From Thuidium tamariscinum (lineage: Eukaryota; Streptophyta; Bryopsida; Hypnales; Thuidiaceae), in contig OX344755.2 in assembly GCA_947034885.2 (NCBI GenBank), positions 20,343,052-20,407,051 on the forward strand: a stretch of 64,000 nucleotides of DNA, written 5' to 3'. Positions 1-64,000 of the stretch are shown here, piece after piece. Every line of letters starts with the position of its first letter. Position 1 is the stretch's first letter. Position numbers and translations under genes: made by a program. The notes beneath the pieces were generated by a model that was given only the letters and a program-made list of their open reading frames with translations, was not told the origin of the DNA and ran no database searches.

Positions 1-42
1 CTGTTTAAAAATGAGCCGTAACTAAGATGTGCAAGGATGCAG

Positions 43-1454
43 ACTCAAAGGCATGCTCGAATCCATCAACTTCGATTGGAGGAAGGAACAAAGAAGGCAC
101 TTGATGAACTGGCCAAATGTATGTCTTATTTCCCATGGGTGTGTTTTCGGGATCTTTGTTTTGCTGAGGGCCATTATACACGGTGGACTTTTCATTGCAG
201 TGTAGCTTTTTATTGATTCGCTTCATTTAGTGTCTATTTAAAAGTTAAGAACGAACTTTTAGTCAGAGATGGTGTAATTAAGCTTTTGCATAATTATCAT
301 AGACATTAATTTGACATGTGTTTCACCTCTCTAGTGTCCCGCCTTTACCCACTGCGTTCTCATCATGTTGTAAACGATGTATAATTAAGTTGTAGTCTAA
401 AAGTACTACTGTTTTCTGGATACGGCTTCTTCCTTTAAAGATTATATTTAAGGTTAGAAACTAAGATATTCTGTCTCCTGTGTTAAATCACTTGCTTCAG
501 TTTCAGACTCTGATGTTCTTCTTTCCTTCTGGCTTTTGGCAGATGACCCGGTTAATGATCCAGATATAGAAGGAGATCCTTACAAGACGTTGTTCGTTGC
601 ACGCATTGTACGGTTCTTTGAGAATTACGATTCTTTCTTTGCCTTGATAAACCTGTGGTCGCTGCTATAGGCGAACGGTCCTTCCAGTCAAGAAACGCTG
701 CTGACCAGCCTATTTAATTCTGTAGTGTCTGTTTGCAGAGCTATGAAGCGACTGAAAACAAAATCCGAAGGGAATTTGAAGGATATAGTCCAATTAAACG
801 AGTGAGTACCTGACTTATCATCTTGATTTTGTTCATGCTCATCAGATTGGTCGAACTCAGAATAGAATTGACTTGAGTTTTTTGTCTCATGTGTACAGCT
901 TGACATATAAAAATTCATAGGGTCAAAGATGCAGTTCTAATTAAACCGTTGATCTTTACTTTCTGTGCTTTCTTTGCAGTTATTTCTAAAATGGTATTCT
1001 GCGGAGGTGGGCATGGAAAATGCCCGAACGCTTAAGACTTTCCTTACTAAATGTATTTCTTACTTCCTCTTTGCAGGTTCGACTTGTATCTGATAAAGTT
1101 TCGAAGACTCCTCATGGGTATGCTTTTATAGAGTATCAACATACGCGGGACATGAAAAGTACGTCTGATGCTATCCAAATCCTCTTAATGTCAATATGCT
1201 GTATCTTGGTTTAACATTCTAATAGATGTATCACTTCATCGATTCCCTAATGATTAGATTTTTTTAAGGCAATCATCTGTCTTGTGAACAGCTGCATATA
1301 AGCAAGCCGACGGCCGCAAGATTGACAACCGATGTGTTCTTGTGGACGTTGAACGAGGTCGAACTGTACCTAATTGGCGTCCTCGGAGATTGGGAGGGGG
1401 TTTGGGATCTACTCGGGTGGGCGGTGATGAAGTGAATCAAAAGTATTCTGGACG
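43..1454 (+). CDS. U1-70K: U1 small nuclear ribonucleoprotein 70 kDa protein, partial (five exons, complete RRM)
   Basis: Core protein of the U1 snRNP; it binds stem-loop I of U1 snRNA and helps choose 5' splice sites in the nucleus. Exons read from the sequence: 43-118, 543-607, 739-801, 1077-1158 and 1292-1454, all with GT...AG introns and one continuous frame. Exon 1 gives [20 protein letters not shown]; exons 1/2 join as [19 protein letters not shown] (RRM start, RNP2-like). Exon 3 has [17 protein letters not shown]. Exon 4 holds RNP1 as HGYAFIEY. Exon 5 gives [19 protein letters not shown] and the Gly-rich tail, ending KYSGR. The N-terminal coding part lies left of the window. The donor after exon 5 is placed at 1455 (GTTTGT) by analogy; reading through it reaches TAA at 1546-1548. 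No Arg/Asp/Ser/Glu-rich exons were seen further right, so the gene is truncated here or has a very long intron. Exons carry no stops, which argues against an old pseudogene. Confidence 0.9.
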
Positions 1455-2789
1455 GTTTGTTTCTCTCAACAAATTTCAAGTCGCAGAGTTTCATAGTTTG
1501 GAGCTTCGTTTCCACACAATTGGTACCTTAGTACTAGAGCTCACATAAGTTAGTGCATGCTTTGCATCCCTATTCATATAACCTGTGTACGATGTAGGCT
1601 ACCAAACTTTGCCGTCATTTTTTAAACATGATTGTGAGTAGCATTATTAGGTCACCTGACCGTAAAACCAATATAGCTCAATTGAAGAGATACCTATTAT
1701 AAAAGATGTTAGTTAGTACATGATGGATAATTAAGTTCCATGCTAGCCTTTCTACCTCAGAAACATATGTGCTACAGTGCAGAATTAGCATATGTTGTGT
1801 GTATAGTAGTATGTACATGCTCGTAGCATGAAATATAGAAACAAATTCTTCATAGCATATTATGTAAAGCATGCAGATGTCAGAATATGCTAGTGCACAA
1901 GTGCTGTGATGTAGTAAAATGTTTATGAAGAAGTTGGCCAATGTGTTATTCAATGTATAATCTCATCTATGCCTTGTTTATTATGATACGCTTGAGGATG
2001 TCAATAATGATGAAATAACATGGGAAATTCAATGTATAATCTCATCAATGCCTTGTTGCTTGAGGATGTCAATGACAATGCAATAACATGCCAGGAAAAA
2101 AACGTATTGCACACGTCTATGAGGTATCGATGATTTTCAAGAACATGACCTAAGGAAAAGCAAATGGTTTTTTTAATGTTCAAGTCTTCATTACACGTGT
2201 TCAGCAATGTACAATAGCACTAGGAAAATATTGAATGACAAGGTCAATCTATTTTTGTGGTTGTTGACACTCACATCTTCTAGAATGCACTTGATAGGAT
2301 CAGCTAATTATTCGAAACATTACTCTAATGCGCTACTCATTGTGCAACACATGTACCCTATTGTCAAACTGTACATGGCGAGTTCCATATTTTCTTTGTG
2401 ATCATGTTCAAAAGAATGTGCTAAAAATTCTCCACTCTACTGCTATGTTCAGTGGCACACATAGAACTCCACACTATTTCGTGCAGAATCAGTGTCACTG
2501 TTGCAAATGTTGTCTCATTAATCGTGAAAACATAATTAAGTATGAACGCACCAAACACTGAGCAAGCCTCTAAAAACATGCAATCAAACATAGCGCCTCA
2601 TTACTTCATCATGGAATTCGTCATTAAAAACATTGAAAATTTGTTGATATTGATAGCCTCAGTGTTGCTGTGAACATCATAGACCATGTCTCTCCGTTGT
2701 TCAGAACGTTGAGTTCAACATGAATTGCAATGTTCAATTGAATTGAACTGAAACAACCTCATTCGCCACATTAGCGTCGGTCTGGTCAG
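1455..2789. other. No gene seen; AT-rich, with a short tandem duplication
   Basis: This is either intron or 3' flank of U1-70K. I see no exon-like segment, no Arg-rich coding and no clear terminator. The only structure noted is an imperfect direct repeat of about 65-75 bases at 1948-2022 and 2027-2090, sharing ATTCAATGTATAATCTCATC and CTTGAGGATGTCAAT. Confidence 0.6.
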
Positions 2790-2816
2790 AAAAAAAAAAA
2801 AAAAAAAAAAAAAAAA
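2790..2816 (+). repeat. A-run of 27 bases
   Basis: Uninterrupted run of A directly after TCTGGTCAG. Just beyond it the motif TGGCGCTGACA is repeated (2823-2850). No coding or SINE-like sequence is recognisable upstream, so a retroposed tail is only one possible origin. Confidence 0.85.
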
Positions 2817-4636
2817 TTACTTGGCGCTGACATGGCGCTGACATGGCATTGACGTGGCTTGTTTTTTTACCCCTTTTTACCCTCAAAATTGTCGTGATTT
2901 CTATGATGTTCCTCGCTGAACGCAACATGTTTTTCCTAATTCTGCTGTGTTTTTCCCTTGTCTTTTTTGACGGATTTACCTAGACATTCACAGTTACATG
3001 CCTGATGTTGCGATTCACATCCACCTACGTCTCAAGGCTTGTCACAAAAAACAAGTCTTTCTTCTAGTGTCAAAATCTTCTATAGTTCTTTGACTTCAAA
3101 TGAGTTTTTTTGAATATTTTATTACCAATGATTCCTACAATTTTAAAAATCATGAATTTCAGAGAGACCCCCACATCCTTCCAAGGTTTAGCACCGGGAT
3201 ATCTGAAGGGGCCCAAAAGTGTCCTCACACAGTCTAGCAAGTCAACTTCAAAGAACTGTAACTTTTGCATTTGATGTCCAAATTCAATAAAAACCTGTTG
3301 GTAAAGTTGCACATAGAAGTCTAGTTTCTATGGTAAAATTTTCAGATCAATCCAAGTTGTATTGAATTTTTGGCAACCAATCAAAGCTTGCAAGTTCAAT
3401 TTGAGTTCACCAAACTGCATTTTAGGGCTGCAACTTTGGGGGCTTGTATCTTTTTCATTCAATGCTTGATTTCAATCAAATTTGTTGTGTTTTGTTTGAC
3501 TTAAAGTCTAGTTACTATTGTTATATTTTCATGTCAATCCAAGTTGTTTTGAATGTTTGAGAGCAATTTGAAGTTCAAAATCCTACCATTTTTGGAGTGC
3601 AGTGAACTTTGGCAACTTATAACTTCTTCTTACATGATCCATTTACAACAATTTTTGTTGGAAAAGTGGAGCATACTAGTCTACTTTTTGTGGTTCAAAT
3701 TTCATATCAATCCAAGAACTAATGAGTGACTAAGAAGCAATTTAGTAAAGAGAGGTTCAGCCATAGATGTGATTTTTTGCTACTTTTTTCACTGTTTTTT
3801 GACACTTCAAAACAATTTTGCAAACACAATGACTCAATTTAATGATATTTTTTTCACCAAAGTGTTTTTCTTCTCTTTTTGAATCATTTTGTAGTTTAAA
3901 GTTTTTTCATTTGAGTAGGTTTAGAAATCAAATTTCACCTCTAAATGTGTTTTTAAGAATATTTTAGCATCTTTTTTGAACACTAAAACATTATAATCTT
4001 TCAATCTATACAGTCAAATGACTCCAAATTTGATCTACAACATCTTTAACATGCACACTACAAGATTGTATGGTTAAGATTTTCATACGTTACTCACACA
4101 TAGACTTATAACACTTGAAAAGTACGGTTGTTTTCTGACATGGTTGGGGCTTGGGCGGTGAGGGGTTAATTGCAAAAGGATGGGCTGGTCTTTGTGAAAA
4201 TCATGCTTTTCAAAATTGTGCAAATCATCTACTTTAAAAAAATCAAAAGTATTTATTGGAGACCAAGCTATGATTCATGATCTCTTTTTCAATTTTGCAC
4301 AAAATTCCAAGGATGAACAATAGCAATTTTATTTTGTATGTAAGAATTCTTTATCATCCATTTGACATCTCTAATTTGTTGCAAGGTTACTAGGTTAAGT
4401 AGTTAATTATTTGTGGACTCCAAAACCCATGTATGTTTGTTGCTTGATAGTGTTGTGAAACTTGCATGTCGTAATAGTCCTAACCAACAAGAGAAGTTCC
4501 TTCCAAAAAGATAGGTCTATTCATAAATTACATTCATAAACTTAGGCAACCATGTTACCTCTCTACACACAATCTTTGTTTGTAAGATGTTTCCATGCAA
4601 TTGGAAAAAAGTTCAATTTCATATAATGTTGTTGAA
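2817..4636. repeat. AT-rich DNA with degenerate internal repeats, no gene
   Basis: No coding sequence. Between about 3310 and 3730 a unit of roughly 170-190 bases recurs three times, each holding a GTCTA core followed by a variant of TCAATCCAAG (near 3316, 3507 and 3674). It resembles decayed non-autonomous transposon sequence, but I could not find matching ends. Confidence 0.4.
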
Positions 4637-4905
4637 GGGTGATTAGAAGAAATACCTATACGGCTATACTATTTGTTGCGTTTTGCAATAATATCCATGA
4701 TTTTTTTTGGGGTACTTTAAAATTAGAAAACTATTTTTTTTTTTAATTTGAAAAAAATGAATTATATATACACCTTTAAGATAAAGGTACCCAAAAAAGG
4801 AAATGCATAAAAAAAATCCTCTATGTAGGAAAACTTGAAAGTGTCAAACCTCAAGATAATAGATACTTTGATGTTTAAATTAGTTAAAAACAATAAAAAT
4901 AAGTG
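4637..4905 (+). mobile_element. T1b element, left part only
   Basis: Begins GGGTGATTAGAAGAAATAC, a decayed T1 end, followed by the T1b body (ATTTGTTGCGTTTT, then the TATACACCTTTAAG and TAGG-AAACTTGAAA blocks). Similarity to the complete copy at 21382 fades near 4905 and no right end is found. Confidence 0.65.
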
Positions 4906-4959
4906 ATCAATGAAGTAATTCAACTTTAGAGAAACTAGACAATAATTCACATATGATTG

Positions 4960-5110
4960 AAGGTCAATGTCACACCTAATGACCTAACAATACTTCATAG
5001 TCATAGTAATAATTATTTATCCTTTGGCTCTATTATTACATGTGAAACACAATGGACCCTACTTTTGCTCTCATGTGCTTTATACTAATCTTCTAAAGGC
5101 TATGGTGTGC
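4960..5110 (-). repeat. Repeat H, diverged inverted copy
   Basis: Reverse complement of part of the H repeat at 59100-59270; shared blocks include TTTATCCTTTG, ATTATTACATG and TTTGCTCTCATGTG. Function unknown. Confidence 0.5.
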
Positions 5111-5439
5111 TAACCAAGGTGCAAGTTATAAATTATACTATAAGATTTTTATTAAGATTTTTTGTTTATCTTTTTATTTTAGATGAACTAATTTTTCAAA
5201 TTTTAACTGCAAATTTGTCTTCAAGGATTTTAAATCTGCATTTGAAATTCCAAAGTGGTATAAATAAATATCCAATTGGGATTACAAATATATAATAAGG
5301 AATTTTTAGAAGATGTCAAAAATTTATGTAAAGTGTAGAGTAGAATTAAGAAAGACAAGTTATTTATAATGAAAAATCTCCAATTTGGCCCCTAGTTTGG
5401 TAGTCCATGACATAATTTTACTCTCTTGTATTCTAAATT
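5111..5439. other. No feature seen
   Basis: AT-rich, no coding potential beyond chance frames and no recognised repeat. The last four bases (5436-5439, AATT) are the target duplication of the next element. Confidence 0.5.
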
Positions 5440-6167
5440 AGGTGATTGCAAGAAACACTTGTCCTTTTTTTTGTCCCCTTGACCTTTAGTAGGTAGTTTT
5501 TTGTTCATAACTTTTGCATCTTTTGTTCATTTGACTTGAAACTTCAAATGAAGGTGCCTACAAAAGTTTTACATTCTGTGTAATTTTTTCAATTTTCTTG
5601 AAACTAGTTTACTATTTTAAAATTGCCCCCAATTGGGTGTCTACTTTGGCCATTTTGGGAGTTTTTAGTCCTATTTTTGACCCAAAATGCAAATTTTGAG
5701 CTGAAAATTGGCATGCAAGGACCTCACCTAAAGTTACACAAGACCATGAAGAGATTTTTTGAAAATACTATACTGCTCAACCTCCACATGTCATCAAAGT
5801 GGCTGATTTTGCGCAAGTGTAGAGAATAGAATTAATTTTTTCCAAAGATGAAATTTGTTGGAAAAAAAGGACCTTTACTTGGAAAAAAATGGATTTTTTA
5901 TATTCATTTTTTGAATTTTTTTACTATTTTTACCAAATTAGTAAAAAAAAAGCTATTTTCATTGTATTTTCCATTGTTTATAACATTTACAGAAAAAATT
6001 TCTTAGGTCTGAATTTCAAGAGACATAATACTCTCATTACTCTTCAAATTATCCATATTTTTTTTCAATTTAAAAAAAACTTATTTCAAAGGGTCATAGG
6101 ACTCACAGGATTCACTAATTTTGAGCCATTTTGAGCCAAAACTGGTAAGTGTTTCTTGCAACGACCC
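5440..6167 (+). mobile_element. T1a element, complete (728 bp)
   Basis: Non-autonomous TIR element. Left end AGGTGATTGCAAGAAACAC, right end the inverse, GTGTTTCTTGCAACGACCC. Flanked by AATT at 5436-5439 and 6168-6171. The body is shared with 17788-18530 and 58376-59086 (inverted) and 34295-35051 (direct). No transposase frame. Confidence 0.85.
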
Positions 6168-6416
6168 AATTCCTAAATAATATATTATAAATTGTACACA
6201 ATGAGTAATTGGGGTTCAAAAAATTGAAATTGTGTTGACAAGTCACCATTTCATGAATTCAACCAACATTGCCAATCTGCCATGTGACTTCTGCAATCTT
6301 CATGTGACTAAAAAAATTAATAATTCATTCATTATACTATAATCACATGGGAGTATGGGACACTTTGGGATTGCCAAATGAGCCATGTGTCCATGTAGGG
6401 AATAAAAGAGACACAT
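6168..6416. other. Short unique spacer
   Basis: No gene. Its right end (6395-6416, TGTAGGGAATAAAAGAGACA plus CAT) recurs at 7203-7225 and marks the site into which the next element inserted. Confidence 0.5.
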
Positions 6417-7149
6417 GGGTAAATGCAAGAAACACTTGTACTATTTCCCGTCACCACTTAAGTGCTGATCTATTTTTTAGCCATGACTTTTGCATTTTTG
6501 CTCGAAATGACTCAAGATTTCTAGAGAAGGTACTTATGACTATTATACACCTTACATAATTTTTTCATAATTTTCAAAAATAATTTAATACTAAAATAGT
6601 ACTAGTGATTAAATGTCACAAATGCCAATTTGGAGGTTTTTAGTACTAAGGAGTACCTTTTTTTAATGATTTTGAGATGAAATTTGTATGAGATGGTCTT
6701 CTAGTAGACGTACATCTCTCCACATGAGGAATTTTGAAAAAAGTTATTTCTATGTGGTGTGGAAGTCTACAAAGTGAGCTTTTTTCTGCTTGAATTTTGA
6801 AACATATAAAATATTATTTTGGTGGTTTTTTTGGTTGATGACCATCTCCATAGAGTTGTTGCAAATGGAAATTTTTTATTTTTTGTATTTACTTATTTTT
6901 TCTATTTTTACCGAATTAAAACATGAAGGTATGTATTTTCTTGAGGTTTGGCGCTTTTTAAATTCTCCTACTTAGAGAAATTTTCTATCAATTTCCTTTG
7001 GTGAAAACCTTCATCTTAGAGGTATATACATTATTCGTATTTTTCAAATTTTTTTCAAATTAATTTTCTAATTTTAAAGTACTCCAGAAAAAGTCACGAG
7101 TATTGTAGTAAAACGCAACAAATAGTACAGGTGTTTCTTGCATTCACCC
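6417..7149 (-). mobile_element. T1b element, complete (733 bp)
   Basis: Ends GGGTAAATGCAAGAAACAC and GTGTTTCTTGCATTCACCC, target duplication ACAT at 6413-6416 and 7150-7153. The body is inverted relative to 21382-22113. The neighbouring tandem repeat supplies an unoccupied copy of its target near 7220. Confidence 0.9.
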
Positions 7150-7150
7150 A

Positions 7151-7272
7151 CATTAGTATCTAGAACTAAGACAACAACAGCCTAGCCTAGTAATGTTAGT
7201 TATGTAGGGAATAAAAGAGACACATTAGTATCTAGAACTAAGACAACAACAGCCTAGCCTAGTAATATTAGT
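7151..7272 (+). repeat. 72-bp tandem repeat, two units
   Basis: Units 7151-7200 and 7223-7272 share CATTAGTATCTAGAACTAAG and ACAACAACAGCCTAGCCTAG with one base difference. The repeat period continues left into 6395-6416, across the inserted T1b element, so the duplication predates that insertion. Confidence 0.9.
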
Positions 7273-7831
7273 GCCAATTTGTGGCATTTGGATGACAAAG
7301 AGGTGTTTAGTGGAGAGATTGAAAGAAAATTTTCATCCATATTTTTCTTGTTGACCTTTCATGGAGGGTTATGAAAAAAACCTAATTGAATTTGTAGTAT
7401 TTCTAGTGTTTGTCTTCACATGGATATGAAGCTTGTAAAAAAAATGGATCACAAATTATACTATTTTAGTGTATTTTGGGAAGTTGTTGCTCCTTGTTCT
7501 AAATCTCAAATTTTTCTTAAAAAAAATCTAAATTTCTTGTGAAGTATAAAAGATATGTAACTTCATGTCTAAAAAAATGAAAAAGAAATTTCATACATAT
7601 TTAATTCACAAATGGCAAAAAACAGAAAACTAAGTGATGGGCAATAAACTTGAAATCAATGGTTATAGGTTTGTCCTTTAAAGGCTAGTAAGCATCCAAA
7701 ACATAAAACTATATAATTTTTTCTTTACCGCTTGTAACATTTGTATCTTTCTTTTGCAAAGAAAGAGTTGAACAAAATCTATCCCTATGTTAAATTAATT
7801 ACTAAGTTTTACTATGTATATTTATCTAGAA
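7273..7831. other. No feature seen
   Basis: AT-rich, no recognisable gene or element ends. AGAA at 7828-7831 is the target duplication of the next element. Confidence 0.5.
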
Positions 7832-8591
7832 GGGTGATTGCAAGAAACACTTGTCCTTTTTTTTGTCCCCTTGACCTCCAATAGGTACTTTTTTGCTCAT
7901 AACTGTTGCATCTTTTCTTATTTTGGCTTGAAATTTGTATTGAAGGTGCAAACAAAAGTTTTAGATGTTGAGTAATTTTTTCAGAATTTTTAAAATTATT
8001 TTACTATTTTTAAATTGGCCCCAATTGGGTGTCTACCTTGGCCATTTTGGAGGTTTTTAGTCCTATTTTTTACTCAAAAATCCAAATTTGAAGCCACAAA
8101 TTGGACAAGTTGTAGGTCTACTAACATTACCATGGATGATGATGAGTTTTTTTGAAAATAGTAATATGTCAATTGTGCACATGGGGTCAAAGTGACCTTC
8201 CTTTGTACAAAGGCCATGAAGAGGGAAAAAATTTCCTAGGGGAATTTTTTGTTGCAATATGAGCACAATTTTGTTTAGAAAAATGGATTTTTTTTAAAGA
8301 ATTTTTTGAATTTTTTTTGAATTACTAAAAATGAAAAGGTCCATAGATTCTTTTTCTGCTATTTTTTGCTCACAGTGGCCTGAGTAGTACTTTGTAGCAC
8401 TCTCTAGTACTGCATAGTACTACATAGGACTAAATCGACGGCCTAGATTTGCAGGCGCCCAAAATCATGGGCTGACATTGACAGGCGCAGTGCAGACATG
8501 CAGTACTGATAGGATCGCGTTGGATTGCCAGTCCTACACCAAAAAACTACGTTTTTGAGACAAAAACGTGAAGTGTTTCTTGCAATGACCC
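7832..8591 (+). mobile_element. T1c element, complete (760 bp)
   Basis: Ends GGGTGATTGCAAGAAACAC and GTGTTTCTTGCAATGACCC; target duplication AGAA at 7828-7831 and 8592-8595. The left part is related to T1a, while the right part (8380-8560) is subgroup specific, with a GAGACAAAAACGTGAAG block. Related inverted copies lie at 12138-12891 and 35083-35824. Confidence 0.88.
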
Positions 8592-8629
8592 AGAATCATT
8601 CCTCCTATGGACTATGGTCTCATTTTTGG

Positions 8630-8830
8630 TACCATTAGAAAGTTCTTTTTATTATGTATGTTTCTCACTCTCTCTAGAATCATTTGTCCATGATCATGTT
8701 TTGGGTACCATTAGAAAATTCTTTGCAAGAAAAGGTGCATAAACTTTGTTTTGTGATGTTCCAACTCACGACAAAAAGATAGAATTTCGAAGTATTTATG
8801 AGTTAGAAAATAGAGAAACACTGAACATTG
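8630..8830 (+). repeat. Repeat G, diverged copy
   Basis: Contains GGGTACCATTAGAAA, a GTGCATAAACTTTGTTTTGT stretch and GAATTTCGAAGT in the same order as copies at 59890-60110 and 61340-61555. Dispersed repeat of unknown class. Confidence 0.5.
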
Positions 8831-9137
8831 CTTTTATGAAATCAATTTACTTTTACTATTACTTATATTTATGGAAGGAGATGATGCATACAAACATGGG
8901 GCATACTAGTACACCTGGAAAAAACCACCCTCCGTAATGGCTAAGACTTCCAAAGGCTGTCGAGGGACAGAATTTGGACAGTCAAGTGCCGCCACCTTAA
9001 CTGTGAGCGGAAAGTCGTGCCGGTTATTCATTCACATAATTATCCACAATTCTGAAGACAAATTCCATCACATTCGGCAAATCAAATGAAACAACGCAAT
9101 CATGCATGCATGGAAATCCAGTGGATTTGTAAATATC

Positions 9138-9143
9138 TTTATT
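9138..9143 (-). terminator. Poly(A) signal of gene copy 1
   Basis: AATAAA on the minus strand inside the conserved 3' block CTCTGAGA-AATAAAGATATTT found after every copy; about 110 bases beyond the stop codon. Confidence 0.7.
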
Positions 9144-9253
9144 TTCTCAGAGTTAGCTCGTCATGGCACCGTACATGACGAGCAGATATGACTTCAAAGC
9201 AAGCAAGCCTATCAAGTAGCTAGCTCGATCACGGCTAGCTTTCCTAACTGCGT

Positions 9254-9667
9254 TCAGCTTCCCCAGCCGTGGGAGAAGCGTCCGCCGTTGCACGAGAACC
9301 CGCCGAAGGTGATCGACCACGGACACACGGCGCCTTCGCACTGGCACGGACCGTTGCCGGCGCCGCCCGTGCCGGAGAACACCTCCAACACGATGTTGGG
9401 CTTGCCCACCGAAGCGAAGGTGCACGAGTAGCGCAGCCCAGCGAAGTCGGCGCCACCGTTGCCGACCTAGAACACGTAACTCTGGCCTTGCGGGAGAATG
9501 CGGGACCCGAAGTCGCCGACGCAGCCCTCGAAGCCGCACGTGACGCCCACTTGCTGGTTCATGTTGTTGGTGAGCACCACGTTCATGGCTTCCGCCTTCT
9601 GGGCGACGAGGACCAGCAGCAAGATCGAGAGGAGGGCAAGGCTGCTCTTGGCGGATCGGGTCGCCAT
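9254..9667 (-). pseudogene. S-protein-homologue-like secreted protein, copy 1 (one in-frame stop)
   Basis: Same 137-codon frame as intact copies 2, 5 and 6, starting at the conserved gccATGgc context at 9667 and ending with GWGS and TGA at 9254-9256. Codon 67 is TAG (9467-9469) where intact copies have CAG (Gln, in YVFQVGNGG). The frame is otherwise open to the end, so decay looks recent. Copy 4 has the identical stop at the same codon. The signal peptide (residues 1-27, ending AEA) is intact. Residue 49 is Cys instead of Arg, giving an odd extra cysteine. A product cut at the stop would lack five of the six usual cysteines. The promoter (TATA at 10308-10316) is class I, the leader intron borders are conserved, and AATAAA lies at 9138. 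It could still be read through or act as RNA; the sequence does not show this. Confidence 0.8.
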
Positions 9668-10307
9668 GGCAATGAACTGGCGGTGATTGAGTTGGGGCTC
9701 GGATCGTTCTGCTGGACACGCACACAGCAAATGCAATCGCATTGAGTTTCAGTCAGGCACGGCGAACTAACTCGGAAGACTCGAAGTGCATTGACCGACT
9801 AACATGTTTCACTACTACCTGTGCATGTACTGTACATGCAGCTACCTGACAGTCGTGCAGAGTAATATTCACAGCACAAGTGTCGCGAGTAGGAATTCGA
9901 TCAACTATACATTCTTCTTATTGGAATAAATAATTTGCAGAATTGAAAGGCATGCACTCCCGACAGTGCATTCAACTACGAATGAGCATCGATCTACACT
10001 ACCGACTGTACAGTATGTAACTACGCACGATTGCAAGAGCTAACAAAACAAATGCACGACATACTATGTATATCGAGTTGCATGATGAGCAATTGAAGAC
10101 AGTCATCAATTGGATCGAGCTACGCAGCTAGTCCAATTGATGCATGCCTGGACACTTCCACAAATAAAGAGACTAGCTGCAAGCGAAGAAAGGCTCGCTC
10201 ACAACGAAGGAAGCTGCTGGAATCAGATGATCGAGAGCGTGACCCTGGATCGAGTTGAGGAGATCTGAGCAGGAGTGATCGAGTGAAGGAGTGTAGAGGG
10301 CGTTGCC

Positions 10308-10316
10308 CTTTAAATA
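10308..10316 (-). promoter_or_regulatory. TATA box of gene copy 1 (class I promoter)
   Basis: Minus-strand TATTTAAAG preceding the conserved GGCAACGCCC. The class I promoter runs to about 10870 and aligns with those of copies 2 and 6. A conserved GTGAGC donor downstream and a CCAGCAG acceptor just before the ATG suggest a leader intron of roughly 450 bases. Confidence 0.7.
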
Positions 10317-10899
10317 CCCGCAGGAGGGTACGCGGGCCGTAACGCACGGAACGTCTCACGGTTCCATGGAGAACCTCCGTGGCAGTCAATGGCTCGATCG
10401 TGCGGATGAGTTCTGGGGTGGTGAGGTTTTTGTGGAAGCGCATGTGAGTGAAGTGATCGATGCATCGCCTAGTCAGCTGATCGGGTTGACCCAAGTTCTC
10501 CGATCCAGAATGTGCATCGATCTCTCGAACGTTCCGACCGACTCATGCACGCGGCTGTATACAATTAGTTGGGTCAGCGACGCACTTACGGGCCCGACCA
10601 GGTCATTAGTTGCAGTAAGCCTAACTGCGACCCATCTTATCGATGAGCTAACGGAGTTTAAAAAGGATGGATTACGATGGTAGGCTCGGTCGGAATTGAC
10701 TGACATTTGAATTTGAAGTTGCATCGTTCAGACCGATCTAGAGAGAGAATTTTCTTCGAAGGAGTTACAAGTATCGAGCTTCCCTTTTTCGCTTAGTTTA
10801 GGTGGAGTCTGTCACCCTGAGCTCCAGGAAGGCAGGAACAAGACTTTTTGCTCTTAGCAATAGGAACTACGGTGGCCCGTGCCGTTGCTACGGTCTAAT

Positions 10900-11055
10900 T
10901 TTTTTAATGTATAGAAACTTCAAACTTCAATAACTTTCATGCCGTAGGTTGGAACACCATGAATCAAAGCCCATGCACACCTCCTCACTGAGGGCTTTCC
11001 AATGGTACCAAACACGCACCCGGGGACTCACGGTCCGGGAGATCTCAACGAAACA
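10900..11055 (-). repeat. Repeat G, inverted copy
   Basis: Reverse complement carries GTTGAGATCTCC, TTTGGTACCATTGGAAAG and GTGCATGGGCTTTGATTCAT, in the order of the copies at 59890 and 61340. It lies between gene module 1 and the class I upstream flank. Confidence 0.65.
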
Positions 11056-11412
11056 AACAAACAAACATCGTATCTTTATAGGGATGGAAAAATGAAAAAA
11101 AAAATTTATAACACCAAGGGTTAATTTTGTGTGCTTGTTTTCTAAAACTAAAGTAAGAGGTCTTGCAAATCACAGAGCTCTAAAAGTATCTTGTTAAAAG
11201 AGGTACAATTTGCTTCGTCAATATACAATCAATGTATGAATTGTATATACATTTCATGAAGTGAAGGCTTTTAATGATTAAATCATGAATGCACCCAAGG
11301 CTCTTGTTGGACGCATTATTAGCAATGTCTATTGTGCAGGGCATCTATTGTCCAATGTTGCATTGTTGTGTTGGACATGTGTTTAGTACAGTAGACTTAT
11401 TCATAGAATATG
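11056..11412 (-). repeat. Class I upstream flank
   Basis: The block containing GGTTAATTTTGTGTGCTTG, AGTAAGAGGTCTTGCAAATC and TGCACCCAAGGCT recurs upstream of copy 2 (20935-21177) and, inverted, upstream of copy 6 (53990-54300). No gene. Confidence 0.75.
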
Positions 11413-13686
11413 CTTCAATCCCTTCAATTCCTTGACTATATTTATTCCAAAAACGGTCAAAAATTGCCATTTCTGGTTTCAATATCAAGTTATTTTTTGG
11501 AAAACATTTTTCAAGATTTACAACTATAGGATCTTGTAGAGTTGTAGTAAATTGATTTGAGAACATGTAGAAATTTTTTTGGAGTTTTTCACCATATAAA
11601 TTGTAGGATATTAGCATTTAAATGCTCGAAAATAATATTTTTCACGGATAGTTGCTCTTTAGCACACAACAACCATATGAAAAATGGTTCAAAATAGTTG
11701 TGCTTCTTTGGATTCATTGTTGAGGCCAAGTAGGATAGGTGCCTATTTTTTTTTTAATTATTTAGAATTGTATAACATATAGGAAAAACATAATAAGTAG
11801 AAAAAAATAACAAATGATTCAAATTACTAAATTGTTAAGAATTTTTTTAAGGAATTGAGAAATATCAATTTCAATGGTTGCAATGTTGTGTCACAATGCA
11901 CCCCAATTTATTTATTTTTAAAATTTCATTAATTTTTTAAGAAAAAAGTTCATCCCTCAAATCCCCTTGGATTTAAAAATTATTATTAATTAAAATTATT
12001 CCCTCCCTCCCCTCCCCCATCCGACTCGTAAAGTTGTAATTTTGAGAATCCAAGAAAATTTGACAATCAATATGAGACAATTCAAAATCTTATAATCTAT
12101 ATCTTGTATCCTTATCTACTCTTGTATTTGTATCAATGGGTCATTGTAAAATACACTTCATCTTTTTATCTCAAAAACGCAGTTTTTTGGCATAGGATTG
12201 ACAGTCTTATATGATCCTACCAGTACTGTGCATCTGCACTACACTTGTCAATGTTAGCCGTTGATTTTGCACACCTATAAATCTGAGCCATCAATTTAGT
12301 ACAATATAGTACTATGTTGTACTACAGAGTGCTAAAGTACTATTCAAGCTATTGGGAGCAAAAAATAGCAGAAAAGGGGCCTATGACCTTTTCATTTTTA
12401 GTAATTAAAAAAATTAAATTTTTTTTTTTAAGAATATTCATTTTTCTAAACAAAATTTTGCTCATATTGCAACAAAAAATTCCCCTAGGAAATTTTTTCC
12501 CTCTTCATAGCCTTTGTGCCAAAGAAGGTCACTTTGACCCCATGTGCACAATAGACATGTTACTATTTTCATAAAAACTCATCATCAATCCTCAAAATGT
12601 TAGTAGACCTCCAACTTGTCTAATTTGTGGCTTCAAATTCGGATTTTTGAGTCAAAAATAGGACTAAAAACCTCCTAAATGGCCAAGATAGACACCCAAT
12701 TGAAGGCAGTTTAAAAATAATAGAATAATTTTAAGAATTTTGAAAAAATTATGGAATGTGTAAAACCTTTTTATTCACCTTCATTCCAAATTTCAAGTCA
12801 AAAAAACAAAAGGTGCAAAAGTTATGAACAAAAGACTACCTATTGGAGGTCAAGGGATAAAAAAAAGGACAAATGTTTCTTGCAATCATCCCAATACCCA
12901 TGTTTACTATTCACTATTTATACTATATCAAGTATTTATATTTGTATTTGGTACTATATCTTTATTTTGTATTCATATAATATCCATATCTATATTCTAA
13001 ATTTGTATTTGGATGACTCAAATAAAATCTTACAGGGATCAATATCTTATGATTTTTTGAGAAATCAATGGCATTTTAGTGGGGATGAATTTTTTTTTTT
13101 AAATCAATGACCAATGATTTTTTAGATGAAATGATTCAAAGTTTTATACACACCTTTTGGTGTGCCATTTCATCTAAAAATGACACACCAAGAAGTGACT
13201 GCCACTTTTTGATGCATTGCATTGTGTGATGCATTGTAATAAGCAATTTACATCCTCTGATTTTATTTTATTTTTTAAATATTGAAAATTGAGTCAAGAA
13301 AAGGGCTTCAAAGTTTTCTTATAGTAGAAAATGCATAATTGCTTGCAAACAAAAATTCCTCATAACTTTTGACTCATTGATCTAAATGAAATGATTCAAA
13401 GCTTTATACACAAATATATACAAAGAAAATTAATTTCAAATTTTTATCTTTGTAAAAAGTGATTTTTTCCAATCTATTCCAACTGCCTATTTACAAAAGA
13501 AAGAAATATATTAGGTCATAAATTTTGACTCAAGTTTCCAAATGTCTTGATTTTTAGTCCAATTGAAAGACATTCCTTGTCCCCATGTTCAATTAAAATT
13601 TGGGCTTGAAATATGAAAATCTCCACTCACATGTACTTGCCTGAAATTACTATATTGTCAAATTTAATACATTGGTCCTTTAGGGT
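11413..13686 (-). mobile_element. Family B element, interrupted by T1c
   Basis: TIR element in inverse orientation. Right border GGTCCTTTAGGG followed by TTTAA (TTAA at 13687-13690). The left border is decayed (CAATCCCTTCAATTCCTTGAC). It is the inverted paralogue of 52687-53975. T1c (12138-12891) sits inside. No transposase frame. Confidence 0.65.
12138..12891 (-). mobile_element. T1c element inserted in family B (754 bp)
   Basis: Left end GGGTCATTGTAAAATACAC, right end ATGTTTCTTGCAATCATCC. Target duplication CAAT at 12134-12137 and 12892-12895. The inverted paralogous B copy at 52687-53975 lacks the element at the matching place (near 53395), which supports these limits. Confidence 0.85.
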
Positions 13687-13910
13687 TTAATATTTCAAAT
13701 ATTTTTGGTATATTTTATTTGTGAATAGGTGGTTAATTCATTTGTACATGTCTTCTACTCTTCTAGAAGAAAACTTAATTTTTTTGGTAATTTTACTATG
13801 CATTTATTCTATAATTTTAGGGTTTAGAACATTACCATATAACATCATTGTATTATTATTTTTTAAACCTATAGGTTGTAGATATAGACTCAAAGTTCAA
13901 ATGGCAATAA

Positions 13911-14000
<90 letters not shown>

Positions 14001-15115
14001 TTTGAAAGATTTATGACTCTCTTGAATTTCTAAGGGCATGTTTACAACCTTTCATATGGACATATGGAAGAAGTAGATTAAACCACCCATAGTCGCCACT
14101 TAAGCAATTCCACACATGTTCAAGAGCAATATATGGCAATGTAAATTTTCTACCATATAGAAAAATATAAATAATAGGGATTGCTAATTTTTCATTAATT
14201 TTTTCCTTGGATTCAAATTACTATGAACTTTTGAAGCCAAAAGTTGGCCTGAACAATGAACACATACCCAATTTATAGAGTCTTCTAATTCCAATCATTT
14301 AAGAACTACTCAAATATTTAAATCCCACTTACTACTTCAAGACATGTATCATGCACTTATTAAATAAAAAAATGGTTGCACCTGCAAGTTGCATATGAAT
14401 CTTTGGTTGGAGATATATGTTTCTACTATGATATATTGTAGGTAAAATCCTTGTGTGCCATAGGGTGATAGGGAGCCTTTTGAAGCCAACAACAAGTATT
14501 GATATTTTAATGTGCATACATCAAAGTTCAATAAGTCGAGGTATAAGTGTACCTTCATCTTGCAACTATAAAAATTTCAAATGTACTAGACCTCTAAATT
14601 GAAACTTTGCATGAAATTTTTGGTATGCAAAATTAGACAGGCTCTAAATTGAATTTTTTTTTTGAAAAAAAGAGTTTTGAAAGTCACAAATTTCAAATCC
14701 CATGAGGGAGTTACTAGATATAAAAATCCAAAATTCTTAAAGCACGGTAATAGGTCCACGCCCTAAAAATCATTAAAAATTTCACGAAAAATTCTAGGCT
14801 CACAAGCTCAGAGGCTCACGCTCACAGGCTCACAAAATAGCATCCCCAGGCTCCTACATCAATAACTGAAATGTTGAGGAAACCAGTAAGCCCCTAAGCG
14901 ATTCAAAAAATTATTAATTTATGATATTCAAAGAGACAACATTTAGTACATATCTCATATGAGATAACACATTCATATGAGATATGTAGTAATGTGATAT
15001 TTTCTATCCAATATGTGGTAATGTGATATTTCTATCCAATATGTGAATGAATGTTGAAATTTGGACCAACACTATTATACTTTATATCACCACTTTGGCA
15101 CTTCATTAAGAACAA
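13687..15115 (-). repeat. Segment of the inverted duplication, no gene
   Basis: Aligns in reverse with 50900-52682 and, at its right edge, with 49610-49710. Shared anchors include AACCACCCATAGT / ACTATGGGTGGTT and ATGTTGAGGAAACCAGTAAG / CTTACTGGTTTCCTCAACAT. No gene seen. Confidence 0.75.
13915..13998. repeat. AT microsatellite, about 42 dinucleotides
   Basis: Pure (AT)n. The inverted paralogue at 52338-52352 has only a handful of units at the same place, next to the same GAGAGTCATAAAT flank, so the array expanded (or shrank there) after duplication. Confidence 0.95.
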
Positions 15116-16640
15116 AATTTAAAAAAAAACGTGCATTGTATCCTAAGACAATTTTAATATATGTAGTTGTAGAAAATTCAAAATGAATAAGCTTACTTGC
15201 ATAAATTAATAAAATAGTTCTCTCACTTTAATGAGGTATACTTTGTACTTGAACTTTATTGATCTGTATAGTATATTTATATATATTTTTAAGTTATCTA
15301 ATTTTTTGAAACCCATGATTTCCAATTGCCAATGTATTAAAAAATAATTTCATTCCTCCTTAAAGTATTTGAAAATTGTACCTCCATCTAATTTAAAGTT
15401 GCTATTTACAAGCCATTTGTTTCAATCAATTGAAAGAAAGGTGAAGGTATAAAGTTTTGAAGAATATTTTCATTATTCTACAAGAATGGGAAATCATTGG
15501 AGATCTTCCAACATTTTTCAAAAAAGCATGCTTGGTCGAGAACAAATAGAACCATGACCCTGAGGGACAAGTTTGGTTTGGAGGCTTCAAGATAATTTTT
15601 TCAAAAACTTTCAATAATACCTTGAAAGAGTTTGGGATGGACGGATGGTAGGTTGTGGAATTGAAAATCATTAGAAGAGTTTTTGGCCTTTGGGAACTAT
15701 TTCACGGTCATCCCCTAAAATTGATCCCTACATTATAAACTAGCCATTGTTAGTATTGATTTTAAAATTTTAAGAAAAAATTCAAATTTTAAAATTTTAA
15801 AATTAATAAATAAGAAAAAAATATTTTAAAAATATTCAATAACTAATTAAAATTGTAAATTAATATTATTGGATGTAGTAGTCACTTGACCATGTCAAAT
15901 TACTAATGTAATTAGTCTTGACAACATTTTCAATATCCAGAAACTTATAGCATTCCAAAGGCTCAAATGTTCTCTAATAGAGGGTAACTTGAAAGTTTAG
16001 AAATTATTTTGTTACTTTTTATATAGTGTTCTATGACCAAAATTTATTTTTGATAATAATTTGTTAAATGAGAACAATCAAAACTCAATTGCTCCAAAGT
16101 CATTTAGTAGTACTTTGCCACTCTATGAAGAGTAGTGTTGATTTCCAAGGCTTCATGTAAGCTTAAATTAGAAATTTGTTGTCCACAAATTAACCAAGAT
16201 TGAAAAATCAATAGAACAATAAATGTAAATTATATACATCAATTTTTGAAGTAAAAGATCTTTTCAAAAATGATTTAAATATCCCTCTTATGAAATGGAT
16301 TGTTAAGATTTTTATTTTGCAAAAACATTCAAAATCTATTAAAAAAAAATATTGATTTCACTATAAATTTATGCTATAGTTTTATAGTGTAAAACATCAT
16401 GATATCACTATAGGAAAATTTAAGCCTATGGAAGGCTCTTCAATTTTGGTAGATGTGCAAATACACTCAACATAAAAAAATGTTTCTTATAAAATAATAG
16501 TTAGAAAATAATTTTTTAATTGAAAATCCTATAGGCCACAAACAATTGATTTTTTACTAGTAGGATTCTATATGAGGCACTTTTCTGCCAATTTGGGCAA
16601 TCTTTTTCAAGATTTATACACTTTCATATACCAAGCAACT
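15116..16640 (+). repeat. Segment D', uninterrupted copy
   Basis: AT-rich segment colinear with 33530-41290, where the same sequence is split by three T1 insertions. Anchors include ATGAATAAGCTTACTTG, TTTCAATCAATTGAAAGAAA and TTTAGAAATTATTTTG. Its left edge also aligns in reverse with 49500-49620. No gene. Confidence 0.75.
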
Positions 16641-16849
16641 TACCCTTCTATAGCCTAAAATTTTCCTATAATGAAAACAATTTCATTGGCATTACATAAG
16701 TTCAAAAAAGTAGTAGACTGTAGATAGAGACTCAAAGTTCAAAGTTTTAATTGGAAATATAATATTAAGTTTTAGAATTTTTTATAATCAAACTCTTTTA
16801 ACCGCTGAAGGACCAAGAGACATAATGTGTCTACTTCAAATTTTCAACA
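16641..16849 (-). repeat. Segment of the inverted duplication with a family B-like end
   Basis: Aligns in reverse with 49240-49460. Contains TTAACCGCTGAAGGACCAAG, a decayed family B end whose partner was not found. Confidence 0.6.
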
Positions 16850-17699
16850 GGGTGATTGCAAGAAATACTTGTACTATTTGTTGCATTTTATAATAATTAT
16901 CATGACTTTTTCTGGAATACTTTAAAATTAGAAAAATAATTTTTTTTAAATTTAAAAAATATGACTTATATATACACCTTTAAGACAAAGGTACCTATAA
17001 TCCCACAAAAGGAATTGCATTAAAAAATTCTCTAAGTAGGAGAACTTGAAAAGTGTCAAACCTCAAGAAAATACATGCCTTCATGTTTTAATTAGGGAAA
17101 GATAGTAAAGATAAGTGAGTAAAAAAAAAAAAGTGTCCATTTGCAACAACTCTATAGAGATGGTCATTCACAAAAAAAATTGGATTTTTTTCCAATAGTA
17201 AATTATTTTTGAAAATTATGAAAAGAATTAGAAAATGTGTATGATAGTATGAGTACTTTTCCTATTAATCTTGAGCCATTTGAATTTTGAAGCCAAATAC
17301 AAAAGTTATAGCCAAAAAACAAATTAGCAGACATTGTGTGACACACAATAGGACAAATGGCAAATTTTGTTAAAACGGTGATATGCCATTAATTTGGCAA
17401 TTTTTATAGTTTGGACCGCGAGGTCCAAAATCTAAACTTGTCATATATTTTTGAAGTCTATATGCGTTGTAGATGACTAAAATCTATACTAGTCCAAGAT
17501 GTTTCGGACTGCGAGGTCCGAATTGTAAAATACTAAAATTGTCGTAGATTATATAAATCTTCATAAGTCTTAGATGTTTGAAATTCTATACCTATTCTAG
17601 ATGTTAGCTTTTAGTTCGGATTGCACAGTCCGAAAAATGGCATTGTGAATATCGCCATTTTTAAAAAATTTGCTATACAAGTGTTTCTTGCAATCACCC
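16850..17699 (+). mobile_element. T1b element with internal deletion and nested E element
   Basis: Ends GGGTGATTGCAAGAAATAC and GTGTTTCTTGCAATCACCC; flanks AACA and AATA (one mismatch). About 200 bases of the T1b middle are missing relative to 21382-22113. A complete family E element lies at 17357-17676. The inverted paralogue near 49260 lacks the insertion. Confidence 0.8.
17357..17676 (+). mobile_element. Family E element nested in T1b (320 bp)
   Basis: Starts ATGGCAAATTTTGTTAAAAC and ends AAAAAATTTGCTAT. Target duplication ACAA at 17353-17356 and 17677-17680. Inside are perfect inverted pairs such as GGACCGCGAGGTCC and CGGACTGCGAGGTCCG. No coding. Confidence 0.85.
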
Positions 17700-17787
17700 A
17701 ATAGAAAATTTTCAATAGGGTGAAATAAATCTCAATATATTTTAGACTATGATTTTGTAGAGTAATAAGTCTATATACTTGTTGCAA

Positions 17788-18530
17788 GGTCATTGCAAGA
17801 AACACTTACTGGTTTTGTCTCAAAATGGTTCAAAATCTTCAAAATCAATGAATCTTGTAACTCTGTAAGTCCTGTGACTTTTGGAATAAATTTTTTTTAA
17901 ATTGAAAAAAATATGGATAATTTGAAGAGCAATGAAAATATTATGTCTTTTGAAATTCAGACCTAAGAATTTTTTTCTCTAAATGTTATAGACAATGAAA
18001 AATACAATGAAAATAGCTCTTTTTTCACTAATTTGGTAAAAATAGTAAAAAAATTCAAAAAATGAAAATAAAAAATATGTTTTTTCTCCAAGTAAAGGTC
18101 TTTCTTTTCAAACAAATTTCATCTTTGAAAAAAATTAATTTTATTCTCCACACTTGCGCAAAGTCAGCCACTTTGACGACATATAGAGGTTGACCAGTAT
18201 AATATTTTCAAAAAATCTCTTCATGGTCTTGTGTAACTTTAAGTGATGTCCTTACATGCCAATTTTCAGCTCAAAATTTGCATTTTTGGGTCAAAAATAG
18301 GACTAAAAAACCCCAAGATGGCCAAAGTAGACACCCAATTAGGGGCAGTTTAAAAATAGTTAACTAATTTCAAAAAAATGGAAAAAATTACACAAAATGG
18401 AAAACTTTTGTAGGCACCTTCATTTGAAGTTTTAAGTCAAATGAACAAAAGATGAAAAAATTATGAGCAACAAACTACCTCCTAAAGGTCAAGGGGACAA
18501 AAAAAAGGACAAGTGTTTCTTGCAATCAAT
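17788..18530 (-). mobile_element. T1a element (about 740 bp)
   Basis: Left end GGTCATTGCAAGAAACAC, right end AAGTGTTTCTTGCAATCA with the last bases decayed, so no clear target duplication. The body is inverted relative to 5440-6167. Confidence 0.75.
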
Positions 18531-18955
18531 ATGCATTGTATGATTTTCAAAACTTGAATGTGTGGAGTATTTAAAATTTTATTTATAAAATATGGTTTAG
18601 TTGAAAAAGGAAACAAATGTAATGTTTTTTCAATGAAAGGAATAGTATTATAGTAGAGATGGAAAAAGTATATTTTGATAGAAAATTTTAGTCTCTACTC
18701 TTTACAAACAAACAAAATTTAAAATTATTAAATTAAAATTTTTTTCATCAATTTAAAAAATAAAAGGTTCAATCTAGTATGATTAAGAATACAAAATAAT
18801 TAGAATGATTCCAATTTTCTTAAAGTTGTTCCAAACAATATGATAATAATAACAATTACTAAATTAAAAGAATTTATGCATATTTAATCTTTACAAAAAA
18901 TTTAAGATCCAATTTGGTCAATTTTGGTTTCCTACTCCTATTTAAAGATGTATAC
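18531..18955 (-). repeat. Segment of the inverted duplication, no gene
   Basis: Aligns in reverse with 49000-49200 (AGTAGAGATGGAAAAA, ATTTTCAAAACTTGAATGTG). Nothing else seen. Confidence 0.65.
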
Positions 18956-19358
18956 AGGTTTGAGGGAGTTTTTTTTAATCTGGATTCTTTTGTGTATTTA
19001 TTGAATTCACAGAAAACAGTTTGCATAAGAACAATAAATTAGAGAACACTTCAGAAGTATAAATATATCAACTCATTGTTGACCATGTGCATTATGCATC
19101 TTGGTCATGAAGATTTGCCAGTTGTAATACAAAAACTGTCCAACCAAAAAAGGGAAAACCAACCTTGTTCCCAAAGCCTCTTGAGGGACAGAATTCGGAC
19201 AGTCCAGTGCTGCCACCTTCCCTGTGATCGAGGTGAGAGTCATGCCCGTCATTCATTCACATAATTATCCACAATTCTGAAGACAAATTCCATCACATTC
19301 GGCAGATCAAATGACACAACGCAATCATGCATGGAAATCCAATGGAATTGTGAAAATC

Positions 19359-19364
19359 TTTATT
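19359..19364 (-). terminator. Poly(A) signal of gene copy 2
   Basis: AATAAA on the minus strand in a diverged version of the shared 3' block (GGTAATAAAGATTTTC), about 205 bases beyond the stop codon. Confidence 0.65.
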
Positions 19365-19569
19365 ACCTTAGAGCTACCTAGCTCTTCATATCAGTGGCAA
19401 CACCCTAACTGACATTTGATAGATGGCGACAATGCCTGACCGATCCAACTCTCCAACACAAGAAGCTAGTTGGACAGTGACGAGCACAACTGCTCACTGC
19501 ACGACGACTACAAAGCAAGCAAGCCTATCAAGTAGCTAGCTCGATCAAAGCTAGCTTCCCTAACTGCGT

Positions 19570-19983
19570 TCAGCTTCCCCATCCGTGGGAGAAGCGTCCG
19601 CCGTTGCACGAGAACCCACCGAAGGTGATCGACCACGGACACACGGCGCCCGTGCACTGGTACAGACCGTTGCCGGCCCCGCCTGTGCCGGAGAACACCT
19701 CCAACACGGTGTTGGGCTTGCCCACCGAAGCGAAGGTGCATGAGTAGCGCAGTCCAGCGAAGTCGGCGCCACCATTGCCGACCTGGAACACGTAACTCTG
19801 GCCTTGCGGGAGAATCCGAGACCCGAAGTCACCGACACGGCCCTCGAAGCCGCACGTGACGCCCACTTGCTGGTTCATGTTGTTGGTGAGCACCACGTTC
19901 ATGGCTTCCGCCTTCTGGGTGACGAGCACCAGCAACAAGATCGAGAGGACGGCGAGGCCGTTCTTGGTGGATAGGATCGCCAT
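19570..19983 (-). CDS. S-protein-homologue-like secreted protein, copy 2 (open frame)
   Basis: 137-residue secreted protein with an open frame from ATG at 19983 (context gccATGgc) to TGA at 19570-19572. Residues 1-27 form a signal peptide (hydrophobic LAVLSILLLVLV, cleavage after AEA). The mature part resembles the plant S1 self-incompatibility fold: a VVLTNN first strand, C44, GDFG...LPQG at 51-61, YSCTF at 80-84 and C-PW at 115-117. It differs from copies 5 and 6 by MAILSTK at the start and by Leu-Tyr replacing Pro-Cys at 107-108. It therefore has five cysteines instead of six, and one disulfide may be lost. Function unknown; S1 relatives act as secreted signals or recognition ligands. Class I promoter, TATA at 20616-20624. 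It stands head-to-head with copy 3 across 2.7 kb of repeats. Family call is by motif only. Confidence 0.75.
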   Translation of the reverse strand: MAILSTKNGLAVLSILLLVLVTQKAEAMNVVLTNNMNQQVGVTCGFEGRVGDFGSRILPQGQSYVFQVGNGGADFAGLRYSCTFASVGKPNTVLEVFSGTGGAGNGLYQCTGAVCPWSITFGGFSCNGGRFSHGWGS

Positions 19984-20615
19984 GGCTATGAGCTAGCGGT
20001 GATCGAATTGATGCTCGGATCACTCTGCTGGACACGCACATATACAGCAAATGCAATCGCATTGAGTTTCAGTCAGGCACGGCGAACTAACTCGAAAGAC
20101 TCGAAGTGCATTGACCGACTAACATGTTTCACCACTACCTGTGCACGTACTGTACATGCAGCTACTTGACAGTCGTGCAGAGTAATATTCACAGCACAAG
20201 TGTAGCTAGCAGGAATTCAACTATATATACATATATTCCTCTTGTCGGAATAAGAAATTTTCAGAATTGAAAGGCATGCATTCCCGAGAGTGCATTCAAT
20301 TACGACTGAGCGTCGATCTACACTACTGACTGTACATTATGTAACTATGCACACATGTAGGAGCTAACAAAACAAATGCACGACATAGACTAAGCATATC
20401 AAGCTGCATGATGAGCTAGCAATTGAAGACAGTCATATGCCTGGACACGTCCACAAATAAAGAAACTAGCTGCAAGCGAAGAAAGGCAAGCTCACAACGA
20501 AGGAAGTTGCTGGCAGAGTCGATCAGATGATCGAGAGCGTGACGCTGGATCGAGTCGAGTCGAGGAGAAGATCTGAGCAGGAGTGGTTGAGTGAAGGAGT
20601 CTGGAGGGCGTTGCC

Positions 20616-20624
20616 CTTTAAATA
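20616..20624 (-). promoter_or_regulatory. TATA box of gene copy 2 (class I promoter)
   Basis: Minus-strand TATTTAAAG before GGCAACGCCC, identical to copies 1 and 6. Upstream GTGAGACGTTCC and ATCGAGCCATTGACCGC blocks are shared within class I. A conserved GTGAGC donor and CCAGCAG acceptor suggest a leader intron. Confidence 0.7.
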
Positions 20625-20925
20625 CCCGCAGGAGGGTACGCGGGTCGTAACGCATGGAACGTCTCACGGTTCCATGGGGAGCCCCCGTAGCGGTCAATGG
20701 CTCGATCGTGCGGATGAGTTCTGCGGTGGTGAGGTTTTTGCGGAAGCGCATGTGAGCGAAGTGATCGATGCATCGCCAGTTAGTTGATCGGGTTGACCCA
20801 AGTTCTCCAGAATGTGCATTGATCTCTCGAACGTTCCGACCGACTCATGTAAGAGGCACTCTGAGCTCGAGGAGTAAGCCACTGTTTGCTCAGTCTTAGC
20901 AATAGAAATGGGAAAATAAAGAAAA

Positions 20926-21177
20926 GACTTTGGAATGTTAAGGGTTAATTTTGTGTGCTTGTTTCTTAAAACTAAAGTAAGAGGTCTTGCAAATCACCAA
21001 ACTCCAAAAGGATCTTGTGTGAGAATGAGGTACAATTTGTTTCGTCAACATATAATTATCAATGTGTGAATTCTTTACATTTCAAGAAGTGAATGCTTTT
21101 AATGCTTAAATCATTAATGCACCCAAGGCTTGTGTTGGACGCATTATTGGCAATGTCTCTTATACAAACCATCTATT
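20926..21177 (-). repeat. Class I upstream flank
   Basis: Same block as 11056-11412 and (inverted) 53990-54300; ends where a T1b end begins at 21178. Confidence 0.75.
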
Positions 21178-21381
21178 GGGTGATTGCAAGAAACACTTAA
21201 AACCTTTTGTCACACCCTAGTTTTTGATTTTTTTTTTGGCCATAACTTTTGTGTTTTAGTTTTAAGTGACTCAAAATTTATAGGGAAGCAATCATAGCTA
21301 TTATGTCTATAATGAATTTTGAATTTCTTTTAAAAATAATTTATTATTTTTAAATAGCCCCAAAAATTTCTCACAATTATA
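21178..21381 (-). mobile_element. T1b element fragment
   Basis: Starts GGGTGATTGCAAGAAACAC and follows the T1b body for about 200 bases, then stops where the complete T1b at 21382 begins. The remaining part is not found on the far side, so it was truncated or deleted. Confidence 0.7.
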
Positions 21382-22113
21382 GGGTGATTGCAAGAAACAC
21401 TTGTCCTATTTGTTGCGTTTTACTACAATACTCATGACTTTTTTTGAAGCACTTTAATATTAAAAAATTAATTTGAAAAAAATTTGAAAAATATGAATAA
21501 TGTATACACCTCTAAGGCTCTAAGATTAAGGTTTTCACCAAAGGAAATTGATAGAAAAATTCTCTAAGTAGGAGAACTTAAAAAGCGCCAAACCTCAAGA
21601 AAATACATACCTTCATGTTTTAATTCGGGAAAATTAATCAAAATAAGTAAATACAAAAAATAAAAAGTATCCATTTGCAAATGGAGATGGTCATTCATCA
21701 AAAAATCATTAAAATAATACTTTATATGTTTCAAAATGCAACCAAAAGGAAGCTCACTTTGTAGACTTCTACACGACATAAAAATAACTTTTTTCAAAGT
21801 CCCTCATGTGGAGAGCTATGAATCTATTAGAAAACCATCTCATCTAAATTTCATCTCAAAATCATTAAAAAAAGGTACTCCTTAGTGACTTAAACCCCTA
21901 AACTACCAAGTGTGACATTCAATCACTAATACCATTTTGAAGTCAAACTATTCTCGAAAATTATAGAAAAATTAAAGAATGTGTATGGTACTTGTAAATA
22001 TCTTTCCTATAAATCTTAAGTCATTTAGAGTCAAAACATAGAAGTTATGGCTAAAAAACAAATCAGCAAACTAAGTGTGATAGAAAATAGGAGAAGTGTT
22101 TTTTGCAATTGCC
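21382..22113 (+). mobile_element. T1b element, complete (732 bp), reference copy
   Basis: Left end GGGTGATTGCAAGAAACAC, right end GTGTTTTTTGCAATTGCCT. Flanks TATA and AGGT do not match, so the target duplication is lost or a deletion abuts it. Body contains CCTATTTGTTGCGTTTTAC and the CTCTAAGTAGGAGAACTT block. Confidence 0.8.
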
Positions 22114-22346
22114 TAGGTGCCTCTAATTAATTTTGATGTACTTACTATGAGCCCTTTTAAGACCTTATTCATTAAAATGAGACAATTTACACATTTTAAG
22201 ACTTCATCCTAAAAAAATTTAGTCATTTATCATGAAGTCGACAATAAGAATCATAAGATGAGATTGCAACCTTTGGACAATTAAAGGTTTTTACATGTAT
22301 TATTATATTAAATTCTCAAATTATCAAATAAACTCAAAATTAAAAA
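22114..22346. other. No feature seen
   Basis: AT-rich spacer without recognisable gene or element ends. Confidence 0.45.
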
Positions 22347-23083
22347 AGGTTCATTGCAAGAAAGACCAACCGATTTATGTAGCGTTTTCCACAGTACTGC
22401 TGAAATTTTCGAGAGTACTATATAATTAGAAAAATAATTTTTAAAAAATGTAAAAAATATGTTTTAGGTATATACCTCTAAGAAAAAGGTAGTACCCTAG
22501 GAAGGAAAAGTGTAGGAAAATTCTCTAAGTAGGAGAACTAGAAAAGTGCAAATTTTCATGAAAATAGGTACTTTGACATTTTAATTTGTAAAAAATAGGA
22601 AAAAGAATTTTAAAAAAAACTAAAAATTGGCAATTGGGGAGAACTTTATGATGAAGAGATTTCACCAAAAGAATGATCTCAAAACCATCTTAAATGTTCA
22701 AAAGTATGCACGCAAGGGAGGCCTGTTCATGCATATGTAGAGGAAAGAGAATAATGATTTTTAAGATTTACTTTGGTAGAAACATGCCTACCTAGTATGG
22801 GAATAGGCCACAAAATTTTTAGCTTTAGATCATTAATTTTGGATGCTCCCCAGTACTAAAAACCCCTAAACCGCAAAGTGTGACAAATTAGCTTAATTGA
22901 AATTTAATTATAAAATAATTTTTGAATTTTTTTGAAAAATAAGGAATTTGATTGTTGTCATGTCAAAAATCTTTAGCCAAAATTTCAAGTTAATATGGTT
23001 CATACTTTAAAAGTTATAATCAATAATAACTCCGTCATTCAAAGTATGACGCAAAATAGTACCGGTCTTTCTTGCAATCACCC
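22347..23083 (+). mobile_element. T1d element, complete (737 bp)
   Basis: Ends AGGTTCATTGCAAGAAAGAC and GTCTTTCTTGCAATCACCC. Target duplication AAAA (22343-22346, 23084-23087), weak evidence because it is low-complexity. Body related to 26722-27442. Confidence 0.8.
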
Positions 23084-23087
23084 AAAA

Positions 23088-23955
23088 TTATGACCATTTA
23101 TCTTCGACTCTAAGATAAAATTGAGACTACACTTTGTTTCAATATAACAAATAAGGCCTTTTTTTTAAAAATCAATCAAAAGAAATGTCTTAGTAGTTAG
23201 TATAGAGTTTTCAAGAATCCTTTGACTATTCTACAAGAAAAAAAATTCATTGAAAACCTTCCAACACTTAAAAAAAATGCAAGCAATAGGACATAAACCT
23301 CTGCATAAACCTTGAGGGACAAGTTTGGTTTGAAGGCTTCAAAGATAAGTCTCTTGGAAAATTTCAACTCCTTTTTGGAAGAGTTTATAAAGTTAGAGTA
23401 CAAACTAGAAGAAGGTGATTTCATTTAATGTCCAATGACTAATACACACTTTGAAAAAGTCACTAATAAAAAAACAACCAAGACTCAATTGCGACATCCT
23501 AAATAATTTGGTGATACAATGATACTTTGCTACTTTATGTAAACTGAGGTAGGAGGCTTGAAAACCACCCGGTCTCCAAAACCACCCACCTTCCAAAATG
23601 TACATCATTCATATATGATGTTTTCTAATCTTTAAAGGAATGTATTGTACAACTAGTATACATAGGGTGCGGGTGGTTTTGGAGCCCTATGCCATATTGA
23701 CTTCAAAAATTCATAACTAATTCCAAAAAGCTCCAAAAAATATGAAACGACTTGGATTAAATGACTATTCCACTTGTCTTTCAAGAAAAATTCACCAAAA
23801 AATATTTCAAAATGTTTTACCTCCCGAAAATTCAGTTCCAGACTTCCAGCCCTTAGATGGATAGATGGTCGATCTATGGACCTCCTCCCTTAATGTCATT
23901 AAATGTCAAGACTTGCATGATATAAGCTTAAACTAATATTAATTTGTTGTGTAAG
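23088..23955 (+). repeat. Segment D upstream of gene module 3
   Basis: Shares with 28331-28835 and 45100-45690 the blocks GAGGGACAAGTTTGGTTTGAAGG and TGACTATTCTACAAGAA, and near 23900 GTCAAGACTTGCATGATATAAG. In all three places D leads into a class II gene module. Around 23560-23700 it holds ACCACCC(A/G) motifs not seen elsewhere. No gene. Confidence 0.65.
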
Positions 23956-24300
23956 CTAGAAGCACATGATGCTGATTTAGTTTATTATGAATTAGTTTAT
24001 TATATAGCGTATCGTAGCTTGTTGTACCCGTATACATGCATATTCCATTACAGCGAAGCTTTCCAGCCGCAACTCCTTCCCGGCTCCCTGAATCGTTTCA
24101 CTTCTTTTCAATGAACTTGCACCAATTTGCCATGTCCAACCGAGTGAAGCACTGAAGAATTGTTTCCACTGGAAACGTTCGAGTTGGACTGGTTGTGAAC
24201 GTTAACTGGTTGCATTGCGAACGTGTCTCCGATTGTCACCGAAATCTTTGTCTCTTCGATCCGATTGTGCAATCCATCCTTGTTGAACGCCGCCAGCCCA

Positions 24301-24524
24301 TCGATCAGATGGGAAGATAGGCTCACTACAAATAATGAACTGGCCCGGCCCCTAAGTGCGTCGGTGGCCCGAGTAATCGTGTATATCCTCCTGTATCGGT
24401 CGTGGCGGCCCATCGATCAGATGGGAAGATAGGCTCACTACAATTAATGAACTGGCCCGGCCCCTAAGTGCATCGGTGGCCCGAGTAATCATGTATATCC
24501 TCCTGTATCGATCGGAACGATCGA
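24301..24524 (+). repeat. 112-bp tandem duplication in the promoter of copy 3
   Basis: Two nearly identical units (24301-24412, 24413-24524) each containing TCGATCAGATGGGAAGATAG, ACTGGCCCGGCCCCTAAGTG and GTATATCCTCCTGTATCG. Modules 4 and 5 have a single unit. Confidence 0.93.
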
Positions 24525-24738
24525 GATCGATGCAAATTCTTGAGAGGTGTGGTCAACTTGACCAGATGACTGGGGATGCATGCATCGATCACTTCATAGA
24601 CACATGCGCTTCTGCAAAAACCTCATCACCGCAGAACTTATCTACACGATCGAGCGAGTGACTGCCACGGGGGCTGCCCATTGGAACCGGGAGAAGTTCC
24701 GTGTGTTCCAGCCCGCGTGCCCCGTCCGGTGCTGAAAG

Positions 24739-24746
24739 TAAATAAA
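24739..24746 (+). promoter_or_regulatory. Altered TATA box of gene copy 3 (class II promoter)
   Basis: TAAATAAA stands where copies 4 and 5 have TATATAAA, directly before AGGGCAACGC. The change probably weakens the core promoter and accompanies the stop codon in this copy. Confidence 0.6.
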
Positions 24747-25380
24747 GGGCAACGCGCTCTGGACTCCTCCAGTCGATCACTCCTGCTCTTCTCCACGACT
24801 CGATCCAGCGTCACGCTTTTGATCTCGTGACTCTGCCAGCAATTTCCGGCATTCATTGTGAGGCTTTCTTAGCTTGAAGCCTCATTGTGAAAGGATCCAT
24901 ACGTCAATTGGACTTCGTAGCTCTAATTCGTGACTGTCTTCAGATGCATAAGTACCTATATACCGGCGATATGCTTAGCTAGTCTAGAGTCTAGACATGT
25001 CGTGGATTTGACTGTTTGGAAGCTCAAGCTTTTGAGCACAGATACTGTACATGGTGTAGATCGATGTTAACTAATTTGTAGTCGAATATACACACTCTCG
25101 GGGATGCATGCATTCTGTAAAATTCTTGCTCCGATACCAAAAAAGTAGTTGAATCCTAGCTTGTTGCAACTGTGCTGCGAACATTAGTCTGCACGATTGT
25201 CAGTCGAGAAGCTGTACAGTGCATGCATAGTGGTGGTCCAGGAGTAAATTGTTTGCTGGTCTATGCCCTTCCTCTGATTTAGTTCGCCGTGGCTAATTGA
25301 ATTTCCATGTACCTGCTTGTGTTGTGTGCGTGTCCAGAGAACGATCCGAGCATCAATTAATTCGATCACCGCTTGTTGCC

Positions 25381-25794
25381 ATGGGTACCCGATCCGCCAA
25401 GAACGGCCTCGCCGTCCTCTCGATCTTGCTGCTGGTGCTCGTCGCCCAGAAGGCGGAAGCCATGAACGTGGTGCTCACCAACAACATGAACTAGCAAGTG
25501 GGCGTCACGTGCGGCTTCGAGGGCCGCGTCGGCGACTTCGGGTCTCGCATTCTCCCGCAAGGCCAGAGTTACGTGTTCCAGGTCGGCAACGGTGGCGCCG
25601 ACTTCGCTGGGCTGCGCTACTCGTGCACCTTCGCTTCGTTGGGCAAGCCCAACACCGTATTGGAGGTGTTCTCCGGCACGGGTGGCGCCGGCAACGGTCC
25701 TTGCCAGTGCGCGGGCGCCGTGTGTCCGTGGTCGATCACCTTCGGCGGGTTCTCGTGCAACGGCAGACGCTTCTCCCACGGCTGGGGAAGCTGA
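25381..25794 (+). pseudogene. S-protein-homologue-like secreted protein, copy 3 (one in-frame stop)
   Basis: The 137-codon frame begins at ATG 25381 (gccATGggt) and ends with GWGS and TGA at 25792-25794. Codon 38 is TAG (25492-25494) where other copies have CAG (Gln, in NNMNQQVGVTC). The rest of the frame is open. The signal peptide is unchanged apart from Ala2 to Gly, so a truncated product would be the leader plus ten residues of the mature part. Residue 130 region reads NGRRFSHGW instead of NGGRFSHGW. The probable leader intron acceptor reads CCAGAG rather than CCAGCAG, and the TATA box is altered (24739-24746). Three independent changes thus point to loss of function. Class II upstream region. 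It is the closest partner in head-to-head arrangement with copy 2. Confidence 0.8.
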
Positions 25795-25989
25795 ACGTAG
25801 TTAGGGAAGCTTTCATCGAGCTACTTGCTTTCAATTGTAGTCGTGCAGTGATCGAGCAGCAGTTGTGCTCGTCACTGTCCAACCAGCTACTTGTGCTGGA
25901 GACATGGATCGAGCGCCATTAATCCAGTGCATATATGTTTCGGTGTCGCTGTTGTTACATGTGAAGAGCTAGCTAGGTAGCTCTGAGAC

Positions 25990-25995
25990 AATAAA
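25990..25995 (+). terminator. Poly(A) signal of gene copy 3
   Basis: AATAAA in GCTCTGAGACAATAAAG, about 195 bases after the stop codon; block conserved across the six copies. Confidence 0.7.
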
Positions 25996-26402
25996 GTGCA
26001 TTTCCATGCATGATTGTGTTGCGTCATTTGATCTGCCGAGTGAGTTGCAGTTTGTCTTCAGAATTGTGAATAATTATGTGAATGAATCAACGGGCATGAC
26101 TTTCAGACAATTCAGAGGTGGCGGCACTGTACTTGTCCGAATTCTGTCCCTTTTTCAGTTGGACCGTTTTTGTATTACAACTGTCTTCATGACCAAGATG
26201 CATGAGCTCTCAAGCCTTTTGATTCTGGATTCCTTTGTGGATTCATTGGATTCATGAAATTATAGTGACTTTTCAACCCAAATTTCATATTTTCATTTCA
26301 TTTGAGCCCCATTTCTAATCCTTTGAACTCCAATTGAACCCCAACATATAATACATTAGCTTGAAATTTAGAATGCAAGAGAGTAAAATTGTATCTTGAA
26401 GG

Positions 26403-26708
26403 CAAATTTTGTTAAAATGGTGGTATACTAGTATTCCTTATGCCATTTTTCAAACCACATGAGCTGAACTAAAAATTGACATCTAGGAATAGTATAGATT
26501 TCAAACATCTAGGGTACATGTAGATTGTAGATTTTCAAAATCTACAACACTTCTAAATTTCAGACCACACGGTTTGAAATATGTTGGACATATGTAGATT
26601 TTAGACATCTACAATAGATCTAGATTTCAAAAATCTATGACAATTTTAGATTTTTGATCGCGTGGTTTGAACTACCAAAAGTGTCAAACTAATGGAATAC
26701 CTCTATTT
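26403..26708 (+). mobile_element. Family E element, right end lost
   Basis: Begins GGCAAATTTTGTTAAAATGG and follows 57902-58214 closely (ACCACACGGTTTGAA, GCGTGGTTTGAACTA), but the terminal bases on the right are replaced by the start of family B at 26713. Confidence 0.75.
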
Positions 26709-26712
26709 TAAC

Positions 26713-28326
26713 CCCTAAAGGGGTCGTTGCAAGAAACACCGTGCAAAAAGTGTAGCATTTTCAATAGTACTTTTTTCCAGGAGTACTTTAAAATTAGAAA
26801 AAAAAGTTTTAAACAAAGTGAAAAATATGTTTTATGTATAAACCTTTAAGAAGAAGGTACCCTAGAAAGGCATAGGAAAAATCTCTAAGTAGGAAATCCA
26901 GAAAAGTGCAAAATCTCATGAAAATTAGTACTTCCACATTTTAATTTGTAAAATATAGGAAAATCAATTTTAAGAAAAACTACAAATTAGCCATTTGAGG
27001 AAAGTTGATTTTGATGAGATTTGACCAAAAGAACGATCTTAGAACCATTATCATTGTTCAGAAATTGCGTGCCATGGAAAAAAAATTGTACTCATGTGGA
27101 GGACATAAAAAAATATATTTTTAGATTTTTATTTAGAATTTGTAGGTTTTACACCTATGCAAATAGACCATGAAAGTTTCATCTTTAAATCATTAAATTT
27201 AGACACTGCAAACGTAATGGTAACCATAAACGTATTTATGTGACAACTCAACGAAAATGTTTTTTAAATATAAAATGATTTTTTTAATTTCTGAAAAATA
27301 AGGGATCTGATAAACTTCAAGTTAGGTATGTTCAATAAAAATTTCATGTTCATTGGACTTAATCTCCAAAAGTTATAGTGGAAAACAAAAAAGTGGTTTG
27401 CAGTGTAACGTGAAATAGGACCGGTGTTTCTTGCAATGACCCAAAGGACCATTGTTTCTTCGGGGGACAAATGCAATTTTGGGAGGTACCTACGGGCTGA
27501 ATTTTTGTCCTAATTTTTTGAAACTTTTTTTGGAGATAGAAAAATTGAATATCTTTGTGGGGATATAATTTTTTTCCAATCGGTGCCCGGGAACAAAAGT
27601 TATGCCCAAATAAGCTCAAAACAGGGGACGACAGGCAGTTGAGGCAACAAAGTTTTTTTCTTATATATTATATTTTTGTCTATCTAGGAAGCTTTGATTC
27701 ATTTTATTTGGATTTGTTATGAGAAAGTTATAGACATTCTTGTTTTTCGGGCAATTAGAGCATTTTCTTAAAAAAAATAACTTGTAGGATTTATTTCTGG
27801 ATGCAATTTTTGCAATTTTTCAAAAAAACAAATTTTTCATGTTTTATTTTACTTGCTAGAACAATCCCACCATTAGGATTAGTGCATTTTAATTCCATCT
27901 AAAAGATATTAATATTTTAGATTTTCCTTCTATCTCGTACCCACTTCTACTTAACATTTTTTTAAGAATGAAAATTAAGTTTTTTTGAATTTCTTTTTCC
28001 TAGATTCTCAACTCAATTTTGTACTATAAATAATTAAAGCTCAAAACTCTTTAGTGTAAATTTTTTAAGTTAAAAATGTTCAAAGTCAAAAAATCCAATC
28101 CTGCAATGTGCTAAAAAACTTGTTTTTCCTACTTTAAATGCAAGTATCTTGCAATCTATCTAGTCAAAAATTTTGAAATTTTTTCCACACTGTCTTAGAC
28201 TAGAGAGGTATAGGACCCTACGGTTAGATGTGAAAAAAAATTAATTAAAATTTTTTTTACTCTTTGCTATAGAATTGGCAGTTTTTAGTGTTTTGGAGTA
28301 GAAAACAGGGCTTGGTCCTTTAGGGT
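26713..28326 (+). mobile_element. Family B element, interrupted by T1d in its left end
   Basis: TTAA (26709-26712), then CCCCTAAAG, then T1d, then GGACCATTG... to GGTCCTTTAGGGT and TTAA at 28327-28330. Removing the insert (721 bp plus 4) leaves about 889 bp, in line with 62730-63653. Interior shares CTTGCAATCTA and ATAGGACCCTACGGTTA-type blocks with the other B copies. No transposase. Confidence 0.75.
26722..27442 (+). mobile_element. T1d element inside the end of family B (721 bp)
   Basis: Ends GGGTCGTTGCAAGAAACAC and GTGTTTCTTGCAATGACCC. Target duplication AAAG at 26718-26721 and 27443-27446. Excising it restores the family B end TTAACCCCTAAAGGACCA, an independent confirmation. Confidence 0.93.
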
Positions 28327-28330
28327 TTAA

Positions 28331-28835
28331 CAAAATTTGCGATATCAATGTATTAAAAATAATTTCATTTGTTGCCATTCTACCTCAAAATATGGGTTAA
28401 TGGTGAAAATAAGTGCCTCTATTTAATTCTAATGTACTATCTCTAAGCCATTATTTTCAATCAATTGAAAAAAATATCTTAATGTAAAGTTTTAAAGAAT
28501 CTTTTGACTATTCTATAAGAGTGAAAAATTCATTGAAAAGATTTCAACACTTTTAAAAAAACCCGAAGATAGGGCATAAATCTTGAGGGACAAATTTGGT
28601 TTGAAGGCTTCAACGATAAAGCTCTTAAAAACTTTTCAACCACTTAGTTTTGAAAGGGTTTATGAATTCAAGGTACAAACTAAAATAGGTTGATTTCCTT
28701 TAATTTCCTAAAACTAAATTAATAAACACTTTCAAGTTTCAATACTTTACTAATAAAAAAGAATCAAAACTCAAGTGCCACAAACTAAGTAATTAATTTG
28801 GTGATCCTATGCCACTCCCTATGTATAGTAGTCTT
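28331..28835 (+). repeat. Segment D, left part
   Basis: Colinear with 45180-45690 (ATCAATTGAA-AAATATCTT, GAGGGACAAATTTGGTTTGAAGG, AATTTGGTGATCCTATGCC). Continues at 30410 beyond an inserted T1e. Confidence 0.7.
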
Positions 28836-30409
28836 GGGTCATTTCAAGAAACACTTACCACTTTTGGAGCACTTTGCAAAATTGATTCTTATTTAATGCT
28901 ATAACTTTTGATTGATGAATTCAATGTTGAAAACAAAACAAAATTATTTTCAAAGTTTTTGATTGCAATCATATTTTATATTTTCCAAAAATTTTAAAAA
29001 ATCATTTGATATTTAAAAGATATTTTTGTTAGAGTATCACACTTTGAAGATTAGGATTTTTTTAATACTAAATTGAGTGGTTTAAATTAATTTTTTTTAG
29101 TTGAAATTTTTGTGGTATATTTTTATAGTAAGTAGACATGTCTCTACCAAAGGTCATCTAAAAAAACATTATTTTATAAGGGTCATTGCAAGAAACACCG
29201 GTCCTATTTCGCAACGTGCAACATGAACCACTTTTATGTTTTCCACTATAACTTTTGGAGATTAAGTCCAATGAACATGAAATTTTTAGTGAACATACCT
29301 AACTTGAAGTTTATTAGATCCCTTTTTTTCAGAAATTAAAAAAAACCATTTTATATTTAAAAAACATTTTTGTTGAGCTGTCACAAAATTACGTTTATGG
29401 TTATCATTACGTTCGTAGTGTCTAAATTTAATGATTTGAAGACGAAACTTTCATGGTCTATTTGCATAGGTGTAAAACCTATAAATTCCAAATAAAAATC
29501 TGAAAATATGTTTTTTTATGCCCTCCACATGAGTACAAATTTTTTCCCGTGGCACGCAATTTTTGAACATTGATGATGGTTCTAAGATTGTTCTTTTGGT
29601 CAAATCTCTTGAAAATCAACTTTCCTCAAATGGACAATTTTTAGTTTTTCTTAAAATTGATTTTCCAATTTTTTATAATTTAAAATGTAGAAGTACTAAT
29701 TTTCATGAGATTTTGCACTTTTCTGGATTTCCTACTTAGAGATTCTTCCTATGCCTTTCTTTTTTAGGGTACCTTCTTCTTAAAGGTTTATACATGAAAC
29801 ATATTTTTCACTTTTTTTAAAACTTGTTTTTCTAATTTTAAAGTACTCCTGGAAAAAAAAAGACTAAGTTTGAAAACGCTCACTTTTTGTACGGTGTTTC
29901 TTGCAACGACCCATAACCTCTACAGTCTACATTAGTGCAAATAGGCTTTGCTTGCACGCACACTTCTAAATTATATTAGAAATAGTTTTGAATTCATTTT
30001 TTTAGTCAAACTTCATCTCTAAGAAGTCTTCTCAAATGGCCAATTTTTTGTTTTTTTCAAAATTGTTTTTCCTATCTTTTATAAATTAAAAATGTCAATG
30101 TATGTATTTTCTTTCCTAAAATTCAATGTCTAAGATAAAGTCCAAGAAAATACATTTTTGCAATCACATGATAGTATAAAAAATCCAAATCTTAAAAATG
30201 TAACATGTTAACAAAAATAACTTTTAAATATAAAATGATTTTTTAATTTTTTGAAAGATATAGAATATGATTACAATAAAAAACTCTTGAAATAGTTTTT
30301 TTAATTTTAGACATTGAATTCATTATTCATCTATCAAAAGTTACAACATTGAACAAGAATCAATTTTGCAAAGTACTACAAAAGTGGTTAGTATTTCTTA
30401 AAATGACCA
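28836..30409. mobile_element. T1e element with long inverted repeats, interrupted by T1d
   Basis: Left end GGGTCATTTCAAGAAACAC, right end GTATTTCTTAAAATGACCA. Flanks TCTT (28832-28835) and TGTT (30410-30413), one mismatch. Unlike the others the inverted similarity continues well over 200 bases inward (ACCACTTTTG, TTTGCAAAATTGATTCTT on both arms). T1d occupies 29180-29912. Confidence 0.8.
29180..29912 (-). mobile_element. T1d element nested in T1e (733 bp)
   Basis: Ends GGGTCATTGCAAGAAACACC and GGTGTTTCTTGCAACGACCC. Target duplication ATAA at 29176-29179 and 29913-29916. Body is inverted relative to 26722-27442 and closely similar. Confidence 0.92.
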
Positions 30410-30846
30410 TGTTAGATTTCAAGACCGACATGACTTATATTTAAACTACAAATTTGTTGTTTAATTTAAAAAATTTATAAAAAATAAAAAAATCAGAAGA
30501 AGAAAAAATTAAATGTATTCTTACGAATTTTTAAGCTGGAAAAATTCTCCAAAAATCATGTAAAAAACCTAAATAAATCAGTTTTTTTATGATTTTTGTT
30601 TTGCAAAAAAGTTCAAAAATATATTCAATTTAAAAAAAAAATTCCCAAGTACTTTGGATGAACTAGGTACATCACAAGAAAAAGAACTCAATGAATTGTG
30701 CACGGATATAAAGGAAGAATACTTTGAGCTTCTATGTGGATGGAAGTTTTCTTTACCTTGAAAGGATCTTTGGTACTTTGTGTAGTTTTTAAAAATAGTG
30801 AACATGATCTCAAGTCTAGGTTTTTGCTCTTAAAAATTACACTTAA
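30410..30846 (+). repeat. Segment D, right part
   Basis: Resumes the D segment with TTAGATTTCAAGAC (compare 45985) and carries GGATATAAAGGAAGAATACT (also at 46361). Ends at the TTAA target of element F (30843-30846). Confidence 0.7.
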
Positions 30847-31423
30847 CCCTGGAGCGTGCCGACATCCAATAATCCAATTTCTGGACGATGAACAGATTTG
30901 AAATTGTTTTTCTGTCTTGTTCCTGCTTGGATGGAAGTCATCCTAATTTTGAGAAATTCTTTATGAAGTTTTTGTTCTATCCAAGGGTTGGATTTGGTAT
31001 TTCTAAAGTACATAATTTTCTAAAATTACAAATGTGGAAGTATGTCAAGTGGTTGACTTGAGTTGACTGTAGTTCAAAACCAAATTTGCAAAAATGAGGT
31101 CATAGAATTAAAGAACAAAAAGTTTTCAAAAAATCACCATGTGAAGAGAAGCTCATTTTAAACCCACTCCAACAAGTTTTACTTGAAAAATGATAATATT
31201 TTGCTTGTAATTGAATTTTGAAGGAATTTTAAAATTTTTCTTTCAGAATTTATAGAAAAATATTGGTGAAAACATTGGAGAATCCAACCGTATGGATGGA
31301 ATCAAAAATTCAAAATTTACAACTTCTGTTTGTATTACAATCCCAAAATATTCTTCCAAATAGTACTTTATAATGATTTTTCCCAAATCGTCAATTCTGG
31401 ACATGATTCGGGACGCTCTAGGG
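30847..31423 (+). mobile_element. Element F, TTAA-target TIR element (577 bp)
   Basis: TTAA on both sides (30843-30846, 31424-31427). Left end CCCTGGAGCGTGCCGACATC, right end the inverse GGGACGCTCTAGGG. TTAA target plus CCC...GGG ends is the pattern of piggyBac-type elements; no transposase is present. Single copy in this window. Confidence 0.75.
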
Positions 31424-32109
31424 TTAAATTCCTTCTGGGTGATTGATCATGATGCTGATTTAGTTTATTATATAGCGTATCGTAGCTTGTTGTACCCGTA
31501 TGTATGCATATTCCATAACAGTGAAGCTTTCCAGCCGCAACTCCTTCCCGCTAGTCTCCCTGAATCGTTTCACGTCCATCCTTTCAATGGACTTGCACCA
31601 ATTTGCCATGTCCAACGGAGTGAAGCACTGAAGAATTAATTGTTTCCACTGGAAACGTTTCAACTGGAATGAATTGCGAACGTTAACTGGTTGCGAACCA
31701 CCGGCCGATTGTCTCCGAAATCTTCCTCTCTTCGAAACTACTGTGCCTGACACCGTAATCCATCCTTGTTGACCACCGCCAGCCCATCGATCAGATGGGA
31801 AGCTCGGCTCACTGCAATTAATGACCTGGCCCGGCCGGCCCCTAAGTACGTCGCTGGCTCGAGGACTTAATCGTGTATATCCTCCTGTATCGGTCGGAAC
31901 GATCGAGATCCATGAAAATTGTGGAGAGGTGTGGTCAACTTGACCAAATGACTGGGGATGCATGCATCGATCACTTCATAGACACATGCGCTTCCGCAAA
32001 AACCTCATCACCACAGAACTTATCTGCACGATCGAGCGAGTGACTGCCACGGGCTGCCCATTGGGACCGGGAGAAGTTCCAGCCCGCGTGCCCCGTCCAG
32101 TACTGCGAG

Positions 32110-32117
32110 TATATAAA
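32110..32117 (+). promoter_or_regulatory. TATA box of gene copy 4 (class II promoter)
   Basis: TATATAAA before GGGCAAGGC; same position as in copy 5. The GTGAGG donor near 32229 and CCAGCAG acceptor near 32697 delimit a probable leader intron. Confidence 0.7.
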
Positions 32118-32738
32118 GGGCAAGGCTCTCTGGACTCCTCCACTCGATCACTCCTGCTCTTCTCCACGATTCAATCCAGTGTCATGCTTTTGATCTCCTG
32201 ACTCTGCCAGCAATTTCCGGTTTTCATTGTGAGGCTTTCTTCGCTTGCAACCTCTTTGTGGAAGAGTCCATGCGTCAATTGGACTTCGTAGCTCCGATTT
32301 ATGACTGTCTTCAGATGCATGAGCACCCATATATCGGCGATATGCTTAGCTAGTCTATGTCGTGGATTTGACTGTCTGGAAGCTCAAGCTTGTATGCACA
32401 CTTGCACAGATACTGTACATGGTGTCGATCGATGTTAATTAATTTGCAGTCGAATATACACAGTCTCGGGGATGCATGCATTCTGCAAGACTCTTGCTCC
32501 GATACCAAAACAATAGTTGAGTCCTTCAGTCCTTGTTGCACTTGAGCTACGAGTATTAATCTGCACGACTGTCAGTCGGGTAGCTGTGGTCCAGGAGTAA
32601 AATACATGTTAGTTGGTCTATATATACCCTCCCTCCGAGTTAGTTTGCCGTGGCTAATTGAATTTCCGTGTGACTGTGTTGTGCGCGTGTCCAGCAGACA
32701 TATTCCAGCATCAATTCGATCACCGCTAGCTCATAGCC

Positions 32739-33152
32739 ATGGCGATCCTATCCGCCAAGAACGGCCTCGCCTTCCTCTCGATCTTGCTGCTGGTGCTCGG
32801 GTCCCAGAAGGCGGAAGCCATGAACGTGGTGCTCACCAACAACATGAACCAGCAAGTGGGCGTCACGTGCGGCTTTGAGGGCCGCGTCGGCGACTTCAGG
32901 TCCCGCATTCTCCCGCAAGGCCAGAGTTACGTGTTCTAGGTTGGCAACGGTGGCGCCGACTTCGCTGGGCTGTGCTACTCGTGCACCTTCGCTTCGTTGG
33001 GCAAGCCCAACACCGTGGTGGAGGTGTTCTCCGGCACGGGCGGCGCCGGCAACAATCCGTGCCAGTGCGCGGGCGCCGTGTGTCCGTGGTCGATCACCTT
33101 CGGCGGGTTCTCGTGCAACGGCGGACGCTTCTCCTACGGCTGGGGAAGCTGA
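32739..33152 (+). pseudogene. S-protein-homologue-like secreted protein, copy 4 (one in-frame stop)
   Basis: Starts at ATG 32739 (gccATGgc) and keeps a 137-codon frame to TGA at 33150-33152. Codon 67 is TAG (32937-32939) where intact copies have CAG; copy 1 carries exactly the same change. The remainder is open. Further differences: Gly-Ser for Val-Ala at residues 21-22, Arg for Gly at 54 in the GDFG motif, Cys for Arg at 79 and Tyr for His near the C-terminus. The clustering of unusual changes suggests relaxed constraint. The TATA box, leader intron borders and AATAAA (33361-33366) are all intact, so a transcript may still be made. The MAILS start is shared with copy 2 rather than with the MATRS copies. 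Confidence 0.8.
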
Positions 33153-33360
33153 ACGCAGTTAGGGAAGCTAGCTTTATATATTCGAGCTAGCTACTTGATA
33201 GGCTTGCATTGCTTGCTTTCAATTGTAGTCGTACAGTGAGCACTTGTGCTCGTCTTTACTTGTCCAACCAGCTACTTGTGTTGGAGAGATGGATGGATGA
33301 GGCGTGTGTCAGTTACGGGGTCGCCATAGATACATATGGAGAGCTGGGTGGCTCTGAGAC

Positions 33361-33366
33361 AATAAA
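33361..33366 (+). terminator. Poly(A) signal of gene copy 4
   Basis: AATAAA in GGCTCTGAGACAATAAAGAT, about 210 bases after the stop codon. Confidence 0.7.
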
Positions 33367-33529
33367 GATATTTTCAATACTTCCATCGGATTTCCATATA
33401 ATTATGTATGATTGCGTTGCGTCATTTGATCTGCCGAAGTGCCGAATGTGATGGAATTTGTCGTAAGAATTGTGGATAATTATGTGAATGAATTATATCA
33501 ACGGGCATGATATACGCTTAATGAAAATG

Positions 33530-34294
33530 AAAAAACAGCGGTGCATTGTATCCTTAGCCATTATTTAATATATGTAGGTCTATATAGAAAATCCAAAATG
33601 AATAAGCTTACTTGTATGAATAAAAAAACAATTCAATGAAGTACACTTTGTACTTGAACTTTACTAATTTGAATACCATTTTAATACATGTTTAGAAGTT
33701 ATTTGATTTTCTTAAACCCATGATTTCCAATTACCAATGTATTGAAAAATAATTTCATTTGTTGATCCCATCTTATAGTATGTGGAATTTCTTAAAGTGA
33801 TGGAAAATTGTGCCTCCATCTAATTTGAATTTGCTATCTACATGCCATTTGTTTCAATCAATTGAAAGAAAGATCAAGTTGTAAAGTTTTGAAGAATCCT
33901 TTCATTATTCTACAAGAATGAAAAATTCCTTGGAGACGGTCAACTAATACTTTTGGGGAAAGTATGCATGGTCTAGTATAAATAGAACCATGACCTAAGT
34001 GAGGAACAAGTTTAGTTTGGAGGCTTCTTAAAAAAATTTCTGAAAACTTTCAATAATATTTTGAAAGAGTTTTAGGAAGGTAGAACGGGAGCTTGTAGAA
34101 TTGTAAGAATAGAGAAAGTTCCGTCAAAAATGTTCTCATTGTTGCAAAAATGCAAACTAGCTTCTACTAGTGTGAAATTTTGAATTTAAAAATAAAATAA
34201 AATAAAATAATTAGAAATATATTATTAAAAAGAAAATAAATCATTTTAAAAGATAATTTTAAAACATTTAATAATCAATTAAAATAACTAATTA
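33530..34294 (+). repeat. Segment D', part 1
   Basis: Colinear with 15121-15880: AAATGAATAAGCTTACTTG, GCCATTTGTTTCAATCAATT, CATTATTCTACAAGAATG. No gene. Confidence 0.75.
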
Positions 34295-35051
34295 GGGTTG
34301 TTGCAAGAAACACTTGTCCTATTTGAATGTCCTCTAGGCTTTAGGTTTGATGGGTGATTTTTTGCTCATAACTTTTGCATAGTATCTCCATTTTATATTT
34401 AATTTGAAATGAAGGTATACATAGTAGTTGTTGACATTGTGTAGATTTTTGAAATTTTTAAAAATTAGCTTACTAATTTTGAACTACCCTAGATTAGATG
34501 TCTACCTTGACTATTTTGAAGAGTTAAATTAGCTTTATTTCCAACCTAATATTGCAAATTTGAAGGTAAAAATTAGGATACAAAGACTTCTACTATAGTT
34601 ATACAAGCTTGTAAGAATATTTTCTAAAATTAATATGTAGAAGTATCTACCTTCCACATATGCTCAAAGTATTCTTTTGAAGTATACTTGTAGAGAATAC
34701 AAAATATTTTTCTTGAAGATGAAAAATTGAAAATGGGCAAGAAGAATCACCTTCAAATTAGAAAAGATGGATTTTTTTTAGTTTATATTTTTGAATTTTT
34801 TTATCATTTTCTAAAAATCAAATTATAAAGTAGCTACTTTCTTGCATTTTTCAATATTGTTTGAGAGAGCATAACTCTTAGAGATAAATTTTTCCAAGTT
34901 AGAATTTTCACCTACTATTTAGAGTGTTTTCCAAATTATCCATATTTTATTTTATTAAAAAAATAATAATTCCAAAAGTCACAGTACTATAGTAGTAGTT
35001 AGGCCATTTTGAGAAAAGAACACAGTTACTAAGTATTTTTTGCAACAACCC
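34295..35051 (+). mobile_element. T1a element, complete (757 bp)
   Basis: Left end GGGTTGTTGCAAGAAACAC, right end AGTATTTTTTGCAACAACCC. Target duplication ATTA at 34291-34294 and 35052-35055. The D' copy near 15860 is unoccupied (TAAATTAATATTATTGG). Confidence 0.92.
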
Positions 35052-35082
35052 ATTAATATTGTTTGATCACTTTGATGTGGTA

Positions 35083-35824
35083 GGATCATTGCAAGAAATA
35101 CTTTTTGTTTTTACCTCAAAAATATAGTTTTTTGGTATAGGAATAGCAGTCGTGTGCAATCCTGCTAGTATTATGCATTTCCACTACAATAATTGCACCT
35201 ATCAATGTTAGTTGTTGATTTCAAGCACCTGTAAATTTGGGCCGTTGATTCAGTATTATTTAGTACTACAAAGTGCTACAAAATACTATTGAGGCCATTG
35301 GGAGCAAAAAATAGCAAAAAAGAGGTTTGTAAACCTCGTCATTTTTAGAAATTAAAAAAAAATTCATTTTTCTAAACAAAATTGTTCTCACATTGCAATA
35401 AAAAGTTCCTCTAGGAATTTTTTGCCCTCTTTATAGTCTTTGTGCAACGAAAGGTCACTTTGACCCCATGTGCACAATAGACATGTTATTATTTTCATGA
35501 AAACTCATTGCCAATCCTTAAAATTTTAGTAGACCTCCAATTTGTCTAATTTGTGGCTTCAAATTCATATTTTGAGTCAAAAATAGGACTAAAAACCTCC
35601 AAAATGGCCAAGGTAGACAACCAATCGGGGGCAATTTAAAAATAATTAACTAATTAACTAATTTCTTAAAAATTGAAAAAATTACTGAATATCTAAAACT
35701 TTTGTATGCACCTTCATTCCAAATTTCAAGCCTATAGGATAAAAGATGCAAAAGTTATGAACAAAAAACTACCTGTTGGAGGTCAAGGGGATAAAAAAAA
35801 GACAAGTGTTTTTGGCAATCACTC
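35083..35824 (-). mobile_element. T1c element, complete (742 bp)
   Basis: Left end GGATCATTGCAAGAAATAC, right end AGTGTTTTTGGCAATCACTC. Target duplication GGTA at 35079-35082 and 35825-35828. The D' copy near 15880 reads straight through (GATGTAGTAGTCAC). Confidence 0.9.
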
Positions 35825-35992
35825 GGTAGTTGCTCAACTATGTTAGATTGTTGATATGGCAACGTTTACAACATTCCCAGAATATTCTCAATATTTAGGA
35901 AGTTGGAGTCTTCCAAAGGCTTAAATCTCCCCTAATGCAAAGGGTGGTTTGCAAATTTAGAAATTATTTTCATACTTTTCATATAGTGTCCT
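35825..35992 (+). repeat. Segment D', part 2
   Basis: Colinear with 15880-16030: TTCCAAAGGCT, TTTAGAAATTATTTT, TATAGTGT. Short island between two T1 insertions. Confidence 0.75.
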
Positions 35993-36759
35993 GGGCAATT
36001 GCATGAAAGACTTGTACTATTTTCCGTCACATGTCTCATGCTGATCTGTTTTTTGCCCATAACTTTTTCATTTTCGCTCGAAATGACTCAAGATTTCTAG
36101 AGAAGGTATTCATGACTATAATACATATTACATAATTTTTTCATAATTTTCAAAAATAGTTTAATATAAAAATAGTACTAGTGATTGAATGTCACATATG
36201 ACAATTTGGAGGGTTTTAGTACTAAGGATCACCTTTTTTTTAATGATTTTGAGATGAAATTTGGATGAGATGGTCTTCTAGTAGAATTATAGCTTTCTAC
36301 AAAAGGATTTTTAAAAATAGTTGATTTTATGTGGTGTGGAAGTCTACAAAGTGAGCTTCTTTTTGCTTGAATTTTGAAACATATAAAATGTTATTTTGGT
36401 GAATTTTTTGGTGAATGACCATCTCTATAAAGTTGTTGCAAATTTCGACTTTTGATTTTTTTATTTAATTATTTTTACTATTTTCTCCTAATTAAAACAT
36501 GAAGGTATCACTACAAAAAAACCCTGTCCTAAATGATTGCGCGAAGTGACTGCAAAATGACTAGATGTCCGGAACAACTAAAGAATGACTGCAAATTCTG
36601 TAATTGCACTAAGGTTGCACTGTTTAAGTGTTTAAGTCATTTTTCAGTCATTTTGAACGACTTGCGGATGAAGCAATGATGAAGTGTGACATTTACTGCA
36701 ACTATTCATTCAATATGACATTGACAATATTAAAGGGAAGTGGGAGGCATCCAATAGGG

Positions 36760-37560
36760 GTATTGAAGTCATTAACAGTGACTGCACATGACTATTGTGT
36801 GACTCCAAAATGACTTAAATGTTTTTTTTTAGCCAAATCAAGATTTTTGTAAAAAAAATGAATAGGACAATTTGCTGACGTGGACTTTAGTCATTTTTGT
36901 ATGACTACAATGTGACTGTACATCACTATTGTGTGACTACAAAATGACTTAAATGTTTTTTTAAGCCAAATCAAGATTTTTTTGTAGAAAAAATGGATAG
37001 GACAATTTGCTGACGTGGACTTTAGTCTTTTTTTATGACTACAACCCCACTGTCTATGACTGTAGTGTGACTCCAAAATGACTTAAATGTTTTTTTAAAC
37101 CAAATCAAGATTTTTTTTGTAGAAAAAATGGAAAGGACAATTTGTTGACGTGGACTTTAGTCTTTTTTTATGACTACAACGCCACTGTCTATGACTATAG
37201 TGTGACTCCAAAATGACTTCAATGTTTTTTTAAACCAAATCAAGATTTTTTTGTAGAAAAAATGGATAGGACAATTTGTTGACATGGACTTTAGTCTTTT
37301 GTTATGACTACAACGCCACTGTCTATGACTATAGTGTGACTCCAAAATGACTTCAATGTTTTTTAAACCAAATCAAGATTTTTTTGTAGAAAAAATGGAT
37401 AGGACAATTTGTTGACGTGGACTTTAGTCTTTTTTTATGACTACAACGCCACTGTCTATGACTATTGTGTGACTCCAAAATGACTTCAATGTTTTTTTAA
37501 GCCAAATCAAGATTTTTTTGTAGAAAAAGAAAATAGGACAATTTGTTGAAAAAAGTGTTT
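36760..37560 (+). repeat. 134-bp tandem array inside the CACTA element, about 5.5 units
   Basis: The anchor GACGTGGACTTTAGTC recurs at 36877, 37012, 37147, 37281 and 37414, spacing 133-135. Each unit also carries TGACTACAA, TGTGACTCCAAAATGACTT and CCAAATCAAGATTTTT. The array multiplies the subterminal TGACT motifs on the left side. Confidence 0.93.
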
Positions 37561-39864
37561 AATGCTAAAATGCTTTAAAAAAATGCACTATGTTTCTTGC
37601 AAGGGCCCTTTAGAATCTTCCAACACTCACACTCTAATATCCTTCTTAAGCAAATAAGTTATCTTCTTGGGTACATAACTCCTATAGTATATGGCCCTAA
37701 TTACAATCACTTATAAACAAATGCACTTTAGTCCAATCTCAAGGGATGTAATTTGTTTAAATGTAGAAAATTCTTATATCATTTTTAACAAGAAATTCAT
37801 AAATGTAATTACATACATGAAATTAATATTCTTTGAGGACTATTAAAGTATTTAAAAACTAGTTATATGAGTTTTTCTAATATATGTATCATAGAATAAG
37901 GTATCCAATATTTTAGTTTTTTTTTAAAATTTAATATTAACTAGGTGGGATTTCTTGTAGTCAAATTTTTAAAATTATTCTTAGGTGTTTCAATTCTTCA
38001 TATACATTGAATTTTTATTGATAAGTACATTCTCCAAAATTTTCTACATTTAATTTTTTATAATTTGGTCTTTCTTAAACTTGGTCTTTATAAATTCAAT
38101 ATAATTTTACAAAAGCAGTTGTTTTAATACCAATGACTTTTGTACACATACACACTATTTTATATATATATATATAAATACAAGAGTTGCATACCTAAGG
38201 TTATTTTTTATTCTTTCTAATTTTTTATTCTTGATTTTTTCCTTAAGTAGATAACTCTTAGGAGATTTTGTATATTATATGCAATAAAGTAAGTTTTTAA
38301 TCCTATATTAATTTTTTAATAAACTCATTAGGAAAAATTTCAACCCTAAAAGAGGCTATTAAGAATTCATTTTGAGCACCTCCATGGTGCAATTCCAAAA
38401 GAAAAAATGAAAAAATTGAGAAAGAAATTAAAATATTTTTAAAAATATTTATCAATAATCAATCTCATGTAGTGTTGACATGGGACTAGTAATACCATGT
38501 TAGATTTGAAATTTCAAAAAATTAAGAAAATATATATGTATATATATGTGTACGTATATATATGTATGTATATATGTAAAAATATGTATATATAGATTTG
38601 CACCATTGGGGTGCAAAACTTGCAGCTTCTTTTAGAACCAGAATTATTCCTAATGGTAAATTCAACTTATAATTTTCAACTTTGATTGATAATAATCTTA
38701 GATTTCTATTGTTGAAAACTTTCACCTCAAATAATATATAATATGACTTTCAAGAAGATTGAGAAATGAAGGGAAATGACTCATATTGACATGTAGTCCA
38801 ACTCAAATATTTATTGAAAATACATTTTGTTGACCATTGCATCAATATTCAAGAAGTAGAGGGTCTAAAGTCTTTATTACATGTGGTTTGCTAACAATAT
38901 AAATACATGGAGTGCTTCCCCTAGGTTTATCTTATTCAGTTCTTCTTAAAGATCTTCTTCTAGAATACAAGACTTCTTCTGTTTTATAATTTTATTGTGA
39001 AATGATGCATTGTTGGTGGTCTTTTTCTTTATTCGTGTATAATATTTTTTTTCTTTAGGGTCCATTTCTATGATTTATTTAAATTCCTATCAATATGCCA
39101 CCAATACTTCTAGAAATGTGTGCCATTGTCATTGCACTAGTTTTGAACACTTCGTATAATTTACATTTGAAATATAAAAAATATCAATAAATATACACTA
39201 AGGTCTTTAGAAAGGACCCAATAGTAATTATTAAGTCACATTTTTTCACTCTGGTTCTACTACAAAATGACTTCGTGTGACTGCGAAACAACTATTCAAA
39301 AGTCTAGTACTCTTTCTTTGTCAATTCTTTTCAAACCTTTTAGCAAACTTGTCTATAATTTTTGAATTAAGGCTCAAAATCCAAAACGAATTTTTGGAGG
39401 TGAAAATGACAATGATCTTCTAACTTTCATCAGTTCAAAGTTTTAAAAAAAAATTTCATATACTATGCCTCAATGAGGTTCAAAACATTATTTGTAATGC
39501 AATTCCTGCGTTTTACATATCCCACAAGCTTTGTCTTGCCAACTACTATCCTACTTCTATAAAAGGCTTGACATTTCTTCTATTCATACTCACACACTAA
39601 AATACATGGAATAATGCATGGTATATGGTGTATGGTGTATTCTATATGGTGTATGGCATATGGTGTATTGTATTGTATGAATTGTGTATGGTGTATTGTA
39701 TGTTGTATATTGTGCAATGCAAAATTATTGTGTATGGTTTATTGTTGCAAAATTATGAATGTATTCATATATGACTGTGGAGTGACTACTTCCCATATAA
39801 TTATTAATATATTTTTTTTGTACACATTGCCACCAAAAAAAATTGCATTTAACATCTGTATAGT

Positions 39865-40170
39865 GACCTGCAAAATGACTAAATAATGACTTCACAATGA
39901 CTTCATAGTGACTCTAACATCAACAACTTACGGATTATTCATAATACCAAAATGACTACATAATGACTTCATAGTGACTTCACAGTGACTCTGACGTGGA
40001 TGTCCATGTCATCAATACTCAAACTACATTACAACTGCAAAATGACTAAATAATGACTTCATAGTGACTTCCACATGACTCTGACGTGGATGTCCACGTC
40101 AACAGTACTCGAACTTGCAAATGACTCCATAGTGACTGCAAAGTGACTCTGAAATTTGCTGACGTCATGC
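39865..40170 (+). repeat. Right subterminal repeats of the CACTA element
   Basis: Repeats of AAAATGACTAAATAATGACT, CATAGTGACTTC and GACTCTGACGTGGATGTCCA, twice to three times, with the same TGACT core as the left array. Confidence 0.85.
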
Positions 40171-40650
40171 TACTTCTCCAAAATTTTGGAGTGGAATGGG
40201 CAACTGCCCACAATTTTTGAACAATTGCCCGAAAATCACAAGTGCCACGTAGACCTTGTCATTCCTTTTTTATCCAAGTGTGTGATAATACAGTAGCAGT
40301 CACTACAGGTCGTGACTTGTCTACAATGACTTCTAGGGACCAAGTCGCAGTGCAGTCGTTTTTCGCCTAAATGACTGCCATGTAGTCATTTATCGCAGTC
40401 ATTTAAACCCTGCTTTTTTTGTAGTGTATGTATTTTCTTGAGGTTTGGCACTTTTCAAGTTCTCCTACTTAGAAAATTTTCCTATATAATTCCTTCTGTG
40501 AGTTCCTTTGTCTCAAAGATGTTTACGTAAGTTGTATTCTAAAAAAAATTTAAAAATTAATTTTCTAATTTAATAGTACTCCAGAAAAAATCAAGAGTAC
40601 TATTGCAAAACGCAACAAATAGTATAGGTCTTTCGTGCAATCACCCTCCT

Positions 40651-41107
40651 ATGATCAAAATTTACATTTGATACTTCACTTAATGAAAAAAAGCTCAATT
40701 GCAACAAAGTAATTTAGTAGTACTTTTCTACACTCTATATAGAGTAGTATTGGATTCTAAGGCTTGATATATGCTTAATTTAGAAATTTGTTGTCCAAAA
40801 GGTAACAAAGATTAAAAAATTAGTTGAACAGTAAGTATAACATATTCACATCAATTCTTAGAGTAAAAAATCTCTCCAAAAATTATTTACTTATCTTGTG
40901 AAATAGATTGTTAAATTTTTTATTTTAACAAAACATTCAGAATCTAATAAAAATATATGTTGATTTTACTATAGATATGTACTACAGTTTTATAGCATGC
41001 ATTGTAAAACATCATGATTTCACTATAGAGGATTGTTCAATTTTGGTTGGTGTACAAATACATCAACATTAAAAATGTTTTTCTTGAAATAACTAAGAAA
41101 AAATTTG

Positions 41108-41142
<35 letters not shown>

Positions 41143-41290
41143 TTTATTTTAGTTTTCTTGAAATAATAATTCTCTTTAATGAAAATCCTATGGCTCACAA
41201 ACAATTGACTTTGACTAGTAGGATTCTATATGAGCGACATTTTTCCAATTTAGGCTAATTTTCCAGGTGTGCAACACTTATATTATATGC
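40651..41290 (+). repeat. Segment D', part 3
   Basis: Colinear with 16031-16640: CTCAATTGC, TTTAGTAGTACTTT, TTTAGAAATTTGTTGTCC, GTAGGATTCTATATGAG. Contains an (AT)14 run at 41113-41139 absent from the other copy. Confidence 0.75.
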
Positions 41291-42934
41291 AAGGATCATC
41301 AACATTAAAACAACTTAAAAGATGACTTTTGTTAAAATTATATTAAATTAAAAAGACTAAAAATTTAGGTGAAGGCCAAATTAAAAGAAAATTATATGTA
41401 GAAAATGTTGCATTGCATGCATTTTAGAAAAAAAAACTCAAAATATATATAAAGAATTGAATGTTCACCTATACATAGTTTTTAAAATTCTATACAAGAA
41501 GTCTTCTCCAATTAAAATAATTTTTTATTTAAAAAAACAAAATTTGGGCAACTTAGCCTATAATACATGTATTAAAAAAATTTCATACAATTACGTTTTT
41601 AATGCTATTATTTTTATATTTACAAATATGTTTCTTACATTGAAAAGTAAAATGTTAAAGAGATCATGGAGAGAGTCTAGAGACTAAAAAAATTATTAAT
41701 TAATCTATTGTAATCAAAGGGCCAACAATTTTTTTAAATAATTGGATGGGAATGCATAGTTATTGTAGTTTATAATCAACCCTAGTAGGCTAGAAAGTTT
41801 TGGAGTAAACAGTCAAGTAAACCTTGTTGAAAATAGGCTAGAAAATTATTAATTTTCTCTTATTCTTCTAATAACTCTAATGCAATGAATTTCAATCATT
41901 TTGTTGCAAGCTTTGGTGCAAAGAATTTTAATCAACTCACGTGCAATCAACTTTGATCATTTCCTCTTTTTAATTGTGATTGGCTTTATAATGCAACTTT
42001 GAATCATCAATTCTATTTAGCCAATTTTGATCAACTCCAATTTCATCATTCTCTATTTTGATTAGCTTTTGTCAACATTCTTTGATAAGCTATTGAATTT
42101 AAATTGTGATCAATTCATGTAATACAAGTTTAATCAATTCTAGACAATCATTCAACTACAAATTGTTGGGCACTCTACATTGTCTAGTTGACATGATTAA
42201 GGGCATGAAAATTTGTTTTTGTGAAACATTGAAACATTGAATCTAATTTGAGACAAGTATATTTTGAAAGTCAAGGATTTAGTTTTATACAAAGGGTTGT
42301 ATATTATAAATTTGTCATTGATTCATTGGTTATAAATTAACGTTACTATCTATTATTTGTAACAAATTGGGGTTTAATAATCCTTCCTTATTTTTTGTAA
42401 TAGCTACAATGTTAAATGTTTCCAAAGAAGAGGCACTATCCATTGATTCATGAAAGTTGTACACACACAAACATACACACACACACAAATATATCTATAA
42501 TCTAGGTTTGGATTTATCTAGATAAATGAATAAATTGTGTATATATCATACATAACTTAGTAGAATTAGTGTTGTAATAAATTATAATAGGGGTAGATTT
42601 AGACTTTCTTTTTTAATAATCTTTTTGAAGTGTCCAAAATTGAACTATCAAGTCTAGATGTTTTCTAAATTGCTCTTTTTATATAAATGATAATCATAAT
42701 TAGAATGATTGGTTTGTTCTTGTTCCAATTTTGAGCAGTGCTTACTGCTTAGCTTCTATGTGCTACTTCTATATTGATTTTTTAATCAATATGTAGTCTA
42801 CCACACTCCAAAGTTGTATTTAATGTGTACTTCTTTACCTGTCATTGTCATTGTCATTGTCATTGTCATTGTGTCAAAGAATTCTCTCAATGTTGTTATG
42901 AATATGGTATCACTTTCAACATGTACCTTTAGTC
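41291..42934. other. No gene seen; AT-rich, with a CATTGT microsatellite
   Basis: No coding or element ends recognised. 42838-42873 is a six-unit TCATTG/CATTGT repeat. Around 41880-42130 short ATCAA/TTGATCA motifs recur without fixed period. Confidence 0.5.
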
Positions 42935-43863
42935 CCTTAACTTTCTTGACTATGTTTACTCCAAAAGTAGTCAAAAACTATCATTTCTAGTACCAAATTA
43001 CCAATACTAATTTTTTTCTTAAATTTTTTTTTTGAGGTTTGTAATCAAAGGATCTTTTAGTAAATTGATTTGTGAACATGTTCAAAAAAATTCAGAGTTT
43101 TTAACTATATAGATTGCAAGATATTTGCATTTGAGTGCTCAAAAATCATATTTTTCAACTTGTAGAAAATAGGGCAGCTGTACTTCAAAAGGCAAAAATC
43201 ATATGAAAAATGATCCAAAATGTTTGTGCCTCTTTGGATTCATTTTTGAAGCTAAGTAGGGTACTTGCCTAAAAAATTTCAAATTGTTTAGAATTGTACA
43301 ACATATAGGAAAAAAATAGTAAGTAAAAAGAAGTAGCAAATGATTCAAAATACAAAACTATTAAGAATTTATTTATGACATTGAAAAATGCCAATGTAAA
43401 TGGTTTCAATGTTGTGATAAACAATCTACATCCTATGGTTTTATTTTTTTTGAAAAATATTGAAAATTGAATAAAATAAAGGATTTCAAAGTTTATTTTA
43501 GAATAGAAAATCCATAATTGCCCGCAAACAAAAAAAACCTCATAACTTTTGACTCATTGATCAAAATGATTTGATTCAAATCTTTCCATAGATATGTAAA
43601 TGAAAAAAACTAATTTCAAATTTTTGTTTATGAAAAAAGTAATTTTTTCAATTTGCCCAAACTACCCCATTACGAAGAAATGTAACATATTAGCCCGTAA
43701 CTTTTGATTCGTATTTCCAAATGTCTTGATTTTTAGTACACATCAAAGATATTCCTATCCAACCTTCTATTAAAATTTGGGCCTAAAATATAAAAATCTC
43801 CACTAACATGTACCTACCCAAAATTGCTATATTCCCAAATTTTGCACGTTGGTCCTTTAGGGG
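42935..43863 (-). mobile_element. Family B element (about 929 bp)
   Basis: Right end GGTCCTTTAGGGG followed by TTAA at 43864-43867. The left end is decayed (AGTCCCTTAACTTTCTTGAC). The body is inverted relative to 62730-63653 (GACTCATTGATC, AAATGTCTTGATTTTTAGT). Confidence 0.7.
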
Positions 43864-44150
43864 TTAAAAATGAATGTTGAAAATATGTAGATATAGAAAT
43901 ACCAAAATAAAATACTTTAGTTATATGAATGCAAAAAATTTGGGGTATATTAAGTATTTGAACTTTGCAAATTTATAGCATACTCATGTGCTCTACTTGT
44001 CTATATTGCTATCACAAGGTAATAAATAAAATAAAATAAAATATTGAAAATTTGAAATTTGACTCTCTTAAAATGTTTAAAATTCAATGTTATCATAGCA
44101 TAGGTCCAAATGCCATGTGCACCTATCACAAAGAGATATCCAAAAGAATT

Positions 44151-44879
44151 GAGTGATTGCAAGAAACACTTGTCCTATTTTGTGTCACATGTTGCATTCT
44201 GATTTGTTTTCTAGCCATAACTTTTGTGTTTTAGCTCCTATTGACTCAAGATTTGTAGGGAAGGTACTCATAATCATCATAAACCTTCCATAATTTTTTC
44301 ATAATTTTCAAAAACACTTTACTATCCAAAAATAGACCCCAATTGGATGTCACACTTGGTAGTTTAGGGTTTTTTAATACTTCAATCTTGAGCTATACCT
44401 TTTTTTGATGATTTTAACATGAAATTTGGATGAAATGGTCTTCTAATAGACTTCTAGCTTTTCAGGGAAGGATTTTCTTAAAAAGTTAATTTTGTGAGTT
44501 GTGGAGGTCTACAAAGTGAGCTCCCTTCTGCTTGTATTTTGAAACATAAAAAATATTATTTTGGTGGGTTTTCTTGTGAATGACCATCTCCATAAAGTTT
44601 TTGCAAATGTCCACTTTTTATTTTTTGAAAACATATATTTTTACTATTTTTCCCTAATTAAAACATGAAAATATGTATTTTCTAGAGGTTTGGCACTTTT
44701 CAAGTTCTCCTACTTAGAGAATTTTTCTATCCATTTTTTTCGGTGAAAACCTTCATCTTAGAGGTATATACACTATTCATATTTTTTTTTAAATTTAAAA
44801 TTAATTTTCTAATTTTAAAGTAGTCCCGAAAAAATCAGCCAAACGCATCAAATAGGACAGGTGTTTCTTGCAATCTCCC
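44151..44879 (-). mobile_element. T1b element, complete (729 bp)
   Basis: Ends GAGTGATTGCAAGAAACAC and GTGTTTCTTGCAATCTCCC. Target duplication AATT at 44147-44150 and 44880-44883. Confidence 0.92.
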
Positions 44880-44883
44880 AATT

Positions 44884-45693
44884 ACATTCACATATGAAAA
44901 GAAAAAACAATTCAAAATTAGAAGTGTCAAAAAATTTGAAACTTAATTGTAAAAGGCCAAAAACTCAGAAATCCAAATTGATTTGGAGAGTTGTTCAAAT
45001 TCTAATATTCAATTAATTTAGCTCCAATGCACTGAATTAGTAGCATAAATATACAGTGATCCAAAAGATTTTGTCATATTCAATAAAAATTTAATTAAAC
45101 AGAACAAAACAAAAAAATGTCATTTAAGATATAAAATTCATCCTTATTCCTTTCTTATTTACTTTCACAACTTCTAATTGCCATTAATCAATGTATTGAA
45201 AATAATTTTGTTTGTTGATATCACCTCAAAGTATACTGTCCAAGATGATGTCCTACATTAAGGGATGAGAATAGGTACCTCCATTGAATTTTGAAGTATT
45301 GTCTATGAGCCATTTTTTTCAATCAATTGAACTGAAGAAATATCTTGATGTAAAGTTTTCTTGAATCTTTTGACTATTCTACAAGAAAGAAATTAAAATT
45401 CATTGAAAACCTTCCAGGAAACACTTTGGAAAAAAAAAAGATAGGATATATGATAATATGAACCTTGAGGGATAAGTTTGGTTTGAAAGCTCGAAGAATA
45501 AGTCCCATGAAAACTTTTCAACCACTTTTTGAAAGAAATTATGAAGTTAGGATACAAACTAAAAGAAAGTGATTTCATTTAATGTCCTATGATTAATATA
45601 CACTTTCAACAATTCAATAACAGAAGAGAATCAAAATTCAATTGCCATACATTGAGTAATTTGGTGATACTTTACTACTCTCTATATAGAGTA
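44884..45693 (+). repeat. Segment D, left part, upstream of gene module 5
   Basis: Colinear with 28331-28835 and 23130-23540 (AGGGATAAGTTTGGTTTGAA, TGACTATTCTACAAGAA). Interrupted by E at 45694; continues at 45979. Confidence 0.7.
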
Positions 45694-45978
45694 ATGGGGA
45701 ATTTTGTTAAAATGGCGGTATTCCACATGCCATTTTCACACCTTGACATCTAGGACAAGTATACATTGCTAATATCTAGGACACTTTTAGATTTCTGAAA
45801 TCTATGACAAGCATAGATATTAGACCAAACAATCTAAAAAATCTAGGATTGGTATAGATTTCCAAAATCTAGTACAGGTGTAGATCCTAGGATAGAAAAA
45901 ACGGTTCAGACCGCGCAATCTAAACTGCTCAAAAGCGCCAATTTAACGAAATGGCGCCATTTTAACGAAATTTCCCAT
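45694..45978 (+). mobile_element. Family E element, complete (285 bp)
   Basis: Starts ATGGGGAATTTTGTTAAAAT and ends TTTAACGAAATTTCCCAT. Target duplication AGTA at 45690-45693 and 45979-45982. Unoccupied counterparts TATATAGAGTAGTATTGG (40737) and AGAGTAGTGTTGATTTC confirm the limits. Confidence 0.92.
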
Positions 45979-46544
45979 AGTAGTGTTAAATTTCAAGACT
46001 TGCATGATTTAAAGTTAAACTAAAAACTTTTTGTATATAAAATAACAAAAAATGAAACTTTAATAGAGGAATGAGCATTACATTTGTATTTCCATGAATT
46101 TTTAAGTTATAAAAATTTCTGCAAAATTTTTGTACAAAATTGAATAAATTGTTTTCTAAGATTTTTATTTTGTGAAAAAATTTAAAAACATATTTAATTT
46201 TGATAACATATTTCCAGTTCATTCTTTGTCCAATTGGACAAGAAATGAACAGTAACTTGTCTAATGTGACAACCCTGCTCCCAAGTCACCAAGTGCTTTG
46301 GGTGACTTAGGTACATCACAACTCACAAGAAGAAAAAAAATTTATGAATTGTGCATGGATATAAAGGAAGAATACTTTGAACTTGTATGTGAGATGGATA
46401 TTTTCTTTATCTTTAAAAGAATCTTTGATACTTTGGTATTTTGAATAGCCTTTCAAAATTTTGAACATGATCTCAAATCTAGTATTTTCTTTTAATTTAC
46501 TCTCAGAAATTCCTTCAAGGAGATGGCTAGCTAGAAAGACATGA
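45979..46544 (+). repeat. Segment D, right part
   Basis: Shares GGTACATCACAA, GGATATAAAGGAAGAATACT and AACATGATCTCAA with 30670-30815; leads directly into module 5. Unlike 30847-31423 there is no element F here. Confidence 0.7.
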
Positions 46545-47206
46545 TCCTACTTTTAGTTTGTTATAGCGTATGATAGCTTGTTGTACCCGTACGTATGCAT
46601 ACTCCATTCCTGATTCCATTACAGGGAAGTTTTCCAGCCGCAACTCGATCCTTCCCGACTAGTCTCCTTGAATCGTTTCAACACTTCCTTCCTGTCAATG
46701 GACTTGCACCAATTTGCCATGTCCAACCATGTGAAGGACTGAAGGATTAATTGTATCCACTGGAAACGTTTCAGTTGGACTGGGTTGCGAACGTCCGGTC
46801 TCCGGCCGAAACCTTCCTCTCTTCGAAACGACTGTGCCTGACACCGTAATCCATCCTTATTCACCGCCACCAGCCCATTGATCACATGGGAAGCTCGGCT
46901 TACTGCAATTAATGACCTGGCCCGACCGGTAAGTGCGTCGCTGGCCCGAGGACTTAATCGTGTATATCCTCCTGTATCGGTCGGAACGATCGAGATCGAT
47001 GCAAATTCTCGAGAGGTCTGGTCAACTTGAAACAGATGACTGGGGATGCATGCATCGATCACTTCATAAACACATGCGCTTCCGCAAAAACCTCATCACC
47101 GCAGAACTTATCTACACAATCGAGCGAGTGACTGCCACGAGCTGCCCATTGGGACCGGGAGAAGTTCCGTGTGTTCTAGCCCGCGTGCCCCGTCCGATGC
47201 TGCGAG

Positions 47207-47214
47207 TATATAAA
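47207..47214 (+). promoter_or_regulatory. TATA box of gene copy 5 (class II promoter)
   Basis: TATATAAA before GGGCAACGCCCTC. Upstream lie TGCATGCATCGATCAC and the long class II block. A probable leader intron runs from GTGAGG (47326) to CCAGCAG (47782), its borders conserved in most copies, bringing the start codon near the cap site. Confidence 0.75.
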
Positions 47215-47823
47215 GGGCAACGCCCTCCGGGTTTCTCAACTCGATCATTCCTTCTCTTCTCCACAACTCAATCGATCCAGCATCGCACTTTCGATCTTCT
47301 GACTCTGCCAACAATTTCCTTCACTGTGAGGCTTTCTTAGCTTGCAGCCTCTTTGTGAAAGGATCTATACGTCAATTGGACTTCGTAGCTCCAATTCATG
47401 ATTATCTTCAGATGCATGAGCACCCATATATCGGCGATATGCTTAGCTAGTCTATGTACTGTTTGGAAGCTCAAGCTTTTTATGCACAGATACTGTACGT
47501 GGTATAGATCGATGTTAATTTGCAGTCGAATATATGCAGTCTCGGGGATGCATGCATTCTGCAGGATTCTTGCTCCGATACCAAAAAAGTAGTTGAGTCC
47601 TTGTTGCAACTGTGCTGCGAATATTAGTCTATACGATTGTCAGTCGGGTAGCTGTACAGTACATGCACAGGGACCGTGGTCCAGAGTAAAATGTTTGCTG
47701 GTCTATGCCCTTCCTCCGATTTAGTTCGCCGTGGCTAATTGAATTTCCATGTCCCTGCATGTGTTGTGTGCGTGTCCAGCAGAGCGATCCGAGCATCAAT
47801 TAATTCGATTACCGCTTGTTGCC

Positions 47824-48237
47824 ATGGCGACCCGATCCGCTAAGAACGGCCTCGCCCTCCTCTCGATCTTGCTGCTGGTGCTCGTAGCCCAGAAGGCGGA
47901 AGCCATGAACGTGGTGCTCACCAACAACTTGAACCAACAAGTGGGCGTCACGTGCGGCTTCGAGGGCCGCGTCGGCGACTTCGGGTCTCGCATTCTCCCG
48001 CAAGGCCAGAGTTACGTATTCCAGGTCGGCAACGGTGGCGCCGACTTCGCTGGCCTGCGCTACTCGTGCACCTTCGCTTCGTTGGGCAAGCCCAACACCG
48101 TGGTGGAGGTGTTCTCCGGCACGGGCGGCGCCGGCAATGGTCCGTGCCAGTGTGCGGGCGCCGTGTGTCCGTGGTCGATCACCTTCGGCGGGTTCTCGTG
48201 CAACGGCGGACGCTTCACCCACGGCTGGGGAAGCTGA
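47824..48237 (+). CDS. S-protein-homologue-like secreted protein, copy 5 (open frame)
   Basis: Intact 137-residue protein from ATG 47824 to TGA 48235-48237. An in-frame ATG at 47749 exists but lies within the probable leader intron, and the signal peptide begins at MATRSAK, so 47824 is preferred. Residues 1-27: signal peptide, cleavage after AEA. Mature part 110 residues with cysteines 44, 82, 108, 110, 115 and 126 and tryptophans 117 and 135. VVLTNN, GDFG, LPQG, YSCTF and C-PW are spaced as in plant S1 self-incompatibility / S-protein homologues, small secreted proteins used in cell-cell recognition. The Gly-rich stretch SGTGGAGNG (99-107) and the C-terminal HGWGS are not typical of the family. 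No introns in the coding part. Promoter class II with perfect TATA; AATAAA at 48378. Best candidate for an active class II copy. The family call rests on motifs; another small cysteine-rich family is possible. Confidence 0.78.
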   Translation: MATRSAKNGLALLSILLLVLVAQKAEAMNVVLTNNLNQQVGVTCGFEGRVGDFGSRILPQGQSYVFQVGNGGADFAGLRYSCTFASLGKPNTVVEVFSGTGGAGNGPCQCAGAVCPWSITFGGFSCNGGRFTHGWGS

Positions 48238-48377
48238 ACGCAGTTAGGGAAGCTAGCTTTATTCGAGCTAGCCACTTAATTGGCTTGCTTGCTTCGTAGT
48301 CGTCGTGCAGTGAACGTATGTGCTCATCACCATGCCACTGTTACATATATGAAGAATTGAAGAGCTAGCTCTGAGAC

Positions 48378-48383
48378 AATAAA
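48378..48383 (+). terminator. Poly(A) signal of gene copy 5
   Basis: AATAAA in CTCTGAGACAATAAAGATATTT-type block, about 140 bases after the stop codon. Confidence 0.72.
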
Positions 48384-48780
48384 GATATTTCGATTTCATT
48401 GGATTTTAATGCACGCGTACGATTGCGTTGTGTCATTTGATTTGCCGAATGAATGTGTTGGAATGTGTCGTAAGAATTGTGGATACTTATGTGAATGAAT
48501 CAACGGGCATGACTTTCCGCTCACAGGGAAGGTGGCGGCACTGTCCGAATTCTGTCCCTCAAAGCGAGAGCCTTTGGGAGAAGCCTTAGCTTCGCTGGGG
48601 TGGTTTTCCCTTTCTCGGTTGGACAGCTTTTGTGTTACACCTCGCCGCAAATCTTCATGACCAAGATGCATGCGTGAAGAAGTCTTTTGATTTTGGATTC
48701 TTTTGTGTATTTATTGAATTCACAGAAAACAATTTGCTAAAGAACAATAAATGAGAGAGTATTTCAAATATATTCAACTC

Positions 48781-49730
48781 ATCCTTGAAAAAAGAAAGAT
48801 GAAATGTAGGTACGTGGTCAAAGCAAATCACATCCATTGTGGATGTTTGGATGGATGGGACTATTGTTGTCCTTTTGGATGCTAATGCAATAAAATTGTT
48901 TGGGTGGGACTATTGTTAAAAACTTTCTATAGTGAAAACAAGTTCATTGCTAATACATCATTTTTATATGAAAAAAAATTCCTTAAATTTTGTTTGTTTT
49001 TAAAGAATTAAGACTAAAAATTTCTAACAAAATGTTTTTTCCATCTCTACTACTCCTTTCATTGAAAAATCATTATATTAATTTGCTCCACCTTTTTCTA
49101 TTGGACTATATTCAGACTATATTTTTGAAATAAAATTTTTAATACTCCTCACATTCAAATTTTGAAAATTAGACAATGCAACAACTCCAACAAGTATGTA
49201 AACTTATTACTCTATAAGATCTTAGTTAACAAACTATTGAAAATTGTTTCACCTTAAAGAGAATTTGCCATTGAAAATTTGAAGTGGACACATTTTGTTC
49301 CTTGGTCCTTTAGGGGTGAAAGGAGTTTGATTATAAAAATTTCTAAAACAAGACATTGTAAATTTTCAAATTTTGAACATTAAGTTTCTATCCACAATCT
49401 ACTAAATTTTTGTAGTTATATAAAGCCAATGAAATTGATTTCATTATAGAAAATTTTAGGCCATAGAAAGGATGCTTTGTACATGAAAGAATACAAATCT
49501 AGAAGTATAAAGTGTACCTCATTGTACAAAGTGTACCTCATTGAAGTAATGGAATTGTTTTTCTAATTTATGCCAATAAGCTTATTCATTTTGAATTTTC
49601 TACAACTACATATAATAAATTAAAAAATTCTCAATGAAGTGTCTAAGAAGTGATATAAAATATAATAGTGGTGTTCTAAATTCCAACATTCATTCACATA
49701 TTGGATAAAAAAATATTATGTTACCACATA
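48781..49730 (+). repeat. Shared 3' flank and inverted-duplication segment, no gene
   Basis: 48781-48910 matches 56230-56345 (AGATGAAATGTAGGTA, GTCAAAGCAAATCACAT). 49000-49710 aligns in reverse with 18640-18540, 16850-16640 and 15240-15000. Includes a solo family B-like end TTGGTCCTTTAGGGG at 49303. Confidence 0.7.
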
Positions 49731-50899
49731 TCACATGTCCATAATTATGTTTTCATTCGCAATCTAGTAGTTTCATCCAAGAAATTTTCTTAATTTGAAG
49801 TTTTCTAGAGAAAAACTTCAAGGTTTGTTGCCATTTTTTTAGTGAATTTTTTTTTTGGGGTGCAATCTAGTAAAAGAACACCAAAAAAAATTATGGTATG
49901 ATGTTGAAAATGGGAGCCTCCACCTTAGAAACATTGTGGCTATTACAAAAAATAAGCAAGAATAATGAACTTTGATTTTGCTATAGTAGATAGTAACCTT
50001 AATCCTTGAATTTTTTAGCAACCTAAAATTAGTCAATCTACTTTTTGAAATTGCCATTTATAGACTTAGGAATATAAAGGGTCACTTGAATTTGTTTTGA
50101 GAGCATAAAATTAGCTATGAAGTGGTCTATTCAAATTTAGAAAAAATTGACTTTTGGATTTTACGATTGGTCTAGTAGTAAAGAATCAAAGAATCATCAA
50201 ACAAGGGAACTTTTAGCCAATAAGGTGGAGGCATGAGTTTCATACCTCTTCTTGGTCTATGCCTAGTAACAAACATTAGAATAAAACATCTTGTACTCAC
50301 ATATGAGCCAATTAGCAAGGTTTTTTTTCAACCTATATTGTATCATTTCTTCTATTCTTTCACTCTACCAATTTCAATCTTGAATTTTGGCTCCATATTT
50401 AAGAGAAATCTTTCATTTCATCTCGTAATTTCTAAAATTTAACAATGAAGTGGTATCTATTGCAAGACCATTTCTCATTCATTTTTTATTCTATAAATGC
50501 AAGACTTATTTCCAATCATGTAGAACCTAGTTACCTTGAGAATGAGCATAAGATGCCAACTTTCTAAAATGTTATGTGTTCAAAAGAGACATTCAAAGCA
50601 CAATTTTAGCTATACCAAAACATGAATTTCCTTATAGTACTCTTCACTTTTATATTATAAACTTATAATCTTCTAATCTATAACTTGGATTGAAACCAAA
50701 TTTTGTAGAAATAATACAGACTTGGTTTTCTACAAGATCTTATGATTAATTTTGTCTAAGAATGATTCATCTTACTTTGAGCTTCAACTCTTTGTAACAT
50801 ACAAAATCAAAACTTAAAGTACATTGAAAATGATCAAAAAGTTTAAGGGCTAATTGATAGTCAATAAATCAATGATTGATCTAGAATACACATTTTTTC
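49731..50899 (+). repeat. Segment duplicated downstream of copies 5 and 6, no gene
   Basis: About 49970-50850 aligns directly with 56650-57550 (GACTTAGGAAT, TGCCAACTTTCTAA, TTTTACAAGATC-type blocks). No counterpart in the left arm. No coding seen. Confidence 0.65.
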
Positions 50900-52682
50900 A
50901 GAAAAGTGTTGTCTCTTTGAATATGGTAAATTAATTAATACTCTTTTGAGTTTCTTAGTAGCTTACTGGTTTCCTCAACATTTCAGTTCTTAATGTAGGA
51001 GGCGTAATTCTATATACCAAAAATTTCATATAAGGTTTCAATTTAGATTTTAGAGCTCTAAGGCAGAAACACCCAATACTGCATTGGTGTCTAGACTCAT
51101 CCAAAACCGTCCCTAGATTGCAGTAAATGCATGCGCTACATGTTTGACAGTTATTTGCTAATGCTATTAAAGGACACATACCAAAATCTGATTAGTTTAA
51201 TATTAATTTTAGCAGCATTCAAATTTGGGGGCATCTATTGAAAAATTATAGAAATTACATATGACATCCAAAAAATCTAATTTTTCTTAATATTCATGAT
51301 TTTTAGTGCTCTCGAATACTAGAAAAATATTATTTTAAGAAAAAACTACCTTTGACTATGCTAAATTCCTTATTTGGATAGTTTTGGGTGCTTTCTCCAT
51401 AGTGCATTTGAAATTTTTATAGTTGCAAGATGAAGGTACACTTATAGCTCAATTTATTGAACTTTGATGTATGCACATTAAATTGTCAATACTTGTTGTT
51501 GGCCTCAAAAGGCTCCTCATCACCCTATGGCATACAAAGACTTTATCTACAATATATCATAGTAGAAACATCGATCTCCAACCAAAGATTCATATCCAAT
51601 TGTAGGTGCAACCATTTATCCATTTCCAATTTAGACTAAACTAGACTTCCAACTAAAGCTTGGAATGTATTTTTTACTCTTTTTCAAGATTTGAACTAAT
51701 AAGTGCATGCCACATTTTTTGAAGTAATAAGTGGGATTTAACTATTTAAGTAGTTCTTCAATGATTGGAATTAGAAGATTCTATACATTGGATTTGAATT
51801 CACTATTTAGGCAAACTTCTGGCTTCAAAAATTCATAGTAATTTGAATTCAAGGAAAAAATTAATGAAAAATTAGCAATCTCCATGATTTCTATTTTTCT
51901 ATATGCATATGGTAGAAAGTTTATATTGCCTTATATTGCTCTTGAATATGTGTGAAATTGCTTAAGTGACAACTATGGGTGGTTTTATCTCTACTGTATG
52001 TCTATGTTAAGTGGGATTTAACTATTTAAGTAGTTCTTCAATGATTGGAATTAGAAGATTCTATACATTGGATTTGAATTCACTATTTAGGCAAACTTCT
52101 GGCTTCAAAAATTCATAGTAATTTGAATTCAAGGAAAAAATTAATGAAAAATTAGCAATCCCCATGATTTCTATTTTTCTATATGCATATGGTAGAAAGT
52201 TTATATTGCCTTATATTGCTCTTGAATATGTGTGAAATTGCTTAAGTGACAACTATGGGTGGTTTTATCTCTACCGTATGTCTATATCAAGTGTAGAAAA
52301 TGTGCCCCAAGAAATTTAAGAGAGTCATAAATCTCCCCAAATATATATATTTCCATTTGAACTTTGAGTCTATATCCACAATCTATTGATTTAAAAATAA
52401 AATAAAATATATAGATAGATAGATAGTGATGCTAAATTGTTTCATATGATAATGTTCTAAATCCTAAATTTATAGAATAAATGCATAGTGAAATTACAAA
52501 AAAAAATTTAAATTTCTCCTATTGATGTGAATTTTTTTCTATTCTACTTCAAAAATTCATGATTGTTTCAAATTTTTATAATGAACCCTAAAATTTTCAT
52601 GATTCTAGAAGAATAGAAGACATATATTTACTAATTAACCACCTATTTTCAACTAAAACATGTACAAAGAATATTTGAAATA
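50900..52682 (+). repeat. Segment of the inverted duplication, no gene
   Basis: Reverse counterpart of 13687-14975. Contains the 280-bp tandem duplication listed separately. Confidence 0.75.
51731..52289 (+). repeat. 280-bp tandem duplication, two nearly identical units
   Basis: Units start GTGGGATTTAACTATTTAAG at 51731 and 52011 and differ at only a handful of bases. The left-arm counterpart (14090-14330) has one unit, so the duplication is later than the arm duplication. Confidence 0.95.
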
Positions 52683-52686
52683 TTAA

Positions 52687-53975
52687 CCCCTAAAGGACCA
52701 ACCTACTAAATTTGACAATATAGAAATTTTAAGCAGATTAATGTAACTAGAGATTTCTATATTTTAGGCTCAAATTTTAATTGAATATAAGGACAAAGAA
52801 TAACTTTCAATTGTATTAAAGTCAAAAGTTATGACCTAATATGTTTTTTTTTAAATAGGCACTGCAAGTTTATTGGAAAAAATCACGTTTTTCAAAAACT
52901 ATAATTTGAAATTGATTTTCTTTGTTTATATTTATGTGGTAAGCTCTTAATCATTTTATTTAGATCAATGAGTCAAAACTTATGACGAATTTTTATTTGT
53001 GAACAATTATGGATTCTCTACTCTAAAATAAACTTTGAAGTCCTTTACTTGACTCAATTTTCAATATTTCAAAAATAAAATAAAGTCATAGGACGTAAAT
53101 TGTTTATTACAATGCATAAATGCATCCAAAAGTGGAAATCAATCAATCACCTCTTGGTTTACCATTAATTCCCCCCCTCTCTCAAAAATCACGGGCCATT
53201 GATTTTTTTTTAAATGCTTCCCCACCAAAATGCCATTGATTTCTCAAAAAATCACAAGCCATTAATCTTTGTGAGATTTAATTTAAGCTATCAAAATACA
53301 AATTTAGAATATAAATATGGATATTATATGGATACAAAATACAATTATACAATACAAATATGTGATATAGTATGAATGTTGAATAGTCAACATGGGTATG
53401 GATATAAATACAAAACTACGGAAAAAGATACGAATACGTCGGGATACAAAAGGATTTTGAAAATTTGTCTTATATTGATTTTCAAGTTAATTGGGTTCTC
53501 AAAATTACAAGTAGGGTGGGGGAGGGGAAGGAATTAATTTTAATTGATTCATTTTCATTAAAACTTAAGGGGAGCTAGGGGTGAATTTATTATTATTATT
53601 TTAAAATTAAAAAATTAAAATTCTTTTTTGGTTGTATTATAACTTAACATTGCAACCATTGGGATTGGCATTTTTCAATTCCTTAAGGAAATTCTTAACA
53701 ATTTAGTATTTTGAATCATTTGTTATTTTTTTCTACTTATTATATTTTCCTATATATTGTACAATTTAAAATAATTTAAATTTTTTAACACACGTATCCT
53801 ACTTGGCTTCAACAATGAATCCGAAGAAGCACAACCATTTCAACCCATTTTTCATATGGTTGTTGCTTGCTAAAGAGCAAGTGCATTGTTTTCTACATGG
53901 TAAAAAATATTATTTTTGAGCATTTAAACACTAATATCTTGCAATTTACACAGTGAAACATTTTGAAATCTAAGG
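52687..53975 (+). mobile_element. Family B element (about 1.29 kb)
   Basis: TTAA (52683-52686) followed by CCCCTAAAGGACCAACC. The right border is decayed (CTAAGGGATTGAAGC). Inverted paralogue of 11413-13686, without the T1c insertion. Confidence 0.68.
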
Positions 53976-54300
53976 GATTGAAGCATATTCTATGAATAAG
54001 TCTATCTTACCAAGCACATGTCCAACAAAATATCAGACAATAAATGCTAAAGTTGAACAATAGACATTATTTAATTGCCAATAATGTGTCCAACAAGAGT
54101 CTTGGTCGCATTAATGATTTAATCATTAAGAGCCTTGGCTTCTTGAAATGTATAGAATTCATACATTGACTGCATCTTGACAAAGCAAAGTGTACCTTGA
54201 CCAAGATCCGTTTAAAGCTTGGTGATTTGCAAGACCTCATACTGTAGTCTTAAGAAACAAGCTCACAAAATGAACCCTTAACATTCCAAAATCTTTTTTT
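53976..54300 (+). repeat. Class I upstream flank of module 6
   Basis: Reverse counterpart of 11056-11412 and 20926-21177 (GATTTGCAAGACCTCATACT, CACAAAATGAACCCTTAACA). Confidence 0.75.
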
Positions 54301-54545
54301 TTCAATTTGCCATTTCTATTGCTAAGACTGAGCAAACAGTGGCTTATTCCTGGAGCTCAGAGTGCATGAGTCGGTCGGAACGTTCGAGAGATCGATGCAC
54401 ATCGGTAACTTCAGTCACATGCGATTCCGCAAAAACCTCACCACCCCAAAACTTATCCGCACGATCGAGCCATTGACTGCTACGGAGGCTCCCCATAGAA
54501 CCGTGAGACGTTCCGTGCGTTACGGCCCGCGTACCCTCCTGCGGG

Positions 54546-54554
54546 TATTTAAAG
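54546..54554 (+). promoter_or_regulatory. TATA box of gene copy 6 (class I promoter)
   Basis: TATTTAAAG before GGCAACGCCC, as in copies 1 and 2. A probable leader intron runs from GTGAGC (54668) to an AG at 55159; the acceptor reads CCAATAG here. Confidence 0.72.
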
Positions 54555-55200
54555 GGCAACGCCCTGCAGACTCCTTCACTCGATCACTCCTGCTCAGATC
54601 TTCTCCTCGACTCGACTCGATCAAGCGACACGCTCTCGATCATCTGATTCCAGCAGCTTCCTTCGTTGTGAGCTAGCCTTTCTTCGCTTGCAGCTAGTCT
54701 CTTTACTGGTGGAAGTGTCCAGGCATTCGTCAATTGGACTAGCTTTGTAGCTCGATCCAATTCATGACTGTCTTCAATTGCTTGCTCATCATGCAGCTCG
54801 ATATGCTTAATCTATGTCGTGTATTTGTTTTGTTAGCTCTTGCAATTGTGCATAGTTACATACTGTACAGTTAGTAGTGTAGATCGATGCTACTTCGTAG
54901 TTGAATGCACTCTTGGGAATGCATGCCTTTCAATTCTGCAAATTTCCTATTCCGACAAGGAGAATGTACAGTTGAATTCCTGCAAGCTACACTTGTGCTG
55001 GGAATATTACTCGGCATGACTGTCAGGTAGATGCATGTACAGTACATGCACAGGTAGTGGTGAAACATGTCAGTCGGTCAATGCACTTCGAGTCCTCCGA
55101 GTTAGTTCGCCGTGACTAACCAAATTTCCATGTGACTGTGTTGTGTAATTGTCCAATAGAATGATCTGAGCACCAATTCGATCACCGCTACCTCATTGCC

Positions 55201-55614
55201 ATGGCGACCCGATCCGCCAAGAACGGCCTCGCCGTCGTCTCGATCTTGCTGCTGGTGCTCGTCGCCCAGAAGGCGGAAGCCATGAACGTGGTGCTCACCA
55301 ACAACATGAACCAACAAGTGGGCGTCACGTGCGGCTTCGAGGGCCGCTTCGGCGACTTCGGGTCCCGCATTCTCCCGCAAGGCCAGAGTTACGTGTTCCA
55401 GGTCGGCAACGGTGGCGCCGACTTCGCTGGGCTGCGCTACTCGTGCACCTTCGCTTCGGTGGGCAAGCCCAACACCGTGTTGGAGGTCTTCTCCGGGACG
55501 GGCGGCGCCGGCAACAGTCCATGCCAGTGCGCGGGCGCTGTGTGTCCGTGGTCGATCACCTTCGGCGGGTTCTCGTGCAACGGCGGACGCTTCTCCCACG
55601 GCTGGGGAAGCTGA
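55201..55614 (+). CDS. S-protein-homologue-like secreted protein, copy 6 (open frame)
   Basis: Intact 137-residue frame, ATG 55201 (gccATGgc) to TGA 55612-55614, differing from copy 5 at few residues (Val-Val at 12-13, Met for Leu at 36, Phe for Arg-Val region at 50, Val for Leu at 87, Leu for Val at 94, Ser for Gly at 106, Ser for Thr at 132). All six cysteines (44, 82, 108, 110, 115, 126), the AEA signal cleavage site and the YSCTF and C-PW motifs are present. It combines a class I promoter with a complete cysteine set, which copy 2 lacks, making it the best candidate for an active class I copy. Strong G/C preference at third codon positions contrasts with the AT-rich surroundings. AATAAA at 55830. 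Function unknown; secretion is well supported, S1-family membership moderately. Confidence 0.78.
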   Translation: MATRSAKNGLAVVSILLLVLVAQKAEAMNVVLTNNMNQQVGVTCGFEGRFGDFGSRILPQGQSYVFQVGNGGADFAGLRYSCTFASVGKPNTVLEVFSGTGGAGNSPCQCAGAVCPWSITFGGFSCNGGRFSHGWGS

Positions 55615-55829
55615 ACTCAGTTACGAAAGCTAGCTTTGATCGAGCTAGCTACTTAATAGGCTTGCTTTCAATTGTAGTCGTGCAGTGAGCACTTGTACGT
55701 GCTCGTCACTGTCCAACCAGCTACTTGTGTTGGAGAGATGGATCGATGAGGCGTAGTCGCCATTTATCCAGTGTCAGTTACAGTGTATGTTGCCTTTGTT
55801 GCATATGAAGAGCTAGGATGCTCTGAGAC

Positions 55830-55835
55830 AATAAA
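55830..55835 (+). terminator. Poly(A) signal of gene copy 6
   Basis: AATAAA in GCTCTGAGACAATAAAGATA, about 215 bases after the stop codon. Confidence 0.72.
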
Positions 55836-56350
55836 GATATTAATTTTCGATTCAATTGGATTTTATTGCACGCGTACGATTGCGTTACTTCATTTGATCT
55901 GCCGAATGAATGTGATGGAATTTTTCGTAAGAATTATGGATACTTATGTTAATGAATCAACGGGCATGACTTTCCGCTCACAGGGAAGGTGGCGGCACCG
56001 GACTGTCCGAATCCCTCGAGAGCCTTTGAGAGACGCCTTTACTGAGGTGGTTTTCCCTTTTTCGGTTGGACAGCTTTTGTGTTACACCTCGCCGCAAATC
56101 TTCATGACCAAGATGCATACATAAGAACTCAAGCCTTTTGATTTTGGATTCTTTTGTGTATTTATTGAATTCACAGAAAACAATTTGCAAAAGAACAATA
56201 AATTAGAGAGTATTTCAAATGTATATTTAACTCATCCTTGAAAAAAGAAAAAAGAAAGATGAAATGTAGGTATGTGGTCAAAGCAAATCACATAACTTCT
56301 CATTGTGGATGCTTGGGTGGGACTATTGTTGTCCTTTTGGATGCCAATGT

Positions 56351-57829
56351 GTGTCTCTTACACCATACATCATGAACACATGATTCCCTTGACAAACCAA
56401 AAGTGTCCCATCACTCCCATGAGATTGTGGAACAATGAGTGATTTTACTAAGCATGAATAGAAGTTACATGGTGGTATTAATTGGATTTATGAATTGGTG
56501 ACTTCTTAACCCAAATTTCATTTCTTTTAGTCCCATTTCTAATCCTTTGAACCCCAATTGCACATTGTTGTCTACAATTTATAATACATTACCTACAAAT
56601 TTAGATTGCAACTATGCAAGAGAGTAAGCTAGATTGTATTGTGGACTACAAGGCTAGGGGTTCAAATTGAAGAGATTCCTTAACCTTTAAATTTAAAAAA
56701 AAAAAATAGGTCAATTTGAATAGATCTATTTCTAGAATGGTCATTTTTGGACTTAGGAATGTAAAGAGTCATTTAAACTTGGGCTCGATTTAAAGAAAAT
56801 AAACTTAGCTATGATTTATAATTTTTATAAAGTAGTGTACTCAAATTTCAAAGAAGATTCACTACTGAATTCACTAAAACTTTCTAAGTATATACATATT
56901 ATGGGATAAAGAGGCAAAAAGTCATTGAATAGGGAATTTTAGCCAATGAAGTCAAAGGTGTATGTGTTTTTTTATCTTTTTTTTGTCATTGTCTTGTAAC
57001 AACTATTAGAATATGAACCTTGCACTTGGATTAGAGCCATTTTTCAATTTTTTTTCCTCTAGTGTGTCTTTTCTTGTGTTTTTTCACTCTACCATATTTA
57101 ATCTTGGCATTTGACTTCAAATTTGTAACAAATCTTCCATTTATCTCATAATTTCAAAAATTTGACTATCAAGCAACCACTATTGCTAGATCATTTTCTC
57201 ACTCATTTCTTGTTTTAAAAATACAAGGTTTATTTCCATGTATATGGGACTTGTTTCCTTGAAAATGACTATAGTATGCCAACTTTCTAATTTTGTGCCC
57301 AAAAGAGCAAATCAAAGTACAATTTCAACTTTGCCAAAAGATAAATTTCCTTGTAATTCTCTTCACTTGTAGATTATAATCTTCTAATGTGTAAGTTGAA
57401 TTGAAATGAAACTTTGTAGAGATACTAAAGACTTGGCTTTTTACAAGACCCTATAGATAATTTTGTCTAAAAATGACTCATCCCCCTTTGAGCTTCAATT
57501 CTTTGTAATTTACAAAATCAAGATTCAAAACATCGGCCTTGAAAATGCCCAAAATTTTTATAGGTTAATGGCTTTGCAAATCATAGTTCTACTCTAAATA
57601 TACCTTTCATAAAATTCATTCTTCTAAAAATATCTTATTATAATACTTATATTATTAATTGAATATCTTCTAATTACACTTTGGAATTCCAAAATTAGAT
57701 TTAAGGCCCTCAATGACAATTTTGAAATTAAAATTTGGAAGTTGAAGTCTTCAAATAGGATTAGACAAAATAAATAAGCTTAAAATAAAAATATTATAAT
57801 AGAATTTTCATCATGCACTTTGAAGAGGT
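56351..57829 (+). repeat. Duplicated 3' flank of copy 6, no gene
   Basis: 56500-56640 matches the flank of copy 3 (26265-26400). 56650-57550 matches 49970-50850. 57550-57829 is AT-rich with nothing recognised. Confidence 0.6.
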
Positions 57830-58310
57830 TAGGTGATATAAGTTTTAAAATAGTATAAATGACATGAAAGCATAGATAAGGGCCCTTTCATCTCACATGT
57901 AATGGCAAATTTCGTTAAAATAATAATATTCCAAATGCCATTTTTCAAACCACACGGTCTGAACTAAAAATTGATATCTATGGCATGTATAGATTTTTAG
58001 AAATCTAGGACCTATATAGATTTACAAAATCCATGATAGATTTAGATTTCAAACCATGTGGTTTGAAACATCTTGGATAGATATAGATTTCGCACATCTA
58101 CAACATATATAGATTTCAAAAATCTATGATTGAAGTAGATTTTAGATTGCGTGGTTTAAACTATCATAAGAATCAATCTAATGGAATACTCCCATTTTAA
58201 CAAAAATTCACCATTGTAATAATAGAGCTCAAAGGATTAACATTGTTATTACTTGACTTACCTCATATATGAAGCATTGTCACATATGACCTTCAATTTC
58301 ATCCATATGT
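57830..58310 (+). repeat. Repeat H, copy interrupted by E
   Basis: The sequence on both sides of E (AATAGTATAAATGACATG..., then GAAGCATTGTCACATATGACC) matches 59137-59260, which lacks E. Confidence 0.7.
57902..58214 (+). mobile_element. Family E element, complete (313 bp)
   Basis: Starts ATGGCAAATTTCGTTAAAAT and ends TTTTAACAAAAATTCACCAT. Target duplication TGTA at 57898-57901 and 58215-58218; the H copy near 59202 is unoccupied. Confidence 0.9.
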
Positions 58311-58375
58311 CAACTAGATTGATTAGTTTATCATAAATTGAAGTATTTGAGTATTTATATTACATGTATATAATA

Positions 58376-59086
58376 GGGTTGTTGTGCACAAGAAACACTT
58401 ACTGTTTTTGGCTCAAAATGATCTATTTTGATGAGTCCTATGACTTTTGGAATAAATTTTCTTTAAATAAGATAAAATATGGGTAATTTGAAGAGCAATG
58501 AAAATATTTTGTCATATAAAATTCAGATCTAAGAAAATTAAACTCTAAAAGTTATGCACAAAAAAAGCACAATGAAAAATATAATGAAAATAGACACTTT
58601 CATGTTTGAATTTTTTTAAATAGTAAAAAAATTCAAAAATTCAAAAAAAAAAGTTTTTTCTAACCTGAAGATGCTTCTCTTCAACCATTTTTATCCTTCA
58701 AAAAAAATTAATTGTGTTCTCTACACATACACAAAGGTAGTCCACTTTGAGCACATATAGAAGTTGGACAATTTTTTATCTTTACAAAATTTCTTCATGG
58801 TCTTGTGTAACTTTAGTAGAAGTCCTTGCATGCCAATTTTGAGCTTAAAATTTGCATTTTTGAGTCAAAATAGGACTTAAAATTCTCAAAATGGCCAAGG
58901 TAGACATCCAATTGGGGGCTGTTTAAAAATAGTAAAATAATTTATTTAATTTTGTAAAATCACATTATGTCTAAAATCTTTATTAATACCTTCATTTCAA
59001 GTTTTATGTAAAATGGACAAACAATGCAAACGTTATAAGTAAAAAAACACCTATCCAAGGCCAACGGGACAAAAAATAGGACAAGT
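58376..59086 (-). mobile_element. T1a element, right end lost
   Basis: Left end GGGTTGTTGTGCACAAGAAACAC with an inserted few bases; body inverted relative to 5440-6167. The right side stops at GGACAAGT, before the terminal repeat. Confidence 0.75.
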
Positions 59087-59099
59087 CCATTTGAGTATG

Positions 59100-59270
59100 A
59101 TTTGACCCTCATGCACCTCAATAAGAGAAAATATGGCTTGAAAAAATAGTATAAATCATGTGAGAGCAAAAATAAGGTCCAATTTATTTTACATGTACAT
59201 AATAATATAGGACAAAGGATAAATACGATGCTTAAGTATTGTCAAATATGACCTTGAGCCACAACAAAAA
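59100..59270 (+). repeat. Repeat H
   Basis: Matches 57830-58310 without E, and 4960-5110 in reverse. Confidence 0.65.
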
Positions 59271-59695
59271 TTATATGATAGTGACTATTGGATAATAATT
59301 TTTTTTGAGTGGAATTACTTGTGTATATGTTTTATAAATACTAGTCGTTTATCCAAAGCCTTGTACTTAGTTATGTTGAATTTGATATATATTAATTCAT
59401 TACAGAAAATCTGAACCGTAAGGAAGGCCGTTCTAGTTTTAGTAAAAGTACAATTATAGTGAAATAAAAAAGTATTCATTTTAAGAATTTTTTTTTCAAA
59501 AGAAAAAAAAGAATTTATAATGTTTATTTAATCAAAAACCTAATGGGGCACATGAGCTGATAGTTGACTTTAGAAATTCTATGACTACCATTTTGGATTG
59601 ATTTTTGTTGTAATTGCACATTCTCATACATCCAAGCAGCCGACACTTAGATTGAAATTTTTTCTAATGTATATTAAATTGTTGGATCACTTGGA
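59271..59695. other. No feature seen
   Basis: AT-rich; no gene or element ends recognised. Confidence 0.45.
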
Positions 59696-59850
59696 TGACA
59701 TCATTGCAAGAAAAACTTTTACTATTTTTTGTTATATGGTGCATTTTGATTTTTGACCCTAACTTTTGCTCTATAGCTCCATAAGGTATTTATGATTATT
59801 ATACACCTCAAATAGCTAATTATTATCTAGAATACCTTAAGATAGTTTTT
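59696..59850 (-). mobile_element. T1b fragment
   Basis: ATCATTGCAAGAAAAACTTT followed by about 130 bases of T1b body (GGTATTTATGATTATTATAC); the rest is missing. Confidence 0.6.
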
Positions 59851-59889
59851 ATTTATTTTTTTAATTTAATTTAATTTTTTATTATGTTG

Positions 59890-60110
59890 AGATTTTCTAG
59901 ATCGTGTGTATTCCTATTGCACTCTTTGTACTATTGCAAAGTCATTGGTGAAGAAGGATGCATAGGCTTGGTTTCGTGGCGTTCTGATCTTCAATGTAAA
60001 AGTTATTGAATTTCAAAGTTTTGATGGATAAAAGAATTAGAAAATTATTTCTACTTTGATTTTGATTGTGGCAAACTGGCAATGGCATAAGGTACTCTAA
60101 TTATTTTTTA
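59890..60110 (+). repeat. Repeat G
   Basis: Shares TTGAGAT, GCATAGGCTTGGTTTCGTGG and AAAGTTATTGAATTTC with 61340-61555. Confidence 0.65.
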
Positions 60111-60835
60111 TATTAAAAATGTTTTACAATCTGAAAGTAATGTCCTTGAATTCAAGGTTACACTTGCATATTTGAATAGGTTAGAACTACTTTTGGCTCC
60201 ATTCAAAAAATGAATTTAGAGTTGAAATTAGAAAGTGGCAAGTCTTCTATTAGACTAGTAGCAATAAATTCAAAGTATTTTAAGAAATAGTCAATTCTAT
60301 ATTATATAGAAGTCTACTAAGTGATCTTCTATTTATTTTCATCTTGGAGGTGGAAATTGCCCCTGGACTCCTTATCATTGAAGAGATACACCTAAGTTAG
60401 GAAGGTTTTGATGTAGGGCTATTAACCTTCATTATTGTTTTATAGCCATCATATTTTTATATAAAAAGCTACAAGGGGCATATTTTCAATACCCTATGTT
60501 TTGTAAATTCATTTGTGTGGTTTTTTAAGTAAGGTTATCTTATGTATAAAATTTAAGTGTCTAATTTTTCTTGCCCCTTCCCTTATATACAAATTTTCCC
60601 TGTTGTCTGCTATACACATGTATTAGATATGCATCATGAAGCAACAACAATCCAATTCACATGCCATTGACAAAGTGGCAATTTTACCCCCCTAAAGGCC
60701 AAATGAATAGTCCATTGAACATACAATTGCAAATCATTCTAGATAGGTTTCTATGAAGTCAAATTTGGTTGGATGCTCACAAAATTTTTCATGCAAGGTG
60801 TGAGCATGTATTCCTTTAGTGAAAATATAATTTTC
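60111..60835. other. No gene seen
   Basis: AT-rich. No element ends recognised; TTAA at 60836-60839 is the target of the next family B copy. Confidence 0.45.
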
Positions 60836-60839
60836 TTAA

Positions 60840-62042
60840 CCCCTAAAGCCCTAAATTGCGTTTTTTGGCAACATAGCAATTTTGGGCAGCTTATTACAAA
60901 TGAAATTTTTATTTTTTTCCTTTGAAATTTTCACAAAACATATTTTCAAGGAATAGCTTTAAGGCCCAACAATTTTTATTACATTGATTGCATAAATAAA
61001 AATTTATGGCATGATATGTTGTTTTCCTTACTCGGTAGGCAACCTAGGCAACTAAATAAATTTCTATAAGAATAAGTTTTTTAAGAAATAAAAATTTGAA
61101 ATTGATTTACTAAATTTGTATCTGTATGGAAAGCTTTTAATCATTCTAATTTAATCAATGAGTCAAAAATTATGAAGAGTTTTAGTTTGGGGTAGTTTGC
61201 AAGTAGTTATAGAATCTCTATTCTACAAAAATGTTTGAAATTCTTTATTCAATTCAATTTTTAATGTTTTTGAAAAAAATTAAAACATTAGATGAATATT
61301 TATACCTTAAGATAGGTTGTTTGTTTTGTTTGTTTTGTTTGTCATGTTGAGATCTCCTGACCCATCCATCCCCTAATTGTGTGCTTGGTACCGTTGGAAA
61401 GCTCTCAGCGAGGACGGGTGCATGGGCTTGGTTTCATGGCATTTCAACTTACAACGAGAAAGTTATTGAATTTCGAAGTTTTAATGGATTCTAAAATTAG
61501 AAAATGACTTTACTTTAGATCTGGCTATGGCATCAGCACATGGCACATTAGTTTTTTATTAAAATGTTTCAACCATTAGAGTTGTCATTTTTTTTTTTTA
61601 TAAATAAATTGTTCACAATTTAGTATTTTTAAGCATTTTTTACTTCTTTCTATTTACTATTTTTTCCCTATATGTTGTACAATTCCATATGATTGAAATT
61701 TTGTGGGCATGTAGACAACTTGCATTGAAGAATGAATTCAAAGAGTAACTGCCATTTTGAACATTTTTATATACAAATGTAACCTTGTAAAGTGCACCTA
61801 CCCAAGTTTCCGTAGAGATTAAAAAATGATTTTTGAATTGCAAATTCAAACGTTAATATCTTGCAATCTATATAGTGAAAATTTCTGAAATTATTTTCAC
61901 ATATTTTTAAACCACCTTATTTCAAAATCCTATAGTTTCATCTGTCGAAAAAAAATTCAAAAAAAATTGCACTTGTACTAGAAATTGTAGTTTTGATTTT
62001 TTGGAGCGTTTTTAGTGAAAACATAGTCAAAACCTTTAGGGT
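60840..62042 (+). mobile_element. Family B element carrying a repeat G insertion (about 1.2 kb)
   Basis: TTAA (60836-60839), CCCCTAAAGCCCTAAATTGC at the left, CCTTTAGGGT and TTAA (62043-62046) at the right. Longer than 62730-63653 by about the size of repeat G (61340-61555), which sits between GGTTGTTT and AATGTTTCAACCATT. Confidence 0.78.
61340..61555 (+). repeat. Repeat G inside family B
   Basis: GTTGAGATCTCCTGACC, TGCTTGGTACCGTTGGAAAG, GGGTGCATGGGCTTGGTTTC. Best preserved G copy; absent from the neighbouring B copy, so it behaves as a separate insertion. Confidence 0.7.
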
Positions 62043-62046
62043 TTAA

Positions 62047-62725
62047 GATTAGACACTTGAATCAAAAGTTATGTTGATAGACTTTTTAGTAGCCCAAGTC
62101 TCATTTGCATCTTTAAATTGGGCATCTTTTGTAGAAATGCTCATCAACTTTTGAAAGTTTGCAAATAGTTTGAAATGCTCTTTAGTTTAAATAGTTTGAC
62201 TTTTGATAGTTTAACTAATAAAACATGGCCATTAATTTTGCAAAAAAGAAAAATTTTAAATAGACCCTATCTATCAAGGCCAACTTATTCATAAAAAATT
62301 CTAATACATAATATTCTTGTATAACCTAAGTTATATTATTTATACATAATTTATATACTAGATTATGTAATCTTTTACAAATCTTCTATACACTCTACAT
62401 ATTATATAAAATTGACCCCTTTGAAATAAAAGAACCCTATATTTTAATTCATGTAGTTTTCTATAAAATTGACAATGATCTCTCTAAGACTTGCATTTTG
62501 AAATATATAAATGCTAATTTGGTGATTATTTTTCTAAATAATCATCACTATATAGAATTATCACAAATGTCTAATTTTCATGTCATTTTTGAAAAATTCT
62601 TTATCTTTACAAATTTAAATTTTAAAGTACCTATTTAAAGTACCTATTTTTTTGAGATTTTGTACTTTTCAAGTTCTACAACTCAAGGAACTTTTCTACA
62701 CTAATTTTTTTAGGGTATAGTTTTA
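62047..62725. other. No gene seen
   Basis: AT-rich spacer between two family B elements. 62580-62715 has faint similarity to T1b body (GTACTTTTCAAGTTCT), without ends. Confidence 0.45.
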
Positions 62726-62729
62726 TTAA

Positions 62730-63653
62730 CCCCTAAAGGACCAACATGCCTTTTTTGGCAACATAACTATTTCGGGTAGGTACGTGTGACTAGAGATTTC
62801 CATATTATGGGACCAAATTTTAATAGAAGGTGTGGACGAGGAATATCTTTAAAGCCTGACAATTTTCGTGACTTTTGACTGCGTGGTTAAAAAGTTATCA
62901 CATTATATGTTGTTTATTTCTCAACTCGGGCAGTTTGGGCAGATCAGAAAAAATCACTTTTTTCGAAAATAAAAATTTGAAATTGGTTTTATATATTTAT
63001 ATATATGTGGAAAGCTTTGAATCATTCCATTTGGACTAATGAGTCAAAAGTTATGAAGAGTTTTAGTTTGCGGGTAGTTATAGATCCCTTCTCTAAAAAA
63101 AACTTCGAAGTCCTTTATTTTACTCAATTTTCAATATTTTTGGAAAAAAATAAAAACATTGGGTGTAGGTTGTTTATTACAACATTTGAACCATTGGGAT
63201 TGGCAAGTTTCAATTTCACAAATAAATTTTTAACAATTTAGTATTTTGAATCATTCTCTACTTCTTTCTACTTACTATTTCTTTTGTACATGTTGTACAA
63301 TTCCAAATGATTTGAAAATTTTCAAGAATGTAGCCAACTTGAATTGAAGAATGAATCCAAAGAGTAACAACCATTTTGAAAAAAAATTCATACAAATGTG
63401 GCCCTCTGAATCACAGCTGCCCGGATTTTCGCAGTGGTAAAAAAAGGACTTTTGCAACTTCAAACACTAATATCTTGCAATCTACATGGCAAAACTTTCT
63501 GAATTTTTTTTTACATATTCTTGAACTAGTAAAATAAAAGATCCTACGGTTACATTATTCCAAAAATATTTTTTTTATAAAATTTGATAGTTGTCCTAGA
63601 AATGACAGTTTTGGAGTAGTTTTGGTGAAAGCATAGTCAAAGAACTTTAGGGG
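62730..63653 (+). mobile_element. Family B element, complete reference copy (924 bp)
   Basis: TTAA at 62726-62729 and 63654-63657. Left end CCCCTAAAGGACCAACATGC, right end AACTTTAGGGG. TTAA target with CCCC...GGGG ends recalls piggyBac-type elements. No transposase frame. Confidence 0.85.
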
Positions 63654-63661
63654 TTAAGAAG

Positions 63662-63780
63662 TATATATTAGCTTTAATTTTTTAAAATTCATATATTATT
63701 TTTTTAATTTTAAAGCACATTGAAAAATTCCAAGTATTGTGAAATACAACAAAATCAATAGATATTTCTTGCAATTACAT
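63662..63780 (-). mobile_element. T1b end fragment
   Basis: Right-hand T1b body (TTTTAAAGCACATTGAAAAA, GTGAAATACAACAAAAT) ending in ATATTTCTTGCAATTACAT, a decayed T1 end. Confidence 0.6.
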
Positions 63781-63854
63781 GTTTTTAAAAAAAAGTGGTA
63801 TCCTAAACATATCAACTCATACCTTCTATAGTTATATCTTAAATACCTAGGTTC

Positions 63855-64000
63855 TGGGTGAGTTCAAGAAAGACCGACCGGTTTCTGTACACTTTGGCCA
63901 TAGTACTCCTGATTTTTCGGGAGTACTTTAAAAATAGAAAAACAATTTTTAAAAATTATGAAAAATATGCTTAGTGTATGTTTTTTGAAGAAGAAGATAT
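63855..64000 (+). mobile_element. T1d element, cut by the window edge
   Basis: GGGTGAGTTCAAGAAAGACC followed by the T1d body (TAGTACTCCTGATTTTTCGG, GAGTACTTTAAAAATAGAAA) as at 22347. Confidence 0.75.

Follow-up and report, generated by a model that had tools for sequence, protein, structure and literature searches.

The target site duplication (TSD) is TA in Tc1/mariner elements, 3 bp in PIF/Harbinger, 8 bp in hAT and about 9-11 bp in Mutator elements. CACTA elements have CACTA ends and a 3-bp TSD, and Ginger elements have a 4-bp TSD and ends that start with TGT. A 4-bp TSD also is described for Sola transposons, together with terminal inverted repeats (TIRs) of 11-1,124 bp; according to the same source they are present in the moss Physcomitrella and said to be uncommon in flowering plants, and Ginger is counted among the plant TIR superfamilies (PMC10741241). 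A review table places Sola1 in Physcomitrella and also in Capsicum (PMC9033089), the TSDs of Sola2 are given as AT-rich (PMC3627910) and the giant Sola1-1_Ec32 element of Ectocarpus is listed at 21.5 kb (PMC12477816). A literature search that combined MITE, bryophyte and Sola returned no match.

The T1 family was analysed in a 64,000-nucleotide stretch of Thuidium tamariscinum DNA (the window, to which the positions below refer) and in the genome, following an earlier note made from the sequence of the window. What is new here is a very large plant MITE family with a TSD length that is unusual for plants; MITEs as such are known.

Results

The window contained 33 matches to the T1 end, GGGTNATTGCAAGAAACAC (up to 3 mismatches), compared to a mean of 0.08 and a largest value of 2 in the shuffle control. 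Across the genome (363 Mb, up to 2 mismatches) there were 22,432 T1 ends (11,188 + 11,244), and the reversed pattern gave 11 matches (4 + 7) at the same threshold. These counts confirmed that T1 is an abundant TIR family, as the earlier note had claimed. The TIR is 19 bp long, and the left and right ends of the element are distinct but have this TIR in common. Among 82 ends, positions 1-19 were 88-100% conserved, except for position 5 (44%) and position 6 (80%), and positions 31-70, with left and right ends pooled, were mostly less than 60% conserved; TTT at positions 28-30 was well conserved. A literature search for the end string TTGCAAGAAACAC gave no match.

A perfect 4-bp TSD was present in 12 of the 14 window T1 elements that had two ends, the exceptions being those at 16850 and 21382 (Table 1). 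All ten of the TSDs listed previously were found, with the copy given as 26722 beginning at 26721. Two further TSDs, TGCA (17787) and AAAA (22348), were observed beyond that list. The genome sample was mostly picked by an exact T1 end in the first 8.4 Mb of contig C1. After de-duplication it comprised 51 adjacent inverted pairs, of which 40 had an exact 4-bp TSD, 10 matched over 0-2 bp and one matched over 12 bp inside an AT repeat; no flank match of 3 or 5-11 bp occurred among these pairs. The proposed 4-bp TSD without a fixed target held, and within this sample inverted pairs of the 19-bp end, the search suggested earlier, brought out no other TSD length. Judged against generally known family values, this TSD also supports the exclusion of Tc1/mariner, PIF/Harbinger, hAT and Mutator; the TSD and the ends speak against CACTA as well. 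Fragments of T1 are common, since some pairs matched over 0-2 bp only and 57 of the listed ends had no TSD-matched partner within 1.3 kb.

Table 1. T1 and T1e copies and T1 fragment ends in the window
Feature	Position	Strand
T1 fragment end, 3 mismatches, T1-like body downstream	4637..4655	+
T1 MITE, 728 bp, TSD AATT	5440..6167	
T1 MITE, 733 bp, TSD ACAT	6417..7149	
T1 MITE, 760 bp, TSD AGAA	7832..8591	
T1 MITE, 754 bp, TSD CAAT	12138..12891	
T1 copy, 850 bp, imperfect TSD AACA/AATA	16850..17699	
T1 MITE, 745 bp, TSD TGCA, absent from earlier list	17787..18531	
T1 fragment end, TSD partner not found	21178..21196	+
T1 copy, 733 bp, without TSD, flanks TATA/AGGT	21382..22114	
T1 MITE, 736 bp, TSD AAAA, absent from earlier list	22348..23083	
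T1 MITE, 722 bp, TSD AAAG	26721..27442	
T1e long-TIR copy, imperfect TSD TCTT/TGTT, contains T1 29180-29912	28836..30409	
T1 MITE, 733 bp, TSD ATAA, nested in T1e	29180..29912	
T1 MITE, 757 bp, TSD ATTA	34295..35051	
T1 MITE, 742 bp, TSD GGTA	35083..35824	
T1 MITE, TSD TCCT, interrupted by CACTA-type element 36509-40426	35993..40646	
T1 MITE, 729 bp, TSD AATT	44151..44879	
T1 end near window edge, 3 mismatches, T1-like body downstream	63856..63874	+

TSD-bounded T1 copies (n = 41) had a median length of 734 bp, with 37 of them within 676-764 bp, and ten canonical pairs among the matches listed measured 721-734 bp. The longest open stretches in the consensuses of the body groups were 76 and 128 codons, both of which ran through ambiguous bases. 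When the features of a MITE were considered, T1 was found to be short with a TIR and a TSD, to be non-coding and to have a high copy number. Mean column identity within the alignments of the two main groups was 0.76 and 0.75, and at least 25 places in the genome matched exactly the 79-base consensus for the left end in group 2. At least four body types had been proposed previously; two main groups were separable, but their interiors were homologous (z = 15.1), showing common descent, and the two groups are diverged branches of one lineage.

The long-TIR form T1e, also proposed previously, was found to recur, usually at about 1,079 bp, with many of the pairs listed at 1,074-1,081 bp. When the T1 at 29180 and one copy of its TSD were removed from the T1e that contains it, the joined T1e flanks aligned without a break to another T1e copy (79%). 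The T1 pair with the TSD TCCT closes only at 40646 because a CACTA-type element (TSD TAT) inserted within it; without this insert and one TAT the T1 is 733 bp and aligned over its whole length to the copy of equal size (733 bp) at 6417 (84%). The nested T1 insertions are consistent with clean target duplication.

No autonomous partner was seen in the window, in agreement with the earlier note; a search with the Pfam DUF7869 profile gave no window match, and Pfam was applied to 4 of the 22 listed open reading frames. Among the genome positions listed, no T1-ended element that codes for a transposase was found, nor was an inward canonical pair 2-30 kb apart seen among 100 listed of 1,537 ends. 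For T1e, where 100 of 171 ends were listed, one inward pair lay 15.1 kb apart. This pair of exact T1e ends, on contig C4, was rejected as an autonomous element, having no TSD (TGCA/CATA), and a 1.5-kb T1e pair on contig C3 was rejected likewise (CATT/ACAA).

First-look transposase candidates in the genome numbered 853 for DUF7869, 714 for hAT, 627 for CACTA, 331 for PIF and 70 for MULE. For DUF7869, 150 of the 853 were scored and an end was read at 14 loci. The domain was associated with 4-bp TSDs and perfect TIRs, and in many of the DUF7869 elements an open frame spanned about 950-1,080 codons. A group of 18.5-19.5 kb that carries 974-aa ORFs had perfect 4-bp TSDs in all four elements read (TGTC, CACT, TTCT and GACT); the element at L034, of about 5.2 kb and with two ends, had the flanks TACG/TACC, giving a TSD of 3 or 4 bp. 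Termini were AAGGCCTTATTCGTTAAAATGAGAC at four of the 14 loci and of the AACAC...TTGCACTT type at ten, and at none was the T1 end the element's own terminus. The 14 take in five loci for which the 3' end was read in addition; all five had the L029/L034 type of end and none had T1.

At locus L029 a T1 end lay about 320 bp past the stop of a 1,069-aa DUF7869 ORF. This locus was rejected as an autonomous T1 because its relatives L030, L035 and L036 have a different terminus, placed 23 bp further inwards; the T1 end looks like that of a T1 copy into which a DUF7869 element inserted. A matching 5' end for these four loci was not found in the sequence examined. With the L029 protein as query, phmmer found no match among PDB sequences up to E 10, and a literature search on DUF7869 gave none.

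Discussion

Since T1 has a 4-bp TSD, a high copy number, non-coding copies and homologous groups, it is very probably one very large MITE family of elements of about 730 bp, presumably moved by cut and paste, with a 4-bp staggered cut, by a transposase acting in trans. Such a transposase, supplied in trans, would recognise the 19-bp repeat.

That the T1 ends represent a chance or low-complexity repeat with coincidental TSDs is scarcely credible: the region is AT-rich and one of 41 flank matches fell within an AT repeat, but the shuffle and reversed-pattern controls refute this reading, and exact matches occurred at 4 bp and not at 3 or 5-11 bp. The copies may instead be relics of a family whose autonomous partner is extinct in this genome, as the column identity of the groups and the failure to find a long T1-ended element among the positions listed would allow. 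This is unlikely, given the exact matches to the group 2 left-end consensus and the near-constant lengths at which T1e and canonical pairs recur, which suggest that bursts of T1 were fairly recent.

The source of the transposase is a separate matter. T1 could belong, as a MITE, to the DUF7869 elements that have a 4-bp TSD, moved by a DUF7869-type transposase from a lineage outside those sampled, a possibility that is regarded with some doubt. Of the five transposase families searched, DUF7869 gave the largest number of first-look candidates, the 974-aa ORF elements all had perfect 4-bp TSDs, and sampling extended to a fraction of the candidates; however, every locus with an end read had other termini, and the T1 end at L029 lies outside the DUF7869 terminus and is missing in three relatives. 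None of the five families could be linked to T1, and we know of no plant superfamily that combines GGGT ends with four free target bases, both of which would suit an unrecognised superfamily with a transposase outside Pfam; this argument is from absence of evidence at the few loci read, and such an origin seems rather improbable.

For T1 as a trans-mobilised MITE family, a Sola-like or DUF7869-type mobiliser is the leading, but unproven, candidate. The tentative proposal, put at somewhat below even, is that the transposase is Sola-like, of the type that leaves a 4-bp TSD, with DUF7869 perhaps its abundant local example. The 4-bp TSDs of DUF7869 elements in the same genome indirectly favour a Sola-like mobiliser, and the finding that none of the 14 loci has T1 as its own terminus counts against a direct link. 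More speculatively, DUF7869 might act as the transposase for 4-bp-TSD elements of giant (about 19 kb) and middle size. T1, at about 14,000 copies and about 3% of the genome, would then be the MITE branch of these elements or of a sister superfamily, and the group, lying outside the five plant MITE superfamilies regarded as canonical, would be a major player here.

Annotation of plant MITEs relies mostly on five superfamilies, and a 4-bp-TSD family of the size of T1 would break their TSD rules. T1 also points to a transposase group that is abundant in a plant lineage with little study so far. The DUF7869 elements offer a concrete starting point, since here a domain whose function is unknown is tied to 4-bp-TSD elements.

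Like the plant MITEs of the Tourist, Stowaway, hAT, Mutator and CACTA types, T1 is short, non-coding and high-copy, with a TIR and a TSD, and those MITEs are also thought to be moved in trans; unlike them, it has a TSD of four free bases and GGGT ends, and it differs from CACTA elements proper in the same two features. Ginger has the 4-bp TSD in common with T1, whose ends are GGGT and not TGT. The DUF7869 elements share with T1 the genome and, in the 974-aa ORF group, the 4-bp TSD, but have other TIRs, are about 19 kb or about 5.2 kb (L034) in length and are coding. Sola1 and Sola2 resemble T1 in their 4-bp TSD and their TIRs, the two features by which they are likened, and Sola1-1_Ec32 is of the same size class as the DUF7869 elements of about 19 kb, a likeness of size alone.

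Structure and target site duplication of T1

A perfect 4-bp target site duplication (TSD) was found at 12 of the 14 two-ended T1 elements in the window; the exceptions were the copy starting at 16850, which was flanked by AACA and AATA, and the copy starting at 21382, which had no TSD. Flanks were also compared for 51 adjacent inverted pairs less than 1.3 kb apart, taken from the window, twenty 10-kb stretches and further loci after the removal of five duplicate loci. Forty pairs had a TSD of exactly 4 bp in this sample, which is non-random, most loci having been picked within the first 8.4 Mb of contig C1 for their exact T1 end, but in which the flanks played no part in the choice. No pair had a TSD of 3 or 5-11 bp; the others gave lengths of 0 (n = 5), 1 (n = 4), 2 (n = 1) and 12 bp (n = 1, within an AT repeat). 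The TSDs were diverse (32 distinct 4-mers among 41) and AT-rich, as are their surroundings. These results confirmed the earlier description of T1 as a terminal inverted repeat (TIR) family with a 4-bp TSD, the length of which is firm. A further 57 T1 ends had no TSD-matched partner within 1.3 kb (one source locus, L007, partly repeats another, L012); T1 fragments are common. At one locus, L023, paired tandem T1 ends lay about 20 bp apart (1411-1453 and 3991-4030), as if T1 had landed next to the end of another T1.

Of the 41 TSD-bounded copies (median 734 bp), 37 were of 676-764 bp, one of 804 bp and three of 1,008-1,037 bp. Across their 82 ends, positions 1-19 were conserved at 88-100%, except for position 5, which was free, and position 6 (80%). 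The TTT at positions 28-30 was conserved at 85-91%, and further inward the left and right ends diverged from each other. BLAST linkage divided the copies into groups of 23 and 17 and one single; the group alignments comprised 22 and 16 copies, because one long copy was excluded from each group (1,027 bp in the first, 1,008 bp in the second), as was the 1,037-bp single. With 31 bp cut off each end, the consensus interiors aligned with a z of 15.1 in one orientation compared to 0.5 in the other; the two main groups thus share a common ancestor. The count of at least four body types in the earlier note is softened accordingly, the two main groups being branches of one lineage. Neither group consensus contained a long intact ORF.

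In the long-TIR form, T1e, the TIR of the copy at L019 (2666-3469) measured 264 bp at 95%. The T1e end had 91 + 80 matches genome-wide at up to one mismatch. Among 100 of these 171 that were listed, pairs at 1,074-1,081 bp were frequent. A 1.8-kb pair had the TSD AACT; the flanks of a 1.5-kb pair were read and showed no TSD. When the inner T1 and one ATAA were removed from the T1e copy of the window, its flanks aligned to L019 without a break (79%).

Coordinates of features in the window and at other loci of the genome
Feature	Location	Remarks
T1e copy with T1 inside	window 28836-30409	basis: flank alignment to L019
CACTA-type element	window 36509-40426	inside T1 copy; CACTACAAAAAA ends; TSD TAT
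GC-rich repeated genes, small protein	window 9153-9752, 19570-19992, 25278-25922, 32546-33158, 47743-48237, 55165-55614	
DUF7869 elements, ~19 kb	C2:19294865-19314071, C2:19330601-19350142, C4:2002246-2021096, C10:13611634-13630111, others	also L031, L032
Smaller DUF7869 element	L034, ends 3317-3340 and 8515-8538	24-bp perfect TIR; ~5.2 kb

Abundance of T1

The T1 end, GGGTNATTGCAAGAAACAC, had 33 matches in the window at up to three mismatches, whereas dinucleotide shuffles gave 0.08 on average. In the genome (363 Mb, 19 contigs) there were 11,188 + 11,244 matches at up to two mismatches, and 4 + 7 for the pattern read backwards. Because 22,432 ends fell within this limit, as did 22 of the 28 ends of the 14 window elements, the genome holds roughly 14,000 T1 copies (about 10 Mb, or 3%), by arithmetic scaled from a window that is perhaps atypical; its 24 ends at up to two mismatches represent about six times the genome's density.

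GC-rich repeated genes are scattered across this T1-rich window, and their protein is probably secreted; the one copy scanned had a weak likeness to Self-incomp_S1 (E 0.003, below the Pfam cut-off). The fetched loci encode proteins that we take to be WRKY-like and Pumilio-like; with the protein weakly resembling Self-incomp_S1 and the CACTACAAAAAA-type CACTA ends, they speak for a plant genome. This plant is probably a moss, to judge by its GC-rich genes in an AT-rich genome and by the DUF7869/Sola lead.

Search for an autonomous partner

Long T1-ended elements were sought through the T1e end list, the canonical end list and relaxed pairing. Among 100 listed of 171 T1e ends, the one inward pair seen at 2-30 kb, of 15.1 kb, had no TSD and was rejected. 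Among 100 listed of 1,537 canonical ends, ten pairs lay at 721-734 bp and no inward pair was seen at 2-30 kb. Relaxed pairing in the window and fetched loci gave one good match, the 4,654-bp T1 copy (35993-40646) split by the CACTA-type element; a T1-like end lies within that element (37590-37608). The search for longer transposase-bearing members suggested previously was negative among these listed ends and in relaxed pairing, and an autonomous element may lie elsewhere in the genome.

The Pfam domain DUF7869 was considered as a possible mobiliser. There were 853 first-look candidates, of which 150 were scored and listed over the cut-off; open frames of 950-1,076 codons were common among them. 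At the same first-look stage, hAT had 714 candidates, CACTA 627, PIF/Harbinger 331 and MULE 70. Many listed hAT-type open frames were of exactly 1,061 or 1,118 codons, a recurrence that suggests recent bursts.

DUF7869 elements with a 974-aa ORF had the TIR AAGGCCTTATTCGTTAAAATGAGAC, with 76 and 67 exact genome copies, and pairs of this end recurred at about 17.5-22.8 kb among 100 listed. Four such elements of 18.5-19.5 kb, read at both flanks, had the TSDs TGTC, CACT, TTCT and GACT. Because all four carried 4-bp TSDs, DUF7869 is a candidate 4-bp-TSD transposase of this genome, and we infer that it is the catalytic domain. The ~19-kb elements have identical 25-bp TIRs, 4-bp TSDs and the ORF close to one end; many of them lie on C11, a contig that is possibly a sex chromosome.

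A second DUF7869 group (L029, L030, L034-L036 and L043-L047) had ends of the AACAC...TTGCACTT type, as judged from the 3' end only for L043-L047; no matching 5' end for L029, L030, L035 and L036 was found in the fetched sequence. The L034 element sits within another repeat, of which L029 and L033 hold related insert-free copies. None of the 14 DUF7869 loci with an end read had the T1 end as the element's own.

Comparison with known families

A text search of the available papers returned no mention of the T1 core sequence or of the name DUF7869; T1 may nevertheless be present in repeat databases. Plant MITEs are assigned mainly to five superfamilies (PMC12550479, which also uses the term 'special group'), and a broader list of plant TIR transposons includes Sola and Ginger (PMC10741241). 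Sola elements have 4-bp TSDs, are present in Physcomitrella and are reportedly uncommon in flowering plants (PMC10741241); a review table has Physcomitrella Sola1 and, in addition, Capsicum (PMC9033089), and the 4-bp TSDs of Sola2 are AT-rich (PMC3627910). An Ectocarpus Sola1 measures 21.5 kb (PMC12477816), and curated Sola1 elements averaged 5,445 bp in a bivalve study (PMC10294476). T1 forms a single, very large MITE family whose TSD length is unusual among plant elements; Sola, one candidate in the earlier note, is still a candidate assignment, with support that is now better but indirect.
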